DNA from: Geosiphon pyriformis
Lineage: Eukaryota; Glomeromycota; Glomeromycetes; Archaeosporales; Geosiphonaceae
Length of the DNA stretch: 64,000 bases
Reading direction: 5' to 3'
Assembly: GCA_016748015.1 (NCBI GenBank)
Contig: JAAOMT010000085.1
Span: 62,001 to 126,000, forward strand
Every line of letters starts with the position of its first letter. The stretch's first letter is position 1. Both the position numbers and the translations under genes were made by a program. The notes beneath the pieces are model-generated. The model was given only the letters and a program-made list of their open reading frames with translations. It did no database searches and was not told the DNA's origin. Positions 1-64,000 of the stretch are shown one piece after another.

Positions 1-1440
1 ATGGCATTTCCTTAGAGTATCAGTCTTGACCACAGCAGAATCCAAATCATCTTGAAAGTCAAATATAACCAAAGCAAACCAGAAACAACAACCAGAATCA
101 GGAGACTGAGGGATAAAGCATGTCCACCCACCAACTCGAGAAATCATATCACTAATTTCAAAAGCTGTGCAACCAGAAAGAAGATTGACCAACTTGGTCT
201 TGAACCTATCACAAAACAGAATGATCTCATTCTGATTAATAATTGGAAGAATCTTAACACTATCTTTGCCCACCAGAATTGATCAATGATTGAGAGCAGC
301 AGTAGCAGCATCCAATTTCTTAAAGTAAACAACCACATACTGCCAAACACCAGCAGGCTTCAGTATAACACGAGCAACTTCATCAAATACACCAAGAGCC
401 ATCTTAATATTAGCAGCTGACACACCCAAAGATACATCACACAGCACAACAGTGACAAGAGAGGAACCAGATTCAGAAACCACCAAAGACTTGGCAATTT
501 TGAGAATGGTCAAATAAACAGAGCTTGTAAGCTCAACCAGAAACACAGTTTCTAAAGACTGTTAAGAAGCAAACTTCACACAGAAAAGCTTCACATTGTC
601 TTTTAAAACAGATTTAGCACCCAAAAAACCATGTACAGACTGAAAAACAGCCTTAACATGAGCCAATTTGATTTTAAAAGTAGCACCAGGCACCAGAGTG
701 GAGGCCACCCACCCAGCAAATCTTTGACAACTAGTAATAATTTCCCAAGCACCACCAGAAATAGTACCAGAAACCAGAGGAAGAGATGATTCAGTCTTCA
801 TTTAATCAGCCCAGTTCTCAAGAACAGGTGACCCAACAGAAGGAAATTGTTTTGCTTTCAAAACTGGTGATGATCTGTCAGAAGACACCACATTTGGCAA
901 CACAGCCAGTGGTTGATCTTGGCCCATCTTGGATGACATGCCAGATGATGCTATGAAGATCTTATCTAAGATCTCATTGGGAACCACAAAGGAGTTCAGT
1001 GTAACAATAGCAAAGGCAAGCGACTGCTCCCATTTTTCTGAGCTTTTGGTCTTTTTGACCATTTTTTTTGAAAAAGTGGTGCTAAAAGCACCAAATGTTG
1101 AATCTATAGAAGAGAAAACCAGCTTATTTACTGGTCTGTTATTAAAAACTTTAGGGCTCTTAGTCAGGGTGAAGGCAACACTGGGACTAACCCAAGTGTG
1201 TCTCTTTGAGGAAACTTTGACTGGTGAGAAACCAGCCAAAGATGAGGAAGTTGCTTCAATGGCCACCAAAGACAGCTTATTACGATTATTGGGTAAAGGG
1301 AAGACTTCTAAAACATTTTGCCTAGTTGCTTTTATAACAGAGAGAGCTTCTCTAATTGAAATTTTATTAGATATCTTAGGACAGATATTCGGTGCAGCTT
1401 TTTTACTCTTCACTCTGGTTGTGATCATAAAATTAAGAAA
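1..1440 (-). pseudogene. LINE ORF1 relic, RRM-containing, cut by the window edge
   Basis: Reading the minus strand from about 1428 down to base 1 gives one continuous frame of about 476 codons broken by only three stops (TAA at 802-804, TAA at 562-564, TGA at 283-285) and no frameshift. The first two sit where Gln (CAA) would fit. The third sits where the related ORF1 of LINE D has Trp (context NH-stop-SILVGKDSVK against TARWSVLMGKDSVR). An RRM-like stretch covers about 230-430, and a second fold with the GGHTCFI signature lies at about 60-190. The zinc knuckle expected after it would lie beyond the left edge. I infer the RNA-binding protein of a non-LTR retrotransposon, from a subfamily distinct from the other copies here. 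No ORF2 is visible because the window ends. Confidence 0.7.
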
Positions 1441-2547
1441 ACAAAGAGTTTTCCAATATATTTATTTATTTTTTTTTTATATGGTTTTTTTAATTTGAAA
1501 TTAATTATAAAAAACAATATTAAATTTTTTGTATAAATTTGCTTTTTAAGTTTTTTTAAATGCTATTATTTAAATTAAGTTTTTTAATTTTTATTTTCTT
1601 ATCATTTAAAAAATTATAAAGTTTTTTATAATGTTTGTTTTTGTTATTATAATTTTATGTAATGTTTTTTTTAATAAAATCAAAAATATATTAATTATTT
1701 TTAATTAATTTCTAAGTATTAAGTTAAAATTTATTGTTTTGTGTTTTTTAATTAGTTTTAATAATTAAAAATAATAAAAATATATTTTTTATTAATTAAA
1801 AGAAAGTTATTGCTTTTTATAAAATATTTTAAACCAAATTAATTAATTTTTTTTGGTTATATAGTTTATAAAATTAATAATTTGGTTTTTCAAGTTAATA
1901 ATTAAATATTTTATTTTTTAGTTTTTAATATCAATTATTATTTTTAAGTCTAAAAAGCTTTTTTAAACTTTTAAATATTATTAATATTATTAATATTAAA
2001 GTTTTAATTATTTAATATTTATTTTTAAAACTGTTTTTATTGCTTTTTTTAAACAAAATTTTAATTTTTTGCTATATTCAAACTTTCTGCTAATTGAATT
2101 ATTAAATTTATATTTTATATTAAAACTATTAATCTTTATTAATATTTTATTTTGGTTTTTGGTTTTTTTGGTTGTTTTATTAATAAAACATATAAATTTA
2201 AATTTATTTTTTTAAAATTTAAGCTATAAAATTTGTTTGCTTTTTTAAAAACTTAATTTAAAAATATTATTAAAATAATTATTATTATATTTAAAAATTT
2301 TAGCCAATTTAAAAACAAGAAAAAAACTTATTTATTTAATATATAAATAATTTTAAAGATTATAAATTAGTTATTATTAATTATAAAAAAATATATAATA
2401 TAAATATTATAATAAAAAATAAAATTAAGTTTAATAAAAATATAATTAAAAGATAATTACACAAACTTATTAAGAATAAATAAGTTTTTATTAAACATTT
2501 TAGCAAAATTAAATTATTAAATATTTTTGTTTTAAAAAATATATGGA
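1441..2547. other. A/T desert, no gene seen
   Basis: Almost pure A/T with no supportable ORF. It includes an imperfect inverted repeat near 1833-1893 (arms ACCAAATTAATTAA and AATTAATAATTTGGT). About 400 bp of it resembles 40980-41340, on the other side of LINE D. Probably a very old decayed repeat. Confidence 0.5.
1833..1893. repeat. Imperfect A/T palindrome
   Basis: The arms ACCAAATTAATTAA and AATTAATAATTTGGT can pair around an A/T-rich loop. A cognate palindrome lies at about 41270-41335 in the same orientation and the same position relative to a minus-strand LINE ORF1. Function unknown. Confidence 0.45.
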
Positions 2548-3040
2548 TAATAAGGTGAAAAGCAAAGAAGCTAGTATTAGTAATGTGTTTAATATCGAAA
2601 ACATAAACAATATAGAAAATGAGTTACATGAATTCAAACACTTCTAAAACTGACAACATGATGAATGATACAACTCCAAAAAAGATGTAAATAAAAACAT
2701 TTGTCTTGAGTAAGTTACTGAAAGTGTCTTCTTTCAAGAATTTGAATGACAATGATACTAAAATAATATTGCCAGCATCTAAATTTGTTGGTTTGAAGAA
2801 GTTGTCATTAGTTGTAGCACAAAGCAAAAAAGTCAGAAATTATGACCTGAAAAAGTTATTCATATTAAATGTGGAGTTATCAACTGTATTTGGCAAGTCT
2901 TCTGTTGATAAATTAATAGCATTGAAAAAAAAATTTTATTGTGTAAATAGTTTTGGGAGAACATCTACTCTCTTAAAATTTTCTAATTAAGCTTAATTTT
3001 AAATCATTAGACTTTTTATAATAAAAATAATTAAAAACAC
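2548..3040 (+). pseudogene. LINE A ORF1 N-terminal fragment
   Basis: The ORF at 2706-2990 carries KLFILNVELSTVFGKSSVDK followed by LIALKKKFY, aligned with KLFALNIELSAIPGKTIKDK and LVCVKKIFY in LINE D ORF1 residues 183-211. The upstream text (NMMNDTTPKK, then NIENINNIENEL) matches LINE D residues 95-130. Stops interrupt it near 2645-2690, and it fades out where the Gypsy relic begins. Confidence 0.75.
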
Positions 3041-3079
3041 TTATTTTAAAATACTCAAATATTTTTGCCACAAAAAATG

Positions 3080-5450
3080 AATTTGGTTAAACCAATTTGG
3101 TTTATTACCAAATTTATACAGAAAATGCATTATTTATTAAGCAATATGCTTACTAAGTACCACTATTTGAACATAATTTTATAAAAAATAAAGTTAATTA
3201 AATGTTAAAAAACAGAATTATACAACTCTTTATAAGCTCATAATTTTTATTTGTTATTCTAATACAAAAAAAGAATAGAAAAATTTAATTCTGCATTAAC
3301 TATAGAAAACTTAATAATATTATTAAGAAAGATGTTTATTTTTTATTATAAATTGATAAAATCTTAAATACTTTATGAAAATCTAAATAGTTTTTAATTT
3401 TAGATTTTGCTAGTAAATAATTAGTAAGTAATTATAGATTTTAACAACCAAGAAAAAACTATCTTTATAACTCAAAATAGCAATTACAAATTTAATATAA
3501 TATTATTTGGATTAATTAATGCTTTCATAAAATTTTAATGGCTAATAAATATTATCTACTCTGAAATTTTGTAAAAATCTGTAATGGTCTACTTGAATAA
3601 TACAAATGTGTTCTTACCAATATTTAAAAAGCATTTTAAATATTTACAACAAATTTTTAAAAAACTTTAGACTATTGGACTAAAACTTAATCCTGAAAAA
3701 TGCTTTTTTAGAAAATTACAATTTGTTTTTTTAGAACATATTATTAAGAAAAACAAAATAAAACCCAATTCTGCAAAAATTGATAAGATCAAAAAATTTT
3801 TTTACTTTCAAAATCTGACTGAATTTTGGAAATTTTTAGGACTTATCTTATATTACTAAAAGTTTATAAAAAATTTCTTAATAGTAATTCAACTCTTAAA
3901 TTAATTATTAGTTAAAAATACAAAATAAAAATAGAGTAAAAAACAAAAATAAGTATTTAATTATCTGAGACAAAAGTTCATTAAAGCTTCAATCTTAATA
4001 TATCTTAACTTTATTAAAAAATTTATACTTGTAATCAATGTTTTTAGAACAAATTTAGGTATTATTCTGTTACAATAAGATAAAAAAAAGAACATATGAT
4101 TATATATACCAGTAAAGATTTAAGCATAGCCAAAAAAAATTATGTTGTCTATAAAATAAAATATCTCACAATTATATAGACTGTAAAATATTTTAAACAA
4201 AATTTACTATGTGACTTCTTTAATATTATCACAGATTACAAAAAACTTATCTGGCTAATAAACAAAAACTTATTAAAAAAACATTATACCAAATGAATTA
4301 TTTTATTACAACTTTACATCTATAATATTATTTATAAAAAATACTAAAAACACTAATACAAACTGTTTATTACAAATAAAACACACATAATTACCAAAAA
4401 CTACTTATTATTTGATCAAAATGAACACTAAAACAAACTTATACTTGAAATAGTATCTTATAATTCTTTAATTATCAACAAAATTATTGTTAAAAAAACA
4501 AACAAAAATTCAGAAACAAACTAAATACTATTTGATTAAAAAAAATATACTATATTAATATAATTTATTCTAAATAATTACTAAAATTAAAAAAAAAGAA
4601 TTAAAAGTAATTAAACTTTTATGATCTATTAAAATAAGAAAACTATTTAATAGAGTAGAAATTAATTTATTAAAACTACTAATTATTATTACTAAAAGAA
4701 ATTAATACAAACACTAAATCACTTGCTAATTTTATGTATAAAAATTTGATCTGTAAATATGACTGCCCAAAAAAACTATTTTCAAATTAAAAAACCTACT
4801 TTGTAAATAAGTTGCTTATTAAAATCAGCCAATATTTTGAAATAAAACAATTTTTTTTATTATTTTATCATCTACAGACAAATAAATTGGTAAAATAGTA
4901 TAATAAAACATTATGTAAATTACTGGTAAAAATAAGCAATAAAATAAAACAAAAATAGAATTTATTTATTTATTTAGTTTTATTGACATATTAAACACTA
5001 AAAAACAACACTACAAAATTCATATCATTCAAATTAACATGTAAAAAAAATGTTATGTTATCTATAAAATTAATAACAAACACTTATTTAACAGAATCAA
5101 TAAACAAGAACAACTTACAAAAAACTATTAAAAGACAGAACTGTTAGAAAAACTAGAAAACAATTGCTAATGTACAATTAATAATATTGAATACTTTCAA
5201 GAATAACAAAAAGTTCAACATAATAGCAAACTTTCAGAACAATCTATTGTTTACAAAATAGAAAACAAAATTTTATTATATCAAACAAAAGCAAAAAAAC
5301 AATAAAATAAAAAATTTGACAACAAATAAAATAAACTTTTCTATATCTATAATGTCTTAAATAATAAAGCATATAAGTTATATTTAAATAAAAAAATTAC
5401 ACACAATAACCAATTAAAAATTTATTAATAATAATAATTATCTGATCTAT
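3080..5450 (+). mobile_element. Gypsy1: heavily decayed Ty3/Gypsy pol relic inside LINE A
   Basis: Conceptual translation, with many stops, shows Ty3/Gypsy pol in order. RT start at about 3130-3330 (FCINYRKLN, KKDVY). RT core at 3480-3760 (FNIILFGLINA, YLNNTNVF for the catalytic YLDD, LKLNPEKCFF). Connection and RNase H at 3830-4260. Integrase core at 4740-5000 (CPKKLFS, HLQTNKLVK for HPQTNGLVE). Integrase C-terminal fold at 5240-5430. Nearly every difference from a working element is G/C to A/T. Gag, protease and clear LTRs were not found. The YLDD catalytic Asp pair reads Asn-Asn. Confidence 0.75.
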
Positions 5451-7530
5451 TAATATCTAAATTAAGAATACATATACTAATTGTGTCTTTTAACCAAATT
5501 TTATAAGACTTGGAGCCAATAGTAATTATTAAACATTATTTAAGAAATAATTAATCTGATTAATTACATTTGAATTATTATTATTAATATTTAAAAGAAA
5601 TTAAAACAATCTTAAAAATAGTTAAAAAAATCAAAAACATTAAATTATCAAAAATTTTTTTAATTTTTATATATAAAAATAATTCATTTTAATTAATTAA
5701 TTATTTATTTTATTATAAATATACTTGAAAATAGTATAAATATTTTTTAACTTTTATTTTGGCTACTACAAAAAAATAATTTCTTATTAAAAATTACTCT
5801 TAATTATTCTGAAATATTATTTAAAAAAAGAAATTCAGCCATATAAAAAAATAAGCTAAACACAAACTGTTTTAACTCTTATAACAAAAAACAAAAAAGC
5901 ACTAATACATTAATTAATAAAATTATAGAAAAATTTTAGCTTCTAAAAAATACAGTGTCTAAAGAAAAAACAAACTTAATTGCTTTTTTTTGTTATATAT
6001 ATTTTATAATAGCTGTATAATTAAACTTTTAAACAATTTACAACTAGAAAAACAGCAAAAAATTTGACAAAACAAAACTCCAGAAGTTTAAAAAACCGAC
6101 TAAAAAAAGCAACTTTAAGCACTGTTTTAGAACAGTATACCAACTCTATATACTGTTTTAATATTGTTTAGAAGTATTGTTAAAAAACAAAATAAACATA
6201 CTTATTTTTAATAAAATTAAAAGACTTATTAACAACAAATTCCAGAATTTACAAAAATAAATAATCTAAACAAATATACAAATCTTTATATTAAATATTG
6301 ATATTAAAAAAATACATATCAATTTTAATAAAGCTTAATCTTAAAAAAAAGATAATATTATCTGATAAAAATTAACAAAAATCAAAAATAATAATATTAC
6401 AATATATTAACCAATTATTAAATAACAGTATAAATAGCACAGATTAACAAATAAAATTAGAAAACATAATGTGTATATGATAATATGCAAATTGTGCACA
6501 AATGTATTTAATTTAATGTAATTATAAACAAATAAGCCAAGAGATACTTACAGTTAAATTAAAGACCTAATAGCTTTAACAATTATTTACTAATTAATTA
6601 TAATAAACATGAAAATATATAACTTAAAATATGTATATATTAATTATTAATATTTAGAATTTTAGAAAAAATAGTTTTTTAACTAGAAAAAATTAAAGAA
6701 TTAAAAAAAAATCAATTAGATAAAATAAATTATAATTTTAAAAAAAGCTAAAAAGTATGTTTTTTAAGCTTTGTATTATAATATTCACCAATATTAAAAT
6801 TAGTAAAATTAGAGAACTTTCTTTTTTATAATCTAGTCTTTTATAAATAATCCAAAAAACCACTACTTTTTTTTACTATTGTCTTTTTATTAATAAAAAA
6901 AATAATAGAAAAATCTAATACACTAATAAAATATGAATAAGATCCAAGTTTAATAAGATTAAAAATACATTAAAAAAATATTAACTACATGAAATTATCT
7001 AGAAACTACTTATAATAATATCTTGACCAAAATTAACAGTTAATTTAAAAATCCAGAATAAGCTCTTTATATCTTAAAAAAAATAATAATTTCTGATCAA
7101 AATTATTTTATAAATACTAATTTTGTTGAATTTTACTTTTTAATTATAATTTTTTTTGAATTTATTAGAAATAAGATACTACTTTACTATAAACAAAAAA
7201 ATACAAATATCTGATATTAGTGTAATATAAAAAAAATATATTTACAAGAGTTTTAAAAAAAGACACAATTAGAAATATAGAGATATAACAAGAATTTTTT
7301 TGAAGAATTAACATAATAATGGTTATTAATAGCAATTTTAATAAAAACATTACATAAAAACATTAAATCAAATAAAAAAAGCACTTATTAGAGGAAATTA
7401 TTTAATACTTGCTAAAAGTTAAAAAAAATTTACCAAGCTAACTTTTAAATTCTTAAATAAAAAAAATAATAATAATTTATTACATAAAAATTTAGCATAA
7501 AAATTAAAATTAGCACTAATCAAGACTAAT
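5451..7530. other. A/T desert between the Gypsy1 relic and resumed LINE A
   Basis: No supportable gene. It could hold the decayed 3' LTR of Gypsy1 and the missing LINE A endonuclease, but I see no motif that proves either. The short ORF at 7165-7350 is A/T noise. Confidence 0.4.
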
Positions 7531-9160
7531 ATATTTATTTTTATGTCAAAATTAGATAATTCTTTATATTATTTTTAATCTAAAAAGCCATAAAGATTAA
7601 TTATAGTATAACTACTAAAAAAATAATCTGTAATAATAAACACAATTTAAGAATTGTTTTTTTATCAAATTTTTTGTGCTAATAAATGAATTTAAGAATG
7701 CAAAAATTCTTGACAATTTGAACAAAATGTGAAATGTTTTGAAAAAAATAATAGTAAAATTAGCTAATAAAATGTTTTTTAAACATTGATTTAATAAATT
7801 TAACTGTTTAAAAAATAGACATTTATTAAAGGTTTTTAAGTTAAAATTGTTGATAACCAAGATTGTAAAAAAGTTAAGCTCAAATAAAATTTTTAGGCTT
7901 AATTATCTTATTAAAATATAGTTGATTTTTAATAACATTAAGACTTTTAAAGTTAATAATATAATTTATAATAGTGTAAAGTCACTAAATATTATCAAAC
8001 ATTTATTAATAATCAAAAAAAATTACTAGAGATCCAAGAATCAAAAGTAGTTGAGGATATTTTTATTAAAAAAACAATTAAAAAAAAAATAAAAAATTTT
8101 AGTTTTAACAAGAATAATATAATAAAAAGCATATTAGAATAATTGTTTTACAAGATAGTTTTAGATTACTTGATAATTGAAAAAAATTTAGTTTTAAAAC
8201 CAAATAAAATAAAACTTAGAATTGTTAAAATCATAAAAAAATAAACAAAAAAATAAAAAGTGCTTTTAGTGCTATTTAATCTGTAATTTTGTCAATATAT
8301 GTTTTTGAATTATATTAAAGATAATGCTTTTTTAAACATAATAGAAAAGATTAACATAAATGAATTGGTTTTGGTAATTGGTAGTCTGTTTAATAACAAA
8401 GTTGTTAGTTTGTTTAATATACTTAATAAACTATAAAAATATTGTAATAACCTAGTAATAAGATGTTTTTTGGTTTTATTAAATTCTTGTTTGGCTTTTA
8501 ATAATATTTTAGTTTTGTAAAAAGTATGAATTTTAATAATTTTTAAGTCTTATAAATAAGATAGTATTTTAACAAATACGTAATCTATTATACTTATTAA
8601 AATGGTTAAAAAATTTTGTTTAAAGTTTTTTCAAATTGTATTTACTTTACAAATAACAATTTTAATATTTTTTATGAAAACAACTTTATAGTATTAAAAA
8701 GTACTTTGACTCAGTCACTTATTTTTATTATTGGTTTAATAGTAAAAAATACTTTAAAAAAAACCAAAAACTTTGACTGGTTTTATAAAATATGCATAAA
8801 ACTTATAAATTAATTAAATAATATTACCTAAAAACTAGTTTAAAATAAATTAAAATGTGTGGGTTTTTGAATGATTACAAAGTACATAATAAGTTAAATC
8901 AAAATGAATTTTCTTGCCACTATTTTAAAAAATCTTTTATAATCTCTTGTTATATAAAATAAAAAGACATAAGCATTTGTGTAAATATAGAATTAATACA
9001 AACTTTGTAACAAAAACAGATAAAGTAAAAATTAATAAAAAAAGATTGTTCTTTTTTACAGTTAATGCTTTGTTAATAATACAATTTAGATAAAAAGTAG
9101 TTAAGCTTCAATACAATACATTTTGAAAATTGTTAATAAGTTTTTTAAGATCAATAATAT
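7531..9160 (+). pseudogene. LINE A ORF2 fragment: endonuclease tail, linker and RT
   Basis: Matches LINE D ORF2 in sequence: KFKDLSS-like text at 7650, the SRHWFSEFK-like segment at 7770-7800, KIVKK at 7865, and the NAFLNIIEKI segment at 8320. The ORF at 8616-8813 carries LKSTLTQSLIFIIGLIV, equivalent to LKGTSTQSLVFAVGSVI before RT motif A. Motif C at 9069-9083 reads FVNNT, with both catalytic Asp changed to Asn. At 9160 the reading frame is cut by the Gypsy2 LTR and resumes at 16914. Many stops and some indels. Confidence 0.75.
9157..9160. other. Target-site duplication ATAT, left copy (Gypsy2)
   Basis: ATAT abuts the left LTR and is repeated at 16914-16917 after the right LTR. Using it once restores the LINE A codons for K-I-N-N-I-S-I-N-N-N. 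Confidence 0.85.
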
Positions 9161-9672
9161 TGTTACAGATTGGAGTAACAAGCTAACAAATAGCAAGGGA
9201 GAACAGGATTGTAAGGTGATGGAAATAATCAAAGGAAATTCAACTTCAAAGAGCGAATTGAATAAGTATAGATTCAATATGTAAGATTAGTCTTATAAAA
9301 TATCTCAGTCACTATACTTTTCAAAGATAACTGGAGAATCTGAAGGTAAAGGAATAGTCTGTACTGTCAACAAATAATCATACTTGGTATAATTCTATGC
9401 CTCATATTGGCACTCTTAAAATTCAATATTAAGTATCAGATGTGTTCTTTAGTCATGTTTTATTTAATAATTTTCAAATGTTGTAATTACACGTTTCAGG
9501 AAAAGGGTAAGGAATAACCAACAAGTAATCTTTTATCTTTAAGATGTTCAGATACTTGAAAGTAGAGAAAGGGAAATTAGCAATAAGAGAAGGATTAAGA
9601 TGAAAGTTGTTATTTTATTTATTTGATTTCCTTGATTTTTTCATATTTTTCTACAGTTAAGAGATTCATTGC

Positions 9673-9679
9673 TTATATA
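9673..9679 (-). promoter_or_regulatory. Probable TATA box of the Gypsy2 LTR
   Basis: The element-sense sequence GCTATATAAG lies just downstream of the 12-bp repeat array and upstream of an AATAAA-rich stretch, as expected for the U3/R boundary. The same box is at 16711-16717, and a decayed form is in the solo LTR near 52670. Confidence 0.55.
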
Positions 9680-9691
9680 GCTATTAAAAGT

Positions 9692-9787
9692 GGTCAATAA
9701 TCAGATCAACGACTAGATCAATAATCAGGTTAATGATTAGGTTAATGATCAGGTCAACAGTCAGATCATTAATCAGGTTAATAATCA
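9692..9787 (-). repeat. Eight tandem 12-bp units in the LTR
   Basis: Exactly eight 12-base units, each close to GGTYAATRATCA on the plus strand (for example GGTTAATGATCA and GGTCAACAGTCA). The array ends about 12 bases from the TATA box in the element sense. The other LTR carries eight units at 16730-16825. This is the usual place for a U3 enhancer, but no factor is identified. Confidence 0.85.
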
Positions 9788-9875
9788 CTTACTAAAAATA
9801 GAATGGCTAATTTATATGACATCAGTGGCTAATACATATAATAATTAATAAAAAGTATAAGTTTCAACCATAACA

Positions 9876-9888
9876 TCATTCTCTCCAA
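9876..9888 (-). other. Polypurine tract next to the 3' LTR
   Basis: The element-sense sequence TGGAGAGAATGA directly precedes the 3' LTR start TGTTA. This is the position and composition of the primer for plus-strand DNA synthesis in LTR elements. Confidence 0.6.
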
Positions 9889-10092
9889 AGAGATTAAGTT
9901 TTGGCAAAATTAAGCTATTTATAGTGTAATTAATTAGAAGAGTTTTATCTAACTCAAAGCTAACTAGTTTGTTGAAGTTTTTTGTGAATAAGATATATAA
10001 CACTTAAGACAAAATGAGTTTTGTATTCAGGAGACCAAATATTTGTATTAGAGTTTTGGCTCTTTTAGCAATAATTAAAACTTTTGAAACAT

Positions 10093-10500
10093 CTAACTGT
10101 ATAATGTCCAAAATTTCTGCCTGTATTCTGAAGTTGTTTTCTTCATGAGTTTCATATCTTTTATGATTTCACCAAGGCAACCATAGAGTTTTAATTGCCT
10201 TCCATATGACAAGTTTTTGTCTATGAGTAAGATTTCTTGAAGTGTTTTTCCAATTGTGTTGGAAGATAGGAGTATAGCTGCTGTTATACTTTTCAACAGA
10301 TATTTATCTATTTTACTATCAATTCTTTCTCTTCTGGTAGTAGTTTTCTTTGGTCTAATAACAGTATGTGTTCTACTGTTATCAGTTATAGTGGTTTGTT
10401 TTCCAATGGTCAGAGTAACATTTGGATAGTTTTTGATCCAATACTCATAAAAAGTATAAAAAGCATTTTGAATGTTTTGATCCAGAAAATAATTGTTCAT
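10093..10500 (-). CDS. Extra ORF of Gypsy2 between integrase and 3' LTR, unknown function
   Basis: An uninterrupted 135-codon ORF with a true ATG (10498-10500) and TAG stop, placed after the integrase C-terminal region. The product is basic in its middle part (RPKKTTTRRERIDSK, about residues 49-63), with hydrophobic and helical-looking stretches on both sides and no cysteine finger, signal peptide or clear membrane segment. I do not recognise the family. It is better preserved than gag and RT in the same element, which have several stops. It may be a pol C-terminal extension that lost its join, or a separate accessory protein. The short length means chance survival cannot be excluded. Confidence 0.45.
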   Translation of the reverse strand: MNNYFLDQNIQNAFYTFYEYWIKNYPNVTLTIGKQTTITDNSRTHTVIRPKKTTTRRERIDSKIDKYLLKSITAAILLSSNTIGKTLQEILLIDKNLSYGRQLKLYGCLGEIIKDMKLMKKTTSEYRQKFWTLYS

Positions 10501-10569
10501 ATTAATTAAAGATATCTCTGTTTTGGGAATGGTGCATTTATTTATACTTAATTTTTGCTGATCATTTGA

Positions 10570-11720
10570 GTTGGTATTATCAAAACGGGCAGCTAATCAG
10601 GTTGTTTATGATATTTTTTGAGTTGTGTACCAGGATAATCATTGAAGATTGTTCCAAATTGATCTTGAAGAATATAAAAACTATTGTTCAAAACTTTGTT
10701 GACTATAAAAGGTCCTTTCCACTGGCTAGAGAATTTATCACCATAAATATTGTCTCTATCTAAATGGTATTCCAATACTAAGTCACCAACACTTAAAAAA
10801 AGTGTTTTATAGGTTTTTTTTTTCTTAAGCTTTTTTTGGAACTGTTTTTATCTTTTCAAAAGCAATTATTTGTGCTTCTACTAAGGAGTTAAGAATAGTA
10901 CCAAGTCTTCTTTGCAAAATGTCTTTGTAATTTCCTATTGTAATCTCTTCAAAGAGTATTGTTTTAATGTCAGTTTCTATTGGTAGTGTTACTATGCGTC
11001 CATAGAACAGATAAAAAGGTTCATAACTTGTTATGTCATGATTTACAGTTCTATAAGCAAACAAAGCTAAAGACAGTACTTTGTCCCATAAGTTTGTTTT
11101 TTTACTGGTTTTGGCTAGGGTTTTACATAATATTCTATTGAAATGTTCTACTAGGCCATTTGTTTGGGGGTGATAAGAGGAGGAAAGTTTATGATGTATT
11201 CTCATTTTTCTACAAAGTTCTTTAACTAGTGTATTGAGAAAAGCTCTTCTTCTATTAGATAAAGTTTTTTGGGGCAGCCATGACAGCAGATAATATCTTC
11301 ATAAATGAAATTGGCTATTGAGACTGCTGTTTGGTCTGGGGTGGCTCTTGCTTTTACCCACTTTGTAAGATAGTCAGTAGCTGTGATAATATATTTGTTG
11401 CCATCAGGAGTGATTATTAAAGATCCAACAACATCTATACCAATTCTGTCAAATGATTGACCAACAAAGATTGGATAGATATCTTCTTTGTGATTGGGTT
11501 TGCCTCTTCTTTGGCAAATGTTATAGGTTTTGATGTATTCAGCAATGTCTTTTTCCAAGGTAGGCCAATAATAGCAAGCTAAAGTTTTCTAAATTGTCTT
11601 TGTTTTTCCAAAGTGTCCAGCTAATGGGTCAGTGTATATGTTGTATATTACAATTTCTCTTTCTTTAAATCTGATGACTCTCTGGAGGCAGTCAGGATCT
11701 TTTTTGTTTCTTTTGTATAA
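10570..11720 (-). pseudogene. Gypsy2 integrase
   Basis: Fragments in order on the minus strand. Zinc-binding end and core start at 11226-11558 (ICQRRGKP; FDRIGIDVVGSL with the first catalytic Asp; ATDYLTKWVKA). Core end at 10825-11205 (HPQTNGLVEHFNR with the catalytic Glu; LALFAYRTVNHD). C-terminal SH3-like fold at 10593-10775 (KFSSQWKGPFIVNKVLNNSF). The second catalytic Asp, expected after CPKKL, is lost in a scrambled stretch (CPKKLYLIEEELF) that also holds a frameshift near 11225. One Cys of the HHCC finger reads Tyr (YNICQRR for CxxCQRR). It would join element cDNA to the genome but is broken here. Confidence 0.85.
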
Positions 11721-11869
11721 TTGGTTCTGGCAGATCAAATAAAAATTTGATTGTTTGCACAAATGTTCTCTTTACTGTCGAGTGTATTTAGGTGGGTATT
11801 GTCTTTTACCCAAAAATTCCATTAAGGCAGAGTAGTTGTCCAAGTCCATTATCATGTTTGTTTATAAAG

Positions 11870-13430
11870 AAGTTATTAATAATTAAGTTGGTTTGGTTTG
11901 AGAGGTTGTACTATCACTGGATGGTAAGTCTAGATAGAGTGTTGGTATTTTGATGATTTGCTTCTTTGTGGTGTTGAATATTATAGTCGAATTCATCCAA
12001 GTAGAGTATCCAGCAAATTATTTTTTTGTGTTCCAGCTTCTTTTTCTTGCATAGTCAAACCAAGGCTTGATGATCTGTTATCACTAAGAATTTTGCACCA
12101 AAAAAATATTAATCCCAGTAGTTGGTAGTCCAAACTACAGCTAGATATTCTTGTTTAATAACTGAATAATTCTTTTCTATTGGTGTGAGAGATCTACTGG
12201 CATATGCTATAGCATGTTTTCTGCCATTTTCATCTTTCTGTAAAAGAACAGCACCAAGTTCATAGCCAGATACATCAGTGTGAAGGATAAAAGGTTGGTT
12301 CAGATTAGGTTGTTTGAGAATTGGTTCAGTAACAAGTTTTTCCTTCAAAAATTCAAAAGCTTTTTGTTGATAAGTGCTCCAGTGATAATTGACATTTTTT
12401 TTGAGTAGTTGATTAAGAGAAAAGGCAATTTTGGAAAAATCCTTGATAAATTTGCAATAGTAAGAGACCAAACCAAGAAAAAAGCATAGTTTAAGAACAT
12501 TCATTGGTTGTTTAATGTTTTGAACTTTTTCAACTTTAGCTGAGTCAGAAAAGATTCCATCTTTTGTAACAAAATAACCAAGAAATTGGGTGGATTAGCA
12601 TCCAAAGAAAGATTTGATTGGATTGATCTTGAGGCCAGCATTTTTGAGCAGATTAAAAACCTTCTGTAAATATTCAAGATGTTCATCCCAGGTTTTTGAA
12701 TATACTATTATGTCGTCCAAATAAACCAGAACAAAGTTTTTTTTACTAATTCAAACACTTTATCCATTAGGTATTGAAAGGTAGGAGAAGCATTAGTAAG
12801 ACCAAAAAGCATGACTGTGAATTCATAGGTGCCATACTTGGTGATAAAGACAGTTTTTTTTCTGCTTTCTAGATCTATCTCTACTTGCCAGAATTCAGCA
12901 GTTAAATCAATGGTTGAGAAGAAAGCAGCACCATTGAATTTATCTAGCATTGCATTAATTTTGAGGAGTGGGTACATGTCTCTTATAATGATGGCATTTA
13001 ATTGGCAGTAGTCAACACAGAAGCATAGGGTTTCATCTTTCTTGAATACCACTACAACTGGGAAAGCCCATTTACTCATGGTTTTTTGTATAAATCCAAG
13101 ATCTTTCATCTGGTTTATTTCTTTCTTGATAAACTTATCATTATATCAATTGGATTGATATGGCTTCAAATAAATAGGGCAAGTTTTTTTGGTAGTGATG
13201 GTATGTTGTATCACATGGGTTTGTCCAGGAGTGTCACCTTCTTTTGAAATAACTGGACTATTTTTAGCCAACAGATTTTCAATTTCCACTTTTCTTTTTT
13301 CAGAGGAAGATTCTTTTTGTTCTACAATTATTGATTGGATTTCAGGTGGTTCATTCTCAAAAAACTTTTGTACTTCTTTAAGTTCTTTTCAAGATATCAA
13401 GCTAATTAATTCCCAATCTTTGTAATAGAT
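11870..13430 (-). pseudogene. Gypsy2 reverse transcriptase and RNase H
   Basis: RT fingers and palm at 12708-13109 (FCVDYCQLNAI; FSTIDLTAEFWQVEI with the motif A Asp; FGLTNASPTFQ). The catalytic YLDD follows at about 12710-12722 but in the next frame, because of a one-base length change in an A run (near 12735-12745). Connection and RNase H at 12109-12504 (YYCKFIKDFS; FILHTDVSGYELGAVL; YASRSLTPIEKNYS), with the catalytic end near 12060-12090. A TAA at about 12588-12599 replaces the Gln expected in FFGCQSTQF. Confidence 0.88.
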
Positions 13431-13478
13431 CAGGCAAGATTTGCATTCATCACTTGGTAAATACAAAGATTTATTATA

Positions 13479-14597
13479 CTAATACCATGCACAAGAACCA
13501 TGCCACCAATAACTGTATTTTGCTTTCTTGCCAGGTTTTCTGTTAAAGGTTTTTCTGAAGATATTGTAGTAGGGCCAGCAAATCAGCTTGCCATTTACTA
13601 TAATTCCTTCTTTGTCAGTTTTAATATTATCCAGTGGCTTTTCATTGCTGGTGAAAATAGTATAGGTGAGTTCAACAGTTTCTTCCTGTTTTTCTTGATC
13701 TTTATCATTGCTCTCATCATCATCTGATTCATCTGATTGTTCTTTTTTTTGGTTTTGCTTGGGTATTGGAGGGGTTGTCCAATAATGGCACTTAATCACA
13801 ATGGGTTTTTCACCATATCTAATAGTTAACTCACAAAGTTCATAGTTAAGTAGTGCTTTGGCTTTCTTAAGCCATTTATTACCAACAATGATGGTATACT
13901 CTTTTGCTTCAGATACTTCCATATCAGTTTTAATGCTGATATTATTGATGTGGACAAAAATAACTTTGGCTATGCCCAAGCCTTTCTTCTTATTATTATG
14001 TACGTTGGTCATTGGTCTTGTGGAAGGCTCATTAATCTTTCTGCTGATTGCTTCAAAAAAATGTTTGGCAATTACACTAACAGATGATCTACTGTCTAAG
14101 ATCAGATCAATGAAGTAACCAGCCACTTGGGCTTTACAAATCAGAGGAGTGACATTGTTGTTATCAGCAAGTCTAGCTTGGTGAGAGCGTTTGTTGGTCT
14201 TTGGTGTTTTTTTCTTTGGTATTAATGATTTGTGAAGATCTTTTCTGAACTGTGGATGAGTCATCAGTTGGCCAAATGTAATGTGTGCTGGGGTTTTCAT
14301 GAGATCTTTAACAACAGAATAGGGTCCAGATTTTTATACAATTTCTGAGAGTTCCAACTTTGGAAGATTTTTAAAAACCTTAGCCTTTGGTAGCTCATTG
14401 TTATCAGCAGATGATTTGGATGCTTTGTTTAGATCTATAACGAAATCAATCTTGGCTTTCTTCTTCTTTCTGGTTGATTCAAACATGTTGATTGCTAGTT
14501 TATTCATATTATGATCATCATCAGTTAGGTTAAAAATGTAAAAGAGGTTTTCTTCTGGTTGGCTTGCACTCTCACCCTTTGGAGATACACCTACCAA
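13479..14597 (-). pseudogene. Gypsy2 aspartic protease region
   Basis: The 273-codon ORF at 13479-14300 contains the retropepsin fold near residues 52-130. The catalytic D-S/T-G reads DSR (context LILDSRSSVSVI), a Gly-to-Arg change that needs only G-to-A, and the second half has TIIVGNKWLKKA. An acidic low-complexity linker follows (QSDESDDDESNDKDQEKQEE). The adjoining ORF at 14334-14597 is a lysine-rich linker. The protease would process Gag-Pol, but this copy is predicted dead. Confidence 0.75.
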
Positions 14598-14599
14598 TT

Positions 14600-16193
14600 T
14601 AAAGGCTGATAAACAGTAGTTTCAATTAGGGGATTCTTTCCAAAGAAATTGATGTTGGCATAATTGGGTCTTTGATTAGAAACATTATTATTGTTGGGTC
14701 TGTTATTTTAGGTGTCATTATTTTTGGGAGCTGAAAGAGGCAATGAAAGATTGTTACAGTCTTTAGAAAAGTGTTTAGTTAGTCCACAATGATAGCACAC
14801 AGGTGGGCCACAATTTTGTTGTCTTTAATATAGTGGTTGTTGGGTTTAATTGAAGCAGGATTCAAATCTGGGTCTTTGGAATTGCTGATTGTCTCTGACT
14901 GCTTAGGCTAATAGTTTTAATAGCCAGGCAAGATTAGCTGTAAGTCTATCTATTAACTGTTCATTTGGGTCTTAAGTTTGGGCAGCAAAAGAGGTAGCAG
15001 CCATTTGGAGAGCAGAAGCCATAACAAAAGCAGGAGCAAAAACTGAAAGTGTAGATCCTAAGTGTATTCTTTGATTGTTTTCTATTCTCTAAGCAAATTC
15101 AATGGCCATATCTATTGTGAGATTATCTTTCAAGACCAGGAGAGGCCAAAAAGCATATAATAGATAAGTTCTCAATCTTTTTGTAAAGGAATGTATTTTC
15201 TGCTCTTCTGTTCAATTTCTTCCAGAGTCTATTTATTTAATGAGTTTTCTTATTGCTTTGGCATATTCTGTCACAACCTCATCAGGACCTTGAGTTTTTT
15301 TTTCTAATTCCATACGCCATTTTGAGATTAAGATGGAAGTTCTAAATTTTGTTTCAAACTGGGTAGTGAAAGAGGTGTTGTCTTTTTTAGCATTTGCTGG
15401 TGCCTATTTAATAATTTTTTGCTGAGCATTGGCATTGGTTTCTTGTAAGAACCAAGTAGCAGAAGAGCCTTGGAAGTAGCCACCAACAATTTGGAACTTG
15501 TATTTATTATCATATTGGTTTGCTGTGGCAGCTCTTTTAAAATCATCCAACTATTCAATTGGATCTTGGGCATTACCTCTGAATAATGATAATGGAGTGT
15601 TGTTTCTTTGCCCTAAAGCAGTCTGTATACCTTGGAAAACAATCAGAATGTTTTGTTGCAGAGGGTCTTGAACCATTGGTTCAGGTGTAACTGTTTGTGT
15701 GAAGTGTTTTGATTCACTTGAAAAGATATCAAAAAACAAGAGTAGTTTGATAGCTTTCTTTTTCTGTTTCAAGAGAAGTTTCTGTTGATTGATGGGCAGC
15801 AATCCAAATGTGGATTTGATGATTCAGATATTCGAGATTAGGGGGCTGTTGTTTAAAGATTGTAAAATATAAAAGCTGATTGATACTGTTGTTTCTTTCT
15901 TTAAAGTTGTCTTCAAAATAAGCTTGGTTAAAGTAATAGGTTGTATAAGCTATGTAGGTTTCAGCTGAATGCTCATTTAGGAACCAGTTCCAAAAGTCTT
16001 GGAATTGTCTGCTGGATTGTTCTTCAATGGAGAAGCAAATCAAGCAGGAGGGCAAAGGATTAAGTTCAATAAAGTCTAGATCATTTTTGTTGTGTGCTTT
16101 AAAATATTCTTTTGATTGTTGTGACAGGTATGAATAATCACCCATACAAATAGAAAACAAAGTGGATTTTGACAACTTCACAAGAAGCACCAC
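14600..16193 (-). pseudogene. Gypsy2 gag with CCHC knuckle
   Basis: Broken into overlapping frames (15729-16193, 15551-15802, 15328-15573). A retroviral-type zinc knuckle, CYHCGLTKHFSKDC (C-x2-C-x4-H-x4-C), is encoded at 14756-14797. Just upstream of it two TAA codons replace Gln in a Gln-rich stretch. The first segment begins immediately after the 5' LTR, where no ATG is evident, so the original start is unknown. Gag would form the particle and bind element RNA. Confidence 0.75.
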
Positions 16194-16710
16194 TTTTATG
16201 TTATGGGTTGGAGTAACAAGCTAATGGATAGCAAGGGAGAACAGGATTGTAGAGTGATGAGAATAATCAAAGGAAATTCAACTTCAAAGAGTGAATTGAA
16301 TAAGTATGGATTTAATGTGTGAGATCAGTTTCATAAAATATCTCAGTTGCTATACTTTTCAAAGATAACTGGGAAATCTGAAGATAGAAAAATAATCCAT
16401 ACTGTCAACAAATGATCACACTTGGTATAATTCTATGCTTCATGTTGGTGCTCTTAGAATTCAATATCAAGTATCAGATGTGCTCTTCAGTTACATTTTA
16501 TTCAATAATCTTCAAATGTTGCAATTACATGTTTTAGGAAAAAGGTAAAGAATAACCAACAAGTAATCTTTTATCTTTAAGATGTTCAGATACTTAAAAG
16601 TAGGGAAAGGGAAATTAGCAATAAGAAAAGAATTGAGATGAAAGTTGTTATTTTATTTATTTGATTTCCTTGATTTTTTCATACTTTTCTACAGTTAAGA
16701 GATTCATTAC

Positions 16711-16717
16711 TTATATA
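16711..16717 (-). promoter_or_regulatory. Probable TATA box of the 5' LTR
   Basis: Element-sense TATATAA within GCTATATAAG, at the same place as in the 3' LTR and just downstream of the 12-bp array. This copy would have driven Gypsy2 transcription. Confidence 0.55.
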
Positions 16718-16729
16718 GCTATCAAAAGT

Positions 16730-16825
16730 GGTCAATGATCAGGTCAACGACTAGATTAATGATCAGGTTAATGATTAGGTCAATAATCAGGTCAACAGTC
16801 AGGTCATTGATCAGGTCAATAATTA
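16730..16825 (-). repeat. Eight tandem 12-bp units in the 5' LTR
   Basis: Units such as GGTCAATGATCA, GGTCAACGACTA and GGTTAATGATTA run without interruption. Unit number and phase equal the left LTR, with single-base transitions between the two. Confidence 0.85.
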
Positions 16826-16913
16826 CTTACTAAAAATAGAGTGGCTAATTTATATGACATCAATGGCTAATACATGTGATAATTAATAAGAAGTATAAGT
16901 TTCAACTGTAACA

Positions 16914-17306
16914 ATATTTCTATTAACAATAACAAAATAATAGCTATTTTATTAATTAAAAAGTTGTTAATACTTCTTTGTATATTAATAATTAGCCAAT
17001 TTTTATTGTCAAATATTATAAATCTTATAGATATTTGGAAATTTTTTTGTTTACAAATGACATATCTAAGCTAAGTTTTATTAAAGCTCATTTAAATATT
17101 AAGTTTTTTTCAAATTTGGTTTTCAAAAAAACTTTGTTGAACAAATAGTTCTTTTATTTAGTTTTAACAGTTTTATTATTTATTATAAATTATCAAATAT
17201 AGTTTAATATTGTGTTTAAGAGTATATATCAAAAATAAAATATTATAATAAAAAAGAGACTCAAATTTAAAGCCAATTTGCCAAAAGACTTTCTTAATAA
17301 AGCTTT
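16914..17306 (+). pseudogene. LINE A ORF2 fragment between Gypsy2 and LINE B
   Basis: Opens with ISINNNKIIAI, the continuation of FFKINN left of Gypsy2. It corresponds to FFVINDISINSEKTVAI in LINE D. It closes with KRLKFKANLPKDFLNKA (LINE D: KGLRFKACLSRDFSDAA), and is then interrupted by the LINE B tail. Stops and indels are present. Confidence 0.8.
17297..17306. other. 10-bp target-site duplication, left copy (LINE B)
   Basis: ATAAAGCTTT is repeated exactly at 19084-19093. Joining the two flanks through one copy gives the uninterrupted LINE A codons D-F-L-N-K-A-L-Y-Y. Confidence 0.85.
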
Positions 17307-19083
17307 TTTTTTTATTAATGCTTAACAAGTAAGATCCAAATGCTACCTAATACAGTACATTAGATAACTGATCTAAACTAGGCACAAATCATGCTTTTTC
17401 TACACATAACCAGCCATTCAGACTGATCAAAATGACACTAAGCAACTATGTAAACTGAAACATCATTACCAATACCAGAAAAGAATGAACATGATCTACG
17501 AAAACCAAAGTGAATACCAAAAGCGTCAGCAATACCAAGCAATCTACTAACACCAGCAGACAACCGCACTGACATTCTAGAAATTGAAACAGAAAATAAA
17601 CCATTAAGTGAAATTAACCTATTTTTTTCCATAAAGACATGATATTTAGCACAGACTAACCAAATGTAATTCTTGAAACTAAGACCGAAAGCATGCATAA
17701 AATTCACAATCTTCTAACTTACAATTTTAGGATCATAAAAGACAGACAAAGCCTCTTGGAACCAATCTTTAAAGACAAACCCTTTGAAAAGGGACATAAA
17801 TATAAAGACATTAGAAGTGCAAAACAACAAAAGTTAAGACACACAGGAAGAGGAACAAGAGAGACCAGAAATCAGCTTCCAGAAAGCTGCATGAGTATTC
17901 AACAACTGACAATAGATAAGGAGGTCAATTTTACAAGAGAAAACATGGTCAGAAACCTCCATATTACCACAAAACAAACACAATACACTCAGATAACATC
18001 TGGAGTAAAGTTGCTTCCAAACAGTAACAGACAGCTGATAATATAATGTCTTCATGAAGTACATATGCAAGCCAGCAGAAGGTTTGTTTGTGAAGCCTAC
18101 AGCCATATACAAATCTGGATGCCACACCAAAGAGAAATTTAATCAATCAACATCTGATAACAAATCACCCGCCAGAATCTTGGAGCCAGAACTGACTTTC
18201 TAATACACATGATAAACAAATTTAAACACATTCCAAACAAAATGCCTAGAATTACCAGAAACGAGATCACCACTAGCCAAAAGACAATGTCTCTCCAAAT
18301 GGGGGAGAAAAAACCAATCAGAGTTGGAAGGAACAGCAACAAGAGCATCTGTTTGATTATTCCTCACAACACCTAAGTGATCTTTTACTTTAAGCCACTT
18401 TACCCTCAAATTTTTACTACAAATAATGTTCACAATATGCAAATGTTCTACCCAACACTGATTGCAAAAATTCGGACAAATTAGACATAATTTTGACTTG
18501 TATGTATCTAGAACAGCCTGACTATTAGAGTGTAAACATACTGAGCAATGAGGAGGAACACATTCCAATGCCAGAGCTATGGTCTGTAGCTCTGTTAAAG
18601 TAGAAAACAACAAACCAGAAATCTTTATACCCAAACCTAGACCAATATCTTCAAAAAAGACAGCAGCACCAGCCTTTCTTTATATGATGTCCAAATCTCT
18701 TAGAGAGCTATCTGTATAGACAGACAAACAACTAGTACCAACACAAGACAACTAATTACATACCAACTTAAATTCTTGGAACTTAAAAATGCTCAAATGG
18801 CCACCAATACTCTCAGAAGCAGACATACAAACAGAAAAAGAAGACATATTATTAAGGAAGATGACAGAAAAACTAAACCAATCAGGAGCTGAGTCATGAG
18901 AATTCAATCTCTTTCAATGCTTAAAAGTTTTCCAATCAAAAATGGCACCATTATGATTACAGAGCTGATCCATAAAGGCAATGTCATACCAATAGAAAGA
19001 TGGAAGACACACACAAAACTTAGCTTTTCCAAGAACCACTGACATAGGGACACTATCCTGATGATGAAAAAAATCACTCAAAG
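17307..19083 (-). mobile_element. LINE B: 5'-truncated LINE inserted in LINE A
   Basis: Minus-strand copy of the LINE family, from the A tail (T run at 17307-17313) and 3' UTR through the finger and RNase H to the thumb region, where it stops abruptly at 19083. The truncation point matches HQGGTPMS in LINE G. A 10-bp duplication flanks it. RNase H signs: TELQTIALALECVP, SQAVLD, WLKVKDHLGV (18200-18634). Finger: CLFCGNMEVSDHVFSC near 17955-18000. Stops and frameshifts abound. This is a typical dead-on-arrival product of target-primed reverse transcription. Confidence 0.88.
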
Positions 19084-19093
19084 ATAAAGCTTT

Positions 19094-21000
19094 GTATTAT
19101 TTATTTTTGTATAAATTAAAATTTTTTAAATAAATATAAACAGAAACAAAAATGATTTTAGTAATTTAATTTTTAATATAATAAGAGTTTTTAGTTGACT
19201 ATTTAAGCACTACTTTTTAGATTTGCAGATTCTGAATTAAATGTCTATATATTTACAATAGTATTTGGTTAAGTTAAAAGTCAGTCTAATTAATAATTTT
19301 TTGGTAAGTATAATAAAATTTTTTAAATAATAGAATTTTTTTGTCAAATAATTTGCTTAATGTATTTTATAAATTTGATCACTTTTTAATATTTGTAATT
19401 CTAAGAAATTTTTATTATTTTAATGTAATTTGTTTTTTAAAGTGCTTTAATATTATTTTTAAAGACAAATTATTGAACAAATATAGAATAGCTATATATT
19501 AAAAACATTTTATCATTGGAAAAAATTGAGTTTTAGAGATTTAATACTATTGTGGTTTGAAAAAGCTTTAGATTACATAAGTAATTTTTTTATTAAAACT
19601 AATAGAGTTGTTTTAAATTTTAATTGTTTAAATTTTTTTTTTTAAATTTTTTTTAGATATTCAGAAGTATTTGTATAAATTGTAAACTAAAGTAATTAAA
19701 ATTTATACAGATAATTTATTAAAAAAATTAAAGACTACAAAAGTGGCTGATAAAACAACAGCATATTTTTTTAAAGTTAAAATAAGAATAGACATTAAAA
19801 TACATAAATTAGTGTTTTTGACAATATTAGAATTGTAAATAATTGCTTTAATATTGGAATATGTTTTTTTTTTGCTTAGTAATTTTGTATACAAATAGTC
19901 TGGTTGTTATAAGTGCATATATTTTAAAGCTTAAATTTTATTTGTCTAATTTTTAGAACAAGTATTAAGTAAAAAAACAGCATATAGTTAATTTAATAAG
20001 ATCAAAAAACATTTTTGTAAAATAAGTAAAAGTCAAAAGCCATTTAAAAAATGCAAATAATAATTTTGCCAATATTTTAATATATAATATAACACAATTT
20101 TATTTGGGTTTTTTTATTGAAGTTTAAGAAAAATTTATTATAACTAATAATTTGATCATGTTAAATAATATCTGTTATTTTATTTGTAATATTTATTTAA
20201 TTATTTGTTATGCTCAATAAAAAACAGGTTTTAGTACAAAAATTTTGGATGGTTTTTTTATTCAGAACATAAACTAGACTTGTACTGTTTTGGTCTAACA
20301 TCTGAACTTTTAAATGTTTTTTGGTTTTATTAATTAGATATTAGCTGCTTTTCACACATATTTAATAAAAACAAATCATAAAAAGTTGTTAATTACAGTC
20401 AAAAAAAGATTTTATAACAAAGATTATCTAAATATATTGTGCTTGATATGCAATAATATTAAATTGTTTAATCATGCTTTTATTTGTTTAAAAAATATTT
20501 TTTGCATTCTGAAATTTTGCATAGATATTAAACTGTAAATGTTTTTAATAAGGATTTGTTCTGTATTATCTTTATTAATACTATATATTTTTTTTGGGGA
20601 GATTTTAAATGTAAGTATTTACATAATTTTGTGTAAAAGTTTTATTTTTAAGAACTGAATTAATAAAACAGTATTGGTTTTTGGTAGTTTAAAAAAATCT
20701 GTATTAATAGTAATTAATTTTATTTATTGTTTAACTAAAAAACATTAAAACAAGTTATGATTACTTAGATCAAAGTTTAAAATAAATATAGAAAAAAGTA
20801 AACTGGTTAATAATGTAAAAATTTTATTTAAAGTCTTATAGAATTTGTCTAGAATTTTTTCAGCTAAAATAGTTTAGTTGCTTAATATTGTCAAGTTTTT
20901 TGCTATTAGTTTTAGATTGTACAAGACTTGTTTTTTTTGAGTTTAAATAATAATGTAAAAGTTTGAATAAATGCATAGTATTATTTTAATTAGTCTAATT
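19094..21000 (+). pseudogene. LINE A ORF2 C-terminal part: RNase H and finger
   Basis: Continues LINE A after the LINE B insertion (KALYYLFLYKLKFFK for the ETLYHPFLYGLRSFE segment of LINE F). RNase H start near 19695 (KIYTDNLLK, with the DG Gly lost), RNase H end near 20000-20090 (IRSKNIFVK, stop, VKVKSHL), and finger near 20430-20490 (CLICNNIKLFNHAFIC). A/T-shifted, with many stops. The short minus ORF at 19703-19894 is a shadow. Confidence 0.75.
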
Positions 21001-21184
21001 AATTGGTCATATATAAAAAGTACATGAACTATATTTAGTTAAAATTACTTTGTTTGTTTTTGTATATTAAATAATAGTTAAACTGTATTTATTAAAAATA
21101 TAATAAAAAAAAATTAACATAAAATTATAATTTTAAAGTTATTTAATTTTATCTAAAAATTTGTGATTAATTACAAAAAAAACT
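21001..21184 (+). other. LINE A 3' UTR and A tail, then spacer to LINE C
   Basis: TTGGTCATATATAAAAA at about 21003-21019 is a decayed form of the family's conserved 3' UTR block. It is followed by a TTTATTAAAAATATAATAAAAA tail ending about 21111. LINE C begins about 75 bp further on in the same orientation. Confidence 0.6.
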
Positions 21185-21239
21185 TCTTTTTCTTCTTCAT
21201 TCAAAAATCCCTAAAAAGAGTCAAAAGTTTTTTCTGAAA

Positions 21240-23120
21240 GAAGTTTTTACAATTCAGTATGATAAATCTAAATCCTTTATTCTTGACTACAAGGCTACTG
21301 TTGGCTGTAGTATTGCTGTTATGAAGAAGACTGCTAAAGTTTCTGGTACTAGTAATGGCTTTAGACCTATTCTTCCAAGAAAAAAAAAGAGAGGTGGTGT
21401 TTTAGAAGATAGTTCTAATGGTAAGAATGTTGGTTCTAAGGTTCAGAATAATCACTTATGGAATTCAGAGACTGGTGACATCACTGAGTTTAATAGTATT
21501 GATATAAAGGAGAAATGTCTAGTGAAAGAGACCAGTTTTGATTATAATAAAAGTGGTGTTTTTGCTGAAGGAGATTCTAATTAAACACTTGCTAATTCAA
21601 AAATCAAAACCAAAAAAACATTAAGCAAGCTATTGGGTAAAATTAATTTTTCATTAAGTGATATTAAAGATGATGTTCTTTTAGACACTTTATTGAAACT
21701 CCTTTTACCTCTAAAGAATCTGATCAACATTTCTGTTCACAAATTTTTTACTTTGGATATTGGGTTGGACAAAATGGTTGGGAAATCTTCTCAAAAAAAG
21801 CTTCAAGTAATCAGAAAGTTGTTTTCAAAAATCAATGGTTTTGGAAAGGCCTCTACCCCCTCAAAGTTTGCTGAAATCATTAAAGCAATGTTTACTTCCA
21901 AATTAAGTTTGGTGCAGACTTCTAAAAAAGCTGAAGAAGTGAAAATTTTGGTTAATACTGATCTTAGAAAATCTACTAGGCATTCAGATTGGGCTGTGGT
22001 ATTAAAAAAAATTCCAGTTAGAACATCAGTTGAGGCTGTGTGTACTGCACTATTTGAATTTGGGTTAATTAAGTCAATCAAAATGCAATTGGTAGAACTG
22101 TAACAGAAAGTAGTAGTTGAGTTTAATTAGATAGATCATGCTGATTTGGTCACAGCAAAATGGTCTATTCTAATCAGAAAAGATGTGGTGCATATTGCTA
22201 GGTCCAATATGAACAAAGAATTATGGGATGCAAAAGACAATCATAGAGTGCTGCTTTATATTCTCTCTGTAAGAACAAATGCTCATAACATTTGGGATTT
22301 TATTGGTTCTGTGAGTAGAAAAACATGTATGATCAACCAGCATTCTATTACATATGTCCAGGCCAAATGTGCTATTGTTTGTTTTAATTTAGCTGAATCT
22401 TTGGATGTCATCATGGGAATCACATCTGTGTTAAAAGGAGCCAATTTGCAATGGTTTCATCAAGGTTTTTCTAAGTGCACCAAGTGTAAGAAAATAAGGC
22501 ATACATCATTGAACTGTTCTGTGAATGGGAGTTTGTATTCTGGCAAGCCATCTCATATGTCACTTTTAGATATGGATAAAAGCAGGTTGGCTGCCATCTA
22601 TTCCAAGCATTCAGTTCCTATTGCTTGTTCTGTTGCTTTTGGTGGGATTTCATGAGCAAAAATAGCTGGTGGATTTTCATTTTCTCTTTTCTCTGTAAAA
22701 AATGGTTCAGTCAATCCTGGCTCTTTTTCGGAGATAAAGCCTACCCTTCCTGTTATATTTGATATTGAAAAAAGATTTGCTGTTTTAGAAGTCAGTCTTA
22801 CCAGCCTCATAGAACAGATTAGTGAGTTGGCTAAGAGATTGGATTTGCTTATACCAGCAGTTTCTCAGCCTAGCCCTGGATGTCAGCTGCTGGTAACCCC
22901 CTCATCACAGAATCAGGTGGGTAATATAGTGATAAGAAAGAGCTTGAGTAAGGCCACTAGTGATAAGGTTGCTGTGTTTCTGAACTCATCTTCTTCCCCT
23001 AATATGGTCAAATTTGAGAATATGTTGGAAGGTCTTTTTACTTCAGTTTTGAGTTTGTCAGCTTATCTTAATGGTTTGGTCCTGGCTGGTAATATGCACC
23101 CCTGATCTTCTTCTTAATGA
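21240..23120 (+). pseudogene. LINE C ORF1: RRM-like folds and CCHC knuckle
   Basis: Frame broken by several stops (for example after FAEGDSN near 21582, near 22100 in the LWQKVVVEF-equivalent, at 22653 and at 23104). It has a first RRM-like fold at 21990-22200, a second with IGSVSRKTC at about 22250-22450, and the knuckle CTKCKKIRHTSLNC at about 22475-22516. A leucine-rich stretch at 22770-22860 may be a short coiled coil. It ends SSS-stop-TGA, with TGA inside ATGA at 23117-23120. It would be the RNA-binding protein of the element. The first ATG of the surviving frame (21321) is probably not the original start, because conserved coding-like text extends further 5'. Confidence 0.8.
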
Positions 23121-26100
23121 GTGAATTAGCCTAGAAGTTTGCAACATATAATGTCAGAGGCATAAACAATCCTGTAAAACAGGAGGATATTGTGTATTGG
23201 CATGTGAAATTTAAAAATATGGTCTCAATTGTTATTAAAACAAAGTTAAAGTCTGGTTGTAGACCTTAGATTATGAACAGGTTTGATAGTATTAGAATTT
23301 TTTCATTTGGTTTGGACAAAGGGTTTTTTGGTGCTGGGGTGGTCATTATTATGAACAATTTTTTGGCCTGCCATGTTTCTAAAGTTAAGAAGGTCCCTGG
23401 TCGGATTATTTTGGTGTATCTCCTCTTCAAAGGTAAACTCTCAGTTACAGTTTTGGGTTTGTATACTGGTGCATTCTCTGGAACTAGATTTGGTTAGACT
23501 ATGGAAGTCAATTTTTTTATCACAAAAGCTCTAAACTCCAGTACTTTTGTGGTCTTGAGAGGTAACTTCAATGAGAATAATTCTAAGAAAAATGCAAGTT
23601 TTAAGTTTTGTTTGGATCTGGGTCTGGCCAACTCATTTGGTGCATACTCATTAGTCAGGACTTCTACATAGAGCAATTCAAGGGGTGCCAAAAAAACAAT
23701 TAATTATATTTTTGTCAGTAATAATTTGTCTTTAGCAGTCATTAATCTGATTGTTGCTTTTGTTTCTAATTATTTTGACACTGACCACAAGACTGTTGTG
23801 GTGTCAGTTAGTCTGGGTGGGCTTTTGGATGTTTAGTTGAATGGTTTGCACAAACAAGCTAATAAAAATTGATAGAAGTTCAAAATTGCGGATATGGACA
23901 GTTCCAAATGGGCACATTTTAAGAAGTGTTCTTTAGTTAAGTTTTCTTCTATGAGTAATGAGTTTTTAGTCACCAGTGCTGGTGAGAATTTTGATTCTAT
24001 GTGGTCTTTGTTGGTAAAAGTGTTGGTCAATGCAGCTGATGAGACATTCTTTATACATTGGTTTTATAAGATCAAATGTTCTTCCAACAAACATTCTTTT
24101 AAATTTTTTAAACTAGAACTGCTGGTTGCTAAATTAGTAAAGTCTTTTCAGTCTGGTAATGCTTCTAAAACTGGTTTCCTTCTCAATGCTTGGTTGATTG
24201 CTGATAAAAGTAAGGCTTTTAAAGTTTGAAACATGTTAAATAATAGTGCTAGCAGCATGGAAATTTTTGTTTGTCTGTTCAGGTTTAGGAAGAGTTACCA
24301 TTATTCCAAGATGCATAAGTCTAAAGCTGTTGAAGCTGCCACAATTAGGCATGCTATTAATAGAAGAATGAAAAATTTTTGCACAGACAAAGACCATATA
24401 ATCAGAAGTATTTTGGATAGACTTTTTCACAAAGTGGTCCTTGACCATTTGGTGGTAGATGATGAATTAATTTTAGATTCTGGTGAAGTTAAATCCAAAG
24501 TTGATATAATAATAGAAAAGTGGACCAGAAAGTGGTCAGTGTCTACATCTTTTTCTGTTTCTTGGACTTGTCAGTATGCTTCTTTGCAATATGTAGATAA
24601 TGATGTTTTCTTTGGTGTTATGGATATTATTGGTTTTGATGAGCTTTTTTAGATTGTTAAACATTTACTGGATGAAAAGGCTGCTGGCCTTAGTGGTATT
24701 TCTAATGAATTATAGAAGCATTGTGATGAGGTCATTCTCAAAAGCTTGTTGGATCTCCTAAATTTGTGCCTAAGATTAGACAAGATTCTGGTTTTGTGGG
24801 GAAAAGTGTAGGTCTCTATGATATTTAAGTCTTATGATTGGGATGGTATCTTAATGAACACTCACCCTATTGCTCTGCTGAAAACTGCTCACAAGATCTT
24901 TTTTAAGATTCTTTCAGATCAGATTTTTCTTGCTTGCAGTAAGTTTGGGGTGTTGTATGAGGATAATTTTTTCATTCTTCATAATATCTCTACCCAGTCT
25001 CCCATTTTTGCTGTTGGTTTAGTGGTAGAAGATGCTTTAGAGAAAGACAGAGAGGTTTGGTTGGTTTTGCAGAATATGTACAAGGCATATGACTTAATTA
25101 GCTGGCACTATTTGGAGACTAGTTTGTGGTGCATCAAAATGTGTGACAGATTTATTAGGTTTTTTGGTAGAATTCATAAAGATAAATTAAACCATGTTAT
25201 GACAAATTTTGGTCTTTTGGATGATTACTGGGTGCTGGATGGTCTTGATCAAGGGGAAGTGTTTTCCCCTCTTCTCTGACAGATTTTCTATGATCTCTTA
25301 CTGTGTAAGATTAAAAGACAGAAAAGTATATGTGGCTACCAGATTAATACCAAGTTTGTGGTCAAATTGGGCAGAATAAACAATATGGGTAAAATGACTT
25401 TTTTTTTTGCTGCTGGTGCTTTTGTTGACAATACTATCTGGATTGGGAGTAGTCAGGCTGCCACACAATTTATATTGGATGTTGCCAGTAATTTCTTTGC
25501 TATTAATAATATCTCAATAAATAATAATAAAACAGTGGCCATTCCTATTAACCAGAGGGTCCAGAATGCTGTTTTTAGGATTAGTGGGTTGCCTATCTCG
25601 ATTATCAGATGTGGTGTGTTTCATAGATACTTGGGTATATTCTTGTTAACTGATGGTTTGTCCAAGTCCAGCTTGGCTAAAGCTCAGTCTGACATCAAGT
25701 TCTTTTCTAATATGGTGCTACATAAAGCTATTTTAGACAAACAGTTCATATATTTGGTGTTAGCTGTTCTTTAGCCTATTATCAACTACTGCACTTAGTT
25801 TAGTTTTGTCTCCTCTGCTGTTTGTTAGCACTGGAATGCTCTGGTTAGAAAAAACTTCAAGTCAAAGGCTGGTTTGTTTTAAGATTTTCTAAGTGAGGTA
25901 CGTTATCATTTTTCACTCTATGGTCTAAAGACATTTAAACAAGTTCAAGCTAAGAGGAAGTCTGCTTTTGTTATAAGTTTTTCTAATTCTTTTGGAGTTG
26001 TTGGTCAGCTTTTTGAGCATTGTTTTCTGGATTTGCAGGTTTTGGATTGGACTCTTTTTAATCCCTTGTAGTATCTTATGAGACTGCATGTTGGTTCTTT

Positions 26101-27808
26101 TAACAATTTTCTGGCTGGAATAGTACATATTTTTTTAAACAATAATATTTCTATGGTAAACAATTTGTCTTATGCTTTTTTTAATTCTGGCAAGTATTCT
26201 GTTTCTAGTGTTTTAGGAACTTTTTTGTATTATGATCAGGTTAGTTTTTTAAAGAGATTTGGTGTAGCTTTCTGTGATAGACTTTTAAACAAACATGGTA
26301 AAGTCCTGAATTGGTAAACATTCCAGCATTGGAAAAAACTGGATCTCAAGGGACCTGTGTCTTCTTGGTTTATCTTAGTATCAAAATTCTTGCATAATAA
26401 AGTTCTTCTGTCAATACCACCCAGTTGCAACTCTTTAGTAGATGTCGATAATGTTTTGCTTTTGGATCAATTTTTTGATGTTAAGAATGGTCTACTTGAG
26501 ATTTGATCAGGTTCTATTTCTGTTTTTACAGACAGTTCTTTGAAGAGATTTGGTTCTGTTGATGTGATTGGTGGTGCTGTAGCATTTTTTTCTGAGATTG
26601 AATTGGACATTAAAGTTAGAGTAATGGGTTTTTTGTCTTCTATAATGGCTGAATTGCAGGCTGTTGTCTTGGCACTAGAGTGTGTATCTTTTTCTTGTTT
26701 AGTGAAGATGTGTTTGGACAGCCAAGCTGCTTTAGATGCATGTGTTTCAGAATTGAGATCTGGTGGTCCTGATTTTTGTAATTGTTGTTGAATAAAAAGG
26801 AGGTATATTGCGAATTTGATTATTCAAAAAGACATTTCTGTAAACTGGTTAAAGGTCAAAAGACACTTTGGTGTGCTGAATAATGTTCATGCAAATACAT
26901 TAGCATGCATTTCTGCTTATTTCTTTTTGCTGTTGTCGACCAATATACATAAATGCTTTTTAATGGCCAATGACATGCCAATTTCTGGTAATGTTCAGCA
27001 TTTTGTCCAAGACATTTTTAGATCTGTGAATTGTATGCATTAGGAAGTTGGTCCTGATTTTAAGATTTTAGGTGGTTTTTCAGTTTGTGATATTGACTGA
27101 ATTAAGACCATGGCTATTTGGCATCCAGATTTGAATATGCTGTCTGGTTCCATGAGTAGAAATTTGGCTGGTTTGTGCTCCTATTTTATGAAAACTGTGT
27201 ATGGCAGACTGTCTGTTACAGTTAGAAAGAGACTTTATAACAAGAACTACTCTGGTGTTTTGTGTTTGCACTGTAGAGAAGTTGAATTCTCTGATCATGT
27301 GTTTATATGTAGTAAAGAATCTATCTTCTATAAAGAGATTTTTTTCGAATATGTGTTAGTTTGGAGATCTTTGACTGGTTTTTGTTGTCTGACTCCTTCC
27401 GTAGTCTTAGAATCTCTTCTCTTATATGTGTTTGATATTAGTCTATATGCTCTTCTCTGCAAGAGCTTTGTGCCTATTGAGTGGTTTAAAGAAGCTATAC
27501 AGATATTTGAGGATTGCAAAGAGGCTGTCCGGATTCTGGTTGACTTTGTATAAGATGTGAGTATGCATCACCATTCTGAGTTGTGAGGATTCAGATTCAG
27601 ATTTAGAGCTAACATGGAGAGAAACAACTTGATCAATAACTCAGAAGTGTTATCAATAATACATTGTACCTCAGTGCAATATTTGTTGGATGGTATGGTT
27701 AGGTTAATTGGTATTGATGATTCTTTTGGAATGAGTTTTGGTTTCTGTAAGCCTTGTTTGTTTTTTTCTGGTTCAGTTAATATGGTATCTGTTTATATAA
27801 ATACATAA
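23117..27808 (+). pseudogene. LINE C ORF2: endonuclease, RT, RNase H, finger
   Basis: APE-type endonuclease at 23117-23870 (KFATYNVRGINN start; VLRGNFNEN for GDFN; YFDTDHKTVV). RT at about 24590-25700 with motif A NMYKAYDLI, motif B GLDQGEVFSPLL and motif C FVDNT at 25421-25435, where the second catalytic Asp is Asn. RNase H at 26520-26910 (FTDSSLKR with DG changed to DS; AELQAVVLALE; DSQAALDA). Finger near 27265-27310 (CLHCREVEFSDHVFIC). Many stops, for example at Trp 6 (TAG at 23132-23134). Predicted inactive. Confidence 0.87.
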
Positions 27809-27984
27809 TGTCACCTAGATTAGTCTGAATAACTAGTCACATGTAATAAATGCGTGAATTATATCTAGTTGGGGTCTATAGTTTTGACTTTATATACTAG
27901 ATAGTAATTGGGCTGCATTTGTTAAACTGGATAATAATAATAAAAAATTAATTACAAAAAACAAATTTAATTTCAAAAATAAAA

Positions 27985-28320
27985 TTAAGTTAAAAAAAAT
28001 ATGTTATATGTAAATAGTTTTGTATTTGCTATTATTTGTGATTTTTTTGTTATTTTGTTTGATAATATAATATATATGCTTAATATTATAAAAAATATGC
28101 TGTGAGTTTTAATTTAACATAATTTGTTTGTTTTTTTCTGGATTAAAAAAATATATTTTAGTTAAAATAAATAAATAATATAAATTTAAGTAGTTAATTA
28201 CATAAAAAAAGCATGAATCATATTTAATTTAAAATACTTTATTATCATATTGTATTAATTAATAATTGAATTTTACTTATTAAATAAACAAAAAAAATTA
28301 TTATTATTTGTTTTAAAACA
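27985..28320 (+). repeat. Second LINE 3' tail
   Basis: TTGTTTGTTTTTTTCTGG near 28124-28141 repeats the end of ORF2 in LINE C (27756-27770). The conserved UTR block (TAGTTAATTACATAAAAAAA, about 28191-28210) and an A-rich end follow. It is a short 5'-truncated copy lying just behind the LINE C tail. Confidence 0.6.
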
Positions 28321-28479
28321 AATTTGGAAAAATAAATAAATTATTAATAAAAAATTGGTATTTATAAAAATCAAAAAAAGTGGTAATAATTTGAAACTTA
28401 ATATATTGAAAAATGTGGCATTTTGTTAAGCCACTTGAGATTTATAAGATTAAAAAACCAGCACTTATAATGTTAAGTT

Positions 28480-28630
28480 TTTGTTTTTTTTAAATAATGT
28501 AGTTTTATTTATCTTAAATAGCTAATTACATGTAAAAAGCATTTATTTTATGTTTTATGCAGTTAGTTTCAAATTAATGTATTTAAATTATTTAATATTA
28601 TATAAAAAATAATAAATTGATTCAAATATT
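28480..28630 (+). repeat. Third LINE 3' tail
   Basis: The conserved UTR block TAGCTAATTACATGTAAAAA at about 28520-28539 is followed by GCATTTATTTTATG and an A-rich end. It is the third tail in a row with the same orientation. Confidence 0.55.
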
Positions 28631-28639
28631 ATTTATTAA

Positions 28640-29443
28640 TGTAAAAATTATACTTTTAAATTAAATCACATCTACTCTAATTAAAATGATGTTTACAATT
28701 AAAACAATGACTGCAAATAAAACTATGGTTATAATTAAAATTCACATTTTGAATTGATCATAATATCCTTTCCGGAATTTTCAAAATTGGTTGGCTTTTT
28801 TGTTTTCTATTTTCACTTTATGCAATGCAGACATTTCGTTTTATTCAAAATGATTATATTGTTATTTATGTGGATTAAATCTTCTATTAATTTCGCTTTT
28901 ATCAAAAGTTTAGGTAGCCTGTTCGTTGAGATATTTCGGAAATTCAAGATGAAAATGAGTTATATTAATTTACAGTTTTCTGGTCTGCATCAGAGGCCAA
29001 GATCCTAATATAGCTATTGATGTCTCACGATTGGGTTTAACATCGTCCAGCGTGGTTAAAAATTCACAAGTTTAAATGGTCACTAATAAGTTTTATTCCA
29101 ATGAAAGTCGAAATTCAAGGGTCGTAATTTTCAAAGTCCGCAAAAGCGGTTTTCAAGTAGCTTTCTATTGTTTTGAGAAATTTGTTCACATTGGAACTAT
29201 TTACACTTAATGGAAAACCCCAAAAATGAAGCTAATTATTTATTAAAGGGTATACCGACCGTTCAAAATAGTATTAAGGTGGCATGTATTTGGTAAATTA
29301 TTCTATGCTTTTAAAATTCATTACTAAAGTCCCTTACTGAAAAGCAAATTGTGCATTATATTGACGAATAAAGACTTGATTAGTATTAAAGAATCAAAAT
29401 TAAATTTTGAAAATAGGAGTTTGAACAAACCTTTATAAACAAA
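28640..29443. other. Non-repeat spacer beside the host gene
   Basis: From about 28740 the base composition becomes mixed, and CpG reappears, as in the host gene. It contains the 3' flank of the co-chaperone gene. The plus-strand ORF at 28754-29008 has no recognisable motif, and I do not call it. Confidence 0.5.
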
Positions 29444-32400
29444 TCACCCATAATGATGAAACGACGCCCCATGCCCATGTCGTCCATTTCTCGTTCCATT
29501 CCTTTGGTGATTATGGTTATGGGCAGGACGTTGATAAAATCCTTGTCCATTACCGGATGTAAAACCAAACCCACTTTGATCGCTCATAAACATTTGGAAA
29601 AATAAATTAGGGTCGACACTACCAAAGTCTGATGCGCCACTGATTCCATCAAGATCAGCTCCTGAATCATAACGTTGCTTTTTGACTGGATCCCCCAAGA
29701 CGGCATATGCCTCGCCTATTTCTTTAAATTTCATCTCAGCTACAGTATCCCCAGCGTTTTTATCAGGATGATGTAAAAGGGCTAATTTTCGGTAAGCTTT
29801 CTTTATATCTGCTTCCGAGGCGTCTTTAGTTAGCCCTAATATTTTATAAAAGTCCTTTCTTTGGGATTTTTTTAGCTCTAATTCTGCATTATTCAAGGCA
29901 TTACGAATCTCCCGATTATCGCGGTCAAGGTCAAGAGCAGCTTTGAGATCTTGGACCGCTTTTTCATAACTTTCCATTTTAAGATGAGCGTCTGCACGGC
30001 GTCTTAAAACTTTGATAAAAGTAGGATCAAGTTCCAGAGCTTTGTCCATATCTAATATTGCTTCAGAGTGCTTTCCAAGTTTTAAAAGCACTGCTGATCG
30101 ATTAGAATAAAGTTTAGAGTTGGTGCTGTTGTTTCTAGGATCAATATTCAGTGCTGAGGTATATAATTCGTATGCAAGGTCGTATTCGCCTTTCTTGAAA
30201 CTTTCATTTCCCAGATTTTTTTGTTGTTCTAGATTTTTTGCTTTCTATAAAGTAAATCGAGAATGTAATAGAAATTTTGAAATAATTGCTTTTTCCGAAA
30301 CATTACATAAGAAAATTTATTGGAAATTTTACCCGTAATAAATTTCTTGCTTTTGTATGGTCAGGATCGCAGCGGAGAGCTTCTGTACAATGAGCTAGCG
30401 TTTTTGTATTATCACCTTCTTGGTATAATATTTGCGCTCGTACCACATGTGCGTCTGGATTTTGTGGGTCGGCACGAAGTATCTCGCTAGAAGTGCATAA
30501 ATCGGATCAGCAATTTGTTTATTTTCACCCAAAAATATATCAAATGATTTAAAGGATACCCAGCACATGACCAAGACGTATAAATTTGAGGGAAGTATCA
30601 AGATAAGAATTCGATTCCGGGACCTCGGTCATACAATGAGTTCGCATACTAATGGAGAGCCCGAAGATCGATGATTAATACTCACTTTGCGATTCTTCCA
30701 GCCTCGCCCAAATCTTTCAGCCCTATTAACCCTTCAGCTTTCAAGACCTTCCACTTTAAGGGGATTTCTTCAAGATTCGTAGATGCTCGATCAATATAAG
30801 TAACCGCCAATGCTGGTTGATCATTTTCTAAAAATGTCTCTGCTTGCTGGACATAGGCATGAACATTTTGCACTTGGCGTAATTCGGAAGTAGCCAGACT
30901 ATTATTTGGTTCCATAGAAAGTACATTTGATAAGAGGCGAAAGGCCTCTGATAGATTACCGAGAAGATAATTGCATTTCGCAGCCCGAATTAGAGCTTTT
31001 GTAGAAGATGGATCCAGTAAAAGAGCAGTCTTACAATCGTCAAGAGCAATTTTGGTTTTTTTCATCATCATCAACGCCGCGGCACGATTTGTATAATAGG
31101 TTGGATTATTAGGGTCGATTCCTAAAAGCCAGTGGAGTAACAGGATTAATCTCTTGTTAAGGTTGGCTTTGTTTTAACTATTGTTGAATGATTAGACAAA
31201 TCGAGAAACCAGACGGTAAAAGCTTAAGTTTTTATAGCGTTTTCAATACTATCTTTGATTTAAATAATTTTTTTATCATGACGCGCATAGAATGTGGTTC
31301 TTAGGCTGACAGTCGCGTACCCGTTTGGTTATACAGGAAATTAGAGCTTACCTATTGCATCGGTATATAACTGTACAGCATCCAAATAATTTCCCGCTTT
31401 ATATTTTTCGTTAGCTTGAGTTTTAATGCCCTCTGCATATCTAATACATAGAATGGGGTTATATGGGACCAAAATTAGTAAAGTACATTTTCCTATTTGC
31501 CACACTTCATCTGTCTGGTTGACAAGTTGTTAGAAATATATGATATATATTGACAAATGAAGTTTAATGAAGGAAGAACGTTTCGAAAAAGAATCACAAA
31601 AAACGAAGAAAATGGATTTGTGTTTTGCCTGAAAAATCAAATTGTAGACTCGGAGTATGAGGATATATTTTGAGTTTCTGAGAGAAAATAATTTAATGGT
31701 AAAGGTCGAAAAGTGCACTGTCTGTTGGCTCTTTGACTATCTATAAAGCAATTACCACAGGAACCAGAGAAAGCTTACACTTCTTGGAATACCTCCATGT
31801 CCTCAATGTTGTTTAAGTAGGTATTTTCTGTCGAGTGATCGCGAAACGGCTGAAACTAAGAAATTAAAGGGCAAAAGTTTGAGGTTGGTTTAAAGTCAAC
31901 TTTGAAAATTGACAATTGGTATGAATATTTTTTTAATTCATAATAAAAAAGGAAAACCAAATGGCCACAGGTTACCTGGTCGGGTAAGTACCCTTTGGGA
32001 AGGTTGGTACATACGAAATCAAAGAAGGATGTAGAAGGTGAAAGAACATTTCGTAATCAGCACAAGTTTCCAAAATGAACGTATGATTGATAACCGCTGC
32101 ATGGCATATCTACATAATGTTACATCACGTGTTCAAAAATTCGAGCTTTACCTGGTTTGCTCAAGTTATTTCGCATTTCTAGATAGTTTGGGTTGTTTTC
32201 CTTTAGAAGTGGTGAGGTTTTTGTGGTAAAACTAGTTTTTCTGGGTAGTTCTCGATTTTCTGAATTATTTGGCAACTCCGGGAGAACATGAGAACCTTGT
32301 TGCATCATGTAAGCATTATGATCAGATAAAACCGAAATTTTCCTTGGTCTCTCTTGTAATCGAGGAGTTGGTGCTGGTGTAATGGCCGGGGAATCAAGAA

Positions 32401-32899
32401 TCTCGATAATTTCAGCTCCCTCTGGTATGATAAATGGTTTTTTTTCTGAATGTCTCACTTGAGACCGGAATGGTTTATCACGGCTAAAAGAATTGGTCAT
32501 ATTGTCATTAAAATTTGCTGGCAAAACAAACTGTGGGAAAGTGATACCATCAGCAAACTCGTCTGGCGAGGGTCGACGATCTTTGTCGTCATACAAATTT
32601 TCAACTACCCTTTTTTGAGAATGGGAAGCAACTTCCGGCTTGTTAAAGTCAACTCCTACATGTTCGTTGTCCAGCTCCATTACTTCATCTTCACTTTTCT
32701 CTAAATTACCAAGTTCTTGAAAGCTGGGAAAGGAGAAGGTGTACGCTGAAGACGAAAACATGGTGTTTATGTGTTGCCCGCTTTCTCTTAGTGATTCTGT
32801 GGTAGCAAGACGAATTTGTTCTTGTTCGTCGGATAGTAGCTCACTAAGAGATGCTTTCAGAGCTTTCTGAATGTCTTCTTCGTTATCAAAAAATTCCAT
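29444..32899 (-). CDS. UIM-TPR-J-domain co-chaperone (DNAJC7-like), six exons
   Basis: Model on the minus strand: exons 32899-32129, 31849-31779, 31440-31352, 31121-30686, 30486-30333 and 30244-29444, giving about 773 codons with every junction in phase and GT...AG ends. Residues 7-20 and 25-39 are tandem ubiquitin-interacting motifs ([14 protein letters not shown], and the 19-residue-shifted [13 protein letters not shown]). IIEIL at 164-168 resembles a SUMO-interacting motif. TPR repeats run from about 285 to 630 ([20 protein letters not shown] is the first). The J domain is at 638-702 with HPD at 666-668, followed by a Gly/His-rich tail. DNAJC7-type proteins couple Hsp70 and Hsp90 through TPRs in the cytosol. 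The UIM part suggests handling of ubiquitinated clients. The exon 1 donor (CAC|GTGATG) was chosen because the stronger CAG|GTAAAG at 32152 breaks phase, and the exon 2 acceptor could be 6 bp upstream. UIM and TPR parts could be separate genes. Confidence 0.85.
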
Positions 32900-32929
32900 G
32901 CAAAACTAGAAATTAGTGTATGCGTTTTT

Positions 32930-33963
32930 GATAGCTGAGAAAGCCGCGACAATGAAATGAAGGAGTAAAATGACGACTTTAAAAAAGTTTCATTTAATAT
33001 ATACTCCCAAGTTTTTAAATTAAGATATATACGTCATCGGATTTCAATTTCGATTAATTGGCTGATTAATCCAAGAAAGAAAATAATTGTCTTGGACAAA
33101 TTAACTATTTAAAGAATCATGTAAAGACTTAATCTAAATAAATACATAAATCTAAATTTATTTAATTGAAAAGATATGCACTTTATTTATGTTTATTTTT
33201 ATATGGTCATATAATAAAATTTAAAAATATTATATTACTAAAAGATTCCAATTTTAAATTTTATTTTTATACATTTAATTATTTGTATTTAATTGTTAAT
33301 TAAATTTTTTTTATTAAATTTGTTTTTTGTGGTTGGGCTTCACCTTCAACAGAACAAAAATAAATAATTTTTTATTATTATATTTTTATAACCACAATAA
33401 AAACAAAAAAACAATCTTTATTTTTTAATTTTTAACAATAATATTATTCAAAAAGTCTTTTTAATTATAAAAGCAACTAAATAGTATTTTGCTAAAATGC
33501 TTTTTTTAAGTAATAAAAAGACTAAAAAATCTTTGAGTAAAAGTTTTAGTATTGTTATTATTTTTGTTAAAAACTTAAAAGTTTTATAACAATCTTTTTA
33601 TTATTGTTTAAATAACCAAAATAAAACTCTGGATTTTTTTAATGTTTTTACTAATTTTACATTATTAATACTAATTATAATATTTTATTTTACTTTAATT
33701 GTTAACAGTTTTTTATTTTAAATAATAATAATAATAATATATTTGTAAATCTAATATAAATAAGTATTTGGTTATATTATTTATATATAAATTTTAATTA
33801 ATTATTAACAGTTTTAAAAACAAAACAAATTGTGTTTTTATATATAATTTTATTAATTAAGCTATTAAATTATTTAATTATAAAAATTAAATTAATAAAA
33901 TAAAAACTATATTATTTTTTTCTTGTTTTTTGAAAACATTATTGGTTTAATATTATTATTTTT
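32930..33963. other. Promoter side of the host gene, then A/T desert
   Basis: The first 130 bp upstream of the ATG have mixed composition and may hold the promoter, but no box is certain. From about 33100 the sequence is nearly pure A/T with no gene, apart from a small GC pocket at 33340-33372. It borders the A tail of LINE D. Confidence 0.45.
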
Positions 33964-34095
33964 TTTTTATTAACCCATTTAATGAGTGCAGCCCAATCGC
34001 TATCTAGTACATAGAACCAAACTAAGAGGCTCAAACTAAATGCGACTCACACACTTTCTACATGTAGCTAGCCACTCAAGCCAGACAAGGCAACA

Positions 34096-37000
34096 CTACA
34101 CATCTATAACTACCCACACACTGCCATCCAGACCAGAAAAGAAACAATAAGGCTTCTGACGACCAAAGCTAATAGCAAAGAAATTGGCCAAACCAAGCAA
34201 TCTCACAACACCGTCAGACAAAACCGAAGACACACCACAAGGGAGCCCAGAAACAACACCAACGTCACAAACCAGACCAGCCTTCTCCATCACCATCTGG
34301 TGGCTGGCTCTAGCCAACCATACTTTAGCACAATGTAATCCAACAACGAACCTGACATAATCAACAATTCGAGCAGTGGCCACCTTTCTATCCTCAAAAA
34401 CATCACAAGCCTCCTCATACCACTCCTCTAGCACAAACTCTTTGTACACCAAAGTGTACAGCCCAACATCAATGGAACATTGAGACAAAACCTGCAACAC
34501 AGCAGAAGCAGGAGAACCACCAGCCAGAGCTAACCAACAGGCAGAAGCCTCCGCCAAAATCTCACCATAAATGCCAGACTCATGAACACAAGTAAAAATA
34601 TGGTCAAAGAATTCCACCTCATTGCAAAACAAACACAACACACTAGGGTAGCACTTATCATACAACCTCTTCCTTACCACCACTGGCAACCTCTTGTGCA
34701 CAGCCTTCATAACATAAGTGCAAAGCATTGAGGATGCACGGCTAGTGAACCCAGCAAGCATATGAAAATCAGGATGCCACACCTTCGCCGTGACAACCCA
34801 GTCTATGCAACCAATCATCACATCTGGAACTACATTACAACCAGGCCCAGCTTCCCAACAAGCATAACAAATTGATCGAAAATTATTCCTGACAAAATGA
34901 CAGGCATTACCAGAAACAGCAATACCCTCAGCAACCAAAAAATGTTCACACACATTGGCACAAAAAAAAAAGGAGACCCAAAGGCAGCCCCAGCAGCTAA
35001 GTCAGCTCTCACATTACCAGGAATCCCAGAGTGTCCTTTCACCTTAACCCAACTCACGCTGAGATCCTTATCCCTGACCAAATTGAAAATATGACACCTT
35101 TCCAGCCAGCATTGATTACGGAAATCAGGGGCAACCAAAAACATCTCAGACACACATGCGTCAATGGCAGTCTGGCTGTCAAGATGTAACACCACAGTAC
35201 TTGAAGAAGGAACACACTCCAAAGCCAAAGCAACAGCCTGTAACTCGGCCATAGTAGATGACAAAAGACCACGAACAGTGACACCAATGCTCTTATCCAA
35301 GACCAGAAAGTATGCAGCAGCACCACAGGTGACCTCAGCAGAGCCTGCATTCCTCAAAGACCCATCCGTGAAAACTTCAAAAAAGCCTGACCAAATGTCA
35401 TGCAATCCATCTTTAACTGCAGAAAATTCCCCAGACCCCAAAATGTCCAAACCAAGCTTTTTCGCAGAGCCAACAGAACCAGAAAATAAGTAACCCTGAC
35501 CTTTCAAAAACTCAGAAGAAACCATAAACCAGTGAGGCACAGGGCCACGCGGATCCAACCTTTTCCAACGACAAAAAGTTTTCCAATCCAACAAAACATC
35601 TTTTTTATCAAAAAGCCGATCACCAAAAGTGACACCAAAACGTTTAAGAGATTTGACCGAATCAAAATACAGAGACTTTCCAAGAACAGAGGACAACGGG
35701 AACCAACCAGGACAATGAAATGCAGTGGGGAGGTTGTTCACCAAAGTAAACTCATTGCCCAGAAAGATTTTTACCATCCCAGCCAAAAAATTGTTCACCG
35801 GACTAACACGCAACCTGACTGGAAACTGCAAAGGATCCAAAGGAGCCCAACCAAGAACCTGTAGGTCCAAAAACCTATGTCTAAACAAACGCCCAAGAAT
35901 GCCAAAGGCATTAGAGAACGCCATCAAAGCAGCAATCTTCCCTTCTAACTGCACCTGCTCAAAAGGCTTTAGGCCATACAATGAGGGATGATGCAAAGCA
36001 GCATCAGAAAAATCACGGGAGAGACAAGCCTTAAACCTAAGACCCTTTCTAACTAAGGCATCCCACTTGTGACAAACATTAGACGAGACAAAACTGAACT
36101 GAGTACGATAGCTAACAATAGACTGCAAAACAGCTGACACCAGATAGGAGAATTGTTTGTCTGTAATAGCCTTCCTAAGCACAACATTGACGAAGAAACG
36201 TACATCCGCATGAGCCTTGGCAACACTCGGCTTGGAGAGCTCTTCAGTTGACAAAAAAATACCCAGATACCGATGTGCTTTCCCTTTCTTGGCAATAGAA
36301 ATTGGCTAACCACAAATGTTCAGCGAAGCAACTTTAATGCCCTGATTGATGGGAATAGCTACCGTCTTCTCACTATTGATAGAAATATCATTGATCACAA
36401 AAAATTCACTGGCAATGTTCAGAGCATATTGAGTAGAAGCCTGACAATTTCCAATCCAGATCGTATCATTGACAAATGCACCAGCCAAAAAATATGATGT
36501 CAAACTACCACTGCCCTCAATCCTGCCAGATTTTGAAACAAACTTAGTATCAATCTGGTACCCACACAATTGTTCGTGCCTTTTAATCTCACACAAAAGC
36601 GGATCGTAAAAAATTTTTCAAAGAAGTGGCGAAAAGACCTCACCCTGGTCTAGCCCATCATGCACCTTATAACCACCAGACAAACCAAAGTCAGTCATTA
36701 CCCTATTAACTCTATCCTCATAAATACCACCAAAAAACCTTATGAACCTCTCACACATCTTGACACACCACAAACTAGCTCTTAAATGATGCCACCCAAC
36801 TGAATCGTAAGCTTTCTGCATATCTTGCAAGACCAACCATAACTTCCTATCCTTCTCAATGGCATCCTCAATTACCGAACCGACAGCAAACACCAGAGAT
36901 TGTGTTGACGTACCCTTCAGCACCGAAAAGTTGTCACCCTGAAGAACATTGAACTTGCTACAAGCCATTGAAATATGGTCAGACAGAATCTTGAAAAGAA

Positions 37001-38780
37001 TCTTCCTGGCAGTCTCAATCAAAACAATAGGCCGAGTGTTCATAAGAACTCCATCCCAGTCATAAGGCTTAGGAATCATTGACACCCAAGCCTTCTTCCA
37101 CAAAACAGGCACCATACCATCAGACAAACATTTATTAAACAGCACCAACAGGCACCCCAAAACCACTTCACCACCATGTTTCCATAACTTATTAGGAACA
37201 CCAGACAAATCAGCAGCCTTGCCATTAGGAAAACCACCAACAACAGAAAGTAACTCACCCATACTGATTGCACTCATAACACCTGAAAAAGCATTATTCC
37301 GAACATAGTCCAAAGGCGTGTACTGACAAGCCCAAAGACCAGAAAGCACTGACTGCACGGAGCATTTTCTCGTCCACCCCTCCATTATTCTATCCACACT
37401 GGACTTCACCTCTTCAGGCAACAAAACCAGATCATCATCAACTATCAAGTGATCCAACACAACCTTACGAAAAGGCTTTTCCAACACACTCCTGATCATA
37501 CTACTCTTATCCGAACAGAAATTATCCATGCACTTCTCAATCACCTTCCTAACCAAAGCTTCCTCAGCCAATCTTGACTCAAACATCTTTGACCTCCTGT
37601 AATCTCTACGAACCAATGACAAATGTCTAACAACAACATCAGATTTAACACCCGAGCCAACCAAGTCCTTGAAAGCACGAGCCTTCGCATCATCCAGAGT
37701 CGACCATTTACTCACAAGACAGTCAGCACCCAGCAAGTCACCAGAGCAAAATTTCTTGACAATCTTGGCCACCAACAATTCCAGACCAAAAAACCTAGAA
37801 GAATGTTTGTTTCTCGAACACTTGAATTCACTAAACCAATGCCTCGAAAATGTCACATCAGCAGAATCCACCACAGCTCCCACCAAAACTGCCCACATAG
37901 CATCCACATCACCACATATTTCGGCATCAGAGAACACCTCACCCAAAGACAAAAGTTTAGCTGATGAGAGATCCTTAAACTTAGCCCATCCAACACAGTC
38001 AGCATTCTTGATTTTGAACTTCCAACGATTTTTATTCGCCTGCTTGCGCAAACTGTTCAATTGTATATCTAGAAGCCCACCCAAACCAACTGAAACTACA
38101 ACAGCCTTGTTATCGGTGTCAAAGAAATCTGAAACAGAGACAACTTGATGGCCAGCAACAGCAGTAGACAAATTACTACCAACAAAAATGTAATCAAGTG
38201 TTTTCCCAACCCCTCTCGAATTGCTCCATGTATAAGAATTAGCCAAATGATGACCAACAAATAAATTGACCAAACCTAAACTCAAACAAAACTTGAAACT
38301 AGCACTTTTATCAGATCCATTCTCATTAAGGTCCCCACCCAAGATAACAAAATTGCTGGAGTTGACCACCTTTGCAATGAGGGTGTTAACTTCAGAAGCC
38401 TGACCAAATCTAGCCCCAGAGGAGGCACCAGCATACAACTCTAAAACAGTAACTGAGAGCTTGCTCTTAAAAAGAAGCCGAACAGAAATAATCCGACCAG
38501 GAATCTCCTCCATCTTAGATACATAACGGGCCAAAGAAGTGTTCATAACAATTGCAACCCCAGCCCTCATGAAACCCTTATCCAAGCCAGAAAAAAATAT
38601 TCGCACTCCATCAAATTTATCCTTTATCCACGGCCCAGAAGAGGATCTCAACTTAGTCTCAGTGACAAAAAAAACCATATTTCCCGAGCTCACATGCCAA
38701 CGAACAACATCCGCTTATTTCGCAGGAACATTGATACCCCGAACATTGCATGTAGCAAATTTCCAAACCAAACTACTCAT
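34096..38780 (-). pseudogene. LINE D ORF2: endonuclease, RT, RNase H, finger
   Basis: About 1,560 codons from ATG 38780. Endonuclease: ATCNVRGIN, TETKL, ILGGDLNENG, LDYIFVGS, DTDNKAVV. RT: DMQKAYDSVGW (motif A), GLDQGEVFSPLL (motif B), FVNDT at 36462-36476 (motif C, first Asp changed to Asn). RNase H: FTDGSLRN, AELQAVALALE, DSQTAIDA, KGHSGIPGNVRAD. Finger: CLFCNEVEFFDHIFTC. It is disabled by TAA at codon 22 (Gln in relatives), TGA at codon 721 (36618-36620, Trp position), TAG at codon 825 (36306-36308), and a frameshift in a run of ten A (34962-34971). Its start overlaps the ORF1 stop as ATGA. Long plus-strand ORFs here are shadows. Confidence 0.92.
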
Positions 38781-40738
38781 TGAGATGGAGGAGAAGCCAA
38801 CGAACCCGATCCAGAACACAGATGATCCAATCTATCCAAGACCGAGTGAACTGAAGCCTCAAGAGCCATCATATTCGACTTCAAACCACCAATCTTGGCA
38901 GTCAAAACCTTAGAACTGCTCGGACTGAAATCAACAACCGACCCACCAACATTGGGAGAAGAAGAGGCAGACGACAACAACGTGCTATCCAAATTCAAAT
39001 CTGAGTCTATATCTGAAACAACGGCAGTTGGAGACACCAAAAGAAAAGCCGAGGGAGAAGGCGCCAATGGCATCAAGTCAACGAAACTTAATTTCTTCAA
39101 AATGAGTGAGACTTGGTCTGCGAGAATTTCCATGGAGCGTTCCAGCACAGCTAAGCAACCACTTAAATCAGCGACACCAGATGAGGAGGAATCCATTGAG
39201 AAAGCCTTCGAACCAGAGACCAAACTGACACCAGGAGCACTCGAAGAGACAACACAAAAGGGAAAACGGCCTGCCACTTGGGCCCACGTCTTTCCACCAA
39301 AAAAAACTGGACGAGCAACAGGGACCAACTTTCTCTTATATATCCCAGCTAGACAAACCCGATCTTGCTCAGAAACCACCCTCCTTCCTCGAACACCAGA
39401 ATACTCACCCAAGGAACAGTTGACCGAAACATGACTGAATTGTTTACAACGAACACAACTGGCCAAAGAAAGACCAGCCCAACGCAAACTCACATTTCTG
39501 AAAACTGGAATGGTATCAATAGCAGCCAACTTGGATGTCTCATCACCAAAACAAATTACAGCACATCTATTACAAACATATAAACTAGGGTTACAGCCGA
39601 TATAACAAGTCTTCCCACCATATGATTCCAACAAACTGGAGAAATCATGAGCATTGGTGCCAACTGGAAGAGTATAGAGCAAAGCCTGATGCTGATCACT
39701 CGATACCCATGTTTGTTTATCAATATTTGCCTTTGCCACGCGGACAGAATCTTTTCCCATGAGCACAGACCATCTAGCTGTGACCAAATCAGCCATCTTA
39801 GATGATTCATATTCTACCAGGGCCTTTTGCCAAAGACCAATAAGCTGTACTTTAATTGAAACAATCTTGCCAAACTTGGAGAACACTGCCTCAATTGCCA
39901 ATTTGAGAAGATCTACTGGGATTTCCTTGACGATCACCTCCTGATCTAAATGGCTGTTTACTTTTCTTAGATCATCATTTACCAATATTTTTTCACAGAT
40001 TGCCATTTCCCTTGCCTTAAACAAACTTTTTTCAGATGTAAATGATGACCTTATTATTCCAGGAAATTTTGAGGGAGTCGAAGCCCCCCCAAAACCATCA
40101 ACCTGATAAAAAATTTTTTTCACACAAACTAACTTATCCTTAATAGTTTTGCCAGGAATGGCAGATAGCTCAATATTCAATGCAAACAATTTTGATGAAA
40201 TAAAACTCCGTTTCTCCAGAGCACATGACCTGACTGGAGGAAGGCAATTGGATCCACAAAACTTAGGACTCGGAAGAGGCAGAGTGTCTTCACCAACACT
40301 TAGCACGTCGAAAGAAAGAGATGGTGGCTTACTGTTCAGAACATAGGTGTGAGTACGTGTCTTCCTTGGCGTGGCATTATTCATGTCATCATCCAAACTT
40401 GAAACATCCAACTTTGCATAGCTAGTTTCCTCAGCAACAATGTTTTCTAAGTTATCCAAGTCCGAGACATCACTTACGCTGTCCACTTCACTGTTGACCT
40501 CGCTAGCCCATGATCGCCCAATATTAGGTCCGTCACCACTTTTATCCATAATGTTTAAGACACCAGCAGATGACCCCACCAAACCGTCAACTGCCACAGA
40601 TTTCTTCGGCTTCTTATAGGACGCACCGCGAGATTGAGGACCAACCGAACGCTTATTTTTGACACCAGACTGGGTCCCCAACCCAGTCGAAACAGACCCA
40701 GAACCACCAGCAGCAAAGCCCACCGGTTCCATAGCCAC
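38777..40738 (-). CDS. LINE D ORF1: intact RNA-binding protein, two RRM-like folds and CCHC
   Basis: Uninterrupted 653 codons. Residues 27-47 are basic (KKPKK) and may direct nuclear entry. Residues 80-120 are acidic and serine-rich. An RRM-like fold at 267-337 has the strand VIVKEIPV and the RNP1-like KALVEYESS. A second at 351-420 has LLYTLPVGTNAHDF and GGKTCYIG. A C-x2-C-x4-H-x4-C knuckle at 428-441 is CVRCKQFSHVSVNC. The C-terminal third is Ser/Pro-rich, with a Leu-rich segment near 525-550. RRM plus CCHC is the type I ORF1p plan known from non-LTR elements, which bind their own RNA. A second ATG lies two codons downstream. The stop TGA lies within ATGA at 38777-38780. Confidence 0.9.
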   Translation of the reverse strand: MAMEPVGFAAGGSGSVSTGLGTQSGVKNKRSVGPQSRGASYKKPKKSVAVDGLVGSSAGVLNIMDKSGDGPNIGRSWASEVNSEVDSVSDVSDLDNLENIVAEETSYAKLDVSSLDDDMNNATPRKTRTHTYVLNSKPPSLSFDVLSVGEDTLPLPSPKFCGSNCLPPVRSCALEKRSFISSKLFALNIELSAIPGKTIKDKLVCVKKIFYQVDGFGGASTPSKFPGIIRSSFTSEKSLFKAREMAICEKILVNDDLRKVNSHLDQEVIVKEIPVDLLKLAIEAVFSKFGKIVSIKVQLIGLWQKALVEYESSKMADLVTARWSVLMGKDSVRVAKANIDKQTWVSSDQHQALLYTLPVGTNAHDFSSLLESYGGKTCYIGCNPSLYVCNRCAVICFGDETSKLAAIDTIPVFRNVSLRWAGLSLASCVRCKQFSHVSVNCSLGEYSGVRGRRVVSEQDRVCLAGIYKRKLVPVARPVFFGGKTWAQVAGRFPFCVVSSSAPGVSLVSGSKAFSMDSSSSGVADLSGCLAVLERSMEILADQVSLILKKLSFVDLMPLAPSPSAFLLVSPTAVVSDIDSDLNLDSTLLSSASSSPNVGGSVVDFSPSSSKVLTAKIGGLKSNMMALEASVHSVLDRLDHLCSGSGSLASPPSQ

Positions 40739-40858
40739 AAAAAGGGGAATGTCTGAAGAAATAACTGGAGAAAGGTGAAGGAGAAAGAGAAAAGGAAGGC
40801 TATTTTAGTGACGACTCAAAGCTCTCATTGTAACCAGGAGATCAACGAAAGAAAGAGT

Positions 40859-41994
40859 TAAGTTTTCTTTTTAATAATATTTAAAAAACTATTATTAATT
40901 ATTAAAGATTTTTTTAAATAAATATTTTTTATTTTAATATTTAATATTATTTAATTTTTTTATAATTTTATTAATTTAAAAATAGTTTTTAAAAACAATA
41001 TTAAACTTTTTATATAAAAATTATATATTAAATTAAAATTTTTTATGATTTTTGTTTTTGCTTTGTTTATTATTTTTTATATTATTTTTTGAATATTTTT
41101 AATATTAAATTAAAATTTGTTAATTTATAATAATATATTATTATATATTTTAAATTTACTTAAGTTTTTAATATTGTTTTTGTTTGTTAATTAATTTTAA
41201 TAAAAAATAATATTTAAATTCTTTTTTTGTTTAATTAAAAAAAATTATTATATTTTATACTATGTTTAAGACCAAATTAATTAATTTTTTTAATTATGGT
41301 ATTTTTAAAATTTAAAATTTGGTTTTTTAAATTAATATTAAATTTGTTTAAAATTTAAATATTAGCAATATAACAAAAATTAATAGTATAAACATAAAAA
41401 AAATAATTAATAAAAAAGACCAGTTTTTGTCTTAACAATAAAAATAATCTTAATTTTAAAAACATTAATATAATTTTTAAAATACCAAAGATAATAACAA
41501 AATAAATTTTTAAGAAGTTTTTTGACAAAATTAATTTTTTTAATAATAATAATAATATTTTGAATGGAGGTTTTTTTTTTATAAAATTTTTAATTAATAT
41601 TTTAATACATAAGTCTTTTACTTTAAAATTTTTTTAATAATTAGTAAAAAATTGATACAAAAAAATTAAAAATTATTAAAAATCTGTTTTTTAATATAAT
41701 AATTTTGAAAAAAATCTCTATTTTCTTAAAATTTGGTAAAATAATTTAGATATTTTTCACTTTTAAAAAAAAATAATAAGTATAACAAAATTAGTTAATA
41801 ATTAAAATATTGTAATAAACACTAATTTTAAAAAACCAGCAAATAATTAAACAAATTAGACAGTAATAATCAAAAAAAAATTTGTAAAAATATTAATAAA
41901 AACTATATAAACTGTATTAGTTGATTTTAGTATTATTAGATTGATTAAAATATAATTAATAAAATTATGTTAAAAAACATTATAAAAAACTTCT
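40859..41994. other. A/T desert between LINE D and LINE E
   Basis: No gene. About 40980-41340 resembles 1500-1900, including an A/T palindrome at about 41270-41335. It may be an old repeat shared by both places or the decayed 5' region of a LINE. Confidence 0.5.
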
Positions 41995-42009
41995 TTCTTT
42001 TCTTTGTCC

Positions 42010-43912
42010 AAAATTCTCAAAAAAAAGCCTAAAGTTTTTGAAAGAAATTTTTTTACAATTCAGTATAATAAATTTAAACTATTTGTTCTTGACTATAAAG
42101 CCATTATTGGTTATAGTATTACTGTTATAAAAAAAACTCTCAAAGTTTCTGGCTCTAGTGCTGATTTCAAATCTGTTTTATTAAGAAAAAAAAAGGAGTG
42201 GCACTTTGAATGATAGTATTGACAATAGTGAAAGTTTGGTCAAGAAAGTTATTAGTTATTCATGGAGTTCAGAAACTGGTGACACTACTAAGTCAGAAAG
42301 CATTGACATAGAAGAAATGTGTCTGGTTGAGAAAACTAGTTTTGACTATGGTAAAGGAAGTGCTATTGCTGTTGGAAAGTCTAATCTAATACCTAAAGAC
42401 TCACGAGTAAAGACTATAAAAGTGTTGGAAAAGTTATTAGGGAAAATTGCATTTTTAAGTAATAAAAATGATAATGTTCTAGTGGATTTCCCTTTAACAC
42501 TTCCACCCTCTGTCAAAAATCTGGTTAATGTTTTGGTTAGGAAGTTTTTTGCTTTGAATATTAGTTTGGACAATGTTATTAGGAAGTCATCTCAAAAAAA
42601 GCTAAAAATGGTCTGAAATTTGTTTTCAAAAGTCAATGGTTTTGGGGGGGCCTCTATCTTTTCAAAATTTGCTGAAATTATTAGGATGACATTTACTTCC
42701 AAATCCAGCTTAATGCAGACTACTGAGAAGACAAAAAGTGTGAAGATCTTGGTAAATACTGATCTCAAGAAATCTGCAGTGTGCTCAAATCAGGCTGTGA
42801 TTGTAAAAAAAATTCCAATTGGAACATCAACTAATGTTGTATATGCTGCTATGTCTGAATATGATTTGGTGGTGTTGATCAAAATACAGTTGGTTGAACT
42901 ATGATAAAAAGCAGTAGTCAAATTTGATAAGACTGAGCAGACTGATTTGGTTATAGCTTGTTGGTCTATCTTGATTAAAAAAGATACAATACATATGATC
43001 AGAGCTGATTAAGACAAAAAATTATAAAATACTAGGAATTTTCATAGAGCATTGCTCTATACTCTGCTAATAAGAACAAATACTCATGATATTTGGGATT
43101 TTGTTGGTTTTATAGATGAGAAAACATGTGCAATTAATCATCATCCAAGTATATATGTTCAAGTTAGATGTTTCATTGTTTGTTTTGACTTGGCTGAGAC
43201 TTTGGATGCTGTTATGCAAACCACACCAGTAGTGAGGAATGCTTATCTTTGCTGGTTTTGTCTTGTTTCTGCTGTGTGTGCCAAGTATAAGAAATCTGGT
43301 TATACATTTTTGGACTGTGTTTTTGGTAGAAAATTTTTTTTTGGTGGCTTGTCTTGCAAAGTTTTTTCGGATGTTAATAAAAGCAGACTGGCTGCCATTT
43401 ATGCCAAATATTCAGTTCTGGTAGCTCATCTTGTTTCTTTTGGTAGTACTTCTTGAACACAGATAGCTGGTGGGTTATCTTTCCTATTTCTTCTTTTAAA
43501 CAATGGTTCAGTCAATTTTGGTTCTTCTTCAAAGAAAAAACCTACTCCACTGGTGTTTGTAGAAATAAATGACAAGTTTGCTGCTCTTGAATACAGTCTC
43601 ACCAACCTCATAGAGCAAGTTAATAAGCTGGCTAAAAATTTGGATGTATTCAGGCCAATGGTTTTCCAGCTTAGCTCTAAATGTTAACTGTTGATGACCT
43701 CTTTATTATAGAATCAAGAAGTAGATATAGTAATAAGTAAGGATTCAAGTGTGGTCACTAGTGGTAAAGCTATCATGAGAATAGTGAGTTTTGACTCATC
43801 AGTGGTCTTAAAACTGAAAGATACTTTGAACAATTTAATTAAAACAGTAATGGACTTTTTGGCTAAAATAGAGAATGCTGATATGGATTCTGGCAATCAT
43901 TTCTCTCAATGA
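42010..43912 (+). pseudogene. LINE E ORF1
   Basis: Conserved 5' coding-like text (FTIQYNKFK, then LDYKAIIGYSIT) at 42050-42130. First RRM-like region at 42790-42990, second with EKTCAI at 43040-43260. The knuckle is damaged: CAKYKKSGYTFLDC has Tyr for the second Cys and Tyr for His. A leucine-rich helix lies at 43560-43650. Ends SQ-stop, with TGA inside ATGA at 43909-43912. Several stops are at Trp or Gln positions. Confidence 0.78.
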
Positions 43913-46900
43913 CTGCTCTTATTTGAAAAATAGCTATGTATAATATCAAAGGCATAAATAATGCTGCTAAACAAGCAGACATTATTCAATGGCACAAAGA
44001 TATGAATAATTTGATTTCAATTTTTACAGAGACAAAGCTGAAAGGAAAGATTCATCTGTGGATTACTAATAAGTATGATAGTGTTTGGGTTTTTACTTCT
44101 GGTTTGAATTCTGGTTACATGAACTCTGAGATCACAGTTGTCATAGAAGCATCTTTGGCTAGACATGTGTGTAAAATTTCTGAAGTGCCTGGTTAGCTCC
44201 TTTTTGTCAGGTTACTTTTCAAAAATAAACTTTTTGTTTCAATTTTGGGGCTCTATGCTAGTGTTTTTTCTACAGTTCAGTTTGCTCAAGCTAGTAATAT
44301 CAATTCTCTAATTGCAAAGACTGTAAATGAATTCTCTTTTGTTATTTTGGGTAGCAATTTTAATAAAGATAATTTCCACAGATGTGCTAATTTTAAGAAG
44401 TGCTTCAATTTAGGTTTGGTTAATTCCTTAGGTAGAAGCTCATTTGTAAAGATGCCAACATAAGCCAATTTTAGGAATGTTGCAAAAATAATTGACTATA
44501 TATTCATTTCTTCTAACTTGATTAATACATTAGTGAATTATGACATATTTTCAATTAAAAAATATTTTGATACTAATTACCAAGCTGTCTTTATTTCTGT
44601 AAGGCTAAGTGGTTTGTTGGATATGTATTTGAATCTTTTATGTAAGCAGACAAATATGAATCATTAAAAGTTTGATGTTAAAAATATGAATGAGATGAAA
44701 TAGAGTGAATTTAAAAATGCTATAGCAGCAAATATAGTAATGTTTTTTGACAACTTTACTACATCCAGGCAATTCTCTAATTTGGATGCAATATGAGAAG
44801 TTGTTTACAAGGTTGTTACTTTTTTGGCTAATGAGACATTCAAAAAAAGTGGTTTAAGAGTTTTAATAATGTCTTTACCAAAAAAATTTCTAGGTTTTAC
44901 AAGTTAGAAATTTTGGTGTCTAAATTGGTAAAGGCTTCTTGTTTGGTTTCTAGTAAGAAATTTACATTGTTAATAAATACATGGAATGTGCTTAACACAG
45001 CTAGTGCATTGGCTGTGAATTCTTTTTTTCTGTCAAAATCTAGTTTTAACATTATTCAGTTGGTTTTGGTCAGAACAAGAAAGTTTTATTGTTTTTCCAA
45101 GTTGCTGAAATTCAGGCATGCTGAAAAATCTCACATCAAATTAGCTATCATTAAAAGAATAGAAAGTTTTGAATTAGACAGGAGTCATACTATTAGGAGT
45201 GTGTTGAAACATTCTTTTCACAAAGTGGTGCTGAATTATCTAATGGTGGAAAATGAATTGGTTTTGAAGCCCAAGTTGGTTAAATCTAAGATAAATGAAA
45301 TCATAGAAAGTTGGACCAGGAAGCATGAAGTAATCTCTAATATTTCTGATGATTGGTTTTGTCAATATTAGCCTTAAAGTCGTGTTTTCAATGGTGCTTT
45401 TTTTGATGTGATATGTTTGATTGGTTTTAATGAAATTTTTGGTGTAATCTCAAGTCTGCCTAATGAAAAAGCAGCTGGTCCATCTGGCATCTTAAATAAA
45501 TTGTGAAAACACTGTGACAATCAGGTTTTGGATATGTTTTTGGTGCTTTTGAATTTGTGCTTGGTTTGTAAATCAGTACTTGAATCTTGAAAAAGAGCTT
45601 GGGTTTTAATGATTTTCAAGCCATATAAGTAAAAAGGTGTTTTTATAAATACCTAGCTTATTGCTTTAATTAAAACAGCTTGCAAAATTCTTTCCAAAAT
45701 TCTTTCAGACAGGATTTTTTCTGTTTGTTGTGTTTTTGGAGTTCTTTAGAGAAATAATTTTTCTGTTTTAAAAAATATGACAATACAGTCTTCCATTTTT
45801 GCCATTAGTTCTGTGGTTAAGGATGCCTTAGAGAAAAACCAGGAACTGTGGCTTGTTTTGCAAGATATACATAAGACTTATAACTCTGTTGGGTGAAAAC
45901 ATCTTAGGAAAAGTTTGGTTAAGATCAAAATGTGCAGCAGGTTCATTAAATCTTTTGGTAGCATTCACAATAGTCATGTTAACAGAGTGATAACAAATTT
46001 TGGTTTGACTGATAAGTATTGAATTCATGATGGGTTGGATCAAGGAGAAGTTTTTTACCCCTTTTTTGGTACATATTCTATAATCTACTCTTATGTGAAG
46101 TCAAGAGACAGAAAAGCATGTGTGATTACAGATTGAACTCTTATTTTATTGCTAAAACTGGCCAGGTAGAATCTCAGACTGGGTTAACATTCTTTCTTAC
46201 TGTTGATGCTTTTGTTAATAATATAATATGAGTTGGTAGTAGCCAAACTGTCACACAACACATCCTTAATGTTGCTAGTAAATTTTTTCAGTTCAATAAC
46301 ATTTCAATTAATAATGACAAGATTGTAGCCATTCTTATTAATTGCAAGATAGCAAACTCATCTTTGACTATTGGCTTGCCTATTTCTATTACTAAAAAAA
46401 AGAAATCTTATTGCTATTTGGGCATTTTTTTATCTTTTAAGGGTTTATTAAAGCCCAGTTTAGCTAAAACTCATTTGAATGTCTGGTTTTTTACCAATTT
46501 AGTTTTAAGAAAGGCAATTTCCAATAAGCAGTTTGTATATTTGGTGTCTGCAGTTCTTTATTCTATTGTTAGCTATAGAACTTAATTCAGTTACATTTCT
46601 ATTGGCACGTGTAATAAATGAGACACTCTAATTTGCAAGGGTTTAAAGTCTAAATCTGGTTTGTTACTCAATTTCTCCAATAATACTATGCATTACTCTT
46701 CTTTATATGGTCTCTAAATGTTTGAACAAATTCAGGCTGAAAGTAAATTGGCTGTTGTTGTTTCTTTTGTAAACTTTGTTGGGATTTTGGGTCAGCTGTT
46801 TTTTCACAGATTCTATAACCTGCAGATTCTTAGCTGGTGTTTGCTCTACTCTTTGCAGTTTCTAGTTTATATCAATGTCAATCCTTTGAATAATTTTTTG

Positions 46901-48593
46901 ACAGGTGTGATCTGTATTTTTTCTGAATATAATATGTTCTTGGATGTTCCTATGGCTAATGCTTTTAAATTTCAAAGTAGAACTCCTATGTCTTTTGTTT
47001 TCAGTAATTCAAATTATTCTAAATATTTTTTTTCACTTTAATGCTATGAGGTTGCCTTTGTAGAACAGCTTTACAACTATAAAGACAATGTTTTTGATTG
47101 GAAAATATTCAAGTAGTAGAAGTGATTAGATCCTTGTGGCCTAATTCTGGTTTGGTTTGAGCTCTCTGTTCATTTTCTTTGTGGTGTGAGTCTTTTTTCT
47201 GTCTCCTTTCCACCTTTGAACAGTGGCAGCTCTTTAAATATTCTTGAGTTTTATGAGTTTGAGATCATTTGTGATGATTTTTTGGGTACTAAAGTGGATT
47301 AACTTTCAGTTTATATGAATAAATCTTTATGTGATTTGGGAACTTTGGACATAAAGACTGGTGCTGCAGCTTTTTTCAAAAACATGAATTTAAGTTTAGG
47401 TGTTAGAGTCTTGGGTTTGGTGTCTTTTACTATGGCAAAGTTGTAGGCCATTGTATTGGTTCTTGAATGTATTACTTTATCTCATTTAGTCAACCTATAT
47501 TCAAACAGTCAGACTGCTATGGATAGTTGCAAATCAGAATTAAGTTTGGCTTGTCCAGATTTCAGGAATTATTGTTGAATTAAACATCATCACATTGTGA
47601 ATATTATCCAATGCAAAAATTTAAAGATTAATTGGCACAAGGTTAAGAGTCACTTGGGTGTTGCAGGTAATAAACATGTTGATATGCTTGCCAGGGCTGC
47701 CATTTTCTTTAGTTGGTGTCTTCTATATTTGGTCAGTGAGCATTATATTAGAATTGGTAGTAATACTGTTTCTGGCAACTCTAGATATTTTATTCATGGG
47801 GTTTTTTGGTCAATTAATTGTGTGTGTTGGGAGATTAACTCTGGCTCTTGAATTGTGTTGGATAGTTTACATGCAGATATTAATTGGTTTAAGTCTTTTC
47901 TGGTTTGGCATCCTAACTTCTATATGGCTGCTGGTTTTACCAGCAAATGTTCAGCTAAATTCTACACATATCTTATGAAAGCTCTATATCATTGGCTACC
48001 TATTGCTTTGCATAAGTGGCTGTACAACAAGTGTTATTCCAATGTTGTATGTTTGTTTTGTGGTAAAGTGAAGGTTTCAAACCATGTTTTTTCTTGTGCT
48101 TTTGATACTGCTGGTTATGTTTGGTTAGTGAATGCTTATGTGAATACTTGAAGAGCATTTTCTGGTCTTTTTTACTCTGCTTCTTGTGTTTCACAATTGT
48201 TATCTATCTGTGTTTCTGATGTTGTAATTAGTGTGGCTTTGTGTAAGGGCTTTGTTTTTAATAACTGGTATTGTGAGTCTGTTTCTATTTTCGAGGATCC
48301 CAAGATAGCAAGTCAAAATATTATTAATTTTGTGCACAAATTTTGTCTGGCTTTTCAGAATAAATTTTGGTTGATTTGTGCCAAATACAGAGCTTTCATG
48401 GAGAAGAATAAGCTAATCCTACATGATGGATCTATTTTTGTTTCAGTTTCTGGGTTTTTTTTTGTTGCTTTTGGCTAGCATAGTCAAATTATTAGGTATA
48501 GTTGAAATTATTGATGTTAGTTTCAGTTTTTATAAATCTTGTTTGTTTTTCTCAGGTATAGGTAACATGGTTTCTGTTCATATAGGTGGTTAG
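43909..48593 (+). pseudogene. LINE E ORF2
   Basis: Endonuclease to about 44660 (YNIKGINNAAKQ; TETKLKG; VILGSNFNKD for GDFN). RT with motif A DIHKTYNSVG near 45870, motif B GLDQGEVF near 46034, and motif C FVNNI at 46211-46225 (both Asp changed to Asn). RNase H near 47310-47740 (MNKSL for TDGSL; KVKSHLGVAGNKHVD). Finger CLFCGKVKVSNHVFSC near 48050-48100. Predicted dead, with stops and frameshifts throughout. Confidence 0.83.
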
Positions 48594-48700
48594 TATTGTT
48601 TTGTTTGACCTGAATGGCTGGTCATGTGTAGAAAATGCATAATTTACATTTAGTTTAGATCAATTATATAATGTATTATATAAACATATAAAAAAAAAAA

Positions 48701-49899
48701 AACATTATAAAATCAAATAATTAAGATTAAACCAATTTTTTAATATCTTAATAATTTATTTTTTTAGAAAAAATAGAGTTTATATAATTAAAGCTAATTA
48801 AACAAACAATTATAAAATATTAAAATACATATTAAACTTTGTTATATATTTTTTTAATAAGCATTAATATTTATAATCTGTGAAATTTTGTTGGTTTAAT
48901 TAATAAAAAAACTTGTATTATTAATTATAATCTGATAATTTATTCTTATATTAAATGTGTAATTATTTGGTTTAATAATAATAAAAATCTGGTTAAGACT
49001 TTAATTATTATTTTTATTATAAAAAATTTTTTTTATTGGTTTTATTTAATTTTAATAAATTATTTAACTTATAGTAAATCTTAATTATATTTTTTTTTAG
49101 TATAATTTTTTTGCAAATAAACAAATTTGGTCTGAAAATTGTTGAAATTTCAGTTTTATGAATTTGTCAATATATTAAATTTTCATTAATTAAAATATTG
49201 AATTTTGTAAAATATTTTACATGTATTAAATAAGTTATAGAGTCTAAAAGCTGCTCTGAATTTATAGCAAGTATTTATTAGTCTGGCTATTGTCTTAAAT
49301 TTGTTGTGTATTTGCTTTTGTATAGCTTTGAAGATAAGATTGGTTGTTTTTAGTTCTAGTTTCTGTTGGTACAGTGTTTTTTTAATTTCGAAATATCAAT
49401 AATTAGAAGTATATTCACTGTTTTTATTAAGACATATTTGAAGTTTTTATTGTATTGTGACATTTGGAGAAATGTCAATAAGTGTAAACAATAAGTTTTT
49501 TTTTAAAGCTTGTTTCAAAAGTTTTGGTAATTGATTTTTAGAATAACTTCTTGTGTTTTTTTATAAAAATAATATTTTTGAAAATTATTTACTACTAAAA
49601 CTGTAGTTTTTTTTTAAGTATAATTAATTTAACTTTTATTGATTGTAATAAATAAGTCAGAAAGTATTTTTAAAGTTAATATTAATTTTTGGAATATTTG
49701 TTAAATATTTTGAAAAATAAATATTATAAAGTTAAATAGAATTTAAATAAATTTTTTGTAAAAATAAAAGAAAAAAAAATTATTTTTGGTATAAAAGTTT
49801 TATATATTTTTAGTTTGGATATTTTCTGGTAATTATTTTATTATTTTTGTTTAATGTTTCTGTATTATTTTAAAAGAAATACTATTAAAAATTAAATTA
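48701..49899. other. A/T-rich stretch with no recognised gene
   Basis: It may hold the downstream end and LTR of the minus-strand Gypsy3 relic. No motif confirms this. Confidence 0.4.
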
Positions 49900-52520
49900 A
49901 ATATTCAAATTTGGTTGTTGTTTTATTATAACTATTGGTTCTAAATTTTAGAAAATATTTTCAGGATTAATTAAAAAAAAATATGTATTAATTTGTAAAA
50001 TTAATGATTTAAGATTGTTTCTAAAATAATAGTGCTTCAATTAATTTCTATGTACAACTTTGGTTAAAACTTTGTTATTAAGTCATAACTTGTATAATTC
50101 ATTGCCTAAGATTTTATGAATATAAAATAGTTTGTCTTATTTATGTTTAAAATTTTCACTTTATTGTTTTTTAGTCTTAGTTCTGTATAAGAAAATTTTG
50201 TTTTTAACTTTAAATTTGTTGGTGACTAGTGACAATTTGTTGACATACTATTTTTTTTGTTAAGCTTAAAAGTATTTAATATAAGTGGCTGTAATTTGTT
50301 GTTTTCCTTTCAATGTACTAAAAAAAATGTAAGCTCTTTATTAAAATGTTTATTAGAAGTTTTTTTTGGTAATAGATTATACTAGATATGTTTCTACAGT
50401 AAATTTAATTGACAATATTGCTGTTTTTTTGTAAGTTAAATCAAATAATATGTGTTTTATTGTATCTTGTTTTAGTGTTTTATATACTAGTAACACTAAT
50501 AGAATAAAAATATCTTATTTCTGCTCAAAATTGGTTAAGACTTTGGTTAGTAATTTACATAATGTCTAGTTAAAATGTTCCATTAATTCATTTGTTTATG
50601 AATGATATAGTAATAATAAAAGTCATTTGACTTTAAATTACTTACAAATTTTTTGTATTAAGTTGTTTACAAAGTGTGTTTCTTGATTAGATAAGAGTTC
50701 AATTAAATATCTATGTTTATAAATAATATTTTTGTAAATAAAATTTCTTATTAATTTTGTATCTGCTTTTTAGATGACTTTGGTTTCAGGTCATTTGGTA
50801 AGATAATTTATTGTGACTGCTATATAACAGTTTTTTTGAATAGTAATAAGTAGTAATCTGATTAAATCAATTTCTATTTTGTTAAAAAGTTGTCCAACTT
50901 TAATTGGATTTAAAGATTCAATAAGACAAGTTTTTTCTCTTTTTTGATAACTATTACATGATTCTATATATTGTTAAATGTTTTAATACATATATAGCCA
51001 AAAATAATGTTCAAGTATTTTTTAGATTATACTATTTTTTTTTAAGTATATTGATAAAAAATTTGTGTATATGTTGTATAAGATGGTTTTTTTCTTATTT
51101 TGTTGGACTAATCTGAATAAATTTGTTGGTTTTTTGTGGTTTTAGTAATAAATTTTGTTATGCAAAATAAAATATTGCTTTGCTTGGTTTTGTAGTCAAT
51201 GTTTTTCAATTAAAAATTAATTTTCTGGTATATTAAGAATGTCTAAATAGTTTTTGATGTTGTTGTAGTTTTCAAAATCCATTGTTTTGTTATTAATTTG
51301 TTGAATTGTTGAGTTGTTAGTATAAGTTCTAATTTTGTTTTATCTAGAAAAATTATTAATATTTATATATAATTTTCTTGATTTGTAGTATATAATATAT
51401 TTGTAATTAGCTAGAAAATCAGTCTATCAAAATTGCTTTGTATTGAGTTCAGATCTTTTTTTATTGAGCTATTTAAGATTAATATTATTTATAATAATGT
51501 TGAATTGGTGTTTATTTCTGAAGTATTGCTAAAAGTATTTGAAAACCCAAATAATGGCTGCTGTTTCTAATTTAATTGAGCCATATTTAAGTTCTGTTGG
51601 TTTAAAAGTTCTGTTAGCATAGGCAATTACTTATTTATTGCAATTATTATTTAATTGTAATAGAATAATACTAAAGATTATATGTAAAGTATCAGTAACT
51701 AACTAAAATCTTTTGTTGAAGTCAAAATAAGCAAAAAATAAAGCCATAATAAGTCTTTCTTTGAGAATATTAAATGCTTGTTATTGGATTTGAGTTTATT
51801 AATATCTTTATTAATTAGGTAATTAAGTAAATTAATTAATTTTGTGCCAGTTATTTTGTATAGTTACATTTTAATAAATGTCAACTTTTTTCTAAAAATT
51901 GCTTATTTAAAAGCTTATTAAATTGTTTAGTTATTTTATAGTAAAAGTTAATTCTTCTACAAAAATTTTGTTTATAGACTATTCTAATAATTATAATAAT
52001 AAAAAAAGAAAAAATATAAAAAATATAAAAAATATAAAATTTTGTTAAAAGAATTATTTTCTGATTCAAGTTTGGAGTTACTAACTGTTTATTAAAATTG
52101 GTAGTTAATTAATTTCAAAATATTAGTTAAATTTTATAGAATTTTAAATGTAATTATTTTAAGAATTGGTTTTCAAAGTATATTTTTATTTTGAATTTGT
52201 GCTGTAGGATAATTCTAAAAAAGATAAGATATTTATAGTAAAATACATTTTCTTAAAAAAAAAGCTCTTCTTTTATATAACTTGTTGTAATACTAGTTTA
52301 TAAACTTAAATTTTTTCTTTTGCTATAATTTTGGCAAACTAAAAATATATTTTGTTAAACTACAAGTTATTTTATTAAACTATTAACTATTTATTATTTT
52401 GACAAATTTTGGCAAATTCTTGAATATTATATAGTTTGGAGTATTGTATAATTTGATTATTTTAATTTTTATTGTACAAATTAGATTATTAATTAAATAG
52501 TAATATTTGATAATTTAATT
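49900..52520 (-). mobile_element. Gypsy3: decayed Ty3/Gypsy pol relic
   Basis: Minus-strand translation shows an RT/RNase H connection near 51760-51960 (INLLNYLINKD). RNase H lies at 51500-51740 (YFDFNKRF; VIAYANRTFKPTELKYGS; KLETAAIIW). Integrase lies at 50450-51000 (SYQKREKT; GQLFNKIEIDLI; AVTINYLTK; ETHFVNNLIQK; ELMEHFN carrying the catalytic Glu). Many stops, mostly at Trp/Gln positions. Gag, protease and LTRs were not identified. The RNase H text differs from Gypsy2, so this is another subfamily. Confidence 0.7.
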
Positions 52521-52529
52521 AAGTAATAA

Positions 52530-53187
52530 AATAATAATTGAAATAATATTAATATATACTAATTAATAATAGAAACTATAAGAATAATTTTATGCTAATT
52601 AATAATTAAAATTTCTTTAATAATATTATTGACCTAATCATTAATCTGGTTATTAATTACTTTTAATAACTATATAAGTGATGAGTTTCTTAACTATAGA
52701 AAAACATATAGTAATTGATCAAGAATAAATAAAATAACAACTATTATCTCAATTTTTCTCCTATTAGTTATTCTTTTTTCCTTATCTTCAAGTATCTAAA
52801 CATCTTGAAATAAAAAATTACTTGTTGGCATTTATCTACCCTTTTTTTGAATTATATAATTGTAGTATTTGAAGATTATTCAATAAAATATGACTAAAAA
52901 GCACATATAATATCTAATATTAAATTTTAAAAACACTAACATAAGACATAAAATTATATTAGTGTGTTATTATTTGTTGACAGTACAGATTATCCTTTTA
53001 TCTTCAAATTTTTTGGTTATTCTTTAAAAAAAATAACAATTAAAATATTTTATAAAACTGATCTCACATATTAAATTCATACTTATTTAATTTGTTTCTT
53101 AAAGTTGAATTTCTTTTGATTTATTCTATTATTATACAATCCTGTTTTCTCTTACTATCTATTAGCTTATTATTCCAACTTATAACA
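52530..53187 (+). repeat. Solo LTR of the Gypsy2 family, opposite orientation
   Basis: Matches the reverse complement of the Gypsy2 LTR along its length. Landmarks include AACTATATAAGTGATGAGT (TATA region), TTACTTGTTGGCATT, TTATTTGTTGACAGTACAGA, and the end TTCCAACTTATAACA. About three 12-bp units remain before the TATA box. No matching internal sequence adjoins it, because the neighbouring Gypsy3 relic runs the other way. It is probably left by recombination between two LTRs. Confidence 0.75.
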
Positions 53188-53404
53188 ATTTTATTAATTT
53201 ATTTTAACTAAAATTTTATTATTAATATTTGAAAAAAATATGTACAAATTATGTAATCTAAAACAAATACCAAATTTCTCTGTAATTTTAAGCAGTTTTA
53301 TAATATTACTAGAAAATTAAGATAACAAGTTATAAATAATAGAAAACAAAAAGTTATTATAAGATATTAAACTATATTTTACTGTAATATTTTTGTATTT
53401 TATT
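53188..53404 (-). pseudogene. Possible LINE RT scrap
   Basis: Minus-strand text near 53235-53290 reads REIWYLF-stop-IT, resembling REVWLVLQNM before RT motif A in LINE C. Very short and A/T-rich, so this is a weak call. Confidence 0.25.
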
Positions 53405-53547
53405 TTATTTTTTATTTTTTTTATTAATGTTTAACAAGTGAGGCCCAAAAGCCACCTAGTGCAATACATTAAACTAAGCAATCTAAACTAAGTGCTAATC
53501 ATGCACTTTCTACACGTGACCAACCACTTGGACCAATTAGAGCAACA

Positions 53548-56500
53548 CTATAAATCTATCAGAACAGAAACCACACCATTTATACCAGAAAAAAAGCAGC
53601 TATGTTCATGAAAACCAAAACAGACACCAACCACCTCGGAAATCCCAAGCAACCTAATCATCCCAGCAGAAAACATGTATGACAAACCATGAATCACAAG
53701 ATACACAGAACCATCAAGTAGAATTAAACTGCCTTTTTCCATCAAAGCCCTATATTTAGCTCTAACCACTCAAATATCCAAGCAGTAAGCAGTACCCAAT
53801 TCTCGAACAAAATCAACAATAAACTTGCCCACAACCTTGGTATTACCTAGAATAGATGAAGCTTCCTGAACCCAATCTCTGAACACAAAACCTTTGCCCA
53901 CAGTAGTATACAACACATTATCAGATGTGCACAGAGAAAGCACCTGTGAAACACGAGACGAATGCAAGTCCAATCCAGAAACACTTTGTCACTTGACCAG
54001 ATGAGACTTAAGAATACTCTTACAAGCATCAAAATTAAATGTGCAAATGAAGAAATGGTCGGAACTTTCCACCTCACCACAATGCAGACATGAGACACTT
54101 GGGTAAATCTTACTATACAGACATTTTCACACAGCAACTAGGAGATGGTAGTGAAGAGCCTTTAAAAAATAAGAGCACAAACCAGCCATAGATTTACTGG
54201 TAAAGCCAGCTGCCATATGGGAGTCAGGATGCCACACTAAAGCAGTATGAAACCAGTCCACATTACCAAGCAAACTGTTATCAACAACGTTGAAACCAGA
54301 ACCAAACTCCTAGTGAGCCTGATTAATAGACCTGAAAATCTCACAAGCAAAATAACGAACATTTCCAGACACTGTCTCCCCAGTAGCCATGATAAATCTC
54401 TCTCTAACCAAAACAGGAAGCACCAAAGAAGAGCTTGCAGCTAGACCAACCAACTTATTAGCATACTCATTACCTACAACATCTGAATGTCCTTTTATCT
54501 TATGCCAAGAAACAATAAGCTGCTTATCTCTAATTAAATTGACAATGCCATGTCACTCCATCCAACAGTGGTTGTGGAAATCCAGAGACACCAGAGCAGA
54601 TTCAGCCACACATACATCCAATGCAGCCTAACTGTCTGAATAAACCACCACAGAACTGTCAAGAGAAACACACTTTAATGTCAAAGCAATCGCCAGCAGT
54701 TTTACCATAGTCAAAGACACCAATCCACCAATCTTAACACCAATATCCATGTCCAGATCTGAGAAATAAGCAGCAGCACCACATTTCATTTCACATGAAC
54801 CCAAATCTCTCAATGATCTATCAGTGTAGACATTGACTACCCTTATATTTGCTGAAGAGAGACAATGGCTCAATCTGGAAACTACACCTGAACTGCAAAC
54901 ATTCATATCCCATGAATCTTTAATGCGCAAATCATCAGAAGTAGAAGATTGATTCAAAAAATTACAAATCAAAGTGAACCAATGAGGGGTGAGGCCCCTC
55001 GGATCAAGTCTCTTCCAATGACGAAAGCTTTTTCAATCAAAAATTAAACTTTTTTTGATATATAACTGCTCAGCAAAGGGGACCCAAACTTTTTGAGAAA
55101 TAAAGAGACATTATAAAACAAAAAAGCACTTAGGACTGCAGATATTGGTGTTCCACCAAAAAATCAGAATGCAGAAACAGAGAGATTGCCAAGAGACATG
55201 CCACAGTCCAAAAAATTCTAACAACTCCTGCCAAAAAATTATTGACCAGACTGACATGCAACCTAATTGGACAACATAAAAGATAAATAGATGACTAACC
55301 CAAGACTTGAAGATCCAGAGATCTATGATTGAACAAATGACCAAGAATACCATCAGCGTTTGAGAAACACAACACAGAAGCCACCTTGTATTCAGTTTGC
55401 AACTGCTCAAAAGATCTTAAACCATACAAAAAAGGATGATAAAGGGTCTCATTGGGAAAGTCTCTTGGAAGACCAGCTTTAAGCCTTAACCCCTTCTTGA
55501 TCAATGTATCCCACTTCATACACACATTCCTGGAGACAAAGCTGAACTGAGTCCTATAACTGATAATTGGTTGTAACACAGCTAATACTAAATAAAAAAA
55601 CTGCTTGTCTGAAATAGCTTTCTTGAGAACCAAATTGACAAAAAACTTGACATCCATGTGTGCCTTAGCCAAGCTTGGTTTGGACAATCTCTCAGATGAC
55701 AAATAAATGCCAAGATATCAATAAGACTTTTTTTTGCAAGCAATTGAAATTGGCAGATCACTAATTGACAATGAAGTATTACTAACTCTCTGATTAATAG
55801 AAATGGCTACAGTTTTTTCATTATTGATAAAAATGTTATTTATCTTAAAAAATTCACTTGCTGTGTCCAGGATATACTGAGTGGCAGCCTGACTGCTTCT
55901 CACCCAGATGGTATTATCCATGAATACACCAGCAGCCAGAAAAGAAGTCAAACTGCCTTGGTTTTCTATTCTGCTAGTCTTAGCTACAAATTTAGTATCA
56001 ATTCAGTAACCACACAAACTTTTCTGTCTTTTGACCTCACACAAAAGGGGGTCATAAAAAATTCTCCACAGCAAAGGAAAGAAAACCTCACCCTGATCAA
56101 GACTATCATGCACCCAGTAGTCATCTGTTAGACCAAAATCAGTCATAATCTGGTTAACGCAGTTATTGTGAATTAAACCAAAAAATATAATAAAATGCCT
56201 GCACATTTTGATCTGAACCAAACTATTATGCAAGTAATGCCAACCTACAAAGTTATAGGCTTTATGCATATCTTGTAACACAAGCCAAAGCTTACAATCC
56301 TTTTCCAAAGTGTCTTTAACAACTGAACCAATGGCAAAAATAGGAGACTAAGTGGTCGTTCTTTTAAGCACTAAAAAATTGTTCTCACGAAGTACTGCAT
56401 GCTGAAAAAATTCTGTCAGACAACAACTTAGAAAGAATCTTATGGGCAGTCTCAATTAAAGCAATTGGCCTAGTATTTGTTAAGACACCCCTTCACTCAT

Positions 56501-58217
56501 AGGGCTTGGGAATCATTGACACCCAAGCTTCCTTCCAACAATGGGGAATTAACTTACATGCCAAACAAATATTCAGAAGATCCAGAAGCAAGCCTAACAC
56601 AGAATCATTACAATGTTTCCAAAGTTCATTTGAAATGCCAAACAAGCCAGCAGCTTTACCATTAGGCAAATTTTTAATTACACATATCAAGTCATTCAAA
56701 CTGATAGCATTTATTACACCCAAAAAAGCATTATTATCAACATAATCTAATGGCAGGTATTGATGTTACCACAAATTGGAAACACTTCTCAGCATGGCCC
56801 TCTTTCTTATTCAGCCCTCTATTATACTATCAACCTTATTTTTAACCTCTACCAAGTCCAAAATCAAGCTGCCATCAGAGACTAAATGATCTAACACCAC
56901 TTTGTGGAATGGGCATTCCAAAACACTATGGATCATATGGCCTTTGTTGACCACAAAACTCTCCATCTTTCTTTCAATAGCTGATCTAATGTCCAACTCC
57001 TTGGCTTGCAAAGACTTGGCAAGCTTAAAGGCACAATAATACCTCCTCATGTCACAAAGAGCAGAATGGACATGATTAAAATTTGCACCAAAACTCACAA
57101 GATCACAAACAACAGAAGTTTTGTCACTATTCATAGAAATTTAGCATCTTAATAGAGACTCAAATCTGCTGGAGTCTGCCTTGTAAGAAGCCTTGACAAT
57201 TTTTGACACCAAAACCTCCAAGTTATGCAACTTAGAAGACTCTTTGGTAAACATCCCATCATAACCCTTAAACCATTTCTTCTTGAAAGCACCATTAGCT
57301 GAAAAAACCATCACTTTGTAAACAGTATCCCACATAGTATTCAAATCAGAAAACTTCTTAGCAGCCTCAAATTCGTCTAAAAACATGACAGCATTGGCTG
57401 CAGTAGCATCTTTAAACTCACCCCATTTTGCTATATCTGCACTTTTGACATCAAACTTCCAATGATCTTTATTCACCTGCTTGCATATTGAACTTAAACA
57501 GACATTGAGCAAACCACCCAAACCCACGGAAGCAGATACAGCTTTGTGGTCAGTATCAAAATATTCCTTGACATTGGCCACACTATCATCTGTTACAGCA
57601 TTGACCAAACTCGAAGAAATGAAAATGTAGTCAAGAGCTTTAGTGACACTGCAGGAATTGGTTCACGTAGGTGTCTTAACAAATAAACTTCCCCCTAAAA
57701 AATCAACTAAATCCAAATCAAAGCATTTCTTGAAGCTAGCACACTTTTAGAACCCATCTTTGTTAAAATCACCACCCAAAATAACAAAGAAGGACTCGTT
57801 TACTGCCTTTGTAATGAGAAAGTTGATTTCACCAGCCTAAGAGAACCAAACCACCGATAACACACCAGCATAGAGTCCCAAAATTAACACAGAAAGATTA
57901 TTCTTGAAGAGTAATTTGAGAGAAAGGAGACAACCAGGAATCTTGGAAACCTTACATACATGTTTTACCAAAGAAATGTCCATGATAATCACCACACCAG
58001 AACCCAAATGACCAAAGTCCAAACCAGAGGTGAAAACCCAAACACCATCAAATTTATTCATAATCCATGGGTGGATCTTGCCCTTCAACTTAGTCTCAAT
58101 AACAACAGAAATCAAATTGTTCATCTCTTTATGCCAACATATTACATTATTCTGTTTTGTAGAATTATTTATACCCCTAACATTGCATGTGGCAATCTTC
58201 CAAACTAGACTGGTCAT
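53548..58217 (-). pseudogene. LINE F ORF2: endonuclease, RT, RNase H, finger
   Basis: Starts at ATG 58217 (MTSLVWKIATCNVRGINN). The endonuclease keeps ETKLKG, GGDFNKDG and DTDHKAV. RT has DMHKAYNFVGW (motif A), SLDQGEVFFPLLW (motif B) and FMDNT at 55910-55924 (motif C, second Asp changed to Asn). RNase H has YTDRSLRD, with the DG Gly changed to Arg. The finger region is at 54040-54110. Stops and frameshifts split it into about ten pieces. Several stops are at positions that are Trp in LINE D. Confidence 0.86.
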
Positions 58218-58345
58218 TGAGAAAGAGATTTGGGAGATGCATTGCCAGCCAAAATCGAACCATTAAATCTCGCTGTAAGACTTAGAACTGAGGCAAAAAG
58301 TCCTTCCAACATGCTTTCCAATCTTTTTACTTCAGTAAAAGCAGA
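58214..58345 (-). pseudogene. LINE F ORF1, last 40 codons
   Basis: VKRLESMLEGLFASVLSL aligns with VKLENMLEGLFASVMSL of LINE G. Ends SLSQ-stop, with TGA in ATGA (58214-58217) overlapping the ORF2 start. Upstream sequence is lost at the junction with LINE G. Confidence 0.75.
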
Positions 58346-58349
58346 AGAG

Positions 58350-59980
58350 TTGAGAGTATTGACATGGAGGAGGAGTGCTTGGTTGAGGAAACCAGTGTTG
58401 TCTATGGTGAGAATGGTGCTTTTACAGGAGAGGATCCTAATCAAATGCCTAAAAGTTTGTGTGTAAAGACCAAGAAGATATTAAGAAAGCCTCTGGGTGT
58501 GATTGATTATGGTACTGTCAATGCAGAAGATGACGTGTTAGACAGTTCATTCCTTTTCCCACCCCTTTTACCTATTAAACTGTCTATTCAAGTGTCTGTT
58601 CGCAAATTTTTTGCTTTGGATATTAATCTCGTGGCTGTTGCTGGGAAATCATCTCAGGAAAAATTGAACTTTGTCAAAAAAAATTTTTCAGGTGTGAATG
58701 GTTTTGGGGGGGTCTCTGCTCCCTCAAAATTTGGTGGAATTATCCAGACATCTTTCACTTTCAAAAAGGTGATGATGGCAGCTGCTTAATTGGCAAATGA
58801 TTGTAGTGTTATGGTAAACACCAATCTTAAGTGCCCCATCAACAATCATATGAATCGGGCAATTGTGTTGAAAGAAATTCCTGTGGAAACTTCCATCAAG
58901 GCAGTGCATGCAGCCATTTCTGAATTTGGACTTATTAAGTTGATCAAAATACAGTTGGTGAGTCTATGACAAAAGGCGATTATTGAATTAGAAGATCAAA
59001 TTTAGGCTGATCTCTTGGCAGCTAAGTAGTCTGTTCTTATTGGGAAAGATGCAGTGCATGTGGCCCGGGCCGATATTAACAAACAAATGTGGGATGCCAG
59101 AGATGAGTTTAGGACTTTGCTTTACACTTTCCCTATAGACACCACCACTCATGATCTTTGGGACTTTATTGGTTCAGTTGGTGGGAAAACATGTGTTATT
59201 GAACGCAGCTCTGTCAGTTATGTCTGGGCATACTGTGCCACTGTGTGCTTTGATTCTGAGGGTAGCCTTATTTAGACAATGGCAAACACTCCTGTTATAA
59301 AAGACGTTGGTCTCCGTTGGTCTCATTTGACCACTGCACTGTGCTCAATTTGCAGAAATTCCGGTCATACTTCTCTCACTTGTCGTACTGCTGGTGCATC
59401 CTCAAGTCCTAGGAGCAAGAGAGCTCTTCTTTCAGCTCAAGATCAGCTCCGTCTGGCTAAGATATATGAAAAAAAATCTGCTCCCGTTTCCCACCCTTTG
59501 GCTTTTGGTGGAAAAACCTGGGCCTCTGTGGTTGGTAAACCACTTCCATTAGCGTCATTTAGTGGTTCAGCTCAATCTGGTTTCGTATTTTATGGTAAAC
59601 CTTTCTTGACTGTTAGTGGTGAATTGAAAGACCATTTGAAGAATATTGAGAGCAGTCTTGTCAGCCTTGTGGGACAAATTGGTAAGTTGGCTAAGAGGTT
59701 GGACTCATTCGTGTTGGCAGTTTTCCAGCCTAGCCCTGGATGTCAACTGCTGGTGACCCCCCCATCACAGAATTAAGGGGAGGATATAGTGATGAGAGTG
59801 GGTTTGGATGATGCCACTAGTGACAAGACTGCTGCCGTTACAGGTTCAACTGCCTCACCTGAGGTTGTGAAATTGGAAAACATGTTGGAAGGTCTCTTTG
59901 CTTCAGTCATGAGCCTATTGGCGTGCTTGGATGGTTTGGCTTTGGCAGGTGGTGCTCTTTCTTTACCTCTTTCTCAATGA
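58350..59980 (+). pseudogene. LINE G ORF1, 5'-truncated
   Basis: First RRM-like fold at 58850-59050, second with VGGKTCVI at 59100-59270, and an intact knuckle CSICRNSGHTSLTC near 59342-59383. A leucine-rich helix (LKNIESSLVSLVGQIGKLAK) is at about 59640-59700, followed by a PSPGCQLLVTP motif shared with LINE C. Stops at 58787, 58968, 59005, 59027, 59274 and 59775 fall mostly on codons that are Trp or Gln in relatives. Ends SLSQ-stop, with TGA in ATGA at 59977-59980. Confidence 0.82.
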
Positions 59981-62900
59981 ATGGTCTGGTGTGAAAAATT
60001 GCTACGTGTAATGTTCATGGGTTGAACAATCCTGTGAAGCAAGATGATGTCATTCATTGGCATAGAAATATGGGTAATTTAGTTTCTATTTTTACTGAGT
60101 TAAAGCTTAAAAGAAAAGTTCATCTGTGGTTGGCCAACAAATTTGATGGTGTTCGGGTTTTTACTTCTGGTCTGGATTCTGGTTCTTTGGGTGCTGGGGT
60201 GTTAATTGTCATGAATTCTTCTTTGGCAAGGCATGTTTTCAAGGTTTCTGAAGTGCCCGGCTGGCTTCTCTCCATCAAACTTCTCTTCAAAAATAAACTT
60301 TTGGTTTCTGTTTTGGGTCTCTATGCTGGTGCCTCTTCAAGTGTCTGATTCTCACAGGCTGGTGACATCAATTTTTTGATTGCTAAGACGGTAAATGAAT
60401 CTTCTTTTGTGGTCTTGGGTGGCAACTTCAATGAGGATGGCGTTCGTAAGAGTGCCAGTTTCAAAAAGTGCTTTGATCTGGGTCTGGTTAATGCCTTGGG
60501 TGGAAGTGTGCTTGTGAAGACGCCGACATGAGATAACTCTTATGGTGTTGTCAAGACTATTGACTATATGTTTGTCTCTTCGAGCTTGGTCAATGCTGTA
60601 GTGGATCATGGAGTGACTGGGATTGAGGATTTTTTTGATACTGATCATAAGGCTGTTTCTGTTTCTGTGGGTTTAGGTGGCTTGCTTGACTCTCAGCTGA
60701 ATTTGATACACAAGCAAGCTAATAAAGATTGTTGGAAGTTCAATTTCAGGAATGCTGGTGAGAAAGGGTGGGAACAATTTTAAGGATGCTATGTTGGCCA
60801 ATGGCCTAATGTTCTCGAGTGATTTCACTGCCTCTGCAAAATCTTCAGATTTAGATGCTATGTGGGACATTGTACACAAAGTAATGGTTCTCTCAGCAGT
60901 TGGGACATTCAAAAAGAAATGGTTTAAGGGTCATGATGAGGTTTTTACCAAGAGTTCTTCTAGGTTTCACAAGCTTGAGTTGCTGGTATCCAAGCTGGTT
61001 AAGGTGTTTCATTTGTTGTCTAGTGTGGAATTTGCGTCATTGTTGAATACATGAGAGAAGCTTAATGTCAATGGTGCTTTGGTGGTAAAGTCTTTATTTC
61101 TTTCAAACTCCAGTTTTGACAGGATTCGCTTGGCTCTGGCTAAAGCAAGAAAGTCTTACTGCTCTACTAAGTTGCTGGAATTCAAACGTGCTGAGGAATC
61201 CCATATTAGGGTGGCTATTGATAGAAAAATAGAAAGTTTTGAATCAGACAAGGGTCACACTATTAGGAGTGTTTTGGAGCATCCCTTTCGCAAAGTGGTA
61301 CTGGATCATTTGGTTGTGAGTGACGAGTTGATTTTGGAGCCCAGCTCAGTCAAGGCTAGGGTGGATGGGATCATAGAAGACTGGACCAGGAAGCGCAAAG
61401 TGGTGCCAGATATCTTCGATATTTGGTCTCGCTAGTACAAGCCTTTGGAGTATGTTTTTGATGGTGCATTTTCTGGTGTAATGTGTCCTGTTGGTTTCAA
61501 TGAGTTGTTCAGTGTGGTTTTTGGTCTGCCTGAGAACAAGATTGCTGGTCTTTCTGGGATTTCAAACGAGCTCTAGAAACACTGTGACAGATCAATTTTG
61601 GACATGTTTTTGGTGCTTTTAAATTCTTGTTTGATTTGTGAGTCAATACCTAGTGCTTGGAAGGAAGCCTGGGTCTCAATGATCTCTAAGCCATATGAGT
61701 GGGAAGAGGTTTTTATGAACACCCGATCTATTGTCTTGATTGAAACTGCCCACAAGATTCTTTCCAAGATTCTTTCAGATAGGATCTCATTGGCTTGTAG
61801 TACTTTTGATGTTCTGCGTGGGAACAATTTTTCGGTATTAAAGGGTATGACAACACAGTCTCTTATTTTTGCCATTGGTTCAGTTATTGAGAATGCTTTG
61901 GAGAAAAATCGTGAACTCTGGTTGGTCTTGCAAGACATGTAAAAGGCTTATGATTCTGTTGGGTGGGAACACCTTTAGGACAGTTTGGTTAGGATAAAGA
62001 TGTGTAGCAGGTTTATTAGGTTCTTTGGTGGTATCTACAGTAGTTGCATTAACAGAGTTATGACAAATTTTGGTTTGACGGATGGGTACGTGGTGCATGA
62101 TGGCTTGGACCAGGGGGAGGTGTTCTCACTACTCCTCTGGTGCATATTTTATAATCCCCTTTTGTGTAAAGTTAAGAGACAGGCGGATGGGTGTGGCTAT
62201 AGATTGAATTCTCATTTTATTTCTGGATGTGGTTATGCTGAGTCTTGGGCTAGTGTATCTTCATTTTTTGCAGCAGATGCCTTTGTTGATAATACTATAT
62301 AGGTTGGCAGCAATCAAAGTACCACACAACACATTCTCAACATTGCTAGTGAATTTTTCAATATCAATGACATCTCAATTAATAATGATAAGACTGTTGC
62401 CATTCCTATCAATTGTGATGGTACGGCTTCCTTTTTGCTGATCAGCAGGTCACTTATTTCTATTGCCAAGAAGGGGGAATCACATCGATATTTGGGGATT
62501 TATTTGTCAACTGAGGGTCTTTTGAAGCCTAGTTTGGCTAAGACACATTCTGATGTCTGGTTTTTTTCTAATTTAGTCCTGAAAAAGGCAGTATCTGATA
62601 AGCAACTTTCATATTTGGTTTTGGCGGTCCTCTTTTTTATCATTAGATATAGAACACAGTTCAGTTACATTCCTATTAGTTCTTGTAAAAAGTGGGACAC
62701 TTTAATTCGTAAGGGCTTGAGATTTAAGTCTGGTCTGCCATGTGATTTCCCCAATGATACAATTCATCATCTCTCTCTGTATGGTTTGAAGACTTTTGAG
62801 CAAGTTCAAGCTAAGAGCAAGTTGGCTTCGGTTGTTTCTTTTGCAAACTCTGTTGGGATTTTGGGGCATCTATTTTTTCACCAGTCACATGATCTGCAGG

Positions 62901-64000
62901 TCCTCTGCTGGTGCCTGCTACATCCATTGCAGTGTCCGGTTCATGTCAAAGTTAATTCTCTAAACAATTTTCTGGTGAGTGTGGTGCATATTTTCTCTGG
63001 ATGTGATTTGTCATTAGGTGGCTCTCTAACTAGTGCTTTTCGTCATCAGGGTGGAACTCCTATGTCTCTTGTTCTTGGTGAATCAAATTATGTCAAGAGT
63101 GTTTTTTCACTTCGGCATTATGGGGTTGTTTTTGTAGACCAGCTACAGAACCAAAATGGGACTGTTTTTGAGTGGAAGACCATCAAACGGTGGAAGTGGT
63201 TAGACCCACGTGGTCCGGTTCCTGTCTGGTTTGAGCTGTCAGTTTGTTTTCTTAGTGGCATGTCTTCTCTTTCTGTCTGCTCCACACTTTTGGCTGATCA
63301 CGGCTCTTCGGATGTTCTTCAGTCTCATGAATTTGGCATCATTGGTACCGGTTTACTCAATTCTAATGTTGGTCATTTTTCCATTTACACAGATGGATCT
63401 CTAAGTGATTTGGAGACTGTTGATATGAAAGCTGGGGCTGCTGTTTTCTTTGAGGACATTGGTATGGGTTTGGGTGTGGGGGTATTCGGTTTGATGTTTT
63501 CTACCTTGATGGAACTGCAGGCTATTGCTCTGGCGCTTGAGTGCATCCCTTCTTCTTATTCGGTCAACTTGTTCTCGAACAGTTAGGCTGCTTTGAATGC
63601 TTGCAGGTTGGAAATGAAATTGGTTTGCCCAGATTTTAGGAATTGGTGTTGGATTGAATGCCACCATATTGTTAATGTTATTCATCGTAAGAATTTAAAT
63701 GTTAATTGGTGTAAAGTAAAAAGACACTCAAAGGTTTTAGGCAATGAACGAGCTAATAAGTTGGCCAGGGCTGCAGCTCTCTCTGGTTGGCATCTGCCCC
63801 ATTCTGTTGATGAATGCTATCTTAGGAGTGGAGGAGCAGCCATTTTTGGTAATTCTAGACATTTCATTCGGGACATTTTTTGGTCAGTTTATTGTGCACA
63901 TTGGGAAATCAGTTGTGGTATGGGGGTGGTGGTGGATAGTCTGCATACAGATATTGATTGTTTTAGGTCGTCGCTGGTTTGGCATCTGGATTCTCACATG
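59977..64000 (+). pseudogene. LINE G ORF2, cut by the window edge
   Basis: Endonuclease to about 60760 (GGNFNEDG for GDFN, DTDHKAVSV). One frameshift near 60770-60785. RT with DM-stop-KAYDSVGW (motif A), GLDQGEVF (motif B) and FVDNT at 62282-62296 (motif C). A long clean stretch of 383 codons (62435-63586) covers thumb and RNase H start (YTDGSLSD, MELQAIALALE), then KVKRHSKVLGNERANKLA to 63770. Ten in-frame stops were counted: six at Trp positions, three at Gln positions and one unclear, judged against LINEs D to F. Confidence 0.88.

Follow-up and report, generated by a model that had tools for sequence, protein, structure and literature searches.

A conserved AUGA stop-start overlap in a LINE family of Geosiphon pyriformis, a probable case of coupled termination-reinitiation

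How does a LINE whose first open reading frame (ORF) runs into the start codon of the second have that second ORF translated? To our knowledge, the translation mode of the second ORF has been tested in few LINEs. A stretch of 64,000 nucleotides from Geosiphon pyriformis (contig JAAOMT010000085.1, positions 62,001 to 126,000; hereafter, the window) raises this question five times. The window DNA is AT-rich. By direct reading of its sequence, the tetranucleotide ATGA occurs at positions 23117 to 23120 (plus strand), 38777 to 38780 (minus), 43909 to 43912 (plus), 58214 to 58217 (minus), and 59977 to 59980 (plus). At each junction, ORF1 reads the TGA as its in-frame stop codon and ORF2, in the -1 frame relative to ORF1, opens with the ATG, so that the original prediction of five overlaps was correct in both positions and frames (5/5). 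A family with many diverged copies and a fixed stop-start hexamer represents a natural mutation series for the translation of LINE ORF2.

The best preserved window copy (here named, like the others, by the first position of its ATGA) carries the hexamer CAATGA at 38777 to 38780 (minus), in an alignment column common to 152 other copies. Its ORF1 (38777 to 40732, minus) is open for 651 codons from the first methionine, with a CCHC knuckle seen by eye in the translation and a weak RRM_1 profile match (E = 0.029, below Pfam's cut-off). The ORF2 of this copy (34096 to 38780, minus; endonuclease, reverse transcriptase [RT], and RNase H) is interrupted at codons 21, 720, and 824 by in-frame stops and, close to its end, by a frame change. 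The ATG of an upstream ORF of 7 residues lies at 40826 to 40828 (minus) in the presumed 5' leader, and an A-rich 3' tail, observed in this one copy, lies at 33951 to 33971 (minus; approximate limits). The assignment to LINEs made in the original prediction was borne out by the ORF2 matches, i.e., RNase_H (Pfam profile; E = 2.1e-12) together with Exo_endo_phos (E = 3.1e-5) and RVT_1 (E = 1.9e-6), the last two each slightly below Pfam's curated cut-offs. The top solved match of the RT was 8c8j ("RNA-directed DNA polymerase"; 1.3e-7), followed by LINE-1 ORF2 (1.8e-7), and the endonuclease profile matched LINE-type endonucleases (E = 0.0018 to 0.003). RVT_1 matches elsewhere in the genome (best 150 of 6009 candidates scored) reached 116 to 132 bits versus 28 bits for the LINE; they probably belong to other retroelements and were set aside.

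The remaining window copies are decayed. They extend over 21741 to 27805 (plus; 23117 junction; tblastn, both ORFs of the 38777 copy as queries) and, also by tblastn, over 42251 to 48475 (plus; 43909 junction), 53551 to 58350 (minus; 58214 junction; 5' limit by reading), and 58349 to 64000 (plus; 59977 junction), the last continuing past the window end. ORF1 of the 58214 copy seems to be cut off near 58350, where the 59977 copy starts head to head. The hexamer is CAATGA at 43909, 58214, and 59977 and TAATGA at 23117. In the 23117 copy, the ORF1 frame is closed already by the TAA adjoining the TGA, as well as by a TGA five codons upstream; therefore, ATGA is present there as predicted, but only as a relic of the junction. 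Two further sequence features had been proposed. The LVWK-like stretch after the ORF2 start is literal in two of the five copies; the other three carry a stop in place of the W codon. Ser-Gln before the stop, described as usual, holds for 4/5 window copies and for 95/153 copies genome-wide, where the last residue is Gln in 132/153.

The genome-wide counts refer to 153 copies read in the window's own genome, which form 60 clusters at 15% distance and are up to 57% apart. A first set comprised 100 of 210 places counted, and all 100 were used (98 from elsewhere in the genome and 2 in the window). Of 935 candidates for one junction query, the 40 scored added 27 copies to the 13 already in that set. 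Endonuclease searches contributed 35 picks from 144 places, and each pick except L100 had a complete endonuclease start; 23 belonged to the ATGA-junction family and 11 to a second LINE family (family B), while L100 (endonuclease interior) went unused. The total includes three further window copies, and L160 (family B) was removed from 154 sequences. The initial placement of each junction relied on a fixed distance of five codons from the ORF2 tryptophan position, and copies without a recognizable ORF2 head would escape this sample.

An alignment of genomic junctions had been proposed as the first check of the prediction. The junction hexamer occupied one column in all 153 copies, at five codons ahead of the tryptophan position of ORF2, and every copy had an ORF1 stop in frame there (ATGA in 116 copies, ATAA in 34, and ATGG in 3). 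The 23 copies from the endonuclease searches, which were blind to the junction, all contained it (17 ATGA and 6 ATAA). Over the stretch read, 46/153 copies were open, and ATAA copies were open about as often as ATGA copies (9/34 versus 37/116). A spacer or a different junction in many intact copies had been named as evidence that would count against the overlap; we found no spacer or shift among the 153 copies, but 34 have ATAA, including the nine that are open over the stretch read. Persistence of the overlap in decayed copies, claimed originally, is complete in the window (5/5), while genome-wide ATGA is kept in 116/153.

The sharing of one column by 153/153 copies in 60 clusters, at distances up to 0.57, agrees with the proposal that the overlap is ancestral. 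Comparison of tip with internal branches can trace the junction of a few decayed copies to selection. Internal-branch changes avoid the hexamer: over its six positions, the ratio of internal to terminal changes was 6/43, compared with 1059/2124 at the third codon positions of ORF2 (p = 0.0008, one-sided Fisher test). For the start G alone, with only C:G>T:A changes counted, the difference was marginal (3/28 versus 207/691; p = 0.054). Internal-branch changes at positions -2 to +3 were 1, 1, 0, 0, 3, and 1, whereas 24 sites of -30 to -1 averaged about 5.8; the single changes at -2 and -1 fall in the conserved Gln codon that precedes the stop. Stops within the ORF1 tail (codons -2 to -20) were found in 7/153 copies; when they are scored as one trait, one of the gains falls in a pair. 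Scored codon by codon from -1 to -30, inherited early stops occur at codon -1 only (five copies, TAATGR), and this stop still overlaps the AUG, as UAAUG. Third-position excess in the ORF2 frame starts in the band +3 to +32 and is seen in no upstream band, which indicates that ORF2 coding constraint starts at the AUG; upstream of the junction, it is the third positions of ORF1 that show an excess, clearly so at -120 to -61. These sequence comparisons support the view that the ATGA overlap is ancestral and has been kept by selection. Since a start and a stop are each worth keeping separately, ATGA conservation alone is no proof of coupling.

Among the explanations considered, coupled termination-reinitiation at the AUGA appears to be the best, and we regard it as probable on the sequence evidence. 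The family would be transcribed as one bicistronic RNA, on which a ribosome would read about 650 codons of ORF1 to the UGA of CAAUGA and terminate. A fraction of the ribosomes, probably as RNA-bound small subunits, would then take initiator tRNA at the overlapping AUG, which has two letters in common with the stop and is reached by a single backward step into the -1 frame, and ORF2 (endonuclease-RT-RNase H) would be translated after this restart. The outcome would be less ORF2 protein than ORF1 protein, with the two linked in time and place. Family B also speaks for this reading: its ORFs overlap by a different junction (AUGUGUAG-like), with the AUG 5 nt ahead of the ORF1-frame stop, in 11/11 copies read. 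Here we infer the single RNA with both ORFs, reinitiation rather than fresh ribosome entry, and the efficiency of the process.

Helper elements of known coupling systems were sought around the junction, with motifs, pseudoknots, and slippery sites scored in 61 representatives (decayed copies included) and fold z-scores and RNAalifold computed for the 29 representatives with no more than two stops. The TURBS motif 1 core (TGGGA, -80 to -8) was found in 1/61 representatives, compared with 6.1 in shuffles. With a simple scorer, an upstream H-type pseudoknot scored 2.30 versus 3.28 in shuffled sequences and exceeded the shuffled mean in 7/61. RNAalifold predicted 0 conserved pairs both upstream and downstream of the junction in the 29 representatives; downstream, mean z was -0.37 (0 to 70) and -0.61 (35 to 105), without consensus pairs, and the simple pseudoknot score was 11.5 versus 9.6. 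A rather unlikely version of coupling would be free of structure: CAAUGA alone, or with an RNA-binding ORF1 protein acting in cis, might suffice without TURBS, pseudoknot, or conserved fold. Family B would then have reached the same end with the junction forms AUGUGUAR or AUGUAUAR. If coupling is indeed free of structure, host ribosomes would restart with unusual ease once a long ORF has been translated.

Alternatively, the overlap may be passive, i.e., an ancestral ATGA that arose by chance, with start and stop kept separately and ORF2 translated by internal entry independent of ORF1. Descent of all copies from one ancestor accounts for part of the shared column, and no coupling element is supported. 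However, the loosely conserved ORF1 tail lacks inherited early stops in codons -2 to -30 (by codon), the Gln codon ahead of the stop is likewise kept, family B overlaps its ORFs by a different junction, and the conserved fold that an IRES might show is absent from the RNAalifold predictions; we consider passive overlap improbable. Translation of ORF2 from its own mRNA (through an internal promoter or splicing), with the AUGA merely the first AUG, is very doubtful, given the poor context of the AUG (113/119 copies with ATG carry T or C at -3) and a stop of the upstream frame that would be free to move. The same poor context, together with 35 AUGs inside ORF1 ahead of the ORF2 start in the window copy, argues against leaky scanning. 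For -1 ribosomal frameshifting just before the stop, which would yield an ORF1-ORF2 fusion, the -1 frame of ORF2 and its openness upstream of the junction (median of 18 codons in 61 representatives) are favorable, but in-frame X XXY YYZ heptamers occur in 17/61 representatives (commonest position in 8), the ORF2 frame upstream is without codon constraint, and conservation of the ATG would be needless; such frameshifting is highly improbable.

The ATAA copies bear on whether the AUG is needed at all. On the tree, the ATG>ATA losses comprise 31 events (28 at tips and 3 in pairs), and no larger clade inherits ATAA. The TGA>TAA context mutation has a mean rate of 1.03 (single sites, 0.38 to 2.40), and the junction, at 1.83, exceeds this mean; on these rates and the tree, most ATAA would reflect decay after insertion. 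Inherited ATAA could nevertheless be present in the pairs L014/L134 (6% apart) and L038/L055 (9% apart), which have few or no stops; the third pair, L072/L117, is 31% apart. Use of AUA as a start, first hinted at by 21/82 ATAA copies, was demoted by the tree and the context rates. The least probable reading is that ATAA copies are functional through stop-anchored reinitiation with an optional AUG, as their open copies, the two little-decayed pairs, and feline calicivirus reinitiation reported to be independent of a canonical AUG (PMC4090194) might suggest. As a cause of decay, repeat-induced point mutation, a CpA-type process, fits less well than CpG decay (context rates: CpG, 2.3 to 3.6; TCA, 1.17; CCA, 0.72; GCA, 0.61; TCC, 1.38). 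A UAAUG sub-lineage (TAATGG in L002, L028, and L104; TAATGA in L001 and L111) is at most a hint of interchangeability, because ORF1 stops are held in common (three between L001 and L104, one of these in L002), and this clade may be non-autonomous.

Coupled termination-reinitiation at the AUGA would place this family beside several known systems. In SART1, a Bombyx LINE for which coupling was reported, the ORF1 stop likewise overlaps the ORF2 start, but as UAAUG and with a requirement for complex RNA structure downstream (PMC5972666), while no conserved downstream fold is predicted here. The original prediction fairly set the family next to SART1 as another case, although its novelty is smaller than implied in view of victoriviruses, feline calicivirus, and planthopper LINEs. 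Victoriviruses (HvV190S) share the AUGA and a polymerase as the second ORF; they are fungal dsRNA viruses rather than LINEs, and their signal includes an H-type pseudoknot immediately upstream (PMC6631646), of which there is no indication here. Caliciviruses, with overlaps of 1 to 8 nucleotides (PMC5972666), and Influenza B also use coupled termination-reinitiation at overlapping start/stop sites, which is ATGA in feline calicivirus (PMC4090194); there, TURBS motif 1 (UGGGA core), which is complementary to 18S rRNA, lies upstream within about 80 nt, in contrast to its near absence here. Planthopper Jockey-like LINEs have the same two-nucleotide overlap (PMC5563155), described for one contig and a second of near-identical organization; the first ORF there is a viral helicase. 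Zorro3 of Candida albicans is a fungal LINE with two ORFs whose ORF2 ATG is needed for retrotransposition, and its ORFs are non-overlapping with an A-rich spacer between them (PMC1965478). If coupling holds without the known helpers, these elements would be optional and ORF2 protein dosage could depend on one hexamer. By its sequence features, the ATGA LINE family appears to be a further, well-supported instance of an established coupling trick.

The original prediction placed an ATGA, shared by the ORF1 stop and the ORF2 start, in five LINE copies of the window. Read letter by letter, all five junctions carry it (i.e., 23117, 43909, and 59977 on the plus strand, and 38777 and 58214 on the minus strand), and three-frame translation around the junction confirmed that the TGA is in frame with ORF1 and that the ATG shares its frame with the start of the endonuclease. 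The ATGA at 23117 is present but is not a live ORF1 end, the ORF1 frame being already closed upstream. The best preserved copy (~33.95 to 40.83 kb, minus strand; junction at 38777) has an ORF1 of 651 codons open from the first Met, with a weak RRM (Pfam, E = 0.029) and, in our reading of the translation by eye, a CCHC knuckle. Its ORF2 carries endonuclease, RT, and RNase H domains (Pfam) and is broken by in-frame stops at codons 21, 720, and 824 and by a frame change near the end. The remaining four copies exhibit 33 to 67% protein identity to it, piece by piece. A 7-residue upstream ORF (40826-40828, minus strand) in its presumed leader starts with CAATGAG, letters identical to those of its ORF1/ORF2 junction. 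At 58349-58350, a minus-strand LINE copy (extending to ~58350) adjoins a plus-strand one (beginning at 58349) head to head, an arrangement that could reflect an inverted or a nested insertion. ORFs at 10093-14333 and 29444-31173 (both minus strand) resemble, by eye, pieces of LTR-type pol and a TPR-DnaJ host gene.

We surveyed the junction in the window's own genome (124.7 Mb, 406 contigs). A 600-base junction query gave 935 first-look candidates, 40 of which were scored and provided 27 near-identical copies. A pattern of ORF2 letters downstream of the junction, with the junction itself left out, had 210 matches in the genome and none in the reversed control. The 100 matches listed (98 fetched, 2 in the window), the 27 near-identical copies, 23 copies from endonuclease-domain searches, and 3 further window copies make up the 153 copies compared. 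The junction was placed five codons back from a tryptophan position located by tblastn, and a separate alignment put all 153 in one column. The hexamers were CAATGA (103), CAATAA (29), TAATGA (12), TAATGG (3), TAATAA (3), and TGATGA, TCATAA, and CGATAA (1 each), a tally that drops L160, a member of a second LINE family. An ORF1-frame stop lies inside the hexamer in every copy. Survival of the overlap through decay, as originally proposed, thus holds for ATGA in the window (5/5, two of these also being pattern matches) but only in part genome-wide (116 ATGA, 34 ATAA, and 3 ATGG). By source, the counts were 72 ATGA, 25 ATAA, and 3 ATGG among the pattern matches, 17 ATGA and 6 ATAA among the endonuclease-search copies, and 24 ATGA and 3 ATAA among the near-identical copies. 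Clustering at 15% distance gave 60 clusters, of which 47 contain an ATGA copy; the other 13 are single ATAA copies. One sub-lineage (L001, L002, L028, L104, and L111) has a TAATGA junction, with TAATGG (UAAUG type) in three; some of its copies have ORF1 stops in common, as though they had spread with no intact ORF1.

Changes on internal branches were taken to represent lineages that kept transposing. Hexamer sites -2 to +3 underwent 1, 1, 0, 0, 3, and 1 such changes, compared with a mean of ~5.8 over the 24 occupied sites in -30 to -1. With changes treated as independent and without correction for several comparisons, the internal/terminal ratio of the hexamer (6/43) was lower than those of ORF2 third positions (1059/2124; P = 0.0008), the ORF1 tail (283/559; P = 0.0008), and first and second positions (867/2693; P = 0.03). 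When only C:G>T:A changes were counted, the start G alone yielded P = 0.054 relative to third positions, P = 0.087 relative to the ORF1 tail, and P = 0.29 relative to first and second positions; for C-2, P was 0.11. The four A/T hexamer sites showed no deficit in this ratio (2 internal/1 terminal); their constancy lies in low counts, yet 5 of 31 A/T sites in -60 to -3 also had at most one internal change.

In a phylogeny that excluded the junction, 31 origins of ATG>ATA were counted, of which 28 are at tips and 3 in pairs. The TGA>TAA tip rate at the junction (+2) is 1.83 versus a mean of 1.03 elsewhere, within the range of the single sites listed (0.38 to 2.40). On the basis of these events and rates, most ATAA reflects ordinary decay by C:G>T:A change, leaving a modest excess unexplained. 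A pure decay reading is weakened since ATAA copies are open over the stretch read about as often as ATGA copies (9/34 and 37/116) and two ATAA pairs are little decayed (L014/L134, 6% apart; L038/L055, 9% apart); the third pair, L072/L117, is 31% apart. Of the 34 ATAA copies, 33 have their next in-frame AUG no earlier than codon 15, and one has none within 60 codons. Among tip mutations (153 copies, ~800 bases around the junction), C:G>T:A changes lead, and CpG contexts mutate ~2 to 3 times faster than the next contexts. Repeat-induced point mutation fits less well as the cause of decay, since these mutations showed no CpA preference and the pattern is that expected from CG methylation decay.

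The anatomy and conservation of the junction are best read as coupled termination-reinitiation, in which the ribosome would end ORF1 at the junction and reinitiate on the overlapping ORF2 AUG. We prefer this reading given the standing of two alternatives and the lack of any sign of a conserved fold. Production of ORF2 as a frameshift fusion to ORF1 is unlikely. Internal changes favor ORF2 third positions from +3 (2.8, 2.4, and 6.2 per site in +3 to +32), and the ORF2 third position is the fastest in no upstream band examined; thus, ORF2 coding starts at the ATG. In-frame slippery heptamers occur in 17 of 61 representatives (decayed copies included) but are scattered. ORF1 third positions lead at -120 to -61 (8.1 versus 4.95 and 2.15 internal changes per site), with a weak signal near the junction (6.1 versus 4.1 and 4.4 at -60 to -31; 6.9 versus 4.8 and 5.8 at -30 to -1) and almost none at -240 to -121. 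Seven of the 153 copies have an early stop in codons -2 to -20 of the ORF1 tail. When each codon is scored separately, stop gains in codons -2 to -30 are all on tips; with any stop in -2 to -20 scored as a single trait, one gain falls in a pair (L012, L013). The sole early stop that copies share within the tail affects codon -1 of five copies and gives UAAUGR. Scanning from the cap to ORF2 is hardly credible, given that 35 AUGs separate the ORF1 start from the ORF2 AUG in the best window copy and that T or C occupies position -3 of the ORF2 AUG in 113 of the 119 copies with ATG.

Helper elements for termination-reinitiation were sought around the junction. In 70-base windows of 29 representatives (copies with two or fewer stops), mean folding z values were -0.60 (-140 to -70), +0.41 (-70 to 0), -0.37 (0 to 70), and -0.61 (35 to 105), and consensus folding of this set predicted no pair upstream (-150 to -11) or downstream (0 to 109). 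Among the 61 representatives, TGGGA occurred upstream in 1 (6.1 in shuffles); a crude scorer placed upstream H-type pseudoknots below shuffles and downstream pseudoknots at 11.5 versus 9.6 in shuffles (above in 34/61).

A second LINE family of the same genome has a different overlap. Its 11 copies (L081 to L088, L090, and L091, i.e., 10 of 20 regions fetched from endonuclease-domain searches, plus L160) start ORF2 ~60 to 70 bases before the endonuclease start. All have an in-frame ATG 5 nt before an other-frame TAG or TAA (ATGTGTAG, ATGTATAG, ATGTGTAA, or ATGTATAA), an overlap of 8 (or 11) bases, and the ATG is double in nine. The presumed ORF1 has no further upstream stop in the 313 codons available in two copies; the first such stop lies at codon 119 to 269 in five, 80 in one, and 17 in three.

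No report of ORF overlap or AUGA in a fungal LINE was found among titles and abstract openings of the best-ranked open-access literature. For Rhizophagus transposable elements, LINE families are named in PMC8647823 and PMC11075540, the main texts of which lack the words ORF1 and ORF2, and one of the two reports CG methylation of these elements. The low G+C content of the window hints that the present host may be a fungus of this kind. Zorro3 has a spacer between its ORFs and requires the ORF2 ATG (PMC1965478), planthopper LINEs have a 2-nt ORF overlap (PMC5563155), FCV uses ATGA with TURBS (PMC4090194), and in victoriviruses a pseudoknot lies upstream of the AUGA or UAAUG that they use (PMC6631646). 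Stop-start coupling at AUGA or UAAUG is described as a general arrangement, with a downstream structure required in SART1 (PMC5972666), and ORF2 translation depends on ORF1 in both SART1 and L1 (PMC2881922).
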